From: Beroe forskalii | Taxonomy: Eukaryota > Ctenophora > Nuda > Beroida > Beroidae | DNA: 64,000 nt | Assembly (NCBI GenBank): GCA_011033025.1 | Contig: WFMF01000008.1 | Coordinates: forward strand, 1,431,001 to 1,495,000 | Reading direction: 5' to 3' | Notes under the pieces: generated by a model | The model's input: only the letters and a program-made list of their open reading frames with translations | What the model was told of the DNA's origin: nothing | Databases searched by the model: none | Program-made: the position numbers and the translations under genes | In this document: positions 1 to 64,000 of the stretch, piece by piece | Position numbering within the stretch: position 1 is the stretch's first letter | Layout of the letters: every line of letters starts with the position of its first letter

Positions 1-40
1 CGTTAGCTGGGAGAATTTCTGACAGCATTCTCAATTTCAG

Positions 41-697
41 AATATAAAGGACCGTTACTACGGGGTTGATGACCCTGTTGCTGACAAGCTCCTTAAACGG
101 GCTGCTGAGATGCCCAAGCTGAGCCCACCCACCGACAAGACCATTACCACAATCTACGTGGGGGGACTAGATGCCAACATCAAGGAGCAAGACCTCAAGG
201 ACGTGTTCTATCAGTATGGTGAGATAAGGAACATCAACATGGTCGCTAAAAGCGGGTGTGCTTTTGTCAACTTCTCCCAGCGTGAGGCAGCAGAGAAAGC
301 CGTTCAAGGCTCCTTCAACAAGCTGATCATCAAGGGCCGCAGACTGAAGATCCTGTGGGGTAAAGGTCAGGGAGCCCCCTCGGACAAGCCGCAGGAGGAA
401 GCCCGGCCCCTGCCCCCAGTTCCCGGCCTGCCTCCTGCCCTCCCCCAACCCCCGCCCGAGCTCCTGGCCCACGACTTCTTCGGTCTGGCAGGAGAGAGTG
501 GGGTGCGGCCCCCTCCTCCCCCCATGCCACCGCATGGGGCTCTGCGGGCAATGGCCGGAGGGGTGCTGCCCCCGCTGCCTGGACCAGCTGGTCTCAGACT
601 CCCCGTTATGGCGCCCCCTGGGACCCACGTTATCCACTACCCTTCACAGGACCCACAGAGATTGGGAACCAACAAGAGCAGAGGTGCAGATAACTAA
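41..697 (+). CDS. RBM22: RBM22 (pre-mRNA splicing factor), last exon, 5' part outside window
   Basis: This is the C-terminal exon of the spliceosomal RNA-binding protein RBM22 (yeast Slt11/Cwc2-related), which contacts U6 and the intron in the activated spliceosome in the nucleus. The exon opens after a clean acceptor (TTTCAG at 35-40) and reads NIKDRYYGVDDPVADKLLKR, which is characteristic of RBM22 just before its RRM. One RRM follows, with RNP2 TIYVGGL and the RNP1-like CAFVNF. Then comes a proline/glycine-rich tail ending at TAA 695-697. The zinc-finger N-terminal half lies left of the window. The tail (PPVPGLPPALPQPPPE and similar) is typical in kind but I cannot align it residue by residue. 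The in-frame ATG at 110 is internal, not the start. Confidence 0.93.
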   Translation, partial: NIKDRYYGVDDPVADKLLKRAAEMPKLSPPTDKTITTIYVGGLDANIKEQDLKDVFYQYGEIRNINMVAKSGCAFVNFSQREAAEKAVQGSFNKLIIKGRRLKILWGKGQGAPSDKPQEEARPLPPVPGLPPALPQPPPELLAHDFFGLAGESGVRPPPPPMPPHGALRAMAGGVLPPLPGPAGLRLPVMAPPGTHVIHYPSQDPQRLGTNKSRGADN

Positions 698-1244
698 ATA
701 CAGGACTTTTCATTGCAGGGTTTCACGATACAACAGATTGACATTTAAATGAAAAAATTCGTTTATTCGATACCGAGTAAACCATATAATAGTTTTCGTA
801 GGCTTTCAAGTCTCAAATTCATGATTAATTATCAGCATTTCTCATTCGCATTGAATAGCTGATTTTGACTGTATGAAATATAAATTTCTCTAATTATGGG
901 ATGGCTCAGAAATCTGAACTGTTTTAACACGTTTCAAACGAACGTGTTTGTTGCTGCTACAATTTTACGCTGGCATTGGTAAACTATTGGAATGCTTGTA
1001 CTTGTATCAATAATCTTACTCGTAGTTAATACCATTCCCATGCTTTTCAATTTCATTGTTTTCCCTTATAATTGCAAAATACATATGAAATTCCCCGCTA
1101 GATAAAAATATTATATATTGAACTGATAATAATGATTATGAACTGCAGTAATTGTGACTAGCAGAAACAACTCAATCAGCACAGACTGGCCCCTTTTGAT
1201 AGTAATATTTCTTGTCCCCTAACTCCCCACCATTGCACAGCTAA
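698..1244. other. RBM22 3' UTR and spacer to MRPL13
   Basis: This is AT-rich sequence with no coding exon I can support. It must hold the RBM22 polyadenylation region and the MRPL13 5' region. The two genes are head to tail within about 550 bases. I saw no repeat or element here. Confidence 0.5.
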
Positions 1245-4200
1245 ATGACGCACAGGTTTGCCAACAGCAGGAGTTCCCAACTCCTCACAACTGCCCGGCA
1301 GTGGCTCCTGATCGATGCAACGGGGCAGCGACTGGAACCCCTGGCGCAGCAAGTGTGCAAAGTGCTGGAGGGGCGGCACAAACCCACGTACAGCAATATC
1401 GTGGTGAGTGGCGAGTGGGGTAAGTCACAAACCAACGTACAAACCAACGAACAAACCAACGTACAACCCAACGAACAAACCGACGTACAGCAATATCGTG
1501 GTGAGTGGCGAGTGGGGTAAGTCACAAACCAACGTACAAACCAACGTACAAACCAACGAACAAACCGACGTACAGCAATATCGTGGTGAGTTGTGAGTGA
1601 AGTAAGTCGTTATCGGGATTTTTCGACTATCATGCATGTGCTAATCGTCGACAGCCTACTTTGATTAAGGTAAGTTAATGACGTCATCAACCCTCACAAC
1701 TCGCAGGACATGGGGGACCACGTGGTGGTAATCAACACCCGGAAGATGGTGATACCGGAGAAGAAGGTGTTGTGGTGGTACTCCGGCCACGCCCAGGGAC
1801 ACCGCCACGTCTACGCCAAGGACTTTCACATCCTCCGACCCACGGAGTGCCTCAGACTTCAGGTACTAAGCTGTAACATAGAGGTGTCGCCAAGTCTCTG
1901 AGATAGGTGTCTGAAATTTCCAAAAAACTACCATTTGTTTGTGCGTGATAATGATTCAACAGTATATCCACATCCATACATATATGGCGCCATGCGATCG
2001 GAAATTTCAGAATGGATCTCACTTATCGAAGTGTCGACACTAGGGTTACCGAATCGGGCAAATATTCGATATTCGAAATATTCGATATTCGATCTTCGAA
2101 TATCGAATCTTCGAATATCAAAAATAGGTATTCGATATTCGATATTCGAAGCTGTTCGAATATCATGATATTCGAAACTATTCGATATTCGCTCAGTATT
2201 CGATATTCGATATTCGAAAGTTTCGAATATTTGGGATATTCGATGCGATTCGATATTCGCTCAGTATTCGATATTCGATATTCGATATTCGAAAGTTTCG
2301 AATATCATGATATTCGAAGAAGTGTTCGATATTCGATATTCGATATTCGATTGAGCGAATATCGAATCATCGAATATCGAATACTGTAATTTACTATTCG
2401 ATATTCGATATTCGATATTCGATCGAGCGAATATCGAATCTTCGAATATCGAATACTTGGAATATCACTATTCGATATTCGAATACCGAATATATTCGAA
2501 TATATTCGAATATAATCGAATATATTCGAAAATATTCGCTACTATTCGGTATTCGATGATTCGATATTCGCTCAATCGAATATCGAATATCGAATACCGA
2601 ATAGTAAAATTCCAAGTATTCGATATTCGATGATTCGATATTCGCTCAATCGAATATCGAATAGTGAAATTCAAGTATTCGGTATTCGAAGATTCGGTAT
2701 TCGATATTCGGTATTCGCTCGAGCGAATACCGAATACCGAATATCGAATACTTTTTCGAATACCCTGATATTCGAAACTTTCGAATATCGAATATCGAAT
2801 ATCGAATATTCTACGAATATCGAATCAGGGCGAATATCAAAATATTCGATCCGACCGAATATCGAATATTCGAATATCGAACCCAAGTTTCGAATACTTT
2901 CGAATATATTCGGTAACCCTAGTCGACACCTCTGTAAGTTTGGTAAACGGTTTTATCACCTTAAAGTCGAAAATACTTCACTGGGCTCCCAAGTGAAACT
3001 TTTGCTACCTGCACTGAAGGCTCCCGATTGTGTCTTTTATTTATATCAGGCTTCAGATCTAGGTATAGAATTTACCGAAATTTAGAATTAAGTGAAGTTT
3101 CGGAAATAACATCCCAGGAATTAGATTAAATTGGCCATTTCGGTGCTGTGTGTAGGGATTATGCTGCTCGATTCTAATTGGAATGATGCAGACCTGCAGA
3201 TCAAAGCAGGGCTAACGTGGGAACGTCTTCACTCTTCTGTGTCACACGCCCCAGGCCCATTGTATGTAATAATACGTATGTCATAACACGTCGAAATTAA
3301 ATGATTCCAGTTTCGACGACTGACAAAATTACAAATTGAGACTGGATCCCACCCCGTTTAGGTTGAATTCAAGCTGCCACAAAAGCGCGACTACTCGGAC
3401 TCAGGAAAGAGGGTGGAAATGTTTAAGGACCGGAGTCCTCTGATGGACAGGCTGTCTCGGCTACACCTCTTCCCGGGAAAGGACCACCCTTACGCTGCCA
3501 ACATCTCCAAGGTAAGGACTTGTTAATTCGTTAACTCTTCAAAGGTTAGGAGTTGTTAATTTGTTAACTCTTCCAAGGTCAGGAGTTGTTAATTCGTTAA
3601 CATGTCCAAGGTGAGGAGTTGTTAATTTGGTAACATGTCCAAAGTCAGGAGTTGTTAATTTGTTAACTCTTTCCAAGGTCAGGAGTTGTTAATTTGTTAA
3701 CATGTCCAAAGTCAGGAGTTGTTAATTTGTCTGTTAACACTTCTAAGGCCACGGGTTGTTAATTTGTTTGTTAACATTTCCAAGGTCAGAAAATGTTAAT
3801 TTGTCTGTTACTTTGCTAACATTTCCATTTTCCAAGATTCGTAACTTAATAACGAAGAACTTTTTGTTGGTTTGATTTTGCTAAGGCAAGGAATTGACTT
3901 TTTAATTTGTTCAAAATTTCTTCTGGCGGAGAACTTTTGAGTTTGCTGATATCAACCCAGAATCGGGAGATGCCGTCGCGTGTATTATAATAGTACATTG
4001 TCACAGTTTTGGGAAACGAACCAATTCAGGCTAAATAAATACTTCATAACTTATTACATGTAATTAAGGTGATTTTACCTACAATATTTCGATGACACCA
4101 TTAAATTTCCAATTTTGTTCGAATAATGTCTAAAAATTGCCCAGTTTTTGAGAATTACCCAAAATGAGACTACACTTCACCTCCCCCCCCCCCCCAGACA

Positions 4201-7200
4201 CGCAAGCAGAGTATTTTACACGAATTAAAATCGTTTTTGGATGTTTTACAATTTCAAATAATCACAAATAACAGTATCTCAAACTCAAATGTTTACCTCT
4301 GGAAAACTGCAGATAATTACTCCACCTCATGATAATAGTGATCCGCTTTTGAGGTACACTAAATCTAACGGCGCATAGTGGTACTGTTCCAGTAATAGAA
4401 CGAGGAGAAGCCGAGTGACAATTACTGTACCTGAGGCGAAGCCGAGCGTTGATAAGTAGTACTGATTTGGTACACTAATTGGCACGAGGCGTCAACCGAG
4501 TGCAATTAGTGCAGCAGTATCACTTCTGTGGCGTTAGATTAGTGTATTGTGCCACGACCAGTTTTATTCTTGAAATAATTGCACGGTAGCAATCTGCACG
4601 GGATTGGTAGAGTTAAGTTTTAATGTAAATTGTACAGTCAAAAAACTTGAGTGAATGATAGATAAGACCGTGCAGTGTGCTAAAGAATAGTGCACGGCCG
4701 TGCTCACTGTTCTATACAAATCTGCCGTTTTGCCATTTAGAAGCGCACCGACCACTATACTATCTTAATTTTTCCACCAATCAAGAACTTCATCATGTCA
4801 GTTATTCTACATTTATCTTTAATAGATTGCGCTTCTTTTTTAGACTCTGCGACAACGTACATTGTTCCGGAGCAACTTGATCCCTCTTCCACTTCTCTAT
4901 GGCGCCTGCCCTTTTTCCACCGTCCTTTTATTTCACTCTGTGCTACATGTTTTCGGCATTGGCAACTTTCGCAGCGCACTTCGTAACTGGAACTCATCTT
5001 GTTATTTTCCGATGACGAGCTATGGAATATATGTTTTAGTTCGGAATTAGTATAGGATTCCTCGTACATGATAAAGGATGAAGCCGGCGGGTAAATCATG
5101 GTATTGACAAATTTACGAAAAATAAGTTATAATGATTAACAAGAATTGCGCCTGCCGGTGCATTTCTCGTTCGTTGTTCCCGTATGCAGGCGCTTAATTT
5201 CCCTCTCCTATGTGCTTGATTTCACGCGCGCATGCACGTAGGCGGATCGGTACGGATGCACGTGGCAAATTCTACGCGCGCGCAATCACCACAACTCGTA
5301 CAAATTTGTTTTGTTGCGCGCTGTTTCCAGTTTTATAATCACGGGGTCCATTTTTGTTACGCGTTACATTTTCTTTGCTGTAGATATCAAGCCGTCGCAC
5401 TTCATGGTTATTGTTGCATTCCGCCTCCGTTAGCATGAATCAAAAAGTCGATAATCACGAAATGATGGGCAAGTACTGGAATGAAAAAGATTGCAGATTT
5501 GAATATGATAATTATGGGGAAAACTTCTACTCAATTCCTTGGACCAATCATCATGATTAGATCCATCGCCGGCCGCCGCATATAAATCATGAATTCATTG
5601 TCAGTTAGATGCTCAAGCCGAAAAAAGACCAAATGTTTCAAACTCCAATCAAAACCGTGAAAATTGATAAATATTTTGAATTCATTATTTTAGCGTGAAA
5701 AGATTTGATGAAATCGATCTGGCAAGATTTTGAAAAAAAACAATTTCAAGGTTGGCATGACCTGAGCATCGAACCCAAATTCCTGTCAGCTAACCGCATT
5801 GTACAGTTTCACTCGATGCCACTACACCAAAAAACTCCAAAATACCCCGACTTGACTGATATTATAAAGGAGCAATTGAATGGTTTCTTACGCCATTTGT
5901 GGAAATTTCTCCCCCATTTTTAGAGATTTCTCACCCAATTTTAGAGATTTCTCCCCCATATTAAGAGATTTCTCCCCCACCCGGGCACTTTTCAGAATTA
6001 ACAGTACGGATAAAGGTAGTATACACAAATTCTCCCAAAATCCTCCAAACCACGATCTCTGCTAACCCTCTCATTTGCCTTTTTGTAAAACAAAAACGCA
6101 ATTGGAGAGGGAAAAAATCGGTTACAAGGTACTGAGGTTAATAAAAAGAATCGATGGGTATATTCTGATTTTATACGGGTATATGATTGTATTTGCTGGA
6201 ATCTAATGGTAGTTCTAATAATAACTGTTTCTTGTCCTATGTCCATGTGGTAGGTACTCAATCAAAGTTTTCAAGATTTTATCCCGCCTCCTGATCGTTA
6301 AGGGGCGTTGTCTGGTTGTTGTGGGAAGGTTATAATATGCTTTATTATTCGAGAAGTTATTAAGAATCTGGATTGGTTGGTATTAGTACCTACTATTATT
6401 TGCCATCTTTTTTAGCAAAGGAGGATAGGCTGAAATCCTCACAATTATGCCTACCCTGCGATTATATTAGCTTCCCCAAAAACCGTTGTAATAAATTTGT
6501 ACCTTCTCACTTTGAGAGCCATCAGCCGTACGTAACGCCCGAACCGAGTGTTTAGGGGCTTATATTATGGTGTGCTTTTATTATCATAATATGTATTGTT
6601 CGATACATTTTATGATAAAGGGCTAGGATTCCCAGGCATGAGAAAGTTATTATTGCACTTATAACACTCGGTTTCCCTTCGTGCAATAAGCACTCGGCTA
6701 CGCTCGGTAACATAGGAAATAAAGCGGGCAGAGTTCCAAGGTAATGTCAGACATATGAAGCTCGAAGAGTATTATTAAAGGAGGAATCCTTTCAAAACTT
6801 ATAGCAACTGCTTCTAGCACGACTATCATCTAGCAGCAATATAAATCACAAATACGTTATATAAGCTATTTTTAAACCATGTCAGTACACAAGTGCTGTG
6901 AACTAAAAATACGCCTACAGTTGGGAGAAAATAAATGATAGTGACCGAATGTTTTTATCATTTTCATAGAATTATATCTTGCTCTATTCGGCTTGAATGA
7001 ATGGCGCAGGAAACTACACAACTACACTAATTATCAAGTACAGTGGTGTATACATGTAGCAAGAGCCTATTGTAGCTCCAGTCGGAAGCTTTATTCTTAG
7101 GCGAATTGTATGATCCAGACATATGCAAACAAGATGAATAGGCGGTAAGGATGTCGTCACGATGATAGCGCAATGTAGTAAGTTGATGGTGTCATTATCA

Positions 7201-9712
7201 TAGCGCTATGTAGTAAGTTAATGAAGTCGTTATCATAGCACAATGTAGTAAGTTGATGAAGTCGTTATCTTATCGCAATGTAGTTAGTTGATGTCGTCAT
7301 TACCATAGCGGGATGAAGTAAGTTGATGACTTTGATCGCTTCTTGTTCGCGCGCGCCGAAATTGTCCAGGTACTGAATTAACACTGATTAATACTGATTA
7401 AAGAAGTGAAGAAAGCGCATGTATTATACCAGTTATATTTGTACCAAGCAGAATATGTACACACTGTACAAGTAATAAATGTATGATACTATGATGAGAA
7501 GTACGTAAGGTCGTAAGATACCTGGACAGAAGTACGTACATTTGCTGATCAATTGAAAAGTACGTTCTAGTACCAATCAATGTACTTTTCAATAATTAGA
7601 TAAAAGTTTTACTTTACCGGGGAAATAGATACAAGCATGGTTTGAGGTCCAATTAACATATCCTGAAAGTTTTCAAAATAAGTTACCTTGAGAACATTTT
7701 TATGGGCCATGCGCTTTTTGGACTACTCCAAATTTTCAATTATTGCTCAACCTCGATTCACTGTGTCAGTTCTTCATACCGGCCTTTCTGTGAGGCTCTA
7801 CATGCGACCACGCCCATTTTGAGGCCTTATACTTATAGAAAAAGGACGGCAATGGGGTTTGAACTCATGGTCTTTCTACCTCCCTTACCTACCGATAAAG
7901 TATTGAGAGCACTTTAATGCTCTCTCAGTTCTCACCCATCACCTTCTGCTTATACTGAGCTAGGCATCATCACTTACCTTTCCATGGTAGTCAAACGTCT
8001 GATTAGTGTCTTTCTGAGCACTCCATTTCTATGTGCTGTTAGTTACATTTTAGCCCTCTAATCCCTTATCTGATTTCCGTTTAATTTTCCCCGTGTGAAT
8101 AAAATTGCTGAGTAGCTGGGGGATCGTCCTGCTATTGGATGAGAGGAATTGGAGGCAGCTTCCCATCTGCATCCCATCTCGAGTTGGTACCATTCGCCCT
8201 CCGTTTTAATATACCCGATTCAATACCCGTGTTTCTACTAGTTAAGAGTACAAACCGAGCTACACTCCTGCGGATGCCTCTCTTCCCTGACATTTCCACC
8301 TCATCAGCCCCCACCCACCCACTCGATGTGGAGGAGGGTGTGGTGCGCCCCAACGTCTGGAATCACGGTCTCTTCAGCTGCTGCGACGACTGTGGGGAGT
8401 GCTTGTTGGCATTCTGCTGCCCCTGCGTAACCTTCGGCCTCATCATGCGGGACGCCTGCTACCCAGGCTACTGGTGTGAGGGATGCTGGGGGTGCTGTTG
8501 TGCCTGCTCACTCTACACAATGCTTGCTCCGTGTGGACTAGCGGCCTGGGGGCTCTCCATTAGACCCAAGATACGAAGGGAGCATGGGATCTACGGCAGC
8601 AGGGTCATGGACTACTTGGCGGTCACGATGTGCACCAGTTGTGCTTTGTTACAGGACAGAATGCAACTGAAAACGTCCCACAAGGGGGTTGTGGGGCAGG
8701 GAACACCAAACGAGGATCCAGTTACTGATGTTCCTACTTCATATGATACTCGTCGCACCAACAAGCTGACCCCTCACCAGTTTTAACTGACTCATCATCA
8801 ATCATTGTGGCTGATTACCTGATACGTGGATAGTAGATGAAAACAGATTTTTACGTCTAAAGACAGAATGGACACCGAAAGATTACTTTTATCACTGATC
8901 CTTTGTTGACTTTCAGTTTAAAACAACTTTCTTTTCATTTTGATGCATTTGTTGTGAAACGATTTATTATGTAATAACAGTTTTCCTAATTATTTGCATA
9001 TAGATATTCTTATTATGTCAGAATATTAACGTTGTAACTTGTAACGGAATCTGACCTGTAGAGGTACGGGATTCGTTCCCATCCACAATAGCCCTGGTAT
9101 GGGGGACCTCCCAGCGGGAGGTCCCGTGCTGGGTACTCTGGTCGGATCTCTAGCAGATCCCTCCCCGTCTATAAAACAAGGATACTGAAGATTTAAATTT
9201 GCTAAAACATATTAAACGTGCAAGAAAACAGGAGACAGTCCATGACCGTCTGACCAATCGCCTAGCACAAAAAATGGGAAGGGGTTGTCCAATAGGTTGT
9301 TCTGTACGTTGTCCGATTGGTCGTCCAAAAGGCTGTCCTGGAGCTCTGTAGGTCGTCCAATAAGTTGTCCTGTAGGTCGGCCAGTAGCTTGTTCTGTAGG
9401 TCGTCCAATAGGTTTTCTAACATCATTGAAACGCTGAAAAGAAGGGGTACAGGCAAGACGAGCGTTGAAGAATCGGTCGATTGATAAAGATCCTTAGATG
9501 CATTTTAATATCATTTCAAATGCAATATGGTAATGCTATGGGTTTATATGACAATATGATCAATGTATTTCGCAGGTGTGTTGGAGGCTCCTGAGAACCT
9601 GTACAAGTCCTCAGCTGACTACACGCCCAAAGAAAGAGAGGAGTTCGTTAAAGCTCCGGATTGTAGAGTCAGGAAACCACAGGCTCTCTATGATTGGGAG
9701 GAGTTGGACTGA
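1245..9712 (+). CDS. MRPL13: Mitochondrial ribosomal protein L13 (uL13m), four exons
   Basis: This is a large-subunit protein of the mitochondrial ribosome. Exons are 1245-1403, 1707-1862, 3362-3511 and about 9576-9712. Residues read RQWLLIDATGQRLEPLAQQV, then GRHKPTYSNIV, then DMGDHVVVINTRKM, then WYSGHAQGHRHVYAKDFHI, then RLSRLHLFPGKDHPYAANIS, and end SADYTPKEREEFVK...DWEELD. This follows the L13 fold, including the family's G-DHVV-NT and LHLFP motifs, and the total of about 200 residues suits a mitochondrial L13 with its C-terminal extension. Junctions 1 and 2 are phase 0 and in frame. The last junction is not: using CAG at 9573-9575 leaves a 2-base phase mismatch, while an AG at 9585-9586 restores frame with a poorer acceptor. 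A missed small exon or a one-base consensus error is also possible. Intron 3 (6 kb) contains a PLAC8 gene. Exon 1, exon 3 and the stop codon each carry a tandem repeat. Confidence 0.88.
1383..1605 (+). repeat. Tandem triplication of MRPL13 exon-1 end plus 5' splice donor
   Basis: The exon-1 tail ACGTACAGCAATATCGTG followed by the donor GTGAGTGGCGAGTGGGG recurs. Donor GT positions are 1404, 1501 and 1586. Between copies lie short CCAAC-GTACAAA / CCAACGAACAAA subrepeats of 12 bases, themselves similar to the exon sequence CACAAACCCACGTACAG. A second donor-like GGGGTAAGTCAC is in the first two copies (GT at 1418 and 1515). Only the first donor gives the expected protein. Confidence 0.85.
2041..2921. 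mobile_element. hAT-type foldback/MITE made of TTCGATATTCG satellite-like repeats
   Basis: The 881-bp element starts TAGGGTTACCGAAT and ends with its reverse complement ATTCGGTAACCCTA. It is flanked by identical 8-bp copies of GTCGACAC (2033-2040 and 2922-2929), which is a target-site duplication of hAT length, and the TAGGG start also suits hAT. Almost the whole interior is interleaved TTCGATATTCG / CGAATATCGAA motifs, which are self-complementary. There is no transposase. It sits in MRPL13 intron 2. Open frames across it are low-complexity artefacts. Confidence 0.82.
3505..3835 (+). repeat. Minisatellite seeded on MRPL13 exon-3 end / 5' splice donor (about 9 units)
   Basis: A unit of about 33 bases begins with the last bases of exon 3 (TCTCCAAG) and the donor GTAAGG, followed by a TTGTTAATTYGTTAAC block. 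Later units read CTTCCAAGGTCAGGAGTTG, TGTCCAAGGTGAGGAGTTG, TGTCCAAAGTCAGGAGTTG and so on, to about 3835. At least one later copy (AAG|GTGAGG near 3610) is a good consensus donor. Others have GTCAGG or a lost GT. Confidence 0.85.
5143..5203 (+). repeat. Dispersed repeat, copy 1 (inverted copy at 27655-27719)
   Basis: The stretch beginning AATTGCGCCTGCCGG and ending GTATGCAGGCGCTTAATTTC recurs in reverse complement at 27655-27719 with only small differences. Each copy is itself partly palindromic (GCGCCTGC...GCAGGCGC), so it looks like a short TIR element or the end of a larger one. Confidence 0.65.
7137..7330 (+). repeat. Tandem array, about 5 units of roughly 40 bases
   Basis: Units share ATGTAGTAAGTTGATG followed by a TCGTTATCATAGCGCAATG-like block, with small internal changes. 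It lies in MRPL13 intron 3 upstream of the PLAC8 gene. I see no exon edge here. Confidence 0.7.
8274..8786 (+). CDS. PLAC8-domain (cornifelin-like) cysteine-rich protein, single exon
   Basis: This is a PLAC8 family protein. The family covers small cysteine-rich, membrane-associated proteins that include cornifelin, PLAC8/onzin and plant FCR/PCR cadmium- and cell-size-related proteins; molecular function varies. The domain reads WNHGLFSCCDDCGECLLAFC, then CPCVTFG, then CEGCWGCCCACSLYTMLAPCG, then IRPKIRREHGIYGS, and ends CTSCALLQ, matching the CC-x-C-PC and R-xIRxxxGIxG pattern. I chose ATG 8274 (MPLFPDIST...) because it starts about 20 residues before the domain. An in-frame upstream ATG at 8139 would add 45 residues without recognisable content. 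The C-terminal about 45 residues are polar. No intron is needed. It lies wholly within MRPL13 intron 3 on the same strand, so it is either a nested gene with its own promoter or a retrocopy. Confidence 0.87.
   Translation: MPLFPDISTSSAPTHPLDVEEGVVRPNVWNHGLFSCCDDCGECLLAFCCPCVTFGLIMRDACYPGYWCEGCWGCCCACSLYTMLAPCGLAAWGLSIRPKIRREHGIYGSRVMDYLAVTMCTSCALLQDRMQLKTSHKGVVGQGTPNEDPVTDVPTSYDTRRTNKLTPHQF
8787..9287. other. PLAC8 gene 3' region
   Basis: This is AT-rich presumed 3' UTR, then a short GC-richer stretch with a hairpin GACCTCCCAGCGGGAGGTC near 9105-9123. I see no coding exon. Confidence 0.4.
9290..9418. repeat. About 5 x 24-base tandem repeat
   Basis: TTGTCCTGTAGGTCGTCCAA-type units vary at a few positions. 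The array lies about 160 bases upstream of the last MRPL13 exon. Confidence 0.7.
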
Positions 9713-9897
9713 GACCTCTCAGAGCCAAGGACTGAGACCTCTCAGTGCCAAGGACTGAGACCTCTCAGAGGCAAGGACTGAGACCTCTCAGAGCCAAGGA
9801 CTGAGACCTCTCAGAGTCAAGGACTGAGACCTCTCAGAGCCAACTGCCAAGGACTGAGACCTCTCAGTGCCAAGGACTGAGACCTCTCAGAGGCAAT
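9705..9897 (+). repeat. 8 x 23-base repeat seeded on the MRPL13 stop codon
   Basis: The end of the coding frame, TTGGACTGAGACC (TGA at 9710-9712), is the first unit of a tandem repeat GGACTGAGACCTCTCAGAGC with variable last bases. I count eight copies to 9897. Every copy keeps an ACTGAG core, so the stop codon itself is inside the unit. Confidence 0.85.
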
Positions 9898-10441
9898 GAT
9901 AGAGAAATATCACAGCCTTTATCAAGTCATGGACAAACATGAGATTGAGAACTTCTTAATAAGTATTATGAAGGAGATTAATTTGTGGGATATTATTGCT
10001 TCAAGAGTAAGAGTTTTAATATTGAGCGTTTTATATTTTTGTACAAGTTATGAATTAAGTTTAACATTACTACTGGAGCAAGGCCAAGTGTCTATAATTA
10101 ATAACACAGATACCAGTTTGTTTCCTTATTAATCCAGTTCAAATTCAAGTATTTCGCAATTGATCCGTTTCTACGGGTTTGGAAAAGCACTTTACACTTC
10201 ACTTTTAACTCTCCTATAACAATTGCATGAGCTGTCTAACAGACCCTTGCCTTTAATAAACATTCCCATAGCGCTATGTCCTGCATGCTACCTTGCCAGA
10301 GGCAGAAGTAAAGACTTCACGCAACCTAGCCTCGGTATAGTCCTATCTTGGTGGTATAGTCCCTGGTATAGTCCTGCCTTGGTGGTATAGTCCTTGGTAT
10401 AGTCCAAGGTTCTTATCTTGGTATCCGTGTAGTCCTACAAA
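9898..10441. other. MRPL13 3' UTR / COMMD5 5' region with short array
   Basis: The stretch is AT-rich up to about 10320. Then GGTATAGTCCTTGGTATAGT-type repeats (10330-10435, unit about 10-24 bases) end within ten bases of the COMMD5 start codon. They would lie in its 5' UTR or promoter. Confidence 0.5.
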
Positions 10442-11867
10442 ATGAGCAAATACTCCGTTGAGACTTCCTTCCTTGGACACCGCATCCCCAAAGAGGTTAA
10501 ACTCCTCGTAAAAGCCTTGAAAACTGCCAAGAAGAATGTCTACAGTCCACAATTAGGTAGATACTGGGTGTTTGATTGAGTGATTTTCAATGTTTTTGAC
10601 TCCCAAAAGTCTGCTCTTTATTTTATTTGGGTGACAATGACTGAATACCGAAATTTTGCTGATTTTTAATGAAAAAAATATATAAGTTCGGAAGTTCAAG
10701 TATTGTTTATTTTTAGCCCTAAAGTAATAAGTATTGCTCAGATTAAGATAAGAACTGCATTAAGCTTCAAATAATCAATAAATAACGGCCTCCTGCCTCC
10801 CCTCTCAGATGCTGTAGTGAACTACTTGGTGCGGGGAGACGCCCCCGACTTCAGCAAAGACCTCGACTGCAGTCCCAGCCGCGTGCTCTTTGGGGGGTTC
10901 CACTGCGTTCTCAGCCGCGCCCTACGTCACCGCGCCACCCTGCACCAAAGCCACTTCGTAGCCTCCCTCAAGGAAGTGGGACTGTCAGACGAGGTCAGTA
11001 TTGTGGCGTAGATCCGTATGCCACTTTGGCTGGGCTAATCCAGGTCTTACACTGAGATACTGGCATTGTGCCAGATTGTATCAAGTTGATTGAAATTCAT
11101 CTGGGTATATTATATCCTGGAAACAATGCCGATACTATAGGTCCTTCGGGTTGCATCAGTCAAAAATAATGATATTCAGTCGACGGAATGTCGAAAATTT
11201 TGTCGAGAAAGAAAAAATCGTTTCAATTTTGTAATATCATTTAATTCGAATGACCAACTCGACATTTCTGACTTTGTAACTTTATAACAACACGTTGACC
11301 AGGTGATCGGGAGCCTGGAAGACGTAGTGTACCGTGGGGAGCTGAAGTCTCTGGTCCGGGTGGGGGAGGACCCCACCAGATTCCGGGATCTGGACTGGAG
11401 GTTGGACGTGGTGCTGAGCAACCAGTCTCTTGCCAAAGTCATGCAGCCTGAGGTGCGCAGAACTCATTCATAGTCATGAAATCCTGAATAGTCATGATGT
11501 GAATTCAAATTCTAACTTGTAATTTACATTCTAGTGTAATTTAAATTCTAGTGCATAAAAATCGTGGGATCGTAATAACATTTTGGCCAATAGCCAAGTG
11601 AAAGAGGCTGCTTCAGCTTGTGCCTGGAACCCCATTACAAGCTCACAGTCACAAGCAATGGCACTGTTAGGTACAAATAATACCTGCACTTCGTAATCAA
11701 CATTTGAACGGTCCCTGCAGGTGTTGCTTGGAATGAAGCTGTCAGGGGCAGGCGATGTCACTCTCCACTTGTCTCAGTCGGAGTTCCACGCTCTCAGACA
11801 ATCTGTTGCCAAACAGCTGCACGACATGTGTCAGCTCAAGGAGCGCAAGTTTATGAACCCAGCTTAG
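10442..11867 (+). CDS. COMMD5: COMM domain-containing protein 5, four exons
   Basis: COMMD5 is one of the ten COMMD subunits of the Commander complex, which recycles endosomal cargo and affects NF-kB and cullin signalling. Exons are 10442-10556, 10809-10993, 11303-11452 and 11721-11867, all with GT-AG borders and matching phases. The N-terminus MSKYSVETSFLGHRIPKEV matches the COMMD5 SFLG--P-EV motif. The middle is the helical HN domain. Exons 3-4 hold the COMM domain, with the typical LDWRLDVVLSNQSLAKVMQP followed by VLLGMKLSG and a leucine-rich helix (HALRQSVAKQLHDM). The stop is TAG at 11865-11867. Total length is about 198 residues, close to the family size. It follows MRPL13 head to tail. 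Confidence 0.9.
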
Positions 11868-12660
11868 GAGGGGACTTTCGGAGTATAATGAACTAAATTA
11901 CACCTGCGATGTCAATATTTTAATTTCTATATTGTGCGTCTTTTATCGATAATCGATACCCTGAACCCATTGGATCTATGTTTCAGTGTCATGTGTGTAC
12001 TGTGTGTGTGTGTACGTACATTTAGATAACGCCAAGTGTCAATGTATTGAATTTGATTGATTGAGCAGTTTCACTTTAATTGACTTAGATCGTTTTTAAA
12101 ATTTAATTCTATATAAATTATAATTAAATCATATTCATTTTGGGCATAAATATTAATAATTTTGTACCCTATCGCAATCGCACAATGATATAGATTTTTG
12201 AATTTATTTATGAATTATGTTCTACTTCTTCAATTCAATGCTGTTGCACTTGCAGTTCGATCGATTTTTCCTATCCTGTGTTCGGGAACGCACAAATTTT
12301 AAGTTTTAACTTTTAATTTTATCATGCCTAATATGAAAGGATTGATTGTTGTCTGACGTCGTGGAGGGAGTCAGGCGACACGACAAATATTCAAATTGAT
12401 TGTAAATGTATTGATTCACTTTCAGATTTTATTTGTGTGTACATTATGATTTTTTTGGCATTTTATAGTGAACAGTTGTATTTGAATTTTGTACCGAATC
12501 TCAATCATATTCATATCCTTGGTATTACCTATGGTAAATGTAATGGTATCTACTATCGTATCAGTATCTCAACCTTTGCACTTTGGCTTTTCCGCTTTCA
12601 CGCGCGCACGGCTTCAGCTTATGTTATAGGTCGACGGATGTTACCCGTCTAATTCTAAAC
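11868..12660. other. AT-rich intergenic, no feature seen
   Basis: This is the presumed COMMD5 3' UTR, then AT-rich sequence with a short GT run (about 11995-12015). I see no conserved coding or repeat unit. Confidence 0.4.
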
Positions 12661-12663
12661 TCT

Positions 12664-12947
12664 AAAATGACTGGATTCCAGTCATTTTAGACAAAATAAG
12701 GCTCCGTAACATGGAGTAATCCCTAGGATGTTACACTTTTTTTTACAGTACTTACCGGTACCCTTCCCCGCGCAACGGTCACATTTCCGCTCTCGCCCTG
12801 GTTTTTTAGCCTTCCAGTCAGACTGGAAGGCTAAAAAACCAGGGCGAGAGCGGAAATGTGACCGTTGCGCGGGGAAGGGTACCGGTAAGTACTGTAAAAA
12901 AAAGTGTAACATCCTAGGGATTACTCCATGTTACGGAGCCTTATTTT
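12664..12947. mobile_element. Perfect long palindrome (foldback element), 127-bp arms
   Basis: From AAAATAAGGCTCCGTAACAT at 12693 to its reverse complement ending at 12947, the two arms are identical by eye over 127 bases and meet near 12820 with no spacer. A separate small palindrome, AAAATGACTGGA / TCCAGTCATTTT, precedes it at 12664-12688. The outer arm sequence CTCCATGTTACGGAGCCTTA also begins the repeat family at 12925-13027 and 53293-53530, so this may be one element inserted head to head with another. Confidence 0.8.
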
Positions 12948-13027
12948 GCGCGCGCAAGCCTTTTTTCGCGCGCGCTTTTCTATGAAAAGCGCGCGCAAGC
13001 GCGAACAAACAGGGACACGTAACATGT
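12925..13027. mobile_element. CATGTTACG-family short TIR element (GC-rich core)
   Basis: The sequence runs from TACTCCATGTTACGGAGCCT through alternating GCGCGC stretches to GAACAAACAGGGACACGTAA and CATG. Its ends are inverted (CATGTTACG / CGTAACATG). The same family is present at 53293-53530. There is no coding capacity. Confidence 0.6.
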
Positions 13028-13043
13028 GGTATTGTGGTAATTA

Positions 13044-13307
13044 CGGGTCAGTCTCCCATGTAAACGGGTATGTCTCCCATATAAACGGCTCTGAGTGACG
13101 TCACAGATCTAAAAGTCAATTTTTCTGTATCCTAAACCTAACCATAGCCCTAACCAAAACCCTAACCTTAATCCTAACCCTAACAAATCCTGACACCAAC
13201 CCAAGTCCTTAAAGCGCTAGCTAGGTGCGCTTAATTATATTTTTCTGAGTGACGTCATTGTCATAGATAATGAAGGCTCCCGTTTATATGGGAGACTGAC
13301 CCATTTT
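13044..13307. mobile_element. TIR element with degenerate CCCTAA core
   Basis: The left end GGGTCAGTCTCCCATGTAAA and right end TTTATATGGGAGACTGACCC are inverted repeats. A secondary pair GAGTGACGTCA is also present, in direct orientation. The core (13135-13192) is made of degenerate CCTAACCCTAAC-like units. I could not identify a target-site duplication. Confidence 0.65.
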
Positions 13308-13730
13308 TCCAAGGAGGGCGTAGCCCCCACGGCCCTCCCCTGGAAGTGGGCCAGCGGTGACATTGCTAATTGTGCACTGCTAATTCATTGAAACATTGTC
13401 TTACCAATACCACAATAAACAATTTTCACTATAGTTATATTTAATAACAAAACCAGGATGAGGATCAGGAATCGTGATCATACAAAATTAAATGACTAAG
13501 TTAATCAAACTTAAATACTAAACAACTATTTTTTTTCAATTATAAATTTTAGTTAACATCTTAGAATCTGCTCATATTTTGCTTTTAAAAATTAAAAAAG
13601 AATAAAAATATCTTCCTAGCCAACAATGTGATTGTCTTTATATTGGGAATGATAGAAAAATCTCAACTTCAATCAAAAAAATACAGTGAAAACACCCCCT
13701 CTAAATAATTTCCAATTCAACAGCTGATTC
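13308..13730. other. 3' flank of alanine aminotransferase gene
   Basis: This is an AT-rich presumed 3' UTR on the minus strand. I see no other feature. Confidence 0.4.
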
Positions 13731-16700
13731 TTAGCTGTACTTCTCAGTGAACTCCATATGAAACTGTGCGAGTTTGTCCAGGAACACGACCAGTTGGTCC
13801 TTGGGCGGTAGAATTGTCATCCTGAAGTGGAATGTCCCTGGAATTTGCCAAAACCCGCTGCCCGGCACAACACAGATTCCCGTGTGCTCCAGCAACTCGA
13901 GGCAGTAGAAGAAGTCCGGCTGCATGCCCTTGCTCTCTGGTATCTGGATTGCCTTGTCTGGTATCTCCACCCGAGGGAAGGCGTACATGGCGCCCTGCAG
14001 CTCGTTGCACACGATCCCCGGAATCTCGTTCAGCTTCCGGTGCACGAGCACGGACCGGTCCTTGAGCGACTGAAGGACGGCTGAAGTCTCGACTGGTAGA
14101 GCTCAGCGGCGTCAGCAGTAGGTGGCTTTGATCATGCAGCTGATGGCGACCTGTCCAGCAGTGGAGGAGCACAGAGACGCGGATATCAACTTAGCCAGCA
14201 TGCCCTTCACTTCGGGGTCATGTCATTCCGCAGTAACCCCTCTCAGCCCACACTTCATGAAACCCTTGACAGAGTGGAAGGAGGCCAGGGCTGGTTGTCA
14301 TAGTTCTGTCCAAGGTCCTCAAGACCTTCTTGAAAGAGGTGAAGGAGTCGGAGTCCCCCCAAATGTTGTCCTGGTACACTTCGTCAGCCATTATCAGGAG
14401 GTTGTGGCGGTTGGCGAACTTTATTATCTCGGCTATGTTTTCAGCTGGTAGATTCTGACCCGTTGGGTTACCTGAAATTTCGATGGTAAGTTAAAGAGAA
14501 AGGTCATTTCTTCACTAAAAGTTCATGGAGTCATTTCTAGAAAGGAATGACACAAAAAGCAAGGGCGCATCAACAAAATTGACTGCCCGTTGCAGAAATC
14601 AACCTCTAATCACACAACACCAGTACAACACACTACATGTTCCTTACACCAGTGGGAAGGAAGGAATGAAGGAATGAAGGGAAGGAAGGAAGGGAAGAAA
14701 GGTAAGGAAGGGAAGGAAAGAAACAACGGTACCTTATTAGCAACGGTATCTTAGTACTTTAGTAACAAGGGGACCTTATTAGCAACGGTATCTTAGTACT
14801 TTAGTAACAAGGGGACCTTATTAACAACGGTACCTTATTAACAACGGTACCTAATTAACAACGGTACCTTATTAACAACGGTACCGTTTTAACGACGGTA
14901 CCTTATTAACAACGGTACCTTATTAACAACGGTACCTAATTAACAACGGCACCTTATTAACAACGGTACCTTATTGACAACGGTACCTTATCGACAACGG
15001 TACCTAATTAACAACGGTACCTAATTAACAACGGTACCTTATTAACAACGGTACCTTATTAACGGTAATTTTATTAACAACGGTACTTATTAACAACGGC
15101 AATTTGATAACAACGGTACCTTATTAACAACGGTATTTTATTAACAACGGCATCTTATTAACAACGGTAATTATTAACAACGGTACCTTATTAACAACGG
15201 TACCTTATTAACAACATATTAAGCAACACAATTGAAAACCAACGAGCAGAACTAATGACGAGAGGACGCAGCACATGCTTTTATATATGCCACTGACACC
15301 ACTCAGTACCCAATCAAGCATGACGAATAGCGTTACGTGCGCATACCAACTCTATGAGACGTTGACACCACTTGCACCATATTAAGCGTGACGAATAGCC
15401 ACGATTGCACATTCCACATACCAACCCTAAGGACGTTGACACCACTGCACCCACCGAGCATGACGAAAATTTTACAACAATGTATATTTACCACGTGATA
15501 AAGAGAGCCCTTTTCTTTCTTTCTCATTTCATGCATCTATCTTCATTCATAATGCGTAATTTATGAATATAAATACTAACGTAACGAACGAAGGTTAATT
15601 ATGCGCCGCGCAGCGCACGTACGTTTTTTCTAGAAATGTTCGAATTTGAGAAGAGAGGGTACTTACACATGTTTGTCTGTCGTAAGTTTCGTTTTAACTA
15701 GCAATACGTAGTAGAAGATTTCATATGCATATTTCAGAAATCATTACAGTCACATACATAATTGTACAAAGCTAGACAAAGCAGATATAAGTGAATGGTG
15801 ATAGTTAAAACCATCTGCACAAACTTCATCAGTGTCTGAATTACCTAAGAGCTTACAAAGGTATATATATTACCTACATTTACTTGTATTTATTCCAAAT
15901 GTATACATATTGTGTAAGATGGAGAATTTTAAACTTTTACACAATAATTCACATGTTTTGATGTTACAGAAGAAAGGAAAGTTAAGGAAATGCCAGCATA
16001 TTATATGTCACAAGACAGTGGGAATTCATTCAAGCTAATGAAGGAATGTCTTCAGACTGTATAGATTGTGAATGATAATAATGGACAAGTCAAATATTGG
16101 TTTTGGTAGATAAATATGATATAGGAACATTGATTATTGATTGCAGGACTATTTAGCTTAATATCTCGATACCTTCGGGTTGGTTTTCGAGTCACCAACT
16201 AAAGTTTAAGCGACTTTACTGATGCAATTCACCATTTTAAACCATGATATTGATCGGCAGTCTCAACTATCTGTAATATTGTAAGAGACGTTTAGATACT
16301 AAGTCAGCGTACGAACCTGGGTTAATGATGCAGATAGATTTAGAATCCTCGAAAGCTCGTTCCAGCTCGCTAACGTCAAGCGTCCAGTTGTTACCTTCAT
16401 CCATGTAGTAACTTATCAGTTGTGTGTCAGTGAGATGTAACATTTCAATTATTAGTGAGCATGATGATTGTAGATTGGAGTGGGACGTTTGATATGGAAG
16501 TGAAACTTGAATATCTTATATGGAACTACAATCTGTAATCTGTATGATATTCATTTTTCATCGCTATTCAAACCTGAAAAGAAAAATGATGTTGCTATCA
16601 TATGATCTGAACTAAGCATAAACTCATCTGTACAAAGGAAGACTATTGTATCGAAGCAAGGCTCCGAAGCAAACATAAATGAAAACAAGGGTAATACCCA

Positions 16701-19700
16701 CCAGTTGTGCATTGAATTCGGCAGTGCAAGCCGAGTAGAGGGGGTATTGGGGAATGGGGATCATAAAACCAGGTCGCTCATCTCCATCCTTCATAGTAAG
16801 GACCAGCTTCATGATGTTCTGAAACAGTCACATCTTATAGGCCCTGTACTTCTGTTCCAATGAAGAATGAAGATGTTAACATGTTACCTACCTTGATAAC
16901 ATGTAACCCACCTTAATACAGTCACCAGCTCCAGTAATGAAGATGTTAAAGGGATGGTAAAGTTTTCAGATGCAAATTTCTAATTTTATCTTATTCCGGT
17001 AAAAATAGCTAATTCATGACCTCTAATAAGATTCTACTGTTTGTTTGTACAAAACACGCCCTGGAATGACTCAATTAAGGCTGTCATATTTTGCCCTGAA
17101 AAGGTACATTGATGTTATCAGGTTATCATGTGAAACTCATTGGTTTTTGACATTAATTATGTCTGGATTATGGTTCTCCAATCAATTATGGACATGCCAA
17201 ATATTATTTTGTTGTATGCACATTTATGGTTCCGCCACAATGATGCAATTAATGAGCGCGATATCACCCAGGCTATATTGAAAGGTAGACCCTATGCCTT
17301 CTCGGCTTGCGGTTATGTATAATGTATGATAAATTTTCCGTTACAAATCTATTAATTAGTGGTCACAGGGCGCATATCGTGGAATGAAACATATCACATA
17401 CTTGTTTATATGATATTTCGGTAACATTAAGGCTAAAATAAACAAAATTTATTTTTGAGCCCAAAACTATACCATCCCTTTAACATGTTACCTACCTTGA
17501 TACAGCCACTAGCTCCAGTAATGAAGATGTTAACATGTTACCCACCTTGATGTTACACATCAGCCCTGTACCAATGAAGATGTTAACATGTTACCTACCT
17601 GATACAGCCACTAGCCCCTGTACCAATGAAGATGTTAACATGTTACCTACCTTGATACAGCCACTAGTCCCTGTAATGAAGATGTTAACATGTTACCTAC
17701 CTTGATACAGCCACTAGCTCCCTGTAATGAAGATGTTAACATGTTACCTACCTTGATACAGCCACTAGCTCCTGTAATGAAGATGTTAACATGTTACCTA
17801 CCTTGATACAGCCACTAGCCCCTGTAATGAAGATGTTAACATGTTACCTACCTTGATACAGCCACTAGCTCCAGTACCAATGAAGATGTTAACATGTTAC
17901 CTACCTTGATACAGCCACTAGCCCCTGTTCCAATGAAGATGTTAACATGTTACCTACCTTGATACAGCCACTAGCCCCTGTACCAATGAAGATGAAAACA
18001 TGTTACCTACCTTGATAGAGCCACTAGCTCAAGTAATGAAGATGTTAGCACGTTACCTACCTTGATACAGCCACTAGCCCCTGTACCAATGAAGATGTTA
18101 ACATGTTACCTACCTTGATAGAGCCACTAGCTCCAGTACCAATGAAGATGTTAACATGTTACCTACCTTGATACAGTCACTAGCCCCTGTACCAATGAAG
18201 ATGTTAACATGTTACCTACCTTGATACAGCCACTGGCTCCAGTACCAATGAAAGCAATGAAGATGTTAACATGTTACCAAGCTTGATGAAGCCACTAGCT
18301 CCAGTACCAATGAAGATGTTAACATGTTACCTACCTTGATACAGCCACTAGCTCCTGTAATGAAGATGTTAACATGTTACCTACCTTGATACAGCCACTA
18401 GCTCCTGTACCAATGAAGATGTTAACATGTTACCTACCTTGATACAGCCACTAGCTCCAGTAATGAAGATGTTAACATGTTACCTACCTTGATACATGTT
18501 TACTAGCCCCTGTACCAATGAAGATGTTAACATGTTACCTACCTTGATACAGCCACTAGCCCCTGTACCAATGAGGATGTTAACATGTTACCTACCTTGA
18601 TACAGCAACTAGCTCTATCAATGAAGATGTTAACATGTTACCTACCTTGATACAGCCACTAGCTCCAGTAATGAAGATGATTATGGCCAGGTAGCGCAGT
18701 GGTTAGGGCGTCTGACTTTCAATCGCGAGGTTGGTGGTTCGATTCCCGGCCTTGCCTACCGTGCTAAGGGTGAGAACTCTCACCTAAGCAGCCACACGGC
18801 TCAGCCGAGCGTACAGGAAACTGTGCGGGAGGGTTAAATGAGGAGCTGCCCATTGCAGCGAAGTCTCGGGCGACGAAAGTATGGATTACACTTCCTTAAC
18901 CGTCACTGGCTTGATTACTTGAATCCTTCGATTCCTGTCATTGGCTGTTACAGCTGTTGGAATATAAGTAAAACCTTCGAAATAAACATGTTACCTACCT
19001 TGATACAGCCACTAGCTCCAGTAATCATGAACTTAAGGGATCGTTCACATATTACGTAATCAATTTTTGGCCGATTTTAACCCCCCCCCCCTCCCCTTCT
19101 TAATCAAGTGTACAGTCGTTGTATTTGTTACATTAACATGTAACATAATCATTCCGAAACCCCCTCCCTCCCCCTAGGTCATTACGTGATATGTGAACGA
19201 TCCCTAACATGTTACCTATCTTGATACAGCCACTAGCTCCAGTAATGAAGATGTTAACATGTTACCTACCTTGATACAGCCACTAGCTCCAGTAATGAAG
19301 ATGTTAACATGTTACCTACCTTGATACAGCCACTAGCCCCTGTACCAATGAAGATGTTAACATGTTACCACCTGATACAGCCACTAGCTCCAGTAATGAA
19401 GATGTTAACATGTTACCTACCTTGATACAGCCACTAGCTCCAGTAATGAAGATGTTAACATGTTACCTACCTTGATACAGCCACTAGCTCCAGTAATGAA
19501 GATGTTAACATGTTACCTACCTTGATACAGCCACTAGCCCCTGTACCAATGAAGATGTTAACATGTTACCTACCTTGATACAGCCACTAGCCCTGTACCA
19601 ATGAAGATGTTAACATGTTACCTACCTTGATACAGCCACTAGCCCCTGGGTGTACCAATGAAGATGTTAACATGTTACCTACCTTGATATTAAGCCACTA

Positions 19701-22700
19701 GCCCCAAAATTAATGAAGATGTTAACATGTTACCTACCTTGATACAGCCACTAGCTCCTGTTCCAATGAAGATGTTAACATGTTACCTACCTTGATACAG
19801 CCACTAGCTCCTGTTCCAATGAAGATGTTAACATGTTACCTGCCTTGATACAGCCACTAGCTCCAGTAATGAAGATGTTAACATGTTACCTACCTTGATA
19901 CAGCCACTAGCTCCAGTAATGAAGATGTTAACATGTTACCTACCTTGATACAGCCACTAGCCCCTGTACCAATGAAGATGTTAACATGTTACCTACCTTG
20001 ATACAGCCACTAGCCCCTGTACCAATGAAGATGTTAACATGTTACCTACCTTGATACAGCCACTAGCTCCAGTAATGAAGATGTTAACATGTTACCTACC
20101 TTGATACAGCCACTAGGCCCTGTACCAATGAAGATGTTAACATGTTACCTACCTTGATACAGCCACTAGCTCCAGTACCAATGAAGATGTTAACATGTTG
20201 ACCTTGATACAGCCACTAGCTCTAGTACCAATGAAGATGTTAACATGTTACCAACCTTGATACAGCCACTAGCCCCAGTACCAATGAAGATGTTAACATG
20301 TTACCTACCTTGATATGTTTCACTAGCTCCAGTAATGAAGATGTTAACATGTTACCTACCTTGATACAGCCACTAGCTCCAGTACCAATGAAGATGTTAA
20401 CATGTTACCTACCTTGATACAGCCACTAGCTCCAGTAATGAAGATGTTAACAAGTTACCTACCTTGATACAGCCACTAGCCCCAGTTCCAATGAAGATGT
20501 TAACATGTTACCCACCTTGATACAGCCACTAGCCCCTGTAATGAAGATGTTAACATGTTACCTACCTTGATACAGCCACTAGCCCCTGTACCAATGAAGA
20601 TATTAACATGTTACCTACCTTGATACAGCCACTAGCTCCAGTAATGAAGATGTTAACAAGTTACCTACCTTGATACAGCCACTAGCTCCAGTAATGAAGA
20701 TGTTAATAACATGTTACCTACCTTGATACAGCCACTAGCTCCAGTAATGAAGATGTTAACATGTTACCTACCTTGATACAGCCACTAGCTCCAGTAATGA
20801 AGATGTTAACATGTTACCTACCTTGATACAGCCACTAGCCCCAGTACGAAGATGTTAATAACATGTTACCTACCTTGATACAGCCACTAGCCCAGTAATG
20901 AAGATGTTAACATGTTACCTACCTTGATACAGCCACTAGCCCCCTGTAATAATGAAGATGTTAACATGTTACCTACCTGATACAGCCACTAGCCCCTGTA
21001 CCAATGAAGATGTTAACATGTTACCTACCTTGATACAGCCAATTAGCTCCTTGCAGTAATGAGAAGATGTTAACATGTTACCTACCTGTTGGTATAAGTA
21101 AAATGTTAACATGCCACCTTGATACAGCCACACTTGCTCCAGTAATGAAGATGTTAACATGTTACCTACCTTGATACAGCCACTAGCTCCAGTAATGAAG
21201 ATGTTAATAACATGTTACCTACCTTGATACAGCCACTAGCTCCAGTAATGAAGATGTTAACATGTTACCTACCTTGATACAGCCACTAGCCCCTGTAATA
21301 ATGAAGATGTTAACATGTTACCTACCTTGATACAGCCACTAGCCCCTGTACCAATGAAGATGTTAACATGTTACCTACCTTGATACAGCCACTAGCTCCA
21401 GTAATGAAGATGTTAACATGTTACCTACCTTGATACAACCACTAGCTCCAGTAATGAAGATGTTAACATGTTACCTACCTTGATACAGCCACTAGCCCCT
21501 GTACCAATGAAGATGTTAACATGTTACCTACCTTGATACAGCCACTAGCCCCTGTAATGAAGATGTTAACATGTTACCTACCTTGATACAGCCACTAGCT
21601 CCAGTAATGAAGATGTTAACATGTTACCTACCTTGATACAGCCACTAGCTCCAGTAATGAAGATATTAACATGTTACCTACCTTGATACAGCCACTAGCC
21701 CCTGTTCCAATGAATATGTCACTAGGGTCTGCTGGGTAGCCGTCTCTAGCTGATATGTACTCAGCGATGTGATCTCTCACCACACTAATCCCCGAGGAGT
21801 CGGTGTATGCTCCTGAGGGTAACACAAGGTCAGAGATTGCTGGGTTAAGTAAAGAAAAACTGAAATTAGTGACAACTGTCACACGGCAGTACATGGATAC
21901 GAAAGTAGATATTCATGAGCTTCATTGGATTTTTTATAAATTCTTTAATTTTTTATGAAATCTTGAAACTTTCTAGTTTCATAGAAATTTTATTTAAGCA
22001 TAAATTAGCGTTGTTGATGAGCTCTCAAATGAACATTTTATAAGAGTCACCGCTTCAACGGCTTGTTTTTTGTATCATTATACTCCAGTTCAAGCAAAAT
22101 CAATTGTGGTATTAAAAGTCAACAGATAATACAATATCTTGATAAGAATCTTCACAGTTCAGTTCTAACACTCCGTACAAAGAAAAAATTTCTAAATGAG
22201 TAAATGTTGCTTTTAGATTTTCAGAATATCACACACTGAAATGGTTTTTTTCGAGATAAAAGATTAAAGTAAATACAAATCAATACAGTTTTTCAGGCGG
22301 AACAGGCGTACTATGCTACACTGGGTCAGTTCATATTACCACTACCAAACTGATAGTTCTTTTTCTGCATTACAAGTTACAAATGTTGCATCAAATGTTG
22401 CATTCTAATCCCAACCCACTAGAACCATTCCTTGTTGCTATTGATATTTTGTCGGATGGGGGCGCCGTCAGGCCCTATCTCGACGAAGGTCCAAGTCTCT
22501 ACAGCCGGTTTGGTAACGCGCCCCGTCCGGCCCCCGCAATGGGGCGTAGTGTGTCCCGTGATGCGGACTGTGCACGGGAAACTAACGATCGGAAACTCCG
22601 CGTACCAGCACTGGCGGTCGCCGTACTTCTGGTTCTGTTCCATCCAATTAGTGTCCCCGAACTGTCGCAGTGTGCCGTGTTCCATGAAGTGAATACGACC

Positions 22701-25700
22701 CATTCCTCGGTAACCAATCACCATCCTTCCACCGTGCACACCAAGGTAGTAGATATCCCGGAGTGGTCCGTTCATCCAATCCATGGTAATGATTCTTGCT
22801 ATGGAGTTATATGGACTAAAGAGAGTAGCGGTCTGTGGGTCCGGGAAGAGGTTCGCGAAGAGGGGATATATATATCAGGGGGCTGGCAAGCCCCCCGCGG
22901 CGGTTTGCGAGCCCGAGGGCCCGAAGGGCCCGAGGGCGAGCATTGGACGGCAGACCTAACAGTGCGAGGGCCGAAGGCCCGAGCGCGAGCCCGAGGACCC
23001 GAAGGGTCCGAGGGCGAGCATTGGACGGCTATTCTAACAGTACACGAGCCTCCGAGCATCGGGAGTGAGTTTTCTTAACTTTGCTTGCCAGCCCCCAACT
23101 ATATGTTTTCATGGATTCACCATATTTCACGTTGAAATTTGAGCAAATTCCCGTTGCCGAAATCGCACTAAAATTTGAACATCACATGTTTAGGGTCAAA
23201 GGTGCAACTGTCAAAATTTCAGGTCAATCGGATGAAAATGACCGAGTTATTACAACTTGAATATTGCCAAAATCGAGGGTGTTCTTGTTAAATTGGGTTA
23301 CGACCATATATACATACATATATATATACATACATACATATATATAGATATATAGAGGTATATACATATACGAGAGATGACGCTTTAGTGCGAAGTATAC
23401 CCTATTTAAACGGCGATATCTCGGGAACCATAAAAGATACAGAGCTCATCGACCCAGCGTTGTAAAGTAGAAAGATAGAACTTGCAGTTAGTGACCTTAA
23501 AAACTATTTTACGTCATGATAATGACGTCATAATGACGTCACAAAACTAAGAATTTCAAATGTCAATTTTCCCAAAATAGGCGTTTTTCAACGCAATTTT
23601 TCGGTATGAAGCTTTCGAGATAGAAAAAAATGCTCCTGTTAGCGCAGAAAGGAAATTTAATGTACTTTCCAAAGATGTGGTCGAAAAGTTCCGGGCTCTA
23701 CGGCATCATTGAGATATTTGCGATTGTTCGAAGCACTTTGACACGAAAAATTTCCAAAACTGGCAAATCTTGTGAAGCTAGTGGAGAGAGAACGACCACC
23801 CCAGAACTTCATCTTTGGATATGTTGTCGGTCATAGTCCCAACTGTGTAAATGAATGGGTCTCAGATAGCTCATCTAATTTAATGACGTAATTGTGACGT
23901 CATCAGTAATGCTAGGTAACGCGAATTTTTACGCGTGATTTGACGCCAAAATTCAATATCACGGCACAGAAAAAGGTGATATTTTTCCCAAAACCAAAAG
24001 GATTTGGTTGTGATGGTCCGCGGCGGTTTTAAGGCGTTCTTTACTGTAAAACCCATGATATGAGAAAGAACGCGACGGTTAAAACTGCCGCAACGGCACT
24101 TTTTGATGCATCAAAGTTACGTGAATGCTGTATGTTTTATAAGTGACGTTGCAGCGGTTTTAACCGTCGCGTTCTTTCTCATATCATGGGTTTTACAGTA
24201 AAGAACGCCTTAAAACCGCCGCGGACCATCACAACCAAATCCTTTTTGGTTTTGGGAAAATAATATATATAAGACAAAGACTAGTGCGATATCAAGCGAA
24301 CGAAAAAGCGCCGTAAACTCAACTAGCACTGTTGAATCTAATACCCAGCAGAACACAAGCCATGTGACAAAAGCAAAAGTCAAAACATCTGCTGCCAGCG
24401 GTATAAAGGAGAGTAGTGCTAATTCAATAATAACCGTGAGTAATTCACAATTTGCTGTAAATAACACATTCAGTTCGCAAATATCACTTAGAATATGTAG
24501 GCTAGAAATAAAAAAACAGATAATGAGGTATAATTGCAATTGCCAAAAACCGATTCCTCAAGGAATGATGACGTATTAATAACAAATTCATACCACTAAG
24601 ACAATATACCCATGTCTTCTACTCGAGTTGGAACTCACCAATACTGCTGCCCCCAACAGCTCCCAGTATATCCTGTGCCCTTTGGATGGAATCGTCACTG
24701 AAACACGTTGACGCTGTTTTCATCAGACTCGGGTTCAACGTTAACGCTATCGTCTGAAATGGGGTTTACTCAAATTAAAATAATTATACTGTACGATAAT
24801 TATACTGTGATATTAATAATCAATTAGTTCATCCTAAGAGAAAGGCACACTCTTCTCTTCACTGTCAATTAGTAGTATCTCATTGTAACAACTTAACAAC
24901 ACGGTATTTGATAATTTGGTGTATGAAGACGCGATTAATGTCAAGCATTCTTGGGAAAATATACGCACATAGATTAGCAAGTTTATTTTGCTGGTTATTT
25001 TAGGATAAATTTACAAATTCTCGGTCCTCCCGTGACATAAAATCAAGTACATGATTATCGTTATACGTGATAACATGTGAAATTGAAGCGAGTTAGAACT
25101 ATAAATCAGTGTCAGGTTTCCAAGTTTTCCAGCATCACAACGTTATTTCCAGCACAGTTCAGGGTTCGTACGGGTGCAATGTGATCTAACTTGTATCGTG
25201 TTTCTTCTTACGCAGTACATAACTTTATTATTCTTGATGCACGCATTATCTTGCCTGGAAGCTCATTCCATTTATTGCTTACAGTAGTTTGACTCGTGAT
25301 CGTAATTTTCTTTCATTCCGCTGTAAAATATCACATATCCTTATAGAGAACTGTCGGTTCTATACAGTGAGACACAACTTATCTTCTAAGTATCATATTC
25401 CTGATAAAACTAAGATTTACATTTCCACAGAGCTGAATCTTTTCGTGGTAGCTAGTAGGACCACTTGTCGAACCACTTTACCTCTTACCTTCAAGTCCTT
25501 ATTTCCCTTCCTCATTCCTCAATCCTCATTCCCCCTCCTCAGTCTTGATATTCCCTATTTGAGACCATGTCCCCACCTCACCTACCCCTCCTCCTGCTTC
25601 TACCTCAGTGCTTGCACTGCTACGATTGTTACGACCAGAAGTGCCGCGGAACGGGTGACTTCGCCACCACCTACATCACCTGTGACCAGGAGTTTAACCG

Positions 25701-28678
25701 GTGTGACTCGGACCCCATGGTCGGCGGCTACCCCATCTGCAAGGAAGGGCCCCCCGGGGCGGGGGTGTACTGCCGGCACAGCAACTTCGACTGCGCTACA
25801 GACGAGGACGGGATCGCGTACTGCGACTACCCGAGCTACGAGACGGACTGGGTCATCATAGGGCCGTGTCTGGGGGGCGGCGTCATCCTAGTGATCTGCG
25901 TGGTGTGCTGCTGCGCGCGCATGCAGAAACCAGTCAACCACACCTTCATCATCCAGCCCCCTGCGGGGGCCGCTGAGACCAGTCAGCCTTGGGTGCTTAA
26001 CACGGCCTCCGCCCAGCCAGTGTTGCTACACAAGCCTGGAGAACCGGGTTATGGTGCTACTGGGAGCACGAGCCTGGGTGGGGCCGAGCTGCCCCCGGGG
26101 TACTCGGGGAAAGCTGAGGACTCGGTGGAGCCTCCGGCTTACGAACCAGTCAGTCCTACAGCGCCACCACACACCGAGTACAATATCTACCCGAGCATAT
26201 GATGACAGATTGACAGGGGTGTGCAATATGATGATGAAAGTAGTCGGGTTTCTCCCTGAGTTTCACTCACTCCTTACCTCTTTAGTGAGTTATTGTTGCT
26301 ACTTGCTACCATCAAATGTGGCCATTCGAACAGTTGAGCCAGTATTGGACATGAATGTGCACGATTTTTTGTTATTTTTTCCTGTTCCCAATCGCGTTTT
26401 TGTTTTACAAAAAGGCATTGAGAAAAGGTTAGCAGAGATCGTGTTTTGTGGGGTCTGTGTGTATACTACCTTTACGCGTACTGTTAAATATGAAATAGGT
26501 GGTGTGATCCGATTTGGTATGCGTGTATGTACGTATGCACGTATGCTCCATTTTCAAGCATTCAGCTGCTCCTTTATAATATCACTCGCGTCAATATAGC
26601 TTGGTGTAGTGGTATCCTGTACAGTGCGCACTGCAGCTTGCTTACAGGTATTCCAGTTCAATGCTCTGTCCATCCTAATGCTGAAACTAGGAGATTGCTT
26701 CTTTTCAACAACTTCATTATTCTTCAATTTCACCAAACTTGTCAATGACAAGAGGTGCATGAATGTTCATCGATTTTCTTGGAAATTTCCATCAAATTTT
26801 GATTGAGTTTCAATCAAATTTTAACATTTTTTTCTTTCAAACAGGAGACAATTCACAATGTGCAATTTGAGTTTGATCAATGTATGATTATTGACCTTAG
26901 CAATTGAGCTGAGGAAAGTAGAGATGAAATTTTGCCCTGGTACCTGAATCCTGATGAATTAACGATTTCTGAATCTTCTATCTTGGTTAGTAAATCCTTC
27001 TCTTCAAGTTGGCAAGGTTGATCTTAAAATCACAAATTTCGATGCCCAGGTTGGATATCAATATTCACCATGAGAAATCCTCGATCAAGTTTTTTATTTT
27101 AAAGTGAGCCCTGACTGTGATAGCTGACTGCTGAGCAACATAAACTCAAACTACAGAAACTTGCAAGGACAGAAAATAATGCGATTTCGTATGATATAAT
27201 TATTGTCATCAATGGAAATGTTTGATAATGCGCAACGCTTGATATGGGCACGAGATGTCACACAAAACTCAAAAGGAAACAACCAAGAATGAATGGGTAC
27301 GCGCGCAAACAGAACATCACACAGAACATGGCAGGTGTTGCGCGCAACAGAACGTGGCAGGTGTTGCGCGCGCAATAAAAATGCACGTGCGATTTATGAT
27401 CACGTACGGACTTAACTGTTTCATGAAATTTAAGCGCTCGCCGATGTTAGAGAAAACGAGCGCAATTATTGTTTTCAGTCTATACTCATGGATGAAATAT
27501 CTATAAAATTGATTCAATGATGTTGGTACTTTGGTATCATGATGTGACACCTGATAGCAGTGTTTTTAAATCGTCAACTCATCGTGTCAGTAAGCGAGAC
27601 GTGCAATGGTCGACGATCAAATGATGGTATGTTTTTATACCAGCCCCGGGGAACAGGAAATTAAGCGCCTGCATACGGGAACAACGGGCACAAGAAATGC
27701 GCCGGCAGGCGCAATTCTAGTCATATCCTGGATGTAATAAAGTTTTAGAATTTATTGTTTTGTACCCTATTTCTCTGTTCTGTTTTGATTGGCTGATTCC
27801 ATAGTACTTTGGATTTTGGTAATAACTTGGTCCTATTTCGATGCTTAGGGCAAAACGCAAGGCATTCTCAGTAGACTTTGAGCTCGGGCCTTGTTCGTAA
27901 ATTTTCCAAAAAATATGCTCGATTATGCCCAAAAATGACCGTTATTCGCATGTCTCCCAACTATTTCTTACTTTACTATTACCAAATCGTAACCCAAGTA
28001 TACCCGGCGTTTTGTCCCGAATATGCCCCGTCATGCACACTATAAAAGTTTAAATCGGTATTGGACGGAATAACCTTACCTCTCTGACAAAAGAAATGGG
28101 TTTTTGCCCCATGGCATGGGCATCCCCAATGTTGGCTCTGATGACTTGGGTAAACGGCATTTCCTTCCCCTGGGAGAGACTATGGTAATTCGAGGTTTAA
28201 TTCTTTAATAACTAAATCACGGTTACACGTTCATCTACAGCAACATATTTTTATGCGGAAAGAGTAAGGAATTTTCACTAAATTTGAAGCCTATTTTACG
28301 CCATGCAGCCACACATTTAAGTTTCTAACATTTCTGCGAACAAACAATAGAATCTAATTTTCAGAACTGTAATCATTGATCCATGTTCCATCAATCATTA
28401 CAGGGGCAGTTCAAACTGCACTTGCGAGTCTTTTGAGTGCGTGGAGTAAGTTTTTGCGGCGTGTAGGCATATGACTAACATGTCTGTGCGCCACACAAAC
28501 TAACGCCGTGCACACAAAAGACATACAAACTGCAGTTCGAACTTTCACCGTTAGTACCTGTTTGAGGTCTTTCTCCAGTTCGCCAGCCCGGATGACAATG
28601 GGTCCTCTGACTGCGTACTGCATCTCCTTGACACAAGGGTTCATGTTTGATAGGCTGAGCATGCTTATAGCTCCTTTC
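13731..28678 (-). CDS. GPT: Alanine aminotransferase (GPT/ALT), seven exons seen, last exon frame-broken
   Basis: This PLP enzyme interconverts alanine plus 2-oxoglutarate with pyruvate plus glutamate. Exons in gene order: 28558-28678, 28080-28169, 24639-24753, 21682-21812, 16702-16818, 16317 to about 16411, and 13731-14471. Diagnostic stretches: [77 protein letters not shown]+[23 protein letters not shown] with the PLP lysine; [25 protein letters not shown]. All agree with ALT in order. Exons 1-4 join in phase; the junction into exon 6 does not with canonical AG. Exon 7 has at least three frame changes or stops between about 14095 and 14290 (minus strand), while its last about 105 codons are open. 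The first exon(s), with any targeting sequence, were not found between 28.7 and 29.8 kb. It could be an active gene with consensus errors or a decaying copy. Confidence 0.87.
14100..14300 (-). pseudogene. Frame-disrupted segment of the alanine aminotransferase last exon
   Basis: On the minus strand the reading frame that covers MADEVYQDN and SFKKVL must shift to reach LASFHS, shifts again after the glycine-rich RG stretch, hits stops, and shifts again before [13 protein letters not shown]. The ALT-like peptides on either side are all recognisable in one of three frames, so the disruptions look like single-base gains or losses. This could be recent pseudogenisation or uncorrected consensus errors. 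Confidence 0.7.
14650..15220. repeat. GA-rich tract plus about 28 x 17-base GGTACC repeat
   Basis: This lies in alanine aminotransferase intron 6. A GGAAGGAAGGAATGAAGGAA-like tract at 14655-14727 is followed by an array with unit ACGGTACCTTATTAACA from about 14727 to 15215, whose units vary by single bases. A KpnI-type GGTACC palindrome recurs in most units. It does not touch an exon. Confidence 0.8.
15221..16316. other. Intron 6 remainder, no supported feature
   Basis: The stretch has three diverged repeats of about 70-90 bases containing GACGTTGACACCACT (15300-15470), then AT-rich sequence. No exon is seen. Confidence 0.4.
16950..17479. mobile_element. piggyBac-like MITE inserted in the splice-donor array
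   Basis: The 530-bp element has inverted ends AGGGATGGTAAAGTTTT and AAAACTATACCATCCCT. It is flanked on both sides by TTAA (16946-16949 and 17480-17483). TTAA is the piggyBac target, and here it falls within the array unit GATGTTAACATG, so the empty site is given by neighbouring units. There is no transposase. Confidence 0.82.
18685..18986 (+). mobile_element. tRNA-derived SINE inserted in the splice-donor array
   Basis: A tRNA-like head carries an A box (TAGCGCAGTGGTTAGGGCG) and a B box (GGTTCGATTCC) at about 18692-18750. A tRNA-unrelated body follows, and then a short A-rich 3' end (AAACCTTCGAAATAAA). It splits one array unit. The tRNA part shows A/B-box Pol III promoter logic, but its body continues past the 3' acceptor position, so it is a SINE and not a tRNA gene. 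Confidence 0.8.
19037..19204. mobile_element. Harbinger-like MITE inserted in the splice-donor array
   Basis: The 168-bp element has inverted ends GGGATCGTTCACATATTACG and TATGTGAACGATCCC. It is flanked by TAA on both sides (19034-19036, 19205-19207), which fits the 3-bp TWA target of PIF/Harbinger. The interior has C-rich runs. A truncated second copy in reverse orientation is at about 59437-59573. Confidence 0.75.
21900..22418. other. Intron 3 of alanine aminotransferase, no feature seen
   Basis: AT-rich sequence without recognisable repeat or exon. Confidence 0.4.
22419..22784 (-). CDS. Unrecognised coding-like segment inside alanine aminotransferase intron
   Basis: This is an open minus-strand frame of 121 codons ending in TAG. 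It stays open upstream to about 22868, where a TIR element cuts in. Composition is protein-like, rich in W, Y, H and [77 protein letters not shown] do not recognise the family. Codon use is more GC-rich than the surrounding intron. It may be the last exon or 3' fragment of an unrelated gene, a retrocopy or a transposon-borne gene, truncated by the element at 22878-23096. It has the same strand as the host gene but fits nowhere in ALT. Confidence 0.4.
   Translation of the reverse strand: MDWMNGPLRDIYYLGVHGGRMVIGYRGMGRIHFMEHGTLRQFGDTNWMEQNQKYGDRQCWYAEFPIVSFPCTVRITGHTTPHCGGRTGRVTKPAVETWTFVEIGPDGAPIRQNINSNKEWF
22878..23096. mobile_element. GC-rich TIR element with two internal tandem units
   Basis: Ends GGGGGCTGGCAAG and CTTGCCAGCCCCC are inverted repeats. 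Inside, two units of about 85 bases share GAGGGCGAGCATTGGACGGC. Its GC content contrasts sharply with the flanks. It lies directly upstream of the unrecognised coding-like segment. Confidence 0.7.
23097..23982. other. Intronic sequence with TA/CA microsatellite
   Basis: A CATATATATACATA-type microsatellite lies at about 23308-23372. The rest (calculated codons full of stops) may be old transposon sequence, but I found no ends. Confidence 0.4.
23983..24260. mobile_element. Foldback element, about 110-bp arms
   Basis: The left arm from TTTTCCCAAAACCAAAAGGA reads through GGTCCGCGGCGGTTTTAAGG and TAAAACCCATGATATGAG to GACGGTTAAAACTGC. The right arm is its reverse complement with a few mismatches, separated by about 50 bases (24094-24145). 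There is no coding capacity. No clear target-site duplication was found. Confidence 0.75.
25567..26202 (+). CDS. Small cysteine-rich type I membrane protein with PPxY motif, nested gene
   Basis: This is a 211-residue single-exon frame opposite to, and inside, an alanine aminotransferase intron. Residues 1-17 form a signal peptide ([15 protein letters not shown]). Residues about 18-92 form a cysteine-rich ectodomain ([49 protein letters not shown]). Residues about 93-115 are a membrane segment ([20 protein letters not shown]) with juxtamembrane cysteines that could be palmitoylated. The cytoplasmic tail is proline-rich with PPGYS and PPAYEPV, the latter a PPxY WW-ligand. Architecture resembles Shisa, CYYR1 or VOPP1 proteins, but I cannot assign one. 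The GC-rich codons contrast with the intron around it and support a real gene. Confidence 0.68.
   Translation: MSPPHLPLLLLLPQCLHCYDCYDQKCRGTGDFATTYITCDQEFNRCDSDPMVGGYPICKEGPPGAGVYCRHSNFDCATDEDGIAYCDYPSYETDWVIIGPCLGGGVILVICVVCCCARMQKPVNHTFIIQPPAGAAETSQPWVLNTASAQPVLLHKPGEPGYGATGSTSLGGAELPPGYSGKAEDSVEPPAYEPVSPTAPPHTEYNIYPSI
26203..28079. other. 3' region of nested gene and ALT intron 2
   Basis: No exon seen. A GCGCGCAACAGAACGTGGCA-type double repeat lies at about 27318-27375. Confidence 0.4.
27655..27719 (-). repeat. Dispersed repeat, copy 2 (inverted relative to 5143-5203)
   Basis: Reads GAAATTAAGCGCCTGCATAC onward to GCCGGCAGGCGCAATT, the reverse complement of the copy in MRPL13 intron 3 with small differences. 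Confidence 0.65.
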
Positions 28679-28800
28679 CTGAGGTGGGCCATAGACCTGA
28701 GGGTTCTGATCAGGTTCAAAATAATGCAGTCATTGAGGTGAGCGATAAGCCTGGGGGGTCTGCTTAGATTCAAAATAATGCAGTTATTGGGGTAGGCCAT
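28679..28800 (-). repeat. Two-fold duplication at the 3' splice site of the first ALT exon seen
   Basis: Immediately upstream of the exon on the minus strand, two diverged units share TGCATTATTTTGAA, then a CAG, then ATSGCYCACCTCA. The second unit ends in the acceptor CACCTCAG used by the exon (start 28678). So acceptor-side sequence is duplicated here. Confidence 0.6.
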
Positions 28801-29853
28801 AGGGTAGAGAGTTCCAATAACTTAATTAAGTTCTTGTCTTATATAGATAATTATTCGAGATTGATTCATTCATGTGATACTCCGCAAAAGACAACTCATA
28901 AATCGTATGAAATACAAATATAATTGAATAGGTATATGATAATAATAATTGATAATTATGTGGTAGGCAACATATTCTTGAAGTTCAACGAAGAAAAATT
29001 TCTATTGAGAAGAAACGTTGTTAGCAACAAGATTTTAATCGAATTTTCCTCGAAATTTTTTATTTTAATCGTCGTTTAATGCAGCTCACAGTTCAAAAAA
29101 GCACTGTATGTACTCCAAACTACATTAAAATTAGATACAAATACCATGACATAGGAATAAACACTTCACACTTGATTTATTTTGGTTGACCATCTGAGGC
29201 TGATCGGTTTTGAATTTCAGTTCTCTAACAATTTCAGTTCTCTAACAATTGACAACAACAAACACGAACTAGACAATTCAAAACATAATAAGCTTGACTA
29301 GAAGGCCTGGTTCCTATCATAAGTCTAAAAGTATGGGATTTTGAGAAACAATAATTAGATTGAACATAATATCTTAATTTGATTTGTAATGTCTTTTGAC
29401 TGTCCTAAGACCTTAGAAACGACTTAAAAGCCATACTGACTGCATTTCATGCCTGACAGGTTCTTATTTCAATGAAAACAGGTATTGAACTTCTAACAGA
29501 TGTTGCTGGTACAGTGGTACACTTAATTTGAAGGAACCCATCATAAATAACTGCTGAACTCTAACTTTGTATACCATTATAACAAGTTGAGCAATGAGCA
29601 TTGAACATCTATTTATCATCGATGCAAACTTACACATATCAACCCCAGATGTCAAGAATATTTCTAGATCTATGGATAATAGATATTGGGTACAGTAGCT
29701 ATCATTACATCATTGCTAATTGATAATAGAAACTCATTGAATGCTTGGTAATAGAGAAACCAGCCTCATATATGTCACTTCACAACATTCAATATGATAA
29801 TATATATCAGGACTACCACACACAGAGGAAACAAGTCTCTATTCCAGTCCTCC
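28801..29853. other. Spacer between PSMD3 and ALT
   Basis: AT-rich. The ALT 5' exon(s) and promoter should be here or be missing; I could not identify a starting exon. A small direct repeat of ATTTCAGTTCTCTAACAA occurs at about 29213-29250. Confidence 0.4.
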
Positions 29854-31747
29854 CTACAGCAAACCATCATCCTCCTCCTCAGCTATCTCCTTAGCATACT
29901 CCAGATCCTGTTGTTCTCTCTCACGCTGCTTCTGGGCATCTTCCAGATTATCATTGTATGACTTGGGAGGGAACCGCATTGCTTTGATGCTGTGGTTGTG
30001 GATGTCCAAGCAGAATCGGATGCGCTCATGGTAAGCTTTCAGGGGTTCATTAGTACTGTAAAGATCAACACTGCTGCTACTCTGCATGTACCCATGCTCA
30101 TGGTCGATGGTAGCTTCTATTACACCATCGTGAATTGCCTGCAATATTTCAATTTAATGGGAATTTGATCACACATGATAGAACATCCAGCAATGGTCAG
30201 ATAAATACTAAAATATAATTTTGTTCCACCGACCACCAATCAATGATAGATTTACATCTGGCATCAAAATAAAAGTTTGACAGTTTTAATTTTTTAATTA
30301 AAAAATAAATGAAAATTTAAAAAAAAACTTAGATCGACTATAATAGCAATAAGGAAATTATCAGAAAAGATGTCTGCAGTGCAAGAAAAAACATGGTCTG
30401 TCTTTGCTTTACCTTTGCTATAATGTATTCAGCATCTTCAGGACTATCTAACTGGAGTTTTTCAGCAACATCTGCCAAACTGATCCTACTATAGCTTGCA
30501 GCAACACTCTTTATACCTGCATTAGGATGTTTCGCTAAAAGAACAATGCTATGTGTACCTGTTTAGTGATTAAACTGATGTGGAAAATCATTGATTATGT
30601 TCATACTTTCATATAATTGACTGGCCAGTGGCTATAGTCTATAGAATATTGATGGGAATGAGAATACTCTATTACCTGTCTTGATAACATTGTGTCGTAA
30701 TCTGTTAATCAATGTAAGGGTCCCTTCCTTCATAAACTTTTCAGAGTATTTTTCTAGGACCACAGAGAATTTCCCAAGATCTCCAGCAAGCACAGCCTGA
30801 GTGAGTTGCAAGTATGGTTGCAATGAAAGTCTCAGATGTTGATCTCTGAAAGTGTGGCGTTCAGGAACTTCACCAAGCAGTAGTTGCACAACAACTAACA
30901 ACTTTGTTGCAGCTTGTTTGAAACCCACAGCAGCATTTTGGGGAGCCTTTCTAATAGCTTGATTCAAGTTCTTGAATGCTTCCGAGTAATCAAGTTGAGT
31001 TGCTTTAATCTTACCAAGATAGAAGAGATATCTAGCACTTTCATTATTGTTGGCTTGTTCAGGAAATGTTGTTTTACTAATCAGTTTTTCAGCCTGTTCA
31101 TAGAGATTGTAATGAATATAGTTTCGAAGCAGTAAATTAAGAAGCATTGCCTGCCCTTCAGTGTCATGTCGTAGAGTTGATGTACGTAGCCGTCCATGCA
31201 GGAGTGTTCTCACTTCATGTAACCTTCCAGCCATTTCAAAAGCCCTGCTATAGTAAAAGAAACATCTAGCTCCAAGCAAATGCATGGTGGGTTTGTTCAA
31301 TGACATAACTCTGTTTATCAAAGCCTGGGCACATGGTATACTGTCATTTATTCTGTTGTTGTCTAAGAGATTGATCAAGGCAAGAAGGTGAACATAAATC
31401 TCAGTCAATACACTTCTCACATGACTTTTTTCATCTTTACTTTCAGAACTAACAAAATAAGCCATCAAAGTTGTTTTGAAGTCATATGCATCAGATATGT
31501 ATGTTTTACAAATTTGATGTAGAACAGCATCATTCAATCTCTTTCGAGTGGATGCCAATTGTCTTAGAACACGTTGAACAAATCTAGGTTCCTTGTTCAC
31601 AATGCTCTTTTCAATGATCCCCATGTGTTCTTTGATATCTTCAATGGTCAAAGCATCAATTTCAGATTGAGGTTTGGGTGTTTCTTCTTTCATTTCAACA
31701 TCAGGGTCCTCACTCTTCCCTTTCTTTGCTGCTATTTTGGCTGCCAT
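29854..31747 (-). CDS. PSMD3: 26S proteasome non-ATPase regulatory subunit 3 (Rpn3), three exons
   Basis: This is a PCI-domain scaffold subunit of the 19S lid. Exons are 30676-31747, 30413-30516 and 29854-30138, with GT-AG borders and phases that match. The start is ATG 31747 ([20 protein letters not shown]). Exon 1 carries the long helical-repeat region ([40 protein letters not shown]) and the PCI start ([20 protein letters not shown]). Exon 2 reads [20 protein letters not shown], the winged-helix part. Exon 3 reads [20 protein letters not shown] and ends in the acidic [20 protein letters not shown] typical of Rpn3. Total is about 485 residues, near the family's usual 500-530. It is complete and undisturbed, with few introns compared with its neighbours. 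Confidence 0.95.
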
Positions 31748-32139
31748 ATTCACTACCTCAGATGAATTTATATTTTAGTAACAACTTTCATCACATCCCC
31801 TTGATTCTGAAATGCCTGCAGGAAATGCCTATAGGTGGGAATGTCATTGTCCCAAATGTCCCAATTTACTTTTTTGAGTGAGGGAGTGTCATTAGAGACA
31901 TTTGGGACAATTGGGACAGATAAAAAGTGGGAAGAATTAGTGACTTTTGAATTGATCCCTGTTTTGTGGCTTGACTGTACAAACATGACTGTAAATCAAT
32001 TGTATTCCAAAGATAAAAGATACTAATTGATACCTGTTTTTATCATTCAAGTAACTTCTGACAGAGAATTATACTACTACACCATACTACACCATACTAA
32101 AACTCTACTATCTTATATATAATTTGGAGATGGCACATG

Positions 32140-32290
32140 AATTATGTATGTGCAGGCACACAGTTTAAATTTGAGCTTGCCAAGAAAATGGCAAGGAAAA
32201 CAAAGGCTAAGCTGGGATACGTTGCCCCGTTGCTATTGAAACCGATTTTTGTGCACGTGCAGATTATGATCAGTTCTATGCAAGTGCTTT
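32140..32290 (+). repeat. Dispersed repeat, also at 50100-50260 inverted
   Basis: Shared blocks include AAATTTGAGCTTGCCAAGA, AAGGCTAAGCTGGG, and GTGCAGATTATGATCAGTTC, in the same order in reverse complement at 50100-50260. The second copy abuts the 5' end of the LINE, so it may be the LINE's 5' UTR or a separate SINE-like unit. Confidence 0.6.
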
Positions 32291-34349
32291 CTATCATGCT
32301 ACGACTGTTTAATGCTTTGCTGTAGTTTTTGCAAATTTTTGACCTTTCCTTAACTTTAAAGTCAAGGTCTCTTGATGGAGAAAGGACATAACTTGAATTA
32401 TGGAGGATATTCCAGATGGATTGCTTTCATTGTGGCAGAGGTAGTTCGATAATCAAAGTTGAGTCGGTGAAAACAGTAGTAACTGCAGTTGTGAAATGAA
32501 GGGTTTAGTAACGAGTAAAAATTACTAAACGTCATATTACACATGAGGGCCGAAGTAATTATTACAAGTTATTAAACTGAATTATGCACCGACTTTACTC
32601 GAAAAAATGGCAATATTTTGAAACACAAGGAAATGTTTTAAATTAAGATTTGAAGGTACAGTTTGCTCAACTGTGGAAAATAAATTATTACGCACTGTTC
32701 TATTGCACCATTAAATTATTCGGCAGAGGTGCGCAATCGATTCATCAAAGTTGGTGCCTATAGGGTTTCTGAATGCATAGCATTAACACACCTGGAAGGT
32801 GCATAATTTACCGTTATGGTTACAAGGTGTGCACAATTCAATCGATTTGTGCACAGACAGTTCCTGGCCTGTGAACAAAACAAAATTGTCCAATGTCAGT
32901 GTCAGTATGAGAACCAGTTGTCAGAATTAACATCATCTTGCAATCAAAACGGAACGCTGGAACAAAACTCACATGGTTAAGCACATCTAAGACTAACCAA
33001 CGAATTTGATCTATTTTTCACTCTGCTCCTTCATAAATTTTTTTGAATATTTGTTTTTTTGCTCATAACTTTTGACTTCTGATCTAATTAGATAATAATA
33101 ATAATAATATCAATTTTTTACAGCACTCATTTTAATAATATCCTTTCTTCCCATATAAAAAGAGGCGAATTCCATGTGCTGAGGGCAGACATCAAGTCAA
33201 TTATGAAAACTGTTTTTGATGCGGTAAAAAGTATCCAATCAATTCAAATGGCAGTGTTTAAAACTTGCAAAGGAGGTGCTGCGTAGCAGCGCCAAGTGAG
33301 CTGTGTGTGAGCTGTGCGTTTGCTGTGTGTTTGCTAGTAAAGTATAATTATTACCCTGTTGGGGCTCAAACTCTAGTGTGATCATTATTGATATATCACT
33401 CCTTTATAGAACTACTGTACAGTGGGGAATAAGTACAGTAAAGCTTACCCATGAAACTCAAAGTAAAGACAGTTAAAAAATTAAAAAAAGAGAATAAATT
33501 TAAAAAAAAAGATTAAAAAAAAACTTGGCCCATGGCCAGTCGGTTACCCAAGCAGTCCATTTAAAAAGATAAAGAAAAGAAGGCTTGCCCCCTGAAAAAG
33601 CATACTTGAAAACAGTATAAAATTTTTTTGCTTTACAGCAACATGGTTCAACAAAAAAACTCTTCACAAAATTACATCGTTCATTTCAACACATCCAAGG
33701 TCTTATCTATAAAGGTGTATGGGTATATTACAAACATATCAAAGAATTGCAAACCGATTTTATACTTCAAGGATCGAAACAGGAGGAGGAAGAAACTAAA
33801 CTGTGAATCATCAGTGGTTACCCTACAGATGTAAGGTCCTCCCTTGTCAACTGCAATGAGAATGTCTACATCAGCAGGTGGCAAGAGAGACTGGAGAGGT
33901 TTTGGCCCACCATACCTCTCACCATACCTCTCTGGGCCACCCAGAACTCTGAAAATCCTGAGCATCACAGTTTAGCAAGGAAGGGGAGGAAGGACATAAA
34001 ATTCAAAAGAAGTGGAACATTAGTGGGAGAGTAAAATCTTGATATCTAAAGTGGCTAATGTTGGTTCAAAAGATATTGGTTTGTAAAATATACAACTGCT
34101 AAAATCGTTGGTGTTATAAGAGATACACTAGTCAATAAAATATTTTACAATGTGTTCATGGCTTCATAACTTAAATGCAACATAAAATAATTCAATATGA
34201 ATCAACATCCCTATCTAGGTGCCAAAAATTACAAATAAATAAATAAAGGCACAAGCTTAATTAATTGATTAAAAAACAAAATAAACATGCAATGTGTTAC
34301 TTTGAATAAATTATTGAAATGAAATACATTAAAACCTAAAAACTTGTCC

Positions 34350-34760
34350 GTGTCGTACGATGTATGACCGCTGACAATCAGCGCCGCGCGCGCGGCGCTG
34401 ATTCTCGAGAGGGTCTGTCAACGTCAGACAACTAAAAACGTGTCGTTCGATGTATGACCCGCTGACGCCAGTTGCGAAGTCTCGATGAGAATCGCAGCGC
34501 CGCTGATTCTCGAAAGGGTTCGTAGGATGTTACCCTACCCTCGCGCGCGGCGCAACGTTCCACATCTGGACGTCACTTTGCAACCATCCAGTCAGAAGAA
34601 ATAGACGGGGCAACGTCCGTCGACGAGAGGGTCTGTCAACGTCAGACAACTAAAAACTAGCAACACATGATAATATCATGTGTTGCTAGTTTTAGGCTCG
34701 ATGTCTGACGTTGACAGTATCTCTCCCATATAAACGACGGGCGTCGCCGTCAATTTTTCT
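34350..34760. mobile_element. GC-rich inverted-repeat cluster with a perfect palindrome
   Basis: TCTGTCAACGTCAGACAACT recurs at about 34415 and 34632. At 34633-34717 CTGTCAACGTCAGAC...AACTAGCAACACATGATA is followed by its near-perfect reverse complement. CAGCGCCGCGCGCGCGGCGC and similar blocks also repeat. The same family appears at 53085-53175. These look like overlapping short TIR elements. Confidence 0.6.
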
Positions 34761-35841
34761 ATATCATTGATATGCCCTCTAATTGTAAATTTTAGGAAGC
34801 GCGCGCAATTGTCAGGCTCGCTGGCGCATGCTGCGCTGCTCGGAATTCGGCACCTGTACCGCGCCCAAACGGCAAACTCTCAACGGCTGGCAGCACTGCA
34901 GCATCGGGCCCGTAGCACCGGGCAAGCATCAAACAACTACAAGTATTCAATATTGATGGTATGGTAAGTATTAAGTAATTACGAATGGATATTGTGTTTC
35001 AACTTTGAGCAATGAATATTTTATCATGTATTTTCATAGTCACATTCTTTCACATCTGTTACCATGGTGTCTTGACCTTTTGATCTATATCATGCCCGGC
35101 GTTTTAAACTTTATGAACATGCAGCATAGGCCGTTACGAAATTGTGCTTTCATATAATATATGCTTCTAGAAAGTGCATTTGCGCGCTATCGCACTCCGC
35201 AAAAAGTACACAACTTATGCGCGTCGTAATACTAATACGCCGCGCATGAAAAGGTCACAGACACATGTTAAGGCGTCATGAACAGTCATCGTCTAAATAT
35301 GTGATCAAACTTTAAAACAAAGAGGAAATGATAATAGGGAATAGGATGGACCTAAAAGTGAGCATTTCCAAACAGTGGACAATGCAATGACAAAACTAAA
35401 TTATGATTTCATAGTGGGAACCGTCATCTTGTGGGCGAATCTGCGAAAACCGATATACAATACCTATTAAATAATTTATCCACTTATATAACTGTTTGTT
35501 TCTGAGATGCATTATTTTAAGGTTTTTACCAAAAACAAAACTTTAAATCGATTTTAGTCAATTAAAGATTTCAAACAATTTCGTTCTAAAACTTTGGTCT
35601 GATCAGCATTTCAAGCCCGATGTTGAAAGCTACATGATTGACTGATTGTTATTTCTGTGCTGGTTTTATCAGCAAACCGGATACCTAAGCGAAGTCTCCC
35701 GAAAATAAAGAATTATACAAGTACACCTAAACGCAAGGAAATGCTTCGGATCAGCTAAGTAACTTAAAGTTAAAACTTAAAGCAGTTCGCTGTGTTTGCT
35801 AGTGAAAGAAAATAGTTAATGGCAGCAGCCAATGATTTCTG

Positions 35842-38800
35842 CTATCTATCTGCATTTGCGAATTGTTTGTTGGGTCCTAATCTAACTATTAGTTTCCTGA
35901 TAGACTCCCTTTTCTTGGTGATATCCTGCTGGGAAAACCAGTCCTTTCTTTCAACGGGGAACCGGTAATCTGTGATAGGGCTCTGAAACAAATCACTGGT
36001 AATAAAGCTAATCACTGGTAATTAAAGCTAATCAGTTGCTTATAAAGCAAATCACTGGTAATAAAGCTAATCACTGGTAATAAAGCTGATCAGTTGCTAA
36101 TAAAGCTAATCACTGGTAATAAAGCTAACCAGTAACCAGGGTACTCGATATTCCATCATATTTGGTATTGCAACGACACAACTGTTAGACAATAGTACGT
36201 GTCCTCATGCACCGATCAATGAAAGAATTGACGCGCATTTTATACAATACAGCGCGCGCAAAAATAATTATAACTCTTTATAATTTAAATTATAGAATTT
36301 TTGTCGAAAGTACAGTTTTTTTACACGTTTTCATCGATCGATCCATGGGCACACATTATGGGCAAGGAATTGACAAATATATCCAGCGGATACCCGGCTG
36401 ATTAAACTCCCACATTACCTCGAAGAATTTCTCCACGAATTGCAGCAGAAAGACCCCACAGTCGCAGAAGTTCTCCTGGAGGGGGCCCTCAACGAATATC
36501 CCCGGGAAGTTGTTCTTGGTGAAGCTCCGGGGGCCCCGCTCGCTCTTCGTCTTCCACTCAACTAAGGGAGTGTGGGGTGGTGAGGGTGTCAATGACCAAT
36601 TGACCAGTCATTCGACGCACACTAGATGTACCCTAGGCGCACCCTAAATCAAAATGCACCCCAAGTGATGCTGCTCGAGTTCACATACCTACATTCCCCG
36701 TGTCCTCAGACGTACTACCCCCATCATCCGGACCCCGGGACCCATATGACCCTTAAAACGGGACCCATGTAACCCCCCCCCCCATTAATATAAGTGTTAT
36801 TTGTAGAGTGTCTAAATCCTGGACAACGCATCAATCCGCAACAAGAAATAAGGAAATCAGATGATTTGTAATACCTGCCAGATAGTTTCTGATGTTGCTG
36901 ACAACGCGGTTGCGGCCGTTAGCCACCAAACTGTCGAACATTAGCACGCAAGGTCGGCAGGTGATCGGTGGCATCGTCGAGTGCTCCCTGGCCTGAGATG
37001 AGGGTTATTGGAATGCAAATGTGGTAACAAAAATCAGGTTATCAGATATTATACCCCTCCCAGGCTGCTCGTTTTAGCGACCAAGTAAGTTGTAGTTATA
37101 GTATGTAATGTGAAATAAGACGTGTAACCGCTTATTATTCTCGATAATAAGTTAACAGGATTTGTAATTCTCTATTGTTATTCACTAGTTGAATGATTTT
37201 AAGAGCCCCCGGACGCACCTTTGACAAGACCCCGTCAATGTCCTTCTCATCTGGTTCAGTCTCTCCATCCCTTTCAGACCTCTTCTGGGAGGGCTTCCAG
37301 TTGGGGTTCTCCTCAAAGTGAGGTGCCTCCAGCCAGGGGTAGCAGATGATGGCCAGATACCAGTGACTGTGCTCGTTTATGGGTACGATGATGTAGTCCT
37401 TGCTGAACAGATCAATGGACTTACTCCATTTCTTTACCTGAAAAGGGTCCCTTGCTAGTCATTGTGGGGAGCTCAATTTGACTTGAAGCATCAAATGCCA
37501 CGCTAAATTCACGGTAGTTGGCCTTTTTGACAATATATCGACCCTAACGTTATTCCACCAAATCTCACAGCGGAATTACTCCGGGGAATACGAATACCAA
37601 TGAAGCCGTAAGTTACCCTGACATTTCACAGACCTGCTGGTGCATGCGCTCCGAAGGATTCAGCTTCTTAGCGGCAGGGTCCTTCTTAGGCTCCTTCTTG
37701 GCAGGCTGGGTGAGGGCTTTGTAAAAGAACGAGTTGAAGAGATGGGTCTTTTCTCTCAGTGCCGGGGACATTAGCTCGTGGTGAATGTACTGAAACAGAG
37801 AATCCTGGTGTCAGAAAGAGAGAGTCAAAGATGCACTCAAAATTATGAGGCGGTTGAGGTCCTCAACCGAGGATGCTCGGTTTGGAAGGGGACTGGAAAA
37901 TTATTTACAATCAAGAATTCTATTATCTGTTTCAAATGGGGAAAGTCTGGAATTCTTAAAATTTACCTTGAGGTAAAAGTCGAGGATGCTGTAGACTTAC
38001 CTTGAGGTAAAGTCGAGGATGCTGTAGACTTACCTTGAGGTAGAAGTCGAGGATGCTGTCGTTGAGGAACTCCTCTGGCTTGAGACACTCCAGATCTGCG
38101 TAGGTTAGGGTGATGCTGGCTTGCACCGGTGGCGGGGGGTAAACGAGGAGAGTCCTCGTGTCCTGCTCAATGACATCCGTATCCATGTGTCTGGGGGAGT
38201 AGGGCGCATGTATAACACATTGGTCGATGATCGATCGAAAGAAATTGGTCGATCGATAATTCGATCGACTGATGTGTTTCGCACAGAAAATCTTTGGCCT
38301 AGTTGGGCATTGGGCAATAGCTATAAAATTGCCTTGTATATACTCGAATTACTCAAACAGTAACACTCACGAATCGAAGTGGTCTACTGGAGGCAGGAGG
38401 TCTTTGATGTAGTTGGAGGAGACGGCCTCTATCCGGTTCATCTTGACGGTGTGGTGCTTGTTGAGGTAGTACCTACAAAACGAACGGTTAAAATGTCTCA
38501 GTAAATCCGGTAACCGTTCGGCAAAGAAGATCGGTTAACCGGTATTTCGGCTATGGTTCCTTAACTGACTGGTTTTAATGAAACGGTTTATTGGAAAATC
38601 CAAATGTTCGGTTAGGGTTACGGTTAGGCGTAAAGGCCGGTTAACCGGTTTTTAACCGGTTGTCTGCTAGACTATAGTACCCCATCATGTTAAGGTGGCT
38701 GGAGGGCGGCTCCTTCACGAACTCCAGACTTATCACTCGCTTGTACTTCACCACGTTCATCGGATCCAGTTCCAGGGGGAATTGCCGTGAGAGAGCGTTC

Positions 38801-41800
38801 TTCAGCTGTCCGATGAGACCGTTAGCCCACATCTCCTGTGTAGAATAAGGAAGGGGTTATATTTCTGAATAACCAATTGTTTTAGCCCTTTCTCGGCTCT
38901 TTGTCCACCTTGTATGAGCGTGTTCTTGGTTTATCGTTCACTAAGTTTGTTCCGGTCTCTATGATCGAAGAGTGATCAAACCACATATAATCATTAATCT
39001 TGCGTGGCAGACTCTTTGTCTGACGTCGTCAGACCCATTATTTGAACGCCTGAAAACAAAGTCTTACCTCAACGTGAATAACGATAGCCAGGAGGTCGGA
39101 ACTGAAGTGTGTTTCGATCTTAACCACCTCGTTCCAAGGAACACAGACTTTAACCTCGGCTAACAGCACCTCACTGGTTACGTTAAACTCGAAGTGCTCC
39201 ATGTTGATCTGAAATGAAGTTGGTGATTGATGACAGGTTTTTTCATAAGTTTACTAAACTTATGAAAAAAGTACTAAACTTAGTTTAGTACTATTCATTC
39301 TAAGTTTAGAATAAAAGAGGTGGTGAATAAGATTCGTAATTCATCTCCAACTGTAAAAAAGCTCCCCGTCTGGGTCGCCCGCGTGACAGGCGGGAATACT
39401 AACCACTATACTAACGAGGACATGACTGATTTGAATTCAGGGAAATCATAAAAAACAACGTAGGAATAAAGGTTATCTCAAATTCACAAAGCTCAACTTC
39501 AAATACTGGCATATAATTATGGGCGATTAAAATCGTGCTTAATATGAAAACACGTGTTCAGCGACAAGTCAAGATTCGATTAGGAGCTATAGCGCGGCCG
39601 TCCGTGATTCAGAGCCGCGCGCGGCGTGTGTGCGCGCGAAACCGCGCCAGGCACTGTTGATGAAAGATCTAAATTACAATGCTAACAACTAATGTAGACC
39701 TACCTCGAGAATCGTTACATCCAGTTTCGTCAAGGAACCGATGTGTGCCGCTGATATGCACCATTGGTGAACATCACCTGCATTCTGAAAAGGTTTTAAC
39801 TTCAAACTTGAGAAATCTTCACAAAATTAAAAGGATATCATCGTGGCATCAACGAATCATGGCCACAGTGAGATGGAATTGAAATAGTAATCCTGATATC
39901 GTGAATTAACGATGGATGAGCATGTCAAATGGCCCACAAAATAGATTGGTCAGTACGGAAATTCTAAGCTTCAATCTCCTTTCTATCATGCTGTAGTGCT
40001 GTACTGCAAAATATGTACAGAGTTTATCGGGTTAGAGACATAACCATTAACCACTGTACTGTGGTAGAAGTTGCGATAGAAATATATTAGAAATTGCGAT
40101 AGAAATAAGACGGTAATTGGTCCATTACTCACAGTATCGGCTTCGTCATCTGAACTATCTAATGTCATCGGGTTATCGGCAGTACTGCCAATCCCAGAGG
40201 CTCTGGTGTTGCGTGCTGGTTCCTCGGGCTGAAATATCGGATCTGTTTAACATTTATTTTTACGTTATAACCGCTTCAAATCATTTCTGTGAACACAAAT
40301 GCCTTAAAATGCTTAAATTTCACCTTTATCATCTTTATTATTATTATCGTACAAATTCATTGGAATGAAGCAATTTATAATGGTCAAAACTTTAGCGTCA
40401 TGTGAAGTGATTCATTTTAAGAGCATATAATCACACAGGTATGACAACAGTATTTCAAACGACATGAATCTCACACTAGTACGCCAGACTAAATGACTCT
40501 GACACCAGTATGTTATGCTACATGTCTCTGACACCAGTATGTCAGACTACATGTCTCTGACACCAGTTTGTCAGACTACATGTCTCTGACACCAGTATGT
40601 CAGACTACATGTCTCTGACACCAGTTTGTCAGACTACATGTCTCTAACACCAGTATGTCAGATTACATGTCTTTGACACCAGTATGTCACACTACATGTC
40701 TCTGACACCAGTATGTCAGACTACATGTCTCTGACACCAGTATGTCAGACTACATGTCTCTGACACCAGTATGTCAGACTAAATGTCTCTGACACAAGTA
40801 TGTCAGACTACATGTCTCTGACACCAGTATGTCAGACTACATGTCTCTGACACCAGTATGTCAGACTACATGTCTCTGACACCAGTATGTCAGACTACAT
40901 GTCTGTGACACCAGTATGTCAGACTACACGGCTCTGACACCAGTATGTCAGATTACATGTCTCTGACACCAGTATGTCAGATTACACGTCTCTGACACCA
41001 GTATGCCAGACTACGTGTCTCTGACACCAGTATGTCAGACTACATGTCTCTGACACCAGTATGCCAGACTACGTGTCCCTGACACCAGTACATCAGACTA
41101 CGTGTCACTGACACCAATACATCAGACTACGTGTCCCTGACACCAGTACATCAGACTACGGGTCCCTGACACCAGTAAATCAGACTACGTGTCCCTGACT
41201 CCAGTACATCAGACTACATGTCTCTGACACCAGTATGTCAGACTACATGTCTCTGACACCAGTATGTCAGACTACATGTCTCTGACACCAGTATGTCAGA
41301 TTACATGTCTCTGACACCAGTATGTCAGACTAGATGTCTCTGACACCAGTATGTCAGATAACATGTCTCTGACACCAGTATGTCAGATTACATGTCTCTG
41401 ACACCAGTATGACACTTGAATAAGCTGCCCAGACGCCAGTACTGCGAATATATGACACCATCTGACACTCAGCCAGCACATCACCCTTGAGTTTCACCAC
41501 CATGCCAAGTTACCAAGTTTTGTCACGATGCAAAGTGCTACATTTAACCTATAAATGGTGTAACCACCACTGAAACCTGTTCCTCATTTCATTTCAAATG
41601 ACAGAATCTCGCATTGAAAGGACTGAGCTATATTAAGAAGGTCAGGTACTATTTAAGCCTGTGGAAACCTCAATCTGTAGTTTAGAATCTGGATTTGTGT
41701 TGAGAACTCACTTTGTATAAACCAACATTAGACACAATAGCTGCTCGAACTGAAGAACGAATAAAAATCCTGCGACGGATTGCAATCAGTACTGACGTCA

Positions 41801-44800
41801 GAATGCAACGTTTGAGAAGTGATGTAATTCAGTGTCATGTTAGAGAGGTTATATAAATAGAAAATGATGCAATTCGGAACTCTTTGATTAATCCGCTATT
41901 CCTATTTTGCAGCAACAAAAAGGTGGACGACATTGCAAATAAGTCCCAACTCCCATGCGCTTTACAGAATAACGGTGGAGGACAAAAAATCTTTCCTGTT
42001 TTTCAAATATTAGACCAAATTATATTAGATCAAGTTATATTGTTAACCTGGTCATCCAATATCTCCTGTTGAAATTGAGAAATCTTGAGAATCAAAGCAG
42101 ATAGAGCGAGACGAGAACAGAAATTCAGATAACTCATTTCTCACTCAAACTTCCTATTGACTTCCCAATAGGCGTTGTATCAAAGTACAGGAATTTACTG
42201 TGACCCTGTGTACTGTGTAAGTGGAGAAGGATAACTAACAACTAAGCAACAACCAACGATGATATGTTCATCCATGATGGTTATTTCATTTTATATGTAA
42301 GGCCTCTATATTTAACTAAGAAAAATGGCATGAAATGAAAATTACTTGTTTTCTCCATCAAGCTCATCTCTAACAAACACGGATAGGCGATGATCACACG
42401 TCAATTTCTGTAAGCAACCAGTTAGTTTATAAGCGCAAACATACATTGCTGACGATGAAGAATCGTGAAAAATAAGAAACTTTTATTAGAATTTCAAAAC
42501 GTTTTTTAATAAAGAACAAACTGTGTGCATTTTAACTAACATTTTCATTGGTGAATGAAATGAACATAAAATCGATATATCGATGCATCTTAAAATAAAA
42601 TTTACATAACTTACTAAGTTACATCATATTATACATCGTATACATGTACAATGTACATAATCAGGTACATCTTATACATACATAAATAATTATATCTTAT
42701 ACATACATAAATAATTATATCTTATACATCTTGTATCTATATCTTATTCGTTCATTTCGATTGAGCGTAAAGGAGAGTGAAAGAGAACGTCACATAATTT
42801 AGAACAGACACGCCAGGAGACAAGAGCTGACACTGAGTAGCAGCGAGAGCTCATACAGTGTACATTGGAAAAGTACATTACTATAAATGCACCATTATGT
42901 ATACATATATTAACTATACATTGACACGGCAGCATTAGGAATCTCTGTGTACATGAGACATGATATATACCATACATTCCTATGTCGCATTCCTATGTCG
43001 CATTCCTATGTCGCATTCCCTAACAACATTCCGTGTAGACGTGTACATTGAAATATGTACATTGTGTGGGGTCTGTGTACGGTGAACAGTTTACACTCTA
43101 CATGGTGCATTGTAAACTGTACAGTGTAAACTGTAAACTGTACATTGCAAACGGTACAGTGTACAGTGGCCATTGTACAGTGTACACTGGTTGATTGCTC
43201 AGACCTCAACCTTTTTCAAAGTACATTTTAACATGAACTGTCATATAATGTACAATAATTAAGTACAAGCAGATGCAGCTATCATAAATAAGATGTACTG
43301 TCACTGGAAGTATGTCACGCCGCAAGTTTGTAAGCCATAACTTAATTCCGAGCGTGCTTCATTTTAGGAGTGTTTATAAGGAGTGTCTAAAACAGTATAA
43401 CACGACGTCTGAGATGCCTTGGTCCAGTCCCCTTGGGTTTGCTGTACAGAAGGCAAACCGTACAATAGATCACGATTAATACTTATAGCCAATAGGGCGT
43501 TAGATTTCATATTAAACTTCCTCGTGATTCACGTTCACTTCCTCACAAAAGTTAGGAAATGAAATCTAAACCAAGTCACAAAAATAACAGTAATACATAA
43601 AAATTATCAATGTATTCCTATCAGCGTTTTGGCACAGCCATTAGGAATACATTATGGCATGTTTGAGTACCCAAGGACCGTGCAATTATGGGACATGATA
43701 GCAATGCACAATGTGCATGGCAACAGACAGCATCACAAATAGCCTTACAAAATTTAAAACAAAGCAAATGTAAACAAATAGCAGCTAGTACCTTTGGTAC
43801 CTTAGGTCGCCTCGTGGGGGCTCCATCAATGGGTTTGTTGATGGGGTTGGTAGGTTTCCTGACCCCCATCACACTGTTTCTAGTGTCTACTTCCATCGCC
43901 TCCACACTGCCACCCACTCCACTGCCACTAGGTACACTGCCCCCAGGTACACTGCCCCCACCACTGCTTCCAGCCACACTGCTTCCAGCCACACTGTTAC
44001 CAAACAAACTACTGCTGCTAGTTGCTGCTTCTGTCGTCACGCAGTTTGGTGAAGGTTGAGATGGTGGGTTGGTGGCTGGGGATGACTGGGAGGAGGATGA
44101 GGATGAAACCACTTCCATGCGTCCATCACGGAATTTCCTGATCGGTTTGATGACTGGATCCTGATCTTCAGGGGTCTTGAGGAATGGGATGGTGGGAGGG
44201 GATCTCTTCAAAGGTATTTCCTTTATTATCAGGTCAGCAGTGGTAGATTTGGGTGGTGCATTACGGTGTATTGATTCTCGTGGGGCAGCAACTGTGGGAC
44301 GAACCAGCCTGGAGTCAACGAGCTTCTTCTCATCTGAAATGCATAAAATTACAATTTACTAAAGATTTCTACTACATCCTGGTTAAAGAAGGCAGACCAA
44401 GCAGGAAAATTTTACATTGATACTAGAAAGCCCAATCAATTGGATGTATTGTTGACTGGGAACGGACGTTTCACCTCACGACACTTTACCTCATGGCTCA
44501 TGAAAAATAAAATGTATGTTACCTCTGGTCAAATGTCGTGAGGTGAAAAGTTGGGATTTCTTGTTGATTGGGTGCAACATGAGTTAGACAATTTCTAATT
44601 TTCAAGTCGCAAAATTATGTGCCTGTTATGTCATTTTTGTACCATTTGACATTGCTTGGAGGCTTGGTGACTGGCACAACTTTAATCGGACATGTATAGT
44701 ATATGTGTGGTAGGGGTGCAATTTCTCTAAATTTCACAATGAATCACAAAAAGTTGAAGCTATCTAGCTACATTCATTAATTCAAATATCATTTTACCTT

Positions 44801-45382
44801 TATTGTAAAAAGGGAATAGTTCATCAGAATCTGATTGGTTACTTGAGTCCCCATAGCTAGTGCTGATAATCTGGAGAGCAGTACTTGATGTGGTAGGCTG
44901 AGATGATGATGCAATAACTTGACTTGGAACATCTTGACTAGTTTTCAACCTGTAGAATATGGTCGGAATATCACATTGTTTACATTAGAATAACATTAGC
45001 ATAGTTTGACAAAGATCCTAAAAATCATGATATATCGCATCAGGAACTGTCATTAAGAAACTGAGCCTTATATCCTAAAAAAATGTAGAATATAGCCTAG
45101 AAGTTTGCAAAAATTTAGCCAAGAATTCTGAATTTGATGCACAAGGCATAAGATCCTAATTTTTCATCCTATTGGCTATTGCAATGGCCATAAGCTTCTC
45201 TCTTACTTTGGTGTATGAGTAAATGTGGAAAGTATCCCTGAAGGCCCTGCAGGTACCAGTGCACTGCCTTCAATTCTTTTCCTTTTGCGCATAGCTCCAT
45301 CATTCATCTGATATGTCTTACGAACTGTAGAACTGCCTGAGCTGGCACTTCCACTGCTACTTCCACTAAGCCATTCTGCCAT
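35842..45382 (-). CDS. SENP6/SENP7-type SUMO protease, 14 exons
   Basis: This C48 cysteine protease edits poly-SUMO chains in the nucleus. Exons: 45207-45382, 44798-44949, 43792-44333, 40133-40228, 39704-39784, 39068-39208, 38681-38835, 38371-38472, 38034-38190, 37634-37789, 37219-37437, 36875-36992, 36419-36561, 35842-35982; I checked that most phases agree. The N-terminal part is Ser/Gly-rich and disordered. The catalytic domain starts [20 protein letters not shown] and LDFYLK. The triad is His in [15 protein letters not shown], Asp in [11 protein letters not shown], and Cys in [18 protein letters not shown]. The end is [24 protein letters not shown]6/7-like. The split catalytic domain with a lysine-rich insert ([12 protein letters not shown]) is the SENP6/7 hallmark. 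ATG 45382 is the first in frame, but an upstream exon is possible. Exon 3 ends in two tandem in-frame donors (43801 or 43792). Confidence 0.9.
35983..36140 (-). repeat. 19-base array abutting the 3' splice site of the last SENP exon
   Basis: The plus-strand unit AATCACTGGTAATAAAGCT has about 8 copies and begins at the acceptor itself. On the minus strand each unit reads TTTATTACCAGTGATT, giving repeated pyrimidine-plus-CAG acceptor-like motifs just before the true TTTGTTTCAG. Confidence 0.75.
37962..38060 (-). repeat. Triplicated SENP exon-9 end plus 5' splice donor
   Basis: On the minus strand GACTTCTACCTCAAG|GTAAGTC (true exon end 38034) is followed by CTACAGCATCCTCGACTTTA-CCTCAAG|GTAAGTC (exon end 38001) and by a third copy ending CCTCAAG|GTAAAT (37967). 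Spacing is 33 and 34 bases. Use of the second donor would insert 11 residues in frame after the catalytic-domain motif DFYLK. Use of the third would shift the frame. Confidence 0.88.
39362..39420 (-). tRNA. tRNA-Asp(GTC)-like gene lacking the T arm (probable pseudogene)
   Basis: On the minus strand it begins TCCTCGTTAGTATAGTGGTT (acceptor strand, A box/D arm), then CCCGC-CTGTCAC-GCGGG with anticodon GTC, a CGACC variable stretch, and closes with ACGGGGA pairing with TCCTCGT. A TTTTTT Pol III stop follows within 10 bases. The T stem-loop with the B box (GGTTCGATTCC) is absent: about 14-15 bases are missing while both flanks are intact. It lies in a SENP intron. Confidence 0.72.
40470..41412. 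repeat. 29-base minisatellite, about 32 units, SENP intron 3
   Basis: The unit is GACACCAGTATGTCAGACTA followed by CATGTCTCT. A diverged central block (about 41000-41210) uses CGTGTCCCTGACACCAGTAC variants. There is no contact with an exon edge. Confidence 0.85.
41413..43791. other. SENP intron 3 remainder
   Basis: AT-rich. Low-complexity GTACAT/TATACAT runs lie at about 42610-42735 and 43025-43185 (GTACAGTGTACAGTGG-like). No exon was recognised. Confidence 0.45.
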
Positions 45383-45870
45383 GTGTCTCACTACACCTTC
45401 AAAATTTTCAAATGAGAAAATTTAATTGATCAAAATCCATGTTCTGGTTTGGAGTCAATAATTGAGATCATTCAGCTCCCCTGAGCCCAACAGATATAAT
45501 CCATCAAATATTTCTCCATTATGTAAAAAATGATTATAAACATTTAAGTACATATCGATATAATGTAAAATGTGATCAATATCATTGTTTCTTTTGTAAG
45601 ATTTAGGCACTGAATGTCTAGATATGAAGACATAATTTCATTTTAATTTACTTGAAACTTATATCTATTCATCCTGCTCTGGGAAATCATGGACTAGGGA
45701 CTTTGGGCTGGTTAGTCAGTCATTGCTCAGTAGTCAGCGCTCATGCCAATGAAATTTAATCATTATTATTAAATGTTAATGAAATTGTTAATGAAAGTAG
45801 GCACCTATTGATTTGGAATTTTCACATCTTTCTGGTTACTTTGATTTAACAATCCTTACCCATATGTGTG

Positions 45871-46019
45871 CAGATCGCTTGATACGGAGGGCTTGATAAC
45901 CTAACATACTAACACTTGCACGCACAATTCTTTGATACAGTAACTTACTGTATAAAAGAGTTGTGCACACAAGTGTTAGTATGTAAGGTTATTGAGCCCT
46001 CTGTATCAAGCGATCTGCA
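45871..46019. mobile_element. Hairpin MITE
   Basis: GCAGATCGCTTGATACGGAG through CTAACATACTAACACTTG is mirrored by CAAGTGTTAGTATGTAAGG through CTCTGTATCAAGCGATCTGC, with a loop of about 45 bases that is itself partly paired (ACAGTAACTTACTGT). It is non-coding and lies upstream of the SENP start. Confidence 0.75.
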
Positions 46020-46408
46020 GTGCAGATCTGCGTGCAGATTCTGCACACATATGCATTATTCATAAACATTTAAACTTATTCATAAACATTTAAACTTATA
46101 ATAATAATAATCTAAACTTATTAATTATAGTGGCACATCAACTTAATTAATTGCACAGCTGTGCCACGAAAACATTCGAAACAAAAACTTCTATGACAGT
46201 GCACCCAAACACAAAGTAAACAGATGAAATAAGTTAATCAGAATAAATAATAATAATAATAATAATAACCAAACATTTAATTAATCGCCTTAAAGCCCAT
46301 TGTGGATTCAAAACTAAAAATATTTCTACTTATAATCTAACCCAGGCTATCAAAAGCGATTCATAGGAATAAAGCCTTTCAAATAGTTCATAATTTCACA
46401 TAGAGCAT

Positions 46409-49290
46409 TTAATCAAAAGCATTCTTAAATAAATATGTTTTAAGCTTGGTTTTAAACCTTGAAACATCATTTTCAGTACGAATATCATAGGGTAACACAT
46501 TCCATACATTGGGGGCAGCATATTTAAATCCTCGATAAGTCCTTTGATAGTTAGCAACATGTGGCACCTCAAGTAGGAAGTAGTCAAGCTCAGTTCTCAG
46601 TATTTTAGTAGGCTGCTGTTTGACTTCAATACAATCCCTTAGATATTCAGGGGCAATGTTATTTATGCACTTGAAGGTGTTTAAGGCAATTTTGAAGTTA
46701 ATTCTTTCTTTTATAGGCAGAAAGTGGGCTTCTCTAAGGAATGGTGTAACATGGTCAAATTTTTTGATTCTGCTACCAAAGAGGAACTTGACACATGAAT
46801 TCTGGACCTTCTGAAGTTTCTTTAGAACTTGAGCTGGAAGACCATACAGTAGTCCATTACAATAATCTAATCTAGAAAAGATCAAACAATGAATCAACTG
46901 CTTCTTCAAATCAAAAGAAAGCTTATTGCCAATAACTCTCAAGTTTCTCAGATGCATATTACATGCCTGAATCACTGTGTTAACATGGTCATCAAAGCAA
47001 AGGTACTGGTCGAAGTAAACTCCAAGACTCTTGACACTGCTAGCAGCTGGTTCAATAGTTTCCCATTATAGTTAACTTTGATGGAATGCAACCCGCTGGT
47101 ATTGTAATCATTTTTTGCTTGATGATAATTGCTTCTGTTTTTGTAGAATTGAGACACAAGTGATTTCTTGTCATCCAGGCTTTGATATCACTGAGACAAT
47201 TAATGATCTTGCTTTCTATGTCTTTCATATCATGGAAAAGGGGATTGAATTCAATATATATCTGATTGTCATCAGCGAACATATGTATCTTGAATCCATA
47301 TTTTCTGGCTATTAGTTCTACTTCCTTTGTATAGAGAATAAACAAAATTGGCCCAAGTATAGACCCTTGAGGTACTCCAATACAAATGTAGCATTTTCCT
47401 GACTTGTAGTTGTTGACAGTCACTGTAAAAGAGCGATCCTTGAGGTATGATGTAAACCATCCAAGCACATTTCCATTTAGACCATACTTTTTGTGCAGTT
47501 TTGATAGCAATAAAGAGTGGTTGACAGTATCAAAAGCTGCACTCAGATCAAGAAGAAGAAGTACAACTTTATTCTTAAGGTCAGTGATACACAATAAGTC
47601 ATTATATATTGCCAGTGTTGCAGTCTCACAACTATGGTTTGTTCTATAACCACTTTGGTGTTCAGCATGAAGACCATGCCTTTCTTTCTGAACACACTTT
47701 TCAATAACTTTTGATACAAAGGGCAAATTACTTATAGGCCTGTAGTTGCTGTAGTTATTTCTATCTCCTGACTTATCTTTGACTGAAGGTTTGACCAAAG
47801 CATCCTTAAGATTATCTGGAAACATACCACTTTCAAGAGAATCATTGACAATAAACAGCAAGATGGGCTTCAAGACATCAATACATTCTAAAAACAGTTT
47901 GATAGGGAGAGGATCTAACTCACAGTTCTTCTTATTGAGTTCTGCTATAGTTTCCATCAGCTGAGATTCATCTATCAAAGAGAATTCAGAGAACTGACTT
48001 CCTTTAAAATCGATTGATTCACCATCTTGCTTGGAAATAATAGGTTGGCTTTTCTTGATTTCAGTGTTTATCTTCTTGATTTTATCCTCAAAGAACTGTT
48101 TCATTTCAGAAGCTACTATTTCACATGGCTTATCATTTGGATAACAGTTTATATGTGACTCCTTGTCCATTAGATCATTGACCAGTTGGTAAGTTTTCTT
48201 TTTGTCATTACCACAGAGAGAGAATTTTTCTGAATAGAAACTCTGAAGAGTTGAGTCTATGATAGAACTGGCTTTTTTGCTTGCTTCCTTCCAAGCTTCT
48301 TTTGAAGCAGGTGTCTGCAGACGATTATTAGTTCTCTCTGTCTTTCTCCTGAATCTTCTTGCTTTCTGGCATTTGGTGTTAATCCAAGCATCTTGACATG
48401 GGTTGGCTTTGAACTCTTTCATTGGTGCATGTTTGTCAAGGATTCTGAGAAGTTCACTATCTAAGATATTCAGTGCATTAGAACAATTAATGAACTTATC
48501 AGTCTTGCTAATATCTGAGGATATAATATCAGCCTTGAATTCCAGCAAGTTGATATCTTTGATGTTACGTGCTTTTACTACTTCCTGTTGAGATCCAGAA
48601 AGGTACTCAAAGTTGCATGAAAATCCAACTAGGAAGTGGTCAGAAGATGTGGTTGTTCCAACAACTTGAAGATCAGATATTGATAGGCTGTCACAAGCAT
48701 TACTTCTAGTGAGGACAAGATCCAGGGTTCCACCATGAATGTGTGTTGGTTCAGAAACATGTTGAATTAAACCATAGTTAGTCAAAATAATTTGAAACTT
48801 CTTAGCATCAGGACAGTTTACATTTTCCACATGAATATTGAAGTCTCCACAAATGATTATCTTCCCAGGAAGATTTAGAAGGTACTGTAGATAGTTATCA
48901 AAATCATCACAAAATTCTGCCATGTTAGAAGATGTGCCAGAGCGATAGACACAGCAAACTCTAAGTAAATCATTTGAAGCAGATTTAGCAAGACATTCTA
49001 GGTGCTCAAAGGATTTGTAAGCTACAGAATTGACTTTAGTGACATTGATACCATTTTTGAAAGCAATGGCAACCCCACCACCTCTTCCTGATCTTGAGTG
49101 TGTAAGTGTTTTGTAACCCAGCTTTTTTATTTCAGCTAATTTTGCTGTGTCGCCTTTTCTTAGCCATGTTTCTGTTAGGCAACATATGTCTGTGTGAAGA
49201 TCTGATACATATTCGAAGACCTCAACTACCTTATTGCAGATTGATCTAGGGTTGAAACAGCTGACATTTATTTGAGGACATAATGGCTTT
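46409..49290 (-). pseudogene. LINE ORF2: endonuclease-reverse transcriptase, frameshifted near its 3' end
   Basis: The frame opens near 49290 (CPQINVSCFNPRSICNK) with apurinic-type endonuclease motifs TETWL, RGGGVAIAF, YRSG, then IICGDFNIH. The reverse transcriptase follows: NYRPISNLPFVSKVIEK, LLDLSAAFDTVNH, GVPQGSILGPILFILY and the catalytic MFADDNQIY. This frame stops at 47052. The C-terminal part, KSLGVYFDQYLC, IFSRLDYCNGLLYG, APNVWNVLPYDIR, TKLKTYLFKNAFD, continues in another frame to 46409, so at least one indel lies at about 47000-47110. Otherwise the frame is open for over 2 kb, so the copy is young. Confidence 0.88.
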
Positions 49291-50068
49291 ATATGTTTTT
49301 TGAAAACTCAGTCTTTTTCTCAAGATTTCTCTTTTCTGAAACCATTACTGGACACAGGTCAGAGCCTGAATGATGCATGTTACAAGATGCCACAAAGGAG
49401 GAATTACGTGATTTTGAGCAATTGCTACATCTATATGCTGCAGAGTTTTTCTTGTCAGGACATGAATTTGTACTGTGGGATGCACTACAGTACATACAAA
49501 TAGGATGTGGCTCTGAGCAATCCATTGACATATGTCCAAATTTCTGGCATTTAAAACATTGTTTGACATTAAATCTGTCTGATACCTTGCACCGGGTATT
49601 ACCTATATAGATCCATTGATTGCGGTTGTTGATGAGGTGTGTTCTTATGATAGGGGAGACTTTTACAGCCAGTGTGGTGTATTCTTTTCCAACATTAACA
49701 AAAACAGAAAACAGCTTATTTTCATTCTGAACTTGGTTTTTGATGAACTCATCCTTCTCCATAAACTTGATTCTCAGATATTCTTTCAGTTTATCTCTAT
49801 AGTCAGTCAATGAGAACTTTCCTTTGTCTTGTATTATGTGGGATAGGAGATAGTTGGGTACATTAGTAACAGTCAATTTTGGATACATTTTCTTTGCTTC
49901 AGAAAGGTCTAGGCCACGCTCATGAACATCAATATACTCATTAAGGGCCTTCAATCCTTTTTCTTTCATGTCAGTACTTGGAAATCCAACAAGTAGTTTC
50001 CTACCATTATCACTCAACTTCAAGAATGTAAGGGGGATATTAACCAGCTTTTTCTCAACAGCTTTCAT
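49289..50068 (-). CDS. LINE ORF1 (Gag-like, CCHC zinc knuckles), N-terminus missing
   Basis: 259 codons. The C-terminal half has cysteine-histidine knuckles: CFKCQKFGHMSMDC, then CMYCSASHSTNSC, then CSNCSKSRN. An upstream region (NVPNYLLSHIIQDKGKFSLT) resembles the RRM-like part of such ORF1 proteins. It is an RNA chaperone for retrotransposition. It ends (TAA at 49289) where ORF2 opens in another frame. Confidence 0.8.
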   Translation of the reverse strand: MKAVEKKLVNIPLTFLKLSDNGRKLLVGFPSTDMKEKGLKALNEYIDVHERGLDLSEAKKMYPKLTVTNVPNYLLSHIIQDKGKFSLTDYRDKLKEYLRIKFMEKDEFIKNQVQNENKLFSVFVNVGKEYTTLAVKVSPIIRTHLINNRNQWIYIGNTRCKVSDRFNVKQCFKCQKFGHMSMDCSEPHPICMYCSASHSTNSCPDKKNSAAYRCSNCSKSRNSSFVASCNMHHSGSDLCPVMVSEKRNLEKKTEFSKNI

Positions 50069-50099
50069 TATTTCAGCTAAATTAGCCCCTTCACCCTTC

Positions 50100-50260
50100 A
50101 GAAGGTACTCGCATAGAACTGATCATAATCTGCACGTGCAGAATATCTGTATCCATAGCAACGGCGCAACTAAGCCCAGCTTAGCCTTCCTTTCTCTTGA
50201 TATCATCTTGGCAAGCTCAAATTTAATTGTGTACGGCGGCACAAACATTATTCACATGTG
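50100..50260 (-). repeat. Dispersed repeat next to LINE 5' end (see 32140-32290)
   Basis: Reverse-complement match to 32140-32290, including TGATCATAATCTGCACGTGC and CTTGGCAAGCTCAAATTTAA. Position just beyond ORF1 suggests 5' UTR or an older insertion. Confidence 0.6.
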
Positions 50261-50612
50261 AATTCATTTTATATTAAAGATGTGTACAATCCCTTAAAAC
50301 ATGATATTTATAGCATTCAGACTGATGTACTGATGGTTAGTTTATGGTATTTGAATTAATCTTAATCATTTCATGATATAGATTAGGAAAAAATATGTTC
50401 AAAAAGTATTGACATGATTTGAGACACCACAATAAAGAAATACCAAACTACCAAAGCCTAATCAGAGGACAGGCTCCTCGAGATCATATAAAACTAAGAT
50501 AATTGTAGTATCACTCTATATAATTTTTAATAAGCAAAGTTTTATTGAATAATTAAACAATTATGCTTGAATGATCATTATGTAAAAAAACAGGTAATAT
50601 GAAATTTTGACA

Positions 50613-51087
50613 CACCTGTTAATTTTCTGAGTGATGGTTTCTGCTGTTCTGGCAAACCAGCTATATGACGTAATGCAAGACACTTAGAAGTGTCTTTTAT
50701 CAACAATGGATGGGTACTGAATTTAATTGCCTGAAAATCATTCTTCAAATCATGCCCAACAATATATTTTCCAGATAGATGCCCTTTTATTAATTTTCTA
50801 GCTTCTCCAAATGGTGTAGCATTAGATAAATGTTTCCTTTTTATCCCACTCCATTTAGTTCTATAATCTGTGACTGGTTGTATGGGCTTGATATAGCTGT
50901 CATAAATGATGTTTCCTGAATAATCAACAATACTACATCTAGCAAGAGCACTGTTTTTGCCTTTGGGTCCACAACCAACCATTTCACAATCAAGAGAAAC
51001 AATATTCTGTGGTATACATTGAGGAAGTACAGGCTTATACTGCTTTGTGCTGGCACAACTTTCCATTTCTTTAGTTGCCTGCACCAT
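50613..51087 (-). CDS. DEDDh 3'-5' exonuclease (ISG20/REXO4-like), first exon; C-terminal exon not found
   Basis: Reads MVQATKEMESCASTKQYKPV, then the ExoI motif SLDCEMVGCGPKGKNSALAR, CSIVDYSG, TKWSGI, and the ExoII motif KYIVGHDLKNDFQAI, ending KPSLRKLTG at a donor GTGTGT (50612). This order is that of ISG20, ISG20L2, AEN and REXO4, which trim structured RNA in nuclei and nucleoli. The ExoIII motif (HxxxxDA) must be in a downstream exon. I could not find it between 50612 and the SENP start at 45382, a stretch mostly occupied by the LINE. The gene may be truncated, or the exon is too short or changed for me to see. Start ATG 51087 is the first in frame. Confidence 0.78.
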
Positions 51088-52970
51088 GCCAAATGACAGT
51101 AGGCAGCAGTAAAGAGGACTATATCCTATGGATAATAAGTGAGTAGTTTAATCTATATGACATGTCTTAATTTTCTTTGAAAGTATTACCATAGTCAAAG
51201 TATTCATTTCTATAGTCAAATTCATCACTATAGTCAAGACTTACTTCAGTCATGTATTGCTATTATCAAGTATGATTTGAAAAAAATTGGAATCAAGTTA
51301 AGTGAAATTTAAGTGAAATCATCTCCTTAATCAGTTTGAAATTACCCCTGCCCCGAATTTTTCCCCGCCCCTAGCCCTGTCCCTTATTTTGGCACTCACA
51401 CATGCTTCTCCTCAATAAGATATTATGGAAAGCAACAAACCTTTACTTATTTCTCTGTGCCATCTCCATAATTTTTTTCTTTTTTTTGCTAAATTTTATT
51501 CATCCATGATCCCACCCACTGTCCCAGGGATGTGATTAAGCTGACAAGGCGAGAGCATCCTTTAGCTGCAGTGAAGTGTGTCACCCAAAAGTTGAAACTA
51601 TCAAAATAATATACTGATTTGGGATTGCCTGAGTTATTGGATTAAATAAGCCATCAGGCATCTCTTGCATACTGGATAAGTATCATAGACACCTAGGACT
51701 AAACTAGAATTATTTGATTAAGAAGTCAAGATCTCAGATCACTAATGATACCCTGAAGCCTACTCTCAAAATTTTGTTATTACCCCACAACCTCCAAACC
51801 ATCCCCAGATTAATACCCAAATTAATCTCAACCCTGTCTTAATAACTTAGCAAACCAACAACTTTGTTATTCAGTTAATCTGCAAGGCTGAGTCCTTTCA
51901 GAACAAAATCTCTCTATCTGTACTCAGATAAAATTCATATTGATATTTCTTTTCAAAAAGGGTGCCATTGAAAATGATATTTTAGATTTTATACCAGATT
52001 TATTTATTACTGTGGTTTTTCAATAAAGAAATTCTGTTAGCTACAAATATTAATCTTTTGTTTCACTAATCTTTTGTTTCACTAAGTGAAACACAAACAC
52101 ACCACAACAATCTGATAATTTCAACAGGCAACAGATTTAATTCAAAACCACACAATTCGAAACCAAAGATGAATTGTTGAGAGTTTGGTGCTTAACTGCA
52201 ATGATCAATCACATACAAAGAAGAATTTGACAAGAATTTTAGAATATATTTTTTGACAAAAGCAATGTTATTCAAATCACACACACAAAGATGAATCAAC
52301 TTAAAATAGCTTGGATTAAAACTTTCAGTTGAATATGTGGAGCAGTAATATGTCGGCTCATATCATTATTGTTATGACAGCAAGCAGTATTGTCTACTAG
52401 CGTTTGCCCGCAAAGATTCGCGGAAACAATCAACCTGCGGTTCGTTTGTATCCAGCAGCCAACAGCTACTTGATTCATGACGTCACCATGGAATGTGTAA
52501 AGTGATTGGATCACCTAGGAATCACCTTAACATGCTAACACTTACCGCAGATTACAGATATTCACGGAAATGCTCCACACAACATTGGAATTGCTGTAAT
52601 TGAAGTGCACATAAAAATTGATTCTGGTATAATATACACAGCTTCATCCCCCTGAAAAGGATGAAGAATGTTATCTAAAAAGTAGGTTGCCTCAAGTTGA
52701 AAGATTTTTAGGGAGTGAATGAAAAAGCAAGCAAAAATTGATTGTACATCCACAAATCGTTTTACGTGTGAAACGGTGAAAATTTGCACACAGCACTTTT
52801 GGTCCGAAACTGATTCATGTTGTGCACAGTAACTTTAAAGCAAGTTACTTTATTAAAAAAAATATAATAAAGGATAGTATAAGTATAAAATTGTTTGCTT
52901 TGTAGCAACACAGTCCCACAACAAACTCTTCACAATTCACAAAGCTCTTGCTAAACACGTATATCCCTGT
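51088..52970. other. Intergenic, no supported gene
   Basis: AT-rich. A minus-strand frame at 52560-52680 (FQGDEAVYIIPESIFMCTSI) looks slightly protein-like but is short and unassigned. No repeats of note. Confidence 0.4.
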
Positions 52971-52977
52971 GGCTTGC

Positions 52978-53185
52978 GCGGCGCGCCTTCGGCGGACGCG
53001 CGCGCTTCGCGCGCGCGTCCGCCGAAAGCGTAGGGGTCAGACGTAGACAACGCCTGACAAACATGACCTATGCGGGCTTATCTGACGTTGACAGACCCTC
53101 TCGAGAATCAACGCCGCGCTGTCGCCAGCCGCTTCGCGGCTGGCGTCAGCGGGTCATACATCGTACGACAAATGCGGGCTTAGGA
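52978..53185. mobile_element. GC-rich hairpins and CTGACGTTGACAG-family fragment
   Basis: CTTCGGCGGACGCGCGCG-CTTCG-CGCGCGCGTCCGCCGAAAG (52987-53028) is a near-perfect GC hairpin. CGCCAGCCGCTTCGCGGCTGGCG (53115-53137) is another. TCTGACGTTGACAGACCCTC and GGGTCATACATCGTACGACA relate this to 34350-34717. Confidence 0.6.
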
Positions 53186-53292
53186 AGGTCTGGCCGTATA
53201 ATTTGCTCTAACCAGATCCCTAGTTTTACGCGCGCGCCGCGCCTTGCTCCACCCCTGGTTAGGGGAACCGTATAATTATAACAATAAACCTT

Positions 53293-53530
53293 ACTCCATG
53301 TTACGGAGCCTTATTTTGCGCGCGCAAGCGCGCCTTCTTCAGTGACTTTTCTACGAAAAGCGCGCGCAAGCGCGAACAAACAGGGACACGTAACATGTGG
53401 TAACAACAAACCAAACAAGCTGACACACTTACTTGTTACGCATTGTTACGTGTTCCTGTTTGTTCGCGCTTGCGCGCGCTTTTCGTATGAGGCGCGCTTG
53501 CGCGCGCAAAATAAGGCGCCGTAACATGGA
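53293..53530. mobile_element. CATGTTACG-family element, second location, with inverted second half
   Basis: TACTCCATGTTACGGAGCCT to GACACGTAACATGTGG matches 12925-13027. A reverse-oriented partner follows (GTTACGTGTTCCTGTTTGTT to GCGCCGTAACATGG), giving a compound inverted repeat. Confidence 0.65.
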
Positions 53531-53905
53531 CTTTGAGTTTGCTAAACACGTATATCCCTGTGTGGCTCGCGCGGCGCGTACACACACCTATGCGGGCTTA
53601 GTTTGTTTACTTACTTGTGCATCAGCGGGCGCGGCCTGGTTTAGTAATAATAGCAACTTAGAAACTGGAAGGTGAATGACACTGACAAGATATATTGTCT
53701 GACCCCCTCGCGCGCGCGAAGCTCGCGCGCCACGACCCATTTTAAATAATGGGTCTGACGACGTCAGACAACAGATATAACTAAATTGCAATTTAATGCG
53801 TTTGAAACCAAAGTGAAAACAAAATTTAGTAATAAGAATTGTAAATGGAGGTCCAATAACAAAATGAATAATATTAATAACAAAATGATATTGATAACAT
53901 GCGAA

Positions 53906-56900
53906 TAGGGTGCGCCCTTTTTTCAAAGTTTTTTAGGCACTTTGACTCGATTGTAGATCTCGGTGAGCTGATCACGAGGATATCAAGTTTTTTGAAATTG
54001 GACAATGTCTTCCTTTGCCTCTGGGCGTTTTTCTGTTTCGTGACGTCACATCACGTGACCTGTCACGTGATCCGCCTGCTAGTACTTTGTGCGCGCTCAG
54101 GATTCCGCGCGCGCAATTGTAATTCTATGCGCGTTCGCGGATCTGAGTTGTCCGTGTCAATTCTGTGTTGTCCATGGCATTGGCAAGACTTCTCTTTAAT
54201 GAATAATGGAATTTTCTGAACCAATCTATGATAGACGCAGATAGCAAATAATTTAAGAATCAGCAAGTTTTGCCATTGCCATTTTCAAGCTGATAATTGC
54301 GATTACTTGGAAAATGGAAGCTTACGTTTATACATTGAGAGCTGGGAAGTACATTAGTACTATACAGGGTTAAAATTGTACATCCCAATCAGGAGTCAGG
54401 GTGCATGTGACTGCTGAGTGTCCCCAGTCAGATCACATGACAAGGCAGAGGACACTCTCCCACAACACATGCTTCCTCTTCCTGATAGAGGAGGAAGCAA
54501 GCAGTATCTCTTTGACCATGAAGAAATCCAGTCAACAGTGACCTAGTTTGTTATATTTTAACGAGTAGGCCCTCTACCTAATTCTATTTTATCGTTCGGC
54601 AGTCTTGAAGCTTATTCCAATCCCGAGATCTGTGAAATGTGAAACACTAAAAAATCCGTTTTATTGTTTTGTTCTTTTTTTATCACGAGTATGGAAGTAT
54701 TGTCATGAACTTGAAGGGATTATGTCTGGCGTTGCCAGACTCCCTGGGTCCGATAAAGTCAGACAAGGGGATCAAAACGAGCAGAATGTCGCTCGGAATC
54801 ATGGGAATCGAGGTTCAGTCCCATAGTCAGGGATTAGACCTGTACTTCTGTTGTCCGAGATTGCGAATTCGTACTCTTCTGATTTAGATGATCGGGAAAC
54901 GGCCAAGATAACGGTATGAAAGTTCCTCAGGATTGTGAACCGTCGCTCAAATCTGGGCACCATGAAACTTTCTGATACCAATCTACTAATCTACGATAGA
55001 CGCAGATAACAGATGATTTTAGAAGCAGCAGGTCTTGAGAGCCAAGAAATACATTAGTACTATACAAGGTTAAAATTGTACATCCCAATCAGGAGTCGAG
55101 TGTCCCCAGTCAGATCACATGACAAAGCAAGGGACACTCTCCCTCAACCAATGATCGAGCAGAACAAGGTTCACGTGACTGATAGAGAAGAAGGAGGAAG
55201 GAAGCAGTTTCTCTTTGACCATGAAAAGATCACGGAACCGACATTCCATCTCGCGACACTTCATCTCACGACATTTCATCTCCGACACTTCTTCTCAAAG
55301 TACGAAATTTCATCTCGTACTGTTTATCGATTGTATCTTAAAGTGCAACGTTTAATCTCCAGAGTGCGGGGTTTCATCTCCAAGGCTACGACACAGCATC
55401 TCTGGGGATGACACCTTTTATCAAGGTAGGAAACATGATCTCAGGGTACGACAATTCATGTCAGGGTACGACACTTCGTCTCAGACTACGACATTTCATC
55501 TCTAGATAAGGCACTTCACCTTCAGACTGCAACTTCATTCAAAGGGAATTTATCTCAGGATAGGGCGGTTCATCTCTGGGGTACAACTTTTTAAAGGACG
55601 ACACTTCACCAGGGAAGGGGAACGACACCCAAAAACTGCGAATTTTATCTTCTGGTACCTATTTTCTCAAACATGTTTTTATTCAGCCCAATTTATATTT
55701 GGAAAGACATTTCCCCCTTGGGGTCCCACTACCTCAGGGTACCATACTTATTCAAGGTTTTACATTTTTTTTGGGAGGAAAACCATTTAAAACGATTTTC
55801 ATTTAAAGGGGACACCACTTCGGGAAAACTTTTATCTCTGGGAGAAATTTATTTTGGTAAAATTTTTTTGGGGTACCGCACTTTTATATCAGACTGCGAC
55901 ACTTCTTCTTGGGGGGGTTTTACATATTTTTTGATCAATTTTCATTCAGGGTGACACTTCCCAGAGAAGTGTTGCAGTCTGAGGAAGTGTCGTACCTAGA
56001 GATGAAACGTCCCAGGCTGAGATGAAATGCCGCAGTCTGAGATGAAGTATCGTTCCCCGAGAAGAAGTTTCGTACCCTGAGATTAAGTGTCGTTCCCAGA
56101 GATGAAATGTCGCAGTCTGAGATGGAGTGTCGTACCCCGAGATGAAATGTCACAGTCTGAGATGAAGGGTCGTACACTGAGATGAAGTGTCAAAATTCTA
56201 AGATGAAGTGTCAAAATTGGAGATGAAGTGTCGTACCCAGAGACGAAACGTCGCAGTCTGAGATGAAGGGTCTTACACTGAGATGAAGTGTCGTACGTTG
56301 AGATGAAGTGTCGTACCCTGAGATCAAGTTTTGGCCCCTGATAAAGGGTGTCATCCCCAGAGATGAAGTGTCGTAGCCTTTGAGATGAAGTGGCCGTACC
56401 TGAGATAAAGTGTTGTACCCAGATGAAATGTCGCAGTCTGAGATGAAGTGTCGTAAATTTTAGAGATGAAATGTCACAGTCTGAGATGAAGGTCGTACAC
56501 TGAGATGAAGCGTCATCCCTAGAGATGAAGTTGTCCCTTTTGAGATGAAAACGATTTGGGAATTAAACGTTGAATTTTAAGATAAACGAAAAAACAGTAA
56601 AGATTGAAATTTCTTTACTTTAAAAAAAAGCCCCGGGAAGAAAGTCGTGAGATGAAGTTTTAAATGGAATGTCGGTTCCGCGGATTTTTCATGGTCAAAG
56701 AGAAACCTTTTTCCCTTCCTCCTTTTTTATCAGTCATAAACCCTTTGTTCTCCCTCGTTTTGTTTGAGGGAAAAGAGCGCCCCGTTTAAGGGATTTTAAA
56801 GGGGGTTAAAAACTAAATTGATTAATGCAATTTTTAACATTGTATAGTACCAATGTATTTTTTCCTTCGTATAAAATAAAGCTTCCATTTTCCAAGTAAT

Positions 56901-58034
56901 CGAACCAGTTTAAAAATGGCATTTGGCAAGATTTTGCTTCAAAATCATTTTTAAGCCTGGGTCTATCGTGTTTTAGTAGATTTGGACGAAATTTTTGGGT
57001 TGCCAGATTTTGGGGACGGTTCAGAATTTGGGGAACTTTATACTGTTTTTTTGGTCTTTTTTTCCCCAAACCATCTAAATCAGAAGAGAAAATTTGCAAT
57101 CTCGAAAAGAAGTAATTAAAATTTCCCCTTTTTTTATGGATTAGACTAAATTCCATGTTTCCTGAGGGGACTTTCCGTTTTGAACGGGTTTTTCCCGGGA
57201 CTTTATTTCAGACCCGGAGCCTGGCAATGCCAGAAAACCCCTTTTCAAGTTCATAAATGATACTTCCATATTGATTAAAAAAAATAACAAAAAAACGGTT
57301 TTTTTAGTTTTCACATTTCACAGACCCGGGACGGGAATAAGTTTCCCAAGACTGCCGAACGAAAAGAATTTGGGGGGGTAGGGGGCCTTTACCGAAAAAT
57401 ATAAAAAACCCGGGGTCACTGTTGGGAATTTTTTTAAAAGGGGTTGTTTGTTTCCTCCCTTATCAAAACCTTTTTTCTGGGTAAAAGGGAGGGAGAGGCC
57501 CCCTGCTTTGTCTTTGGGTTTTCGACGGGGGAACTCAGCAGTCACATGCACCCTGACTCCTGATTGGGATGTAATTTTAACCCTGTATAGTACTACAAAT
57601 GTACTCTAGCTCTCAATGTATAAACGTAAGCTCCATTTTCCGGTAATCGCAATTATCAGCTTGAAAATGCAATGGCAAAATCCTTGCTGATTCTTAAATT
57701 ATTTGCTATCTGCGTTCATCATAGATTGGTTCAGAAAATTCCATACTTCAATAAAGATAAGTCTTGCCAATGCCATAGACAGCACAGAAGTGACACGGAC
57801 AACTCAGATCCGCGAACGCGCATAATTACAATTGCGCGCGGGAATCCTGAGCGCACAAAGTACTAGCAGGCGGATCACGACAGGTCACGTGATGACGTCA
57901 CGAAACAGAAAAACGCCCAGAGGCAAAGGAAGACATTGCCCAATTTCAAAAAACTTGATATCCTCGTGATCAGCTCATCGAGATCTACAATCGAGTCAAA
58001 GTGCCTAAAAAACTTTGAAAAAAGGGCGCACCCT
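53906..58034. mobile_element. 4.1-kb Mutator-like foldback element with subrepeat arms and 10-bp TSD
   Basis: The ends AGGGTGCGCCCTTTTTTCAA and TTGAAAAAAGGGCGCACCCT are inverted. Both flanks carry AACATGCGAA (53896-53905; 58035-58044), a 10-bp target-site duplication that fits Mutator-like elements. The arms stay complementary inward for about 2 kb: a unique outer part (AGGCACTTTGACTCGATTGT and the GCGCGCTCAGGATTCCGCGC block), a middle part with GTTCGGCAGTCTTG and GAGTGTCCCCAGTCAGATCA, and an inner part of tandem GAGATGAAGTGTCGTACC units, meeting near 55900. No transposase frame is visible. Open frames inside are incidental. Confidence 0.85.
55240..56680. repeat. About 20-base subrepeats, mirrored about the centre of the foldback element
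   Basis: On the left side units read TACGACACTTCATCTCAG. On the right side they read in reverse complement, CTGAGATGAAGTGTCGTA, alternating with GAGATGAAATGTCGCAGTCT. The central 55560-55940 and the right-hand 56520-57540 parts show lengthened homopolymers compared with their mirror partners. Confidence 0.75.
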
Positions 58035-58909
58035 AACATGCGAACATAATGATGTTTATGATGAAGGATCATATTATTATCTGTAATCATAATCTATAGT
58101 CTACAGCCTAGCAAGTTTGACTTCAAGTTGCCTTTTTAGAGGTCCTACCACTATAAGTATATCAGTATCACTGCATGTGCACTGCGTATAAAATGATCAA
58201 TATTTCAGTTTGAAGTTGAAATTGAATAGTGTAAGTTAAAAACTATAATAATAAAATTATAATCATCTGTGATCTTGATCAAAATCAATTTCAAACCTCG
58301 AATGCATTTCGTTTTAATATCATCAAAATTATGCCATCTATAAGTATAATTATTGTGGTTTGCCGACCTAGTTTACGTCACGTAACAGTACGCCCATGTG
58401 TCACACTCACACTCACACAGCGTATGGCCTAGTTTTCTGTGCCGACAATGTGGGGCAGGTGTCGCCACCTCGAGAAATGAGAATTCTTCTGAAATTTCCA
58501 ATCGCGCGGCGCCATGTGCGTAGGTGAATATACTGTTAAATCAGTATCACACTCGTACAAATTGTGGTTTTGTGGAAATTTCAGACACCGATCTCAGAGG
58601 TGGCGACACCTCAGTGGGGAATGGGAGGTGCTATTGCTAAGCTTTTGATATATCAAATGTATGTGCCGCATTGTCACTGTCAGTATCAGCACGGAAAATA
58701 CGCCACGTATAACAAAACCTTGGTGGTGTAACTTTACGTCGACACTATAAGTTTAACTATAAGGGCACCATGTGATAAACATCATCTCAGTCAAACTCAA
58801 ACGTGTGGTCTGGCGGTCATTTTGCACCAAGATCTGGAGATGTATCTATTATTCAACTTTAAGTATTATTATTTAATATTTTGATTTCATAAGACAGTAA
58901 CAGGTTGAA
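58035..58909. other. Spacer with small inverted repeat
   Basis: GGTGTCGCCACCTCGAGA (about 58458) and TCTCAGAGGTGGCGACACC (about 58592) are inverted, about 120 bases apart, a possible short TIR element. Nothing else is seen. Confidence 0.45.
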
Positions 58910-58917
58910 CTTTAAAC

Positions 58918-59972
58918 GGGCATAGATCCGTTTGCCACTTTGTCCAGGCGCCAGTCTTATGCAGGTCTAACGCCGGTTTAATGCAGGTCTTGTGCCAGTC
59001 TAGTGCAGGTCTAATGCAGGTTTGGCGCCGGTTTTATGCAGGTTTAGCGCGGGTGCAGCGCTGGTTCAAAGCACTTCATGGATGCTATCCCAATACTACT
59101 AGTGCATTTTATACATATTTGGCGCCGATTGAACTATGCAGGTTTGACGTCGTTTCATGCCTGTTTGACGCTGTTTTGATGCAGGTGCAATGGTATTACA
59201 ATGCCGGTTGGGCGCCGGTTTCATGCAGGTTTAGCAGGTTCTATGCCCCATGACTCTTCATAATATTAATAAATAATGGTAACCATGGTAACTGACGTAC
59301 GTTACCATGGTTACCGGTGGTAACTAATGTACGTTACCATGGTAGCCGGTGTTAACCAACGTGCCTTACCATGGTTACTGCTGGTAACTATTTGTGGGTA
59401 ATCATGGTTAACGGTGGTCACTAACGTATGTTATTATCACCTAGGGGGGGGGGGGTTTCGGAATGATTACGTTACATGTTAATGTAACAAATACAACTAC
59501 TGTAAACTTGATTACGAGGGGGAGGGGGGGTTAAAGTCGGCCAAAAATTGATTACGTAAATTGTGAACGATCCCTATTGGGATAGCATCCGAGGTGCATT
59601 GGACCGGCGCTGCACCCGCGCTTAACCAGCGCTGGACCTGCACCAAATCGGCGCTAGACCGGCATTAGAGTGGCACTAGACTGGCACAAGACCTGCATTA
59701 AACCGGCGCTAGACCTGCATTGGACCAGCGCTGTACCCGCGCTAAACCGGCGCTGGACCTGCACCAAACCGGCGCTAGACCTGCATCAGACTGGCATGCA
59801 GGACCTGCATTAGACTGGCGCAGGCCCCGCGGTAAACCGGCGCTAAACCTGCATTAAACCGGCGCCAAACCTGCATTAGACCTGCACTAGACTGGCACAA
59901 GACCTGCATTAGACCGGCGTTAGACCTGCATTAGACTGGCGCCCGGACAAAGTGGCAAACGGATCTATGCCC
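58918..59972. mobile_element. 1.05-kb foldback element with subrepeat arms and 8-bp TSD
   Basis: The ends GGGCATAGATCCGTTTGCCA and TGGCAAACGGATCTATGCCC are inverted, and both flanks carry CTTTAAAC (58910-58917; 59973-59980). The arms (about 340 and 400 bases) consist of tandem units of about 16-21 bases, GCAGGTCTAATGCCGGTTT-like on the left and the complement on the right. The centre holds palindromic GGTAACCATGGTAACTGACG units and a truncated Harbinger-like copy (about 59437-59573) of the element at 19037-19204. There is no coding capacity. Confidence 0.82.
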
Positions 59973-60059
59973 CTTTAAACATAAGCCGCAAGGGTAGTGT
60001 GGGCAGTGTTTCGCAAAATGACTAGATAAAATTAATTCATTAATCAATACGTGTATTAA

Positions 60060-60895
60060 CAAAGTTCGATAAATGAGATATGAAAGTCGAAGCTGAGGCA
60101 GTCTCTGGGAGTGATCAGCAGGAGAACTTGTCCGCCCCAGCGAACTTGTCCACAGAGGCAGAAAACCTGAGGTGCTGCTTCGAGCTCTGGCGACCTTCCA
60201 CTTTCCTTCGTCCCTGAAAGTGTTAAGAATAAAGATCATCATTTTAGGCATTAAGATGTTTTAATGAATAAAAGTTAAAAAGTACACGACAAACGTGCGT
60301 TCAAACTTTTGATAGGAAAAATGACGAAGAGATCCAAATTCAAAACCCAAAAGACACCACATAATTCTATCTTACTGAATGCCCACCGAATGGTTATAAG
60401 GGCAACTCACCACCACGACAGGCGGACTGCTGGTCGAGGTCCTGCTCCTTGAGTCAGTGGAGCTGATTAGTGAGTAGTCATCTAACCAGAGGTCGGTGGG
60501 AGACAGCTGGACAGGGTGGTCATTGACAGACGTGTAGTCACGTGACGAGGCTGGGGAGGTGGACCGGCTGGGAGGCAGAGCTGACCATCAGGTTGTAGGG
60601 CACCGTTAGCTGACTTAGATATCTGAGACATGGTGAGCATAAGAGGGTTGGGGAGAGAGAGGGTGAAAAAGGGAGGAGGTGAACTTGAAGGAGGATATTC
60701 ATCCGTCTTCACGAGGCTATAAAAAATAACGCCTGAATAAAACCCCCACCACTCACGCTCTTGTCGGGATGTGCAGTTAGGGACTGTAAACAAGTGATGG
60801 TCAATAACTGGCTGAGGAGACCTAGACAGGTTGAGTTCCACGACATCGACACGATGTTGCTTAGAGGAAAGGTAATCCCGACTCTCAGGCAACTG
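60060..60895 (-). CDS. Three serine-rich exons of uncertain gene (possibly APC 3' part)
   Basis: Exon a, about 60763-60893, reads LPESRDYLSSKQHRVDVVEL and SPQPVIDHHLFTVPNC, ending at donor GTGAGT. Exon b, about 60412-60580, reads SRSTSPASSRDYTSVNDHPV and SPTDLWLDDYSLISSTDSRS, ending PPVV at donor GTGAGT. Exon c starts after TTTCAG near 60217 (GRRKVEGRQSSKQHLRFSAS) and stays open toward 60060. Low-complexity Ser/Pro composition and same-strand position 2 kb after APC armadillo exons make them candidates for the APC tail. No 15- or 20-residue APC repeat is seen, and the remaining armadillo repeats are missing between, so they may belong to another gene. Confidence 0.5.
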
Positions 60896-60897
60896 GT

Positions 60898-61440
60898 AAA
60901 ATACTAGGTGATGTGACTGAAAAGATAGGCGGTCACTTGGGAGATGTGGCTGAAAAGTTAGGTGGTCACTTGGGTGATGTGGCTGAAAAGATAGGTTGTT
61001 TCTTGGGTGATGTGGCTGAAAAATAGGCAGTCACTTTGGTGATGTGGCTGAAAAGATACACAAAGATAGGTTGTTACTTGGAGATGTGACTGTTAGGTTC
61101 ATGAAATGTGGCTGAGATAGGTTGTTCCTTGGGTGATGTGGCTGAAAAAATAGGCAGTCACTTGGGTGATGTGGCTGAAAAGATAAGCGGTCACTTGAGT
61201 GAAGTGACTGAAAAGATAGGCGGTCAGTTTGTCAGTTTTGGTGATGTGACCGAAAATATAGGCTGTAATTTGGGTGATGAGACTGAAAAATTGGTTGTAA
61301 CTTGGATGATGCGAAAGAAAAGATTGGTTGCAATTTGGGTGATGTGACTGAAAACATAATAGGTCACTTGAATGATGAGACTGAAAGATAAGCGGTCACT
61401 TGGGTGAAGTGACTGAAACTCTGAAAAGATTGGTTTTAGC
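60898..61440 (-). repeat. 33-base array upstream of the 60.9-kb exon, each unit acceptor-like
   Basis: The plus-strand unit is GATGTGGCTGAAAAGATAGG followed by CGGTCACTTGGGT, with about 15 copies and varied spacing. On the minus strand each unit contains CTATCTTTTCAG, a plausible pyrimidine tract plus AG. The array stops a few bases from the true acceptor TTTTACCAG at 60894. Confidence 0.78.
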
Positions 61441-62898
61441 TCTGGTGACTGAGGAGAAGGTCAAGGTTTAAGGATTTAGGATGATTGTAATTTAAATATT
61501 TAAAGATAAAATATGAATTCAGTCCCAGACGAAAAGAAATGTTCGGGATTTTTGGGACAATTAAATTCTTAGGAAACAATTTATTTTCTCATTAGAAACG
61601 CAAACTTGCTTCCCTGATCCGCAGTCCGGTTCGCATTCCGAATAGTAGTTTATTAACTGGCGTACAATTTTCAGATAATTGTGCATTTATAAAACCATCC
61701 TCCTCAACGAGAACTAGACGAGGTTAAGTAGGAAGTCTGGCTAAATCATGGAACGTTAACATATTCAAAACATCACTAGCTCTCTGAAAATTTACCCATT
61801 TACCCATTAGCCACATGACGGGCCTAAGTTGAACCTATTAACGGCAAATGAGTCTCTTATCTGCTCTTAATAATGGTGGTAAGAAGACGTCCTGAACTAG
61901 CGGAATATATCGCTGAGTTTACGACCTGACAGTCTGCAGTGCATGATTAATGGTAGCCTCCCATCGTACTCTACCGATTACCTTTGAGCTACGAAGACGC
62001 AACTCCGCACGCATTTCCATGTCATCAACGCGCCATTCCCACCACTAATAGTGACGTCATTTACAAAGACGAGCATTAGCGCGCGGCAATACCGGCGGTA
62101 GAGCGTTCGCCGGAACCACCATCAAGCCACTAAAGTGGTGCACCGTTCATATTATAAGTTTTCATAAGTCTGTATTTATACCGGTTAGATGCAGTCATAG
62201 TCGCTTCGGCAAAATGGCAAACTAAGTTTACTGATTTGTTTACGAGTTGTATGTAGCGAGCAAATGATAAATTTATTTGTGTCACGCGTTCTAACGAATA
62301 TGATTATAATATTTCGATAGCAAAAAACCTGTTAAAGTTTACATTAATGCCTGAAATACAAACAAGAGATTATTTCAAAACAACGTCGTATGATGTTGTG
62401 TTTTTCTATATTCTTTAAATTTCGCATCTTAAATGTTCGGCGCGGTCTCATCAGTGGAATTCCCAGAATTTGTCGTAGTAGTGTTTGCTTTTAGTACACT
62501 AAGTGAGCTGCCAATGCCAGAACTCGGCGCTGGGGTAATGACATGTTGACATGGTGAATGACATGCTGACATGGTAAATACGTGGTTATATAAACTTGAA
62601 AATGAGCTCATTTCAACTACAGCTATCTAATCACTTCGTTTACCTCTTTTGTTTGCCAACGATTATATATTAACCCCGTACTTTCCTCTGGTACTAACTT
62701 CGGAGCAATTACAGAAGTATAGTATTTTTACTCACGGACAGATAATTAACTAATTAAGTAATTAGAGAAAGAATGGAGAGCTATTAACTCTAAATACAAT
62801 CTCTGCTGGCAGAGAAAAATTCTAATAAGTAATTAGACAATCATTAGAATCTTTTGCCGCGCGGCCCCGCAAAGACAGCTAAATAAGAGCTGGAGCAC
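61441..62898. other. Intron/spacer, no exon recognised
   Basis: AT-rich. I looked here for the missing APC armadillo repeats (LWNLSARN, ALRNLM motifs) and did not find them. Confidence 0.45.
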
Positions 62899-64000
62899 CT
62901 GCTAATATTGCGCAGAATCCCCAGTGTGTTCTCCAGGATTGCAGTGTTCCGTTGCATGGGTTGCTTGATCAGGGCAGCTATCAGATCCAAACCCTCGTTA
63001 CACAACGCCTGCAGGGGTTGGTGATAGGTCGCTTAGATTGTAAAATGTAAGTCAGTTGGCGATAGATAACTAGGTTATTGAGCACTTTAAACAACCCTAT
63101 GCAATTTCCATTCTCTCAAATATCCATATCCGTGTGGCCTGTACCCACTACACAACACCCCACATCCCAATCACCTCTCGGTTAGCAGTGTTGTGAGCAC
63201 TGAGGTTCCACAGACTACTGGTCAGGACCCTCATAGTTCCCACGTCCTCACACGTCCGTCCCACCGCCAGGAGGACGGAGCACACCTGGACCTGAGCCAG
63301 GTTGTGTTTGGTGAGAGACCCAGCTCTCCAGCTGAGGTTCCTGAACAAGCTGACTACCACCCGGATCACTTCCACGTCCTCCTTCTTATCGTACAGTACT
63401 GTCAGCAGGACTTCTAGTAGAGGGCGTGAGTTGGGAGAGCGCTGACTTGACGTGCTGGTCTCCGCAGGACAGGTTGGTGAGGACTGTGCAGCCGTACTGC
63501 GCTACCTCACTCAGCGACACCTGGGGGAGGGGCGGACTTTAGAGCGGAGTGTATAGCTAAACGTCTCTCACAAATGTTAATGTTATAGATGGCTGGTACT
63601 GCCAAACAGTATCTTGGTTTAAAATGATCAATCGATTTATTAAGGTCGCCCATTTTTCGTTTGAAACTCTAAAACCAACCGGAAGGTATCGATAAATTAA
63701 GTCAAATAGTCCCACCTGAGTAGCAGCATGCTCGGGCAGGGAGAAGGCTATGGGCTTGTAGAGGGCGCACAGCTGGATATACTCAGAGACAGCGAATATC
63801 ACGCCCAGATCGTTCATGATGGTGCGGTAGTTCTCGTCGAATGATAGCTTGGTGAGGGCTGCCAGCATGGTGAGGGGCTGGGTCTGGGGCAGGGGCGTGT
63901 CCGGGTCCGTCCTCAGCTTCACATACACCTCCATGAGGGTCTCCAGGCTCCTGACCAGGAGGGCCGTGTGTCGGTGCACCTTGTAGTGCTTCCTCCCGCC
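62899..64000 (-). CDS. APC: APC armadillo-repeat region, three exons, 5' part outside window
   Basis: APC is the scaffold of the beta-catenin destruction complex, with cytoskeletal roles. Exons are 63716 to beyond 64000, 63175-63520 and 62899-63008. Motifs in order: LTKLSFDENYRTIMNDLGVI (vertebrate form has KLSFDEEHRHAMNELG), GCTVLTNLSCGD, VSLFRNLSWRAG, LTSSLWNLSAHNTANRE, ILENTLGILRNIS. FRNLSWRA and LWNLSAH together are specific to APC. The middle exon has a one-base frame change near 63425: VTL...KSALSQL is in one frame and RPLLEVLLTVLYDKKED in the next. Armadillo repeats after LGILRNIS were not found in the window. Confidence 0.9.

Follow-up and report, generated by a model that had tools for sequence, protein, structure and literature searches.

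Within the window, the 64,000-nucleotide stretch of Beroe forskalii DNA that was analysed, tandem repeats lie at or near exon edges of MRPL13, ALT and SENP. The sequence-only reading had proposed that four donors (MRPL13 exons 1 and 3, ALT exon 4, SENP exon 9) each start such an array, with units of about 90, 33, 50 and 33 bases. TRF and the sequence agree on all four, the measured units being 97/85, 33, 50-53 and 33 bases, and each donor sits inside the outermost unit of its array. The features are as follows.

1245..1403, plus strand: MRPL13 (uL13m) coding exon 1, donor 1403|1404; gapless across the junction against uL13 proteins and ctenophore relatives
1378..1608, plus strand: boundary array at the MRPL13 exon 1 donor, unit 97 then 85 bases (TRF)
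3500..3810, plus strand: boundary array at the MRPL13 exon 3 donor 3511|3512, unit 33 bases, about 8 copies (TRF and junction statistic)
9576..9712, plus strand: last coding exon and stop of MRPL13 (match to the C-termini of P0121-P0125)
9706..9896, plus strand: array of 23-base units, the first holding the MRPL13 stop codon (TRF)
16698..16818, minus strand: ALT exon 5 (NIMKLVLT...), acceptor TTTCAG|AACATC, outside the repeat unit
16877..21719, minus strand: donor-containing array of ALT intron 4, 71 anchored copies including the exon copy (copy analysis, TRF)
21682..21826, minus strand: ALT exon 4, donor at 21681, acceptor end approximate (ALT alignments)
28680..28801, minus strand: 2.3-copy array on the upstream edge of ALT's first known coding exon (TRF, translation)
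35989..36128, minus strand: intronic array separated by 6 bases from a SENP acceptor downstream of it, the acceptor outside the array (TRF, sequence, SENP7 alignment)
37963..38059, minus strand: boundary array at the SENP exon 9 donor 38033, unit 33 bases, about 3 copies (TRF, junction statistic)

The unit at MRPL13 exon 1 comprises the final 26 bases of the exon and GTGAGT, and 12-base sub-repeats inside the array resemble the exon's ACAAACCCACGT. The junction statistic at this donor was 64 at a shift of 97, and the exon 1/2 junction KPTYSNIV|DMGDHVV aligns with homologues without a gap. At exon 3 the unit consists of 12 exon and 21 intron bases. This donor (NISK|) is supported because ctenophore relatives read on, as NISK-VLEAPENLYKSS...WEELD or NISK-VLEAPENL, into sequence whose counterpart (through WEELD) is encoded in the window at about 9576-9712; a frame check found 2 surplus bases at the start of that exon, exon 4, in the assembly. 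For this ctenophore the closest named relative was Bolinopsis microptera, at 65%. One array had been said to touch a stop codon; the 9706-9896 array does so at 9710-9712, which is the stop of MRPL13, and its remaining copies all lie downstream of that codon.

The ALT unit is formed by the last 38 bases of exon 4 and 15 bases of intron, and the exon 4/5 junction GASGCIK|NIMKLV is gapless against human ALT2 and Bolinopsis. The copies are mostly 50 or 53 bases apart, with inserts interrupting the array, and TRF counted 82 copies of period 53 at 17480-21719. ALT intron 4 is largely an array of about 70 donor copies, which is new here. The GT was intact in 67 of the 70 intronic copies, which were anchored on a motif containing it, and with that anchoring the same count gave no sign of selection for loss of decoy donors. 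At SENP exon 9 the unit holds 27 exon bases and the 6 intron bases GTAAGT, and the junction DFYLK|YIHH is gapless against SENP7 3eay. Homologous proteins thus support all four donor junctions, with the 2-base frame discrepancy at MRPL13 exon 3.

The further arrays that had been taken as acceptor-side were not confirmed as such. The one at 60895 belongs to a draft gene model. The one at 28679 lies at the first known ALT coding exon, with a start codon nearby. The one at 35983 (35989-36128) stops 6 bases short of the supported acceptor and excludes it; the SENP7 alignment spans both exons here, with a 3-residue gap near the junction.

For counting, the window set was a hand-made list of 27 donors and 28 acceptors (55 junctions), in which five came from a draft gene model (62899-64000), a few positions are approximate and one acceptor is not at AG. 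Junctions 14101 and 14238 were dropped for a frame problem, and 28679 and 60895 were left out of the acceptor counts. The role of the self-trained gene finder was limited to drafting exons; its micro-exons in the ALT array were false.

An independent sample was built on Pfam-anchored exons, with exon rows hand-picked before DNA retrieval (44 of 92 for Mito_carr; 20, then 13 loci, of 135 for Pkinase). The first part, 64 exon rows from 60 loci, gave 38 donors and 39 acceptors, hand-chosen from scored candidates with ambiguous ends dropped; the choice was not blind, as repeats had already been seen. Thirteen further loci gave 2 donors and 9 acceptors (L087, L088, L097, L099 and the donor end of L090 being unused), and none of these 11 junctions carried an array. 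At threshold 20, boundary arrays were found at 2/40 donors (L040, L041) and 4/48 acceptors (L043, L048, L075, L077), or 3/47 acceptors when the homologous L075/L077 are counted once. This corresponds to 6/88 junctions (95% CI 2.5-14.3%), a rough rate that is new here. L075 and L077 had no TRF call; their arrays were detected by the junction statistic. The sampled loci are not fully independent, as several pairs are similar (L031/L032, L053/L055, L056/L058, L057/L060, L075/L077 and, by eye, L093/L094). The L047 donor, with a score of 17, passed the looser threshold alone and was not called an array, and no hit was scored for intronic arrays that adjoin or approach a junction but leave it outside (L030, L054, L053/L055, L085, L092, L093/L094, L095).

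Across window and sample the boundary-array units measured 27 to 103 bases. The genome is rich in minisatellites: TRF arrays covered 16.7% of the window, 8.4% of a further region (C913:1-250000) and 6.2% of the 45,137 sampled bases. Because the further region looked gene-poor by the gene finder, the ab initio junctions there were kept out of the pool; a putative ammonium transporter gene there, identified by eye, had a boundary repeat at 0 of its 14 junctions.

The share of window junctions with arrays had been judged far above chance, which raw repeat coverage does not bear out. At the same threshold, a copy lies on a given side of 7.0% of 18,812 window intron positions (omitting ALT intron 4 and, in MRPL13 intron 3, 3512-3811 and 8247-9575); about 3.8 of 55 junctions are therefore expected, against 4 observed. 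With the stricter edge rate of matched inner positions (2.47%) as the yardstick, the window gives P values of 0.047 (4/55 junctions) and 0.004 (4/27 donors), both qualified by the window having been singled out for these arrays. Junctions at 6.8% compare with 2.55% for matched inner-intron positions, an approximately 2.7-fold excess that is borderline (bootstrap P 0.045 at threshold 20 and 0.118 at threshold 15; 95% CI of the difference -0.6% to +10%). In the pooled noncoding sequence of the sampled loci the one-sided edge rate was 1.03% (10,867 positions). By this measure the first 77 sampled junctions gave 6 arrays (5 independent) versus 0.79 expected, with P 0.0002 (0.0014), and window and sample together gave 10 (9) versus 2.3, with P 0.0001 (0.0006). 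Because junctions exceed the pooled noncoding rate, mutation may moderately favour exon edges; some of the excess is to be expected, since the exon copy is not free to drift.

Exon edges, donors and acceptors alike, may be true hot spots of tandem duplication in this ctenophore, in which case thousands of its introns would carry intact decoy sites and the spliceosome would reliably pick the outermost copy alone, even from some 70 near-identical donors; we consider this unlikely. A rival reading has mutational hot spots at exon edges at which co-transcriptional R-loops, a paused polymerase or spliceosome-linked nicks would duplicate DNA around splice sites, which we regard as improbable. The junction rate above pooled noncoding sequence (6/77 versus 0.79) and the borderline excess over matched inner positions speak for a hot spot, while the 11 junctions that followed gave none. 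The excess at donors over acceptors that had been put forward for this process was absent from the independent sample, and window plus first sample gave 6/65 donors versus 4/67 acceptors (Fisher P 0.53); the window alone (4/27 versus 0/28, Fisher P 0.051) leans the opposite way to the sample.

Nor did repeat frequency peak at the junction relative to 15-75 bases inside the intron, on either side. At threshold 18, a copy further in was present for 6, 6, 9, 8, 6 and 6 of 67 donors at 0, 15, 30, 45, 60 and 75 bases into the intron, and for 4/76 and then 6, 6, 8, 5 and 7 of 75 acceptors over the same offsets. At 90-150 bases into the intron the donor side gave 3 or 4 of 67, fewer than at 0-75 bases, and at 45 bases into the exon the rates were 0/67 and 0/70 (threshold 18). 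The place of the junction within the unit was compatible with a uniform distribution (KS P 0.46; nine arrays, lengths read by hand), so that junction and unit edge keep no fixed offset. Units of other arrays were not clearly enriched in donor sites (C913:1-250000, 4/57 versus 3.0 expected; window, 3/28 versus 1.4), nor, outside the reported arrays, in acceptor sites. Splicing- or R-loop-linked duplication at exon 3' edges, as suggested from the window, is not supported, given this lack of donor preference in the sample, of a junction peak, of a constant unit position and of clear donor enrichment elsewhere.

It is quite improbable that the arrays were left over from the birth or growth of introns under the Rogers model, in which a duplicated AG|GT exon segment provides new splice sites and the arrays would mark recently gained introns. 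ALT intron 4 does consist mostly of the exon-4 unit, reaching to about 50 bases from the acceptor, and by eye the unit also contains AACATC, with which exon 5 starts; a path of this sort is suggested by the amphioxus authors in the available sections of PMC3087553, and the accessible part of PMC4974935 holds the potato and further cases. However, the acceptor does not come from a downstream unit copy: TTTCAG|AACATC of ALT lies outside the unit, and in the other three introns the array ends before the acceptor is reached, leaving a gap of about 100 bases (MRPL13 intron 1), about 5.8 kb (MRPL13 intron 3) or about 170 bases (SENP). An assembly artefact, with false copies from a collapsed or mis-joined long-read assembly, is very improbable, since despite the indel-type frame problems in ALT in this assembly and the 2 surplus bases in MRPL13, the copies differ by substitutions and indels (TRF matches of 77-95% in the four arrays), SENP copies vary in length, two spacings (50 and 53 bases) are seen among ALT copies and arrays occur on many contigs.

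The arrays had been described as belonging to no named feature class. Tandem repeats of exon-intron boundaries are, however, known in amphioxus as mirages (PMC3087553, PMC3902484). As far as the sections available to us go, they occur in Adh3, the globins BflGb6 and BflGb9, PGBD5 and other genes (PMC3087553), at 5' and 3' intron ends, with many units retaining AG/GT signals (PMC3087553, PMC3902484), and the authors' RT-PCR suggests normal splicing (PMC3087553). Judged on those sections, the ctenophore arrays share with mirages units that include the exon edge and splice site (four window donors and five independent sampled junctions), unit lengths within the published 10-160 bases, and presence at both boundaries. 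They differ in the ctenophore host, with one genome sampled (6/88 junctions), and in the roughly 70 donor copies of a single intron.

Intron gain by tandem duplication, described for fission yeast, potato RdRp and ATP2A1 in the part of PMC4974935 available to us, likewise involves a duplication touching a splice boundary or AGGT; unlike there, the ctenophore arrays lie inside introns, and none of them is seen to flank a new intron with a copy on each side. In human segmental duplications, gene structure is modified by changes in minisatellite copy number in internal tandem repeats, part of them located at exon-intron boundaries; exons and introns have lengthened between recent paralogues, and coding sequence holds half of these repeats (PMC2812944, as far as accessible), whereas at the ctenophore arrays the coding sequence is unchanged. 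Full-text searches returned amphioxus alone for mirages (PMC3087553, PMC3902484) and, for ctenophores with minisatellites, no title on exon-edge arrays.

We therefore favour, at a probability of about 0.77, the reading that the window arrays are exon-edge minisatellites of the mirage kind, in which tandem duplications arise anywhere and those covering an edge survive. A short duplication would start at an arbitrary place, presumably through replication slippage or end-joining, and the array would then grow or shrink by slippage or unequal exchange. Where the duplicated segment straddles a donor, acceptor or stop, the extra copies would fall in the intron or UTR and the outermost copy, observed to be intact, would retain the coding sequence, frame and splice signal. 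The protein would be unchanged if the outermost copy is used, and the array may thus escape selection. The outermost splice site is probably the one used in this species, as we infer from the proteins of relatives, which run on without a break across the MRPL13 and ALT junctions and whose introns were not visible. The data agree with the alternative already offered for the window, in which duplications escape selection where they leave the original donor intact: exon-side copies were present at 0 of 143 junctions (shifts of 15-120 bases). Since the exon copy cannot drift, edge arrays may stay recognisable for longer than free intronic ones, a difference that could make exon edges look mildly enriched in the absence of any mutational process linked to splicing. 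In ALT intron 4 the process would have advanced until the intron was largely donor copies.

Exon-edge minisatellites, known from amphioxus, are herewith extended to a ctenophore. Every such array offers a natural experiment in splice-site choice among near-identical copies, as in ALT intron 4 with its 67 intronic copies that keep an intact GT.

TRF found an array at each of the four reported donors (4/4), and reading of the sequence agreed in placing the exon end and the donor within the repeat unit; the unit sequences of the four arrays look unrelated on reading. The founding units, as read from the sequence, are:

MRPL13 exon 1, donor at 1404: 97 bases, made up of 26 bases of exon followed by GTGAGT and further intron sequence
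MRPL13 exon 3, donor at 3512: 12 bases of exon and 21 of intron
ALT exon 4, donor at 21681: 38 bases of exon and 15 of intron
SENP exon 9, donor at 38033: 27 exon bases plus GTAAGT

In ALT intron 4, 71 copies were anchored, counting the exon copy; GT is kept in 67 of the 70 intronic copies and AAGGTAGGT in 60, a conservation that is biased upwards because the same motif was used for anchoring.

The nearest named protein for both MRPL13 and ALT is that of the ctenophore Bolinopsis microptera (65% identity each; Branchiostoma ALT 47%), which speaks for a ctenophore over a lancelet. MRPL13 P0121, from a 911-base contig that is presumably a transcript, is 90% identical to MRPL13 of the window (C913:1431001-1495000; assembly of 216,145,372 bases in 1134 contigs). 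Gapless alignments span the MRPL13 exon 1/2 junction (to uL13 and to relatives) and the SENP junction DFYLK|YIHH (to SENP7), and ALT exons 1-5 align across GASGCIK|NIMKLV with human ALT2 and with Bolinopsis. Since the MRPL13 relatives run NISK-VLEAPEN...WEELD, which the window encodes at about 9576-9712, there is support for the donor 3511|3512, and the array seen touching a stop codon near 9710 (at 9706) belongs to MRPL13. At the start of this last exon (about 9576) the frame is 2 bases off in the assembly. The acceptor at 35983, for which an array had also been claimed, is supported, but the array sits 6 bases upstream and does not contain it; the acceptors claimed at 28679 and 60895 are putative. 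Other elements observed in and around these genes are:

2062-2881, MRPL13 intron 2: long degenerate ATATTCG heptamer array, in both orientations
8274-8786 (+), MRPL13 intron 3: single-exon PLAC8-family ORF (Pfam PF04749, E 8e-16)
12650-12940, between a COMMD gene and ALT: large near-perfect inverted repeat, a hairpin-like element by eye
13733-14471: ALT last exon region in shifted frames, without the conserved stretch found in relatives, either assembly indels or a decayed gene
16946-17480 and 19033-19206, within the ALT intron 4 array: short insertions, MITE-like by eye, bounded by inverted terminal sequences (AAGGGATGGTA... and AGGGATCGTTCAC...), the second ending recurring near 59435-59580
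25567-26202, ALT intron 2, opposite strand: single ORF with a cysteine-rich start and one likely membrane span by eye; no match in Pfam

The arrays at the four donors are a real feature, correctly observed, of an already known structural kind. No named feature class had been thought to cover them, but the amphioxus "mirages" match, being tandem repeats of exon-intron boundaries at both intron ends, as in the ctenophore, with units of 10-160 bases (PMC3087553). RT-PCR suggested normal splicing of mirages, and their length is unstable between haplotypes and somatically (PMC3087553); amphioxus PGBD5 is a further case, with Adh and TnC cited there (PMC3902484). Human tandem repeats at exon-intron boundaries have also been discussed (PMC2812944), and the origin of introns from tandem duplication is an older idea (PMC4974935). 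Within a coverage that mostly excludes subscription journals, mirage minisatellites in amphioxus or lancelets turned up only in PMC3087553 and PMC3902484, and no ctenophore minisatellite title concerned exon-edge arrays.

Because few genes were apparent in the first 250 kb of C913, junctions were sampled independently from Pfam-anchored exons genome-wide (60 loci of 39,984 bases, then 13 more, from the Mito_carr and Pkinase match lists). A junction was scored positive when an intronward copy at 15-120 bases reached a minimum extension score of 5 to either side of the junction and of 20 in total. The boundary arrays in the sampled loci are:

L040, donor: 32-base unit, at least 9 copies, new
L041, donor: 27-base unit, new
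L043, acceptor: 40-base unit, about 7 copies, new
L048, acceptor: 57-base unit, about 4 copies, new
L075/L077, acceptor: copies 95 and 103 bases away, missed by TRF, new; 88% identity between the two loci

Positives were 2/40 donors and 4/48 acceptors in the sample, as compared to 4/27 donors and 0/28 acceptors in the window. Exon-side copies were found at 0/143 junctions, and the junction words, when tried in foreign introns, matched at 0/3706 donors and 2/3954 acceptors, the latter taken to be the homologous L075/L077 pair. At five further loci (L054, L092, L093, L094, L095) minisatellites, several of them pyrimidine-rich, lie upstream of acceptors and end at or just before them; these may supply the polypyrimidine tract without exon copying.

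A duplication process specific to donors at exon 3' edges and linked to splicing finds no support, and nothing points to a mechanism anchored at the splice site. Breaks at the splice site would be expected to put unit edges at a fixed offset; read by hand, the exon part of the units is 12-38 bases and the intron part 5-71 bases, and across nine units the relative place of the junction is consistent with a uniform distribution (KS P 0.46). Copies further into the intron show no peak at the junction: the rate is level 0-75 bases in on both sides, at 90-150 bases lower on the donor side (3 or 4/67) and still 5-8/74-75 on the acceptor side; at 45 bases into the exon it falls to zero. Measured against nearby segments, units of 57 arrays in C913:1-250000 (strong donors 4 vs 3.0 expected, acceptors 1 vs 1.6) and of 28 arrays in the window besides the reported ones (3 vs 1.4; 0 vs 0.7) showed no clear enrichment.

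Whether junction arrays are far above chance, as the sequence-only reading held, depends on the baseline, and three baselines disagree. By raw coverage, 7.0% of the window intron positions examined, a set that omits ALT intron 4 and a part of MRPL13 intron 3, show a copy to any one side, so that 4/55 window junctions is what coverage predicts. Against noncoding DNA pooled across the sampled loci (edge rate 1.03%, 10,867 positions, threshold 20) the sample gave 6 observed vs 0.79 expected (P 0.0002; 5 independent, P 0.0014), and 7 vs 1.4 at threshold 15 (P 0.0007), all from 77 junctions to which a second batch later added 11 with 0 positives. The window against its own pooled baseline (2.74%) gave 4 vs 1.5 (P 0.067). 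Matched positions 18-140 bases inside the same introns were taken as the fair baseline, edges being more frequent close to exons than in the pooled DNA; here junctions reached 6.8% vs 2.55% (difference 95% CI -0.6% to +10%, bootstrap P 0.045), and 8.0% vs 4.4% at threshold 15 (P 0.118). Purifying selection on the exon copy should keep junction arrays detectable about twice as long, which would make 5/87 vs 5.1% unremarkable (P 0.46). There may still be a moderate excess at exon edges of either kind.

In every array the outermost copy keeps coding sequence and splice signal, and the extra copies fall in the intron or past the stop; arrays occur at both ends of introns. The arrays probably arose by tandem duplication through slippage or end-joining and expanded by unequal exchange, and would be near-neutral given splicing at the outermost site. 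Splicing at an inner donor would often do harm, judging by the frames: it shifts the frame for ALT (+50 bases) and MRPL13 exon 1 (+97 bases) and gives an immediate stop at the L040 donor. At SENP, +33 bases stays in frame without a stop, and some inner-donor use could thus give protein variants.
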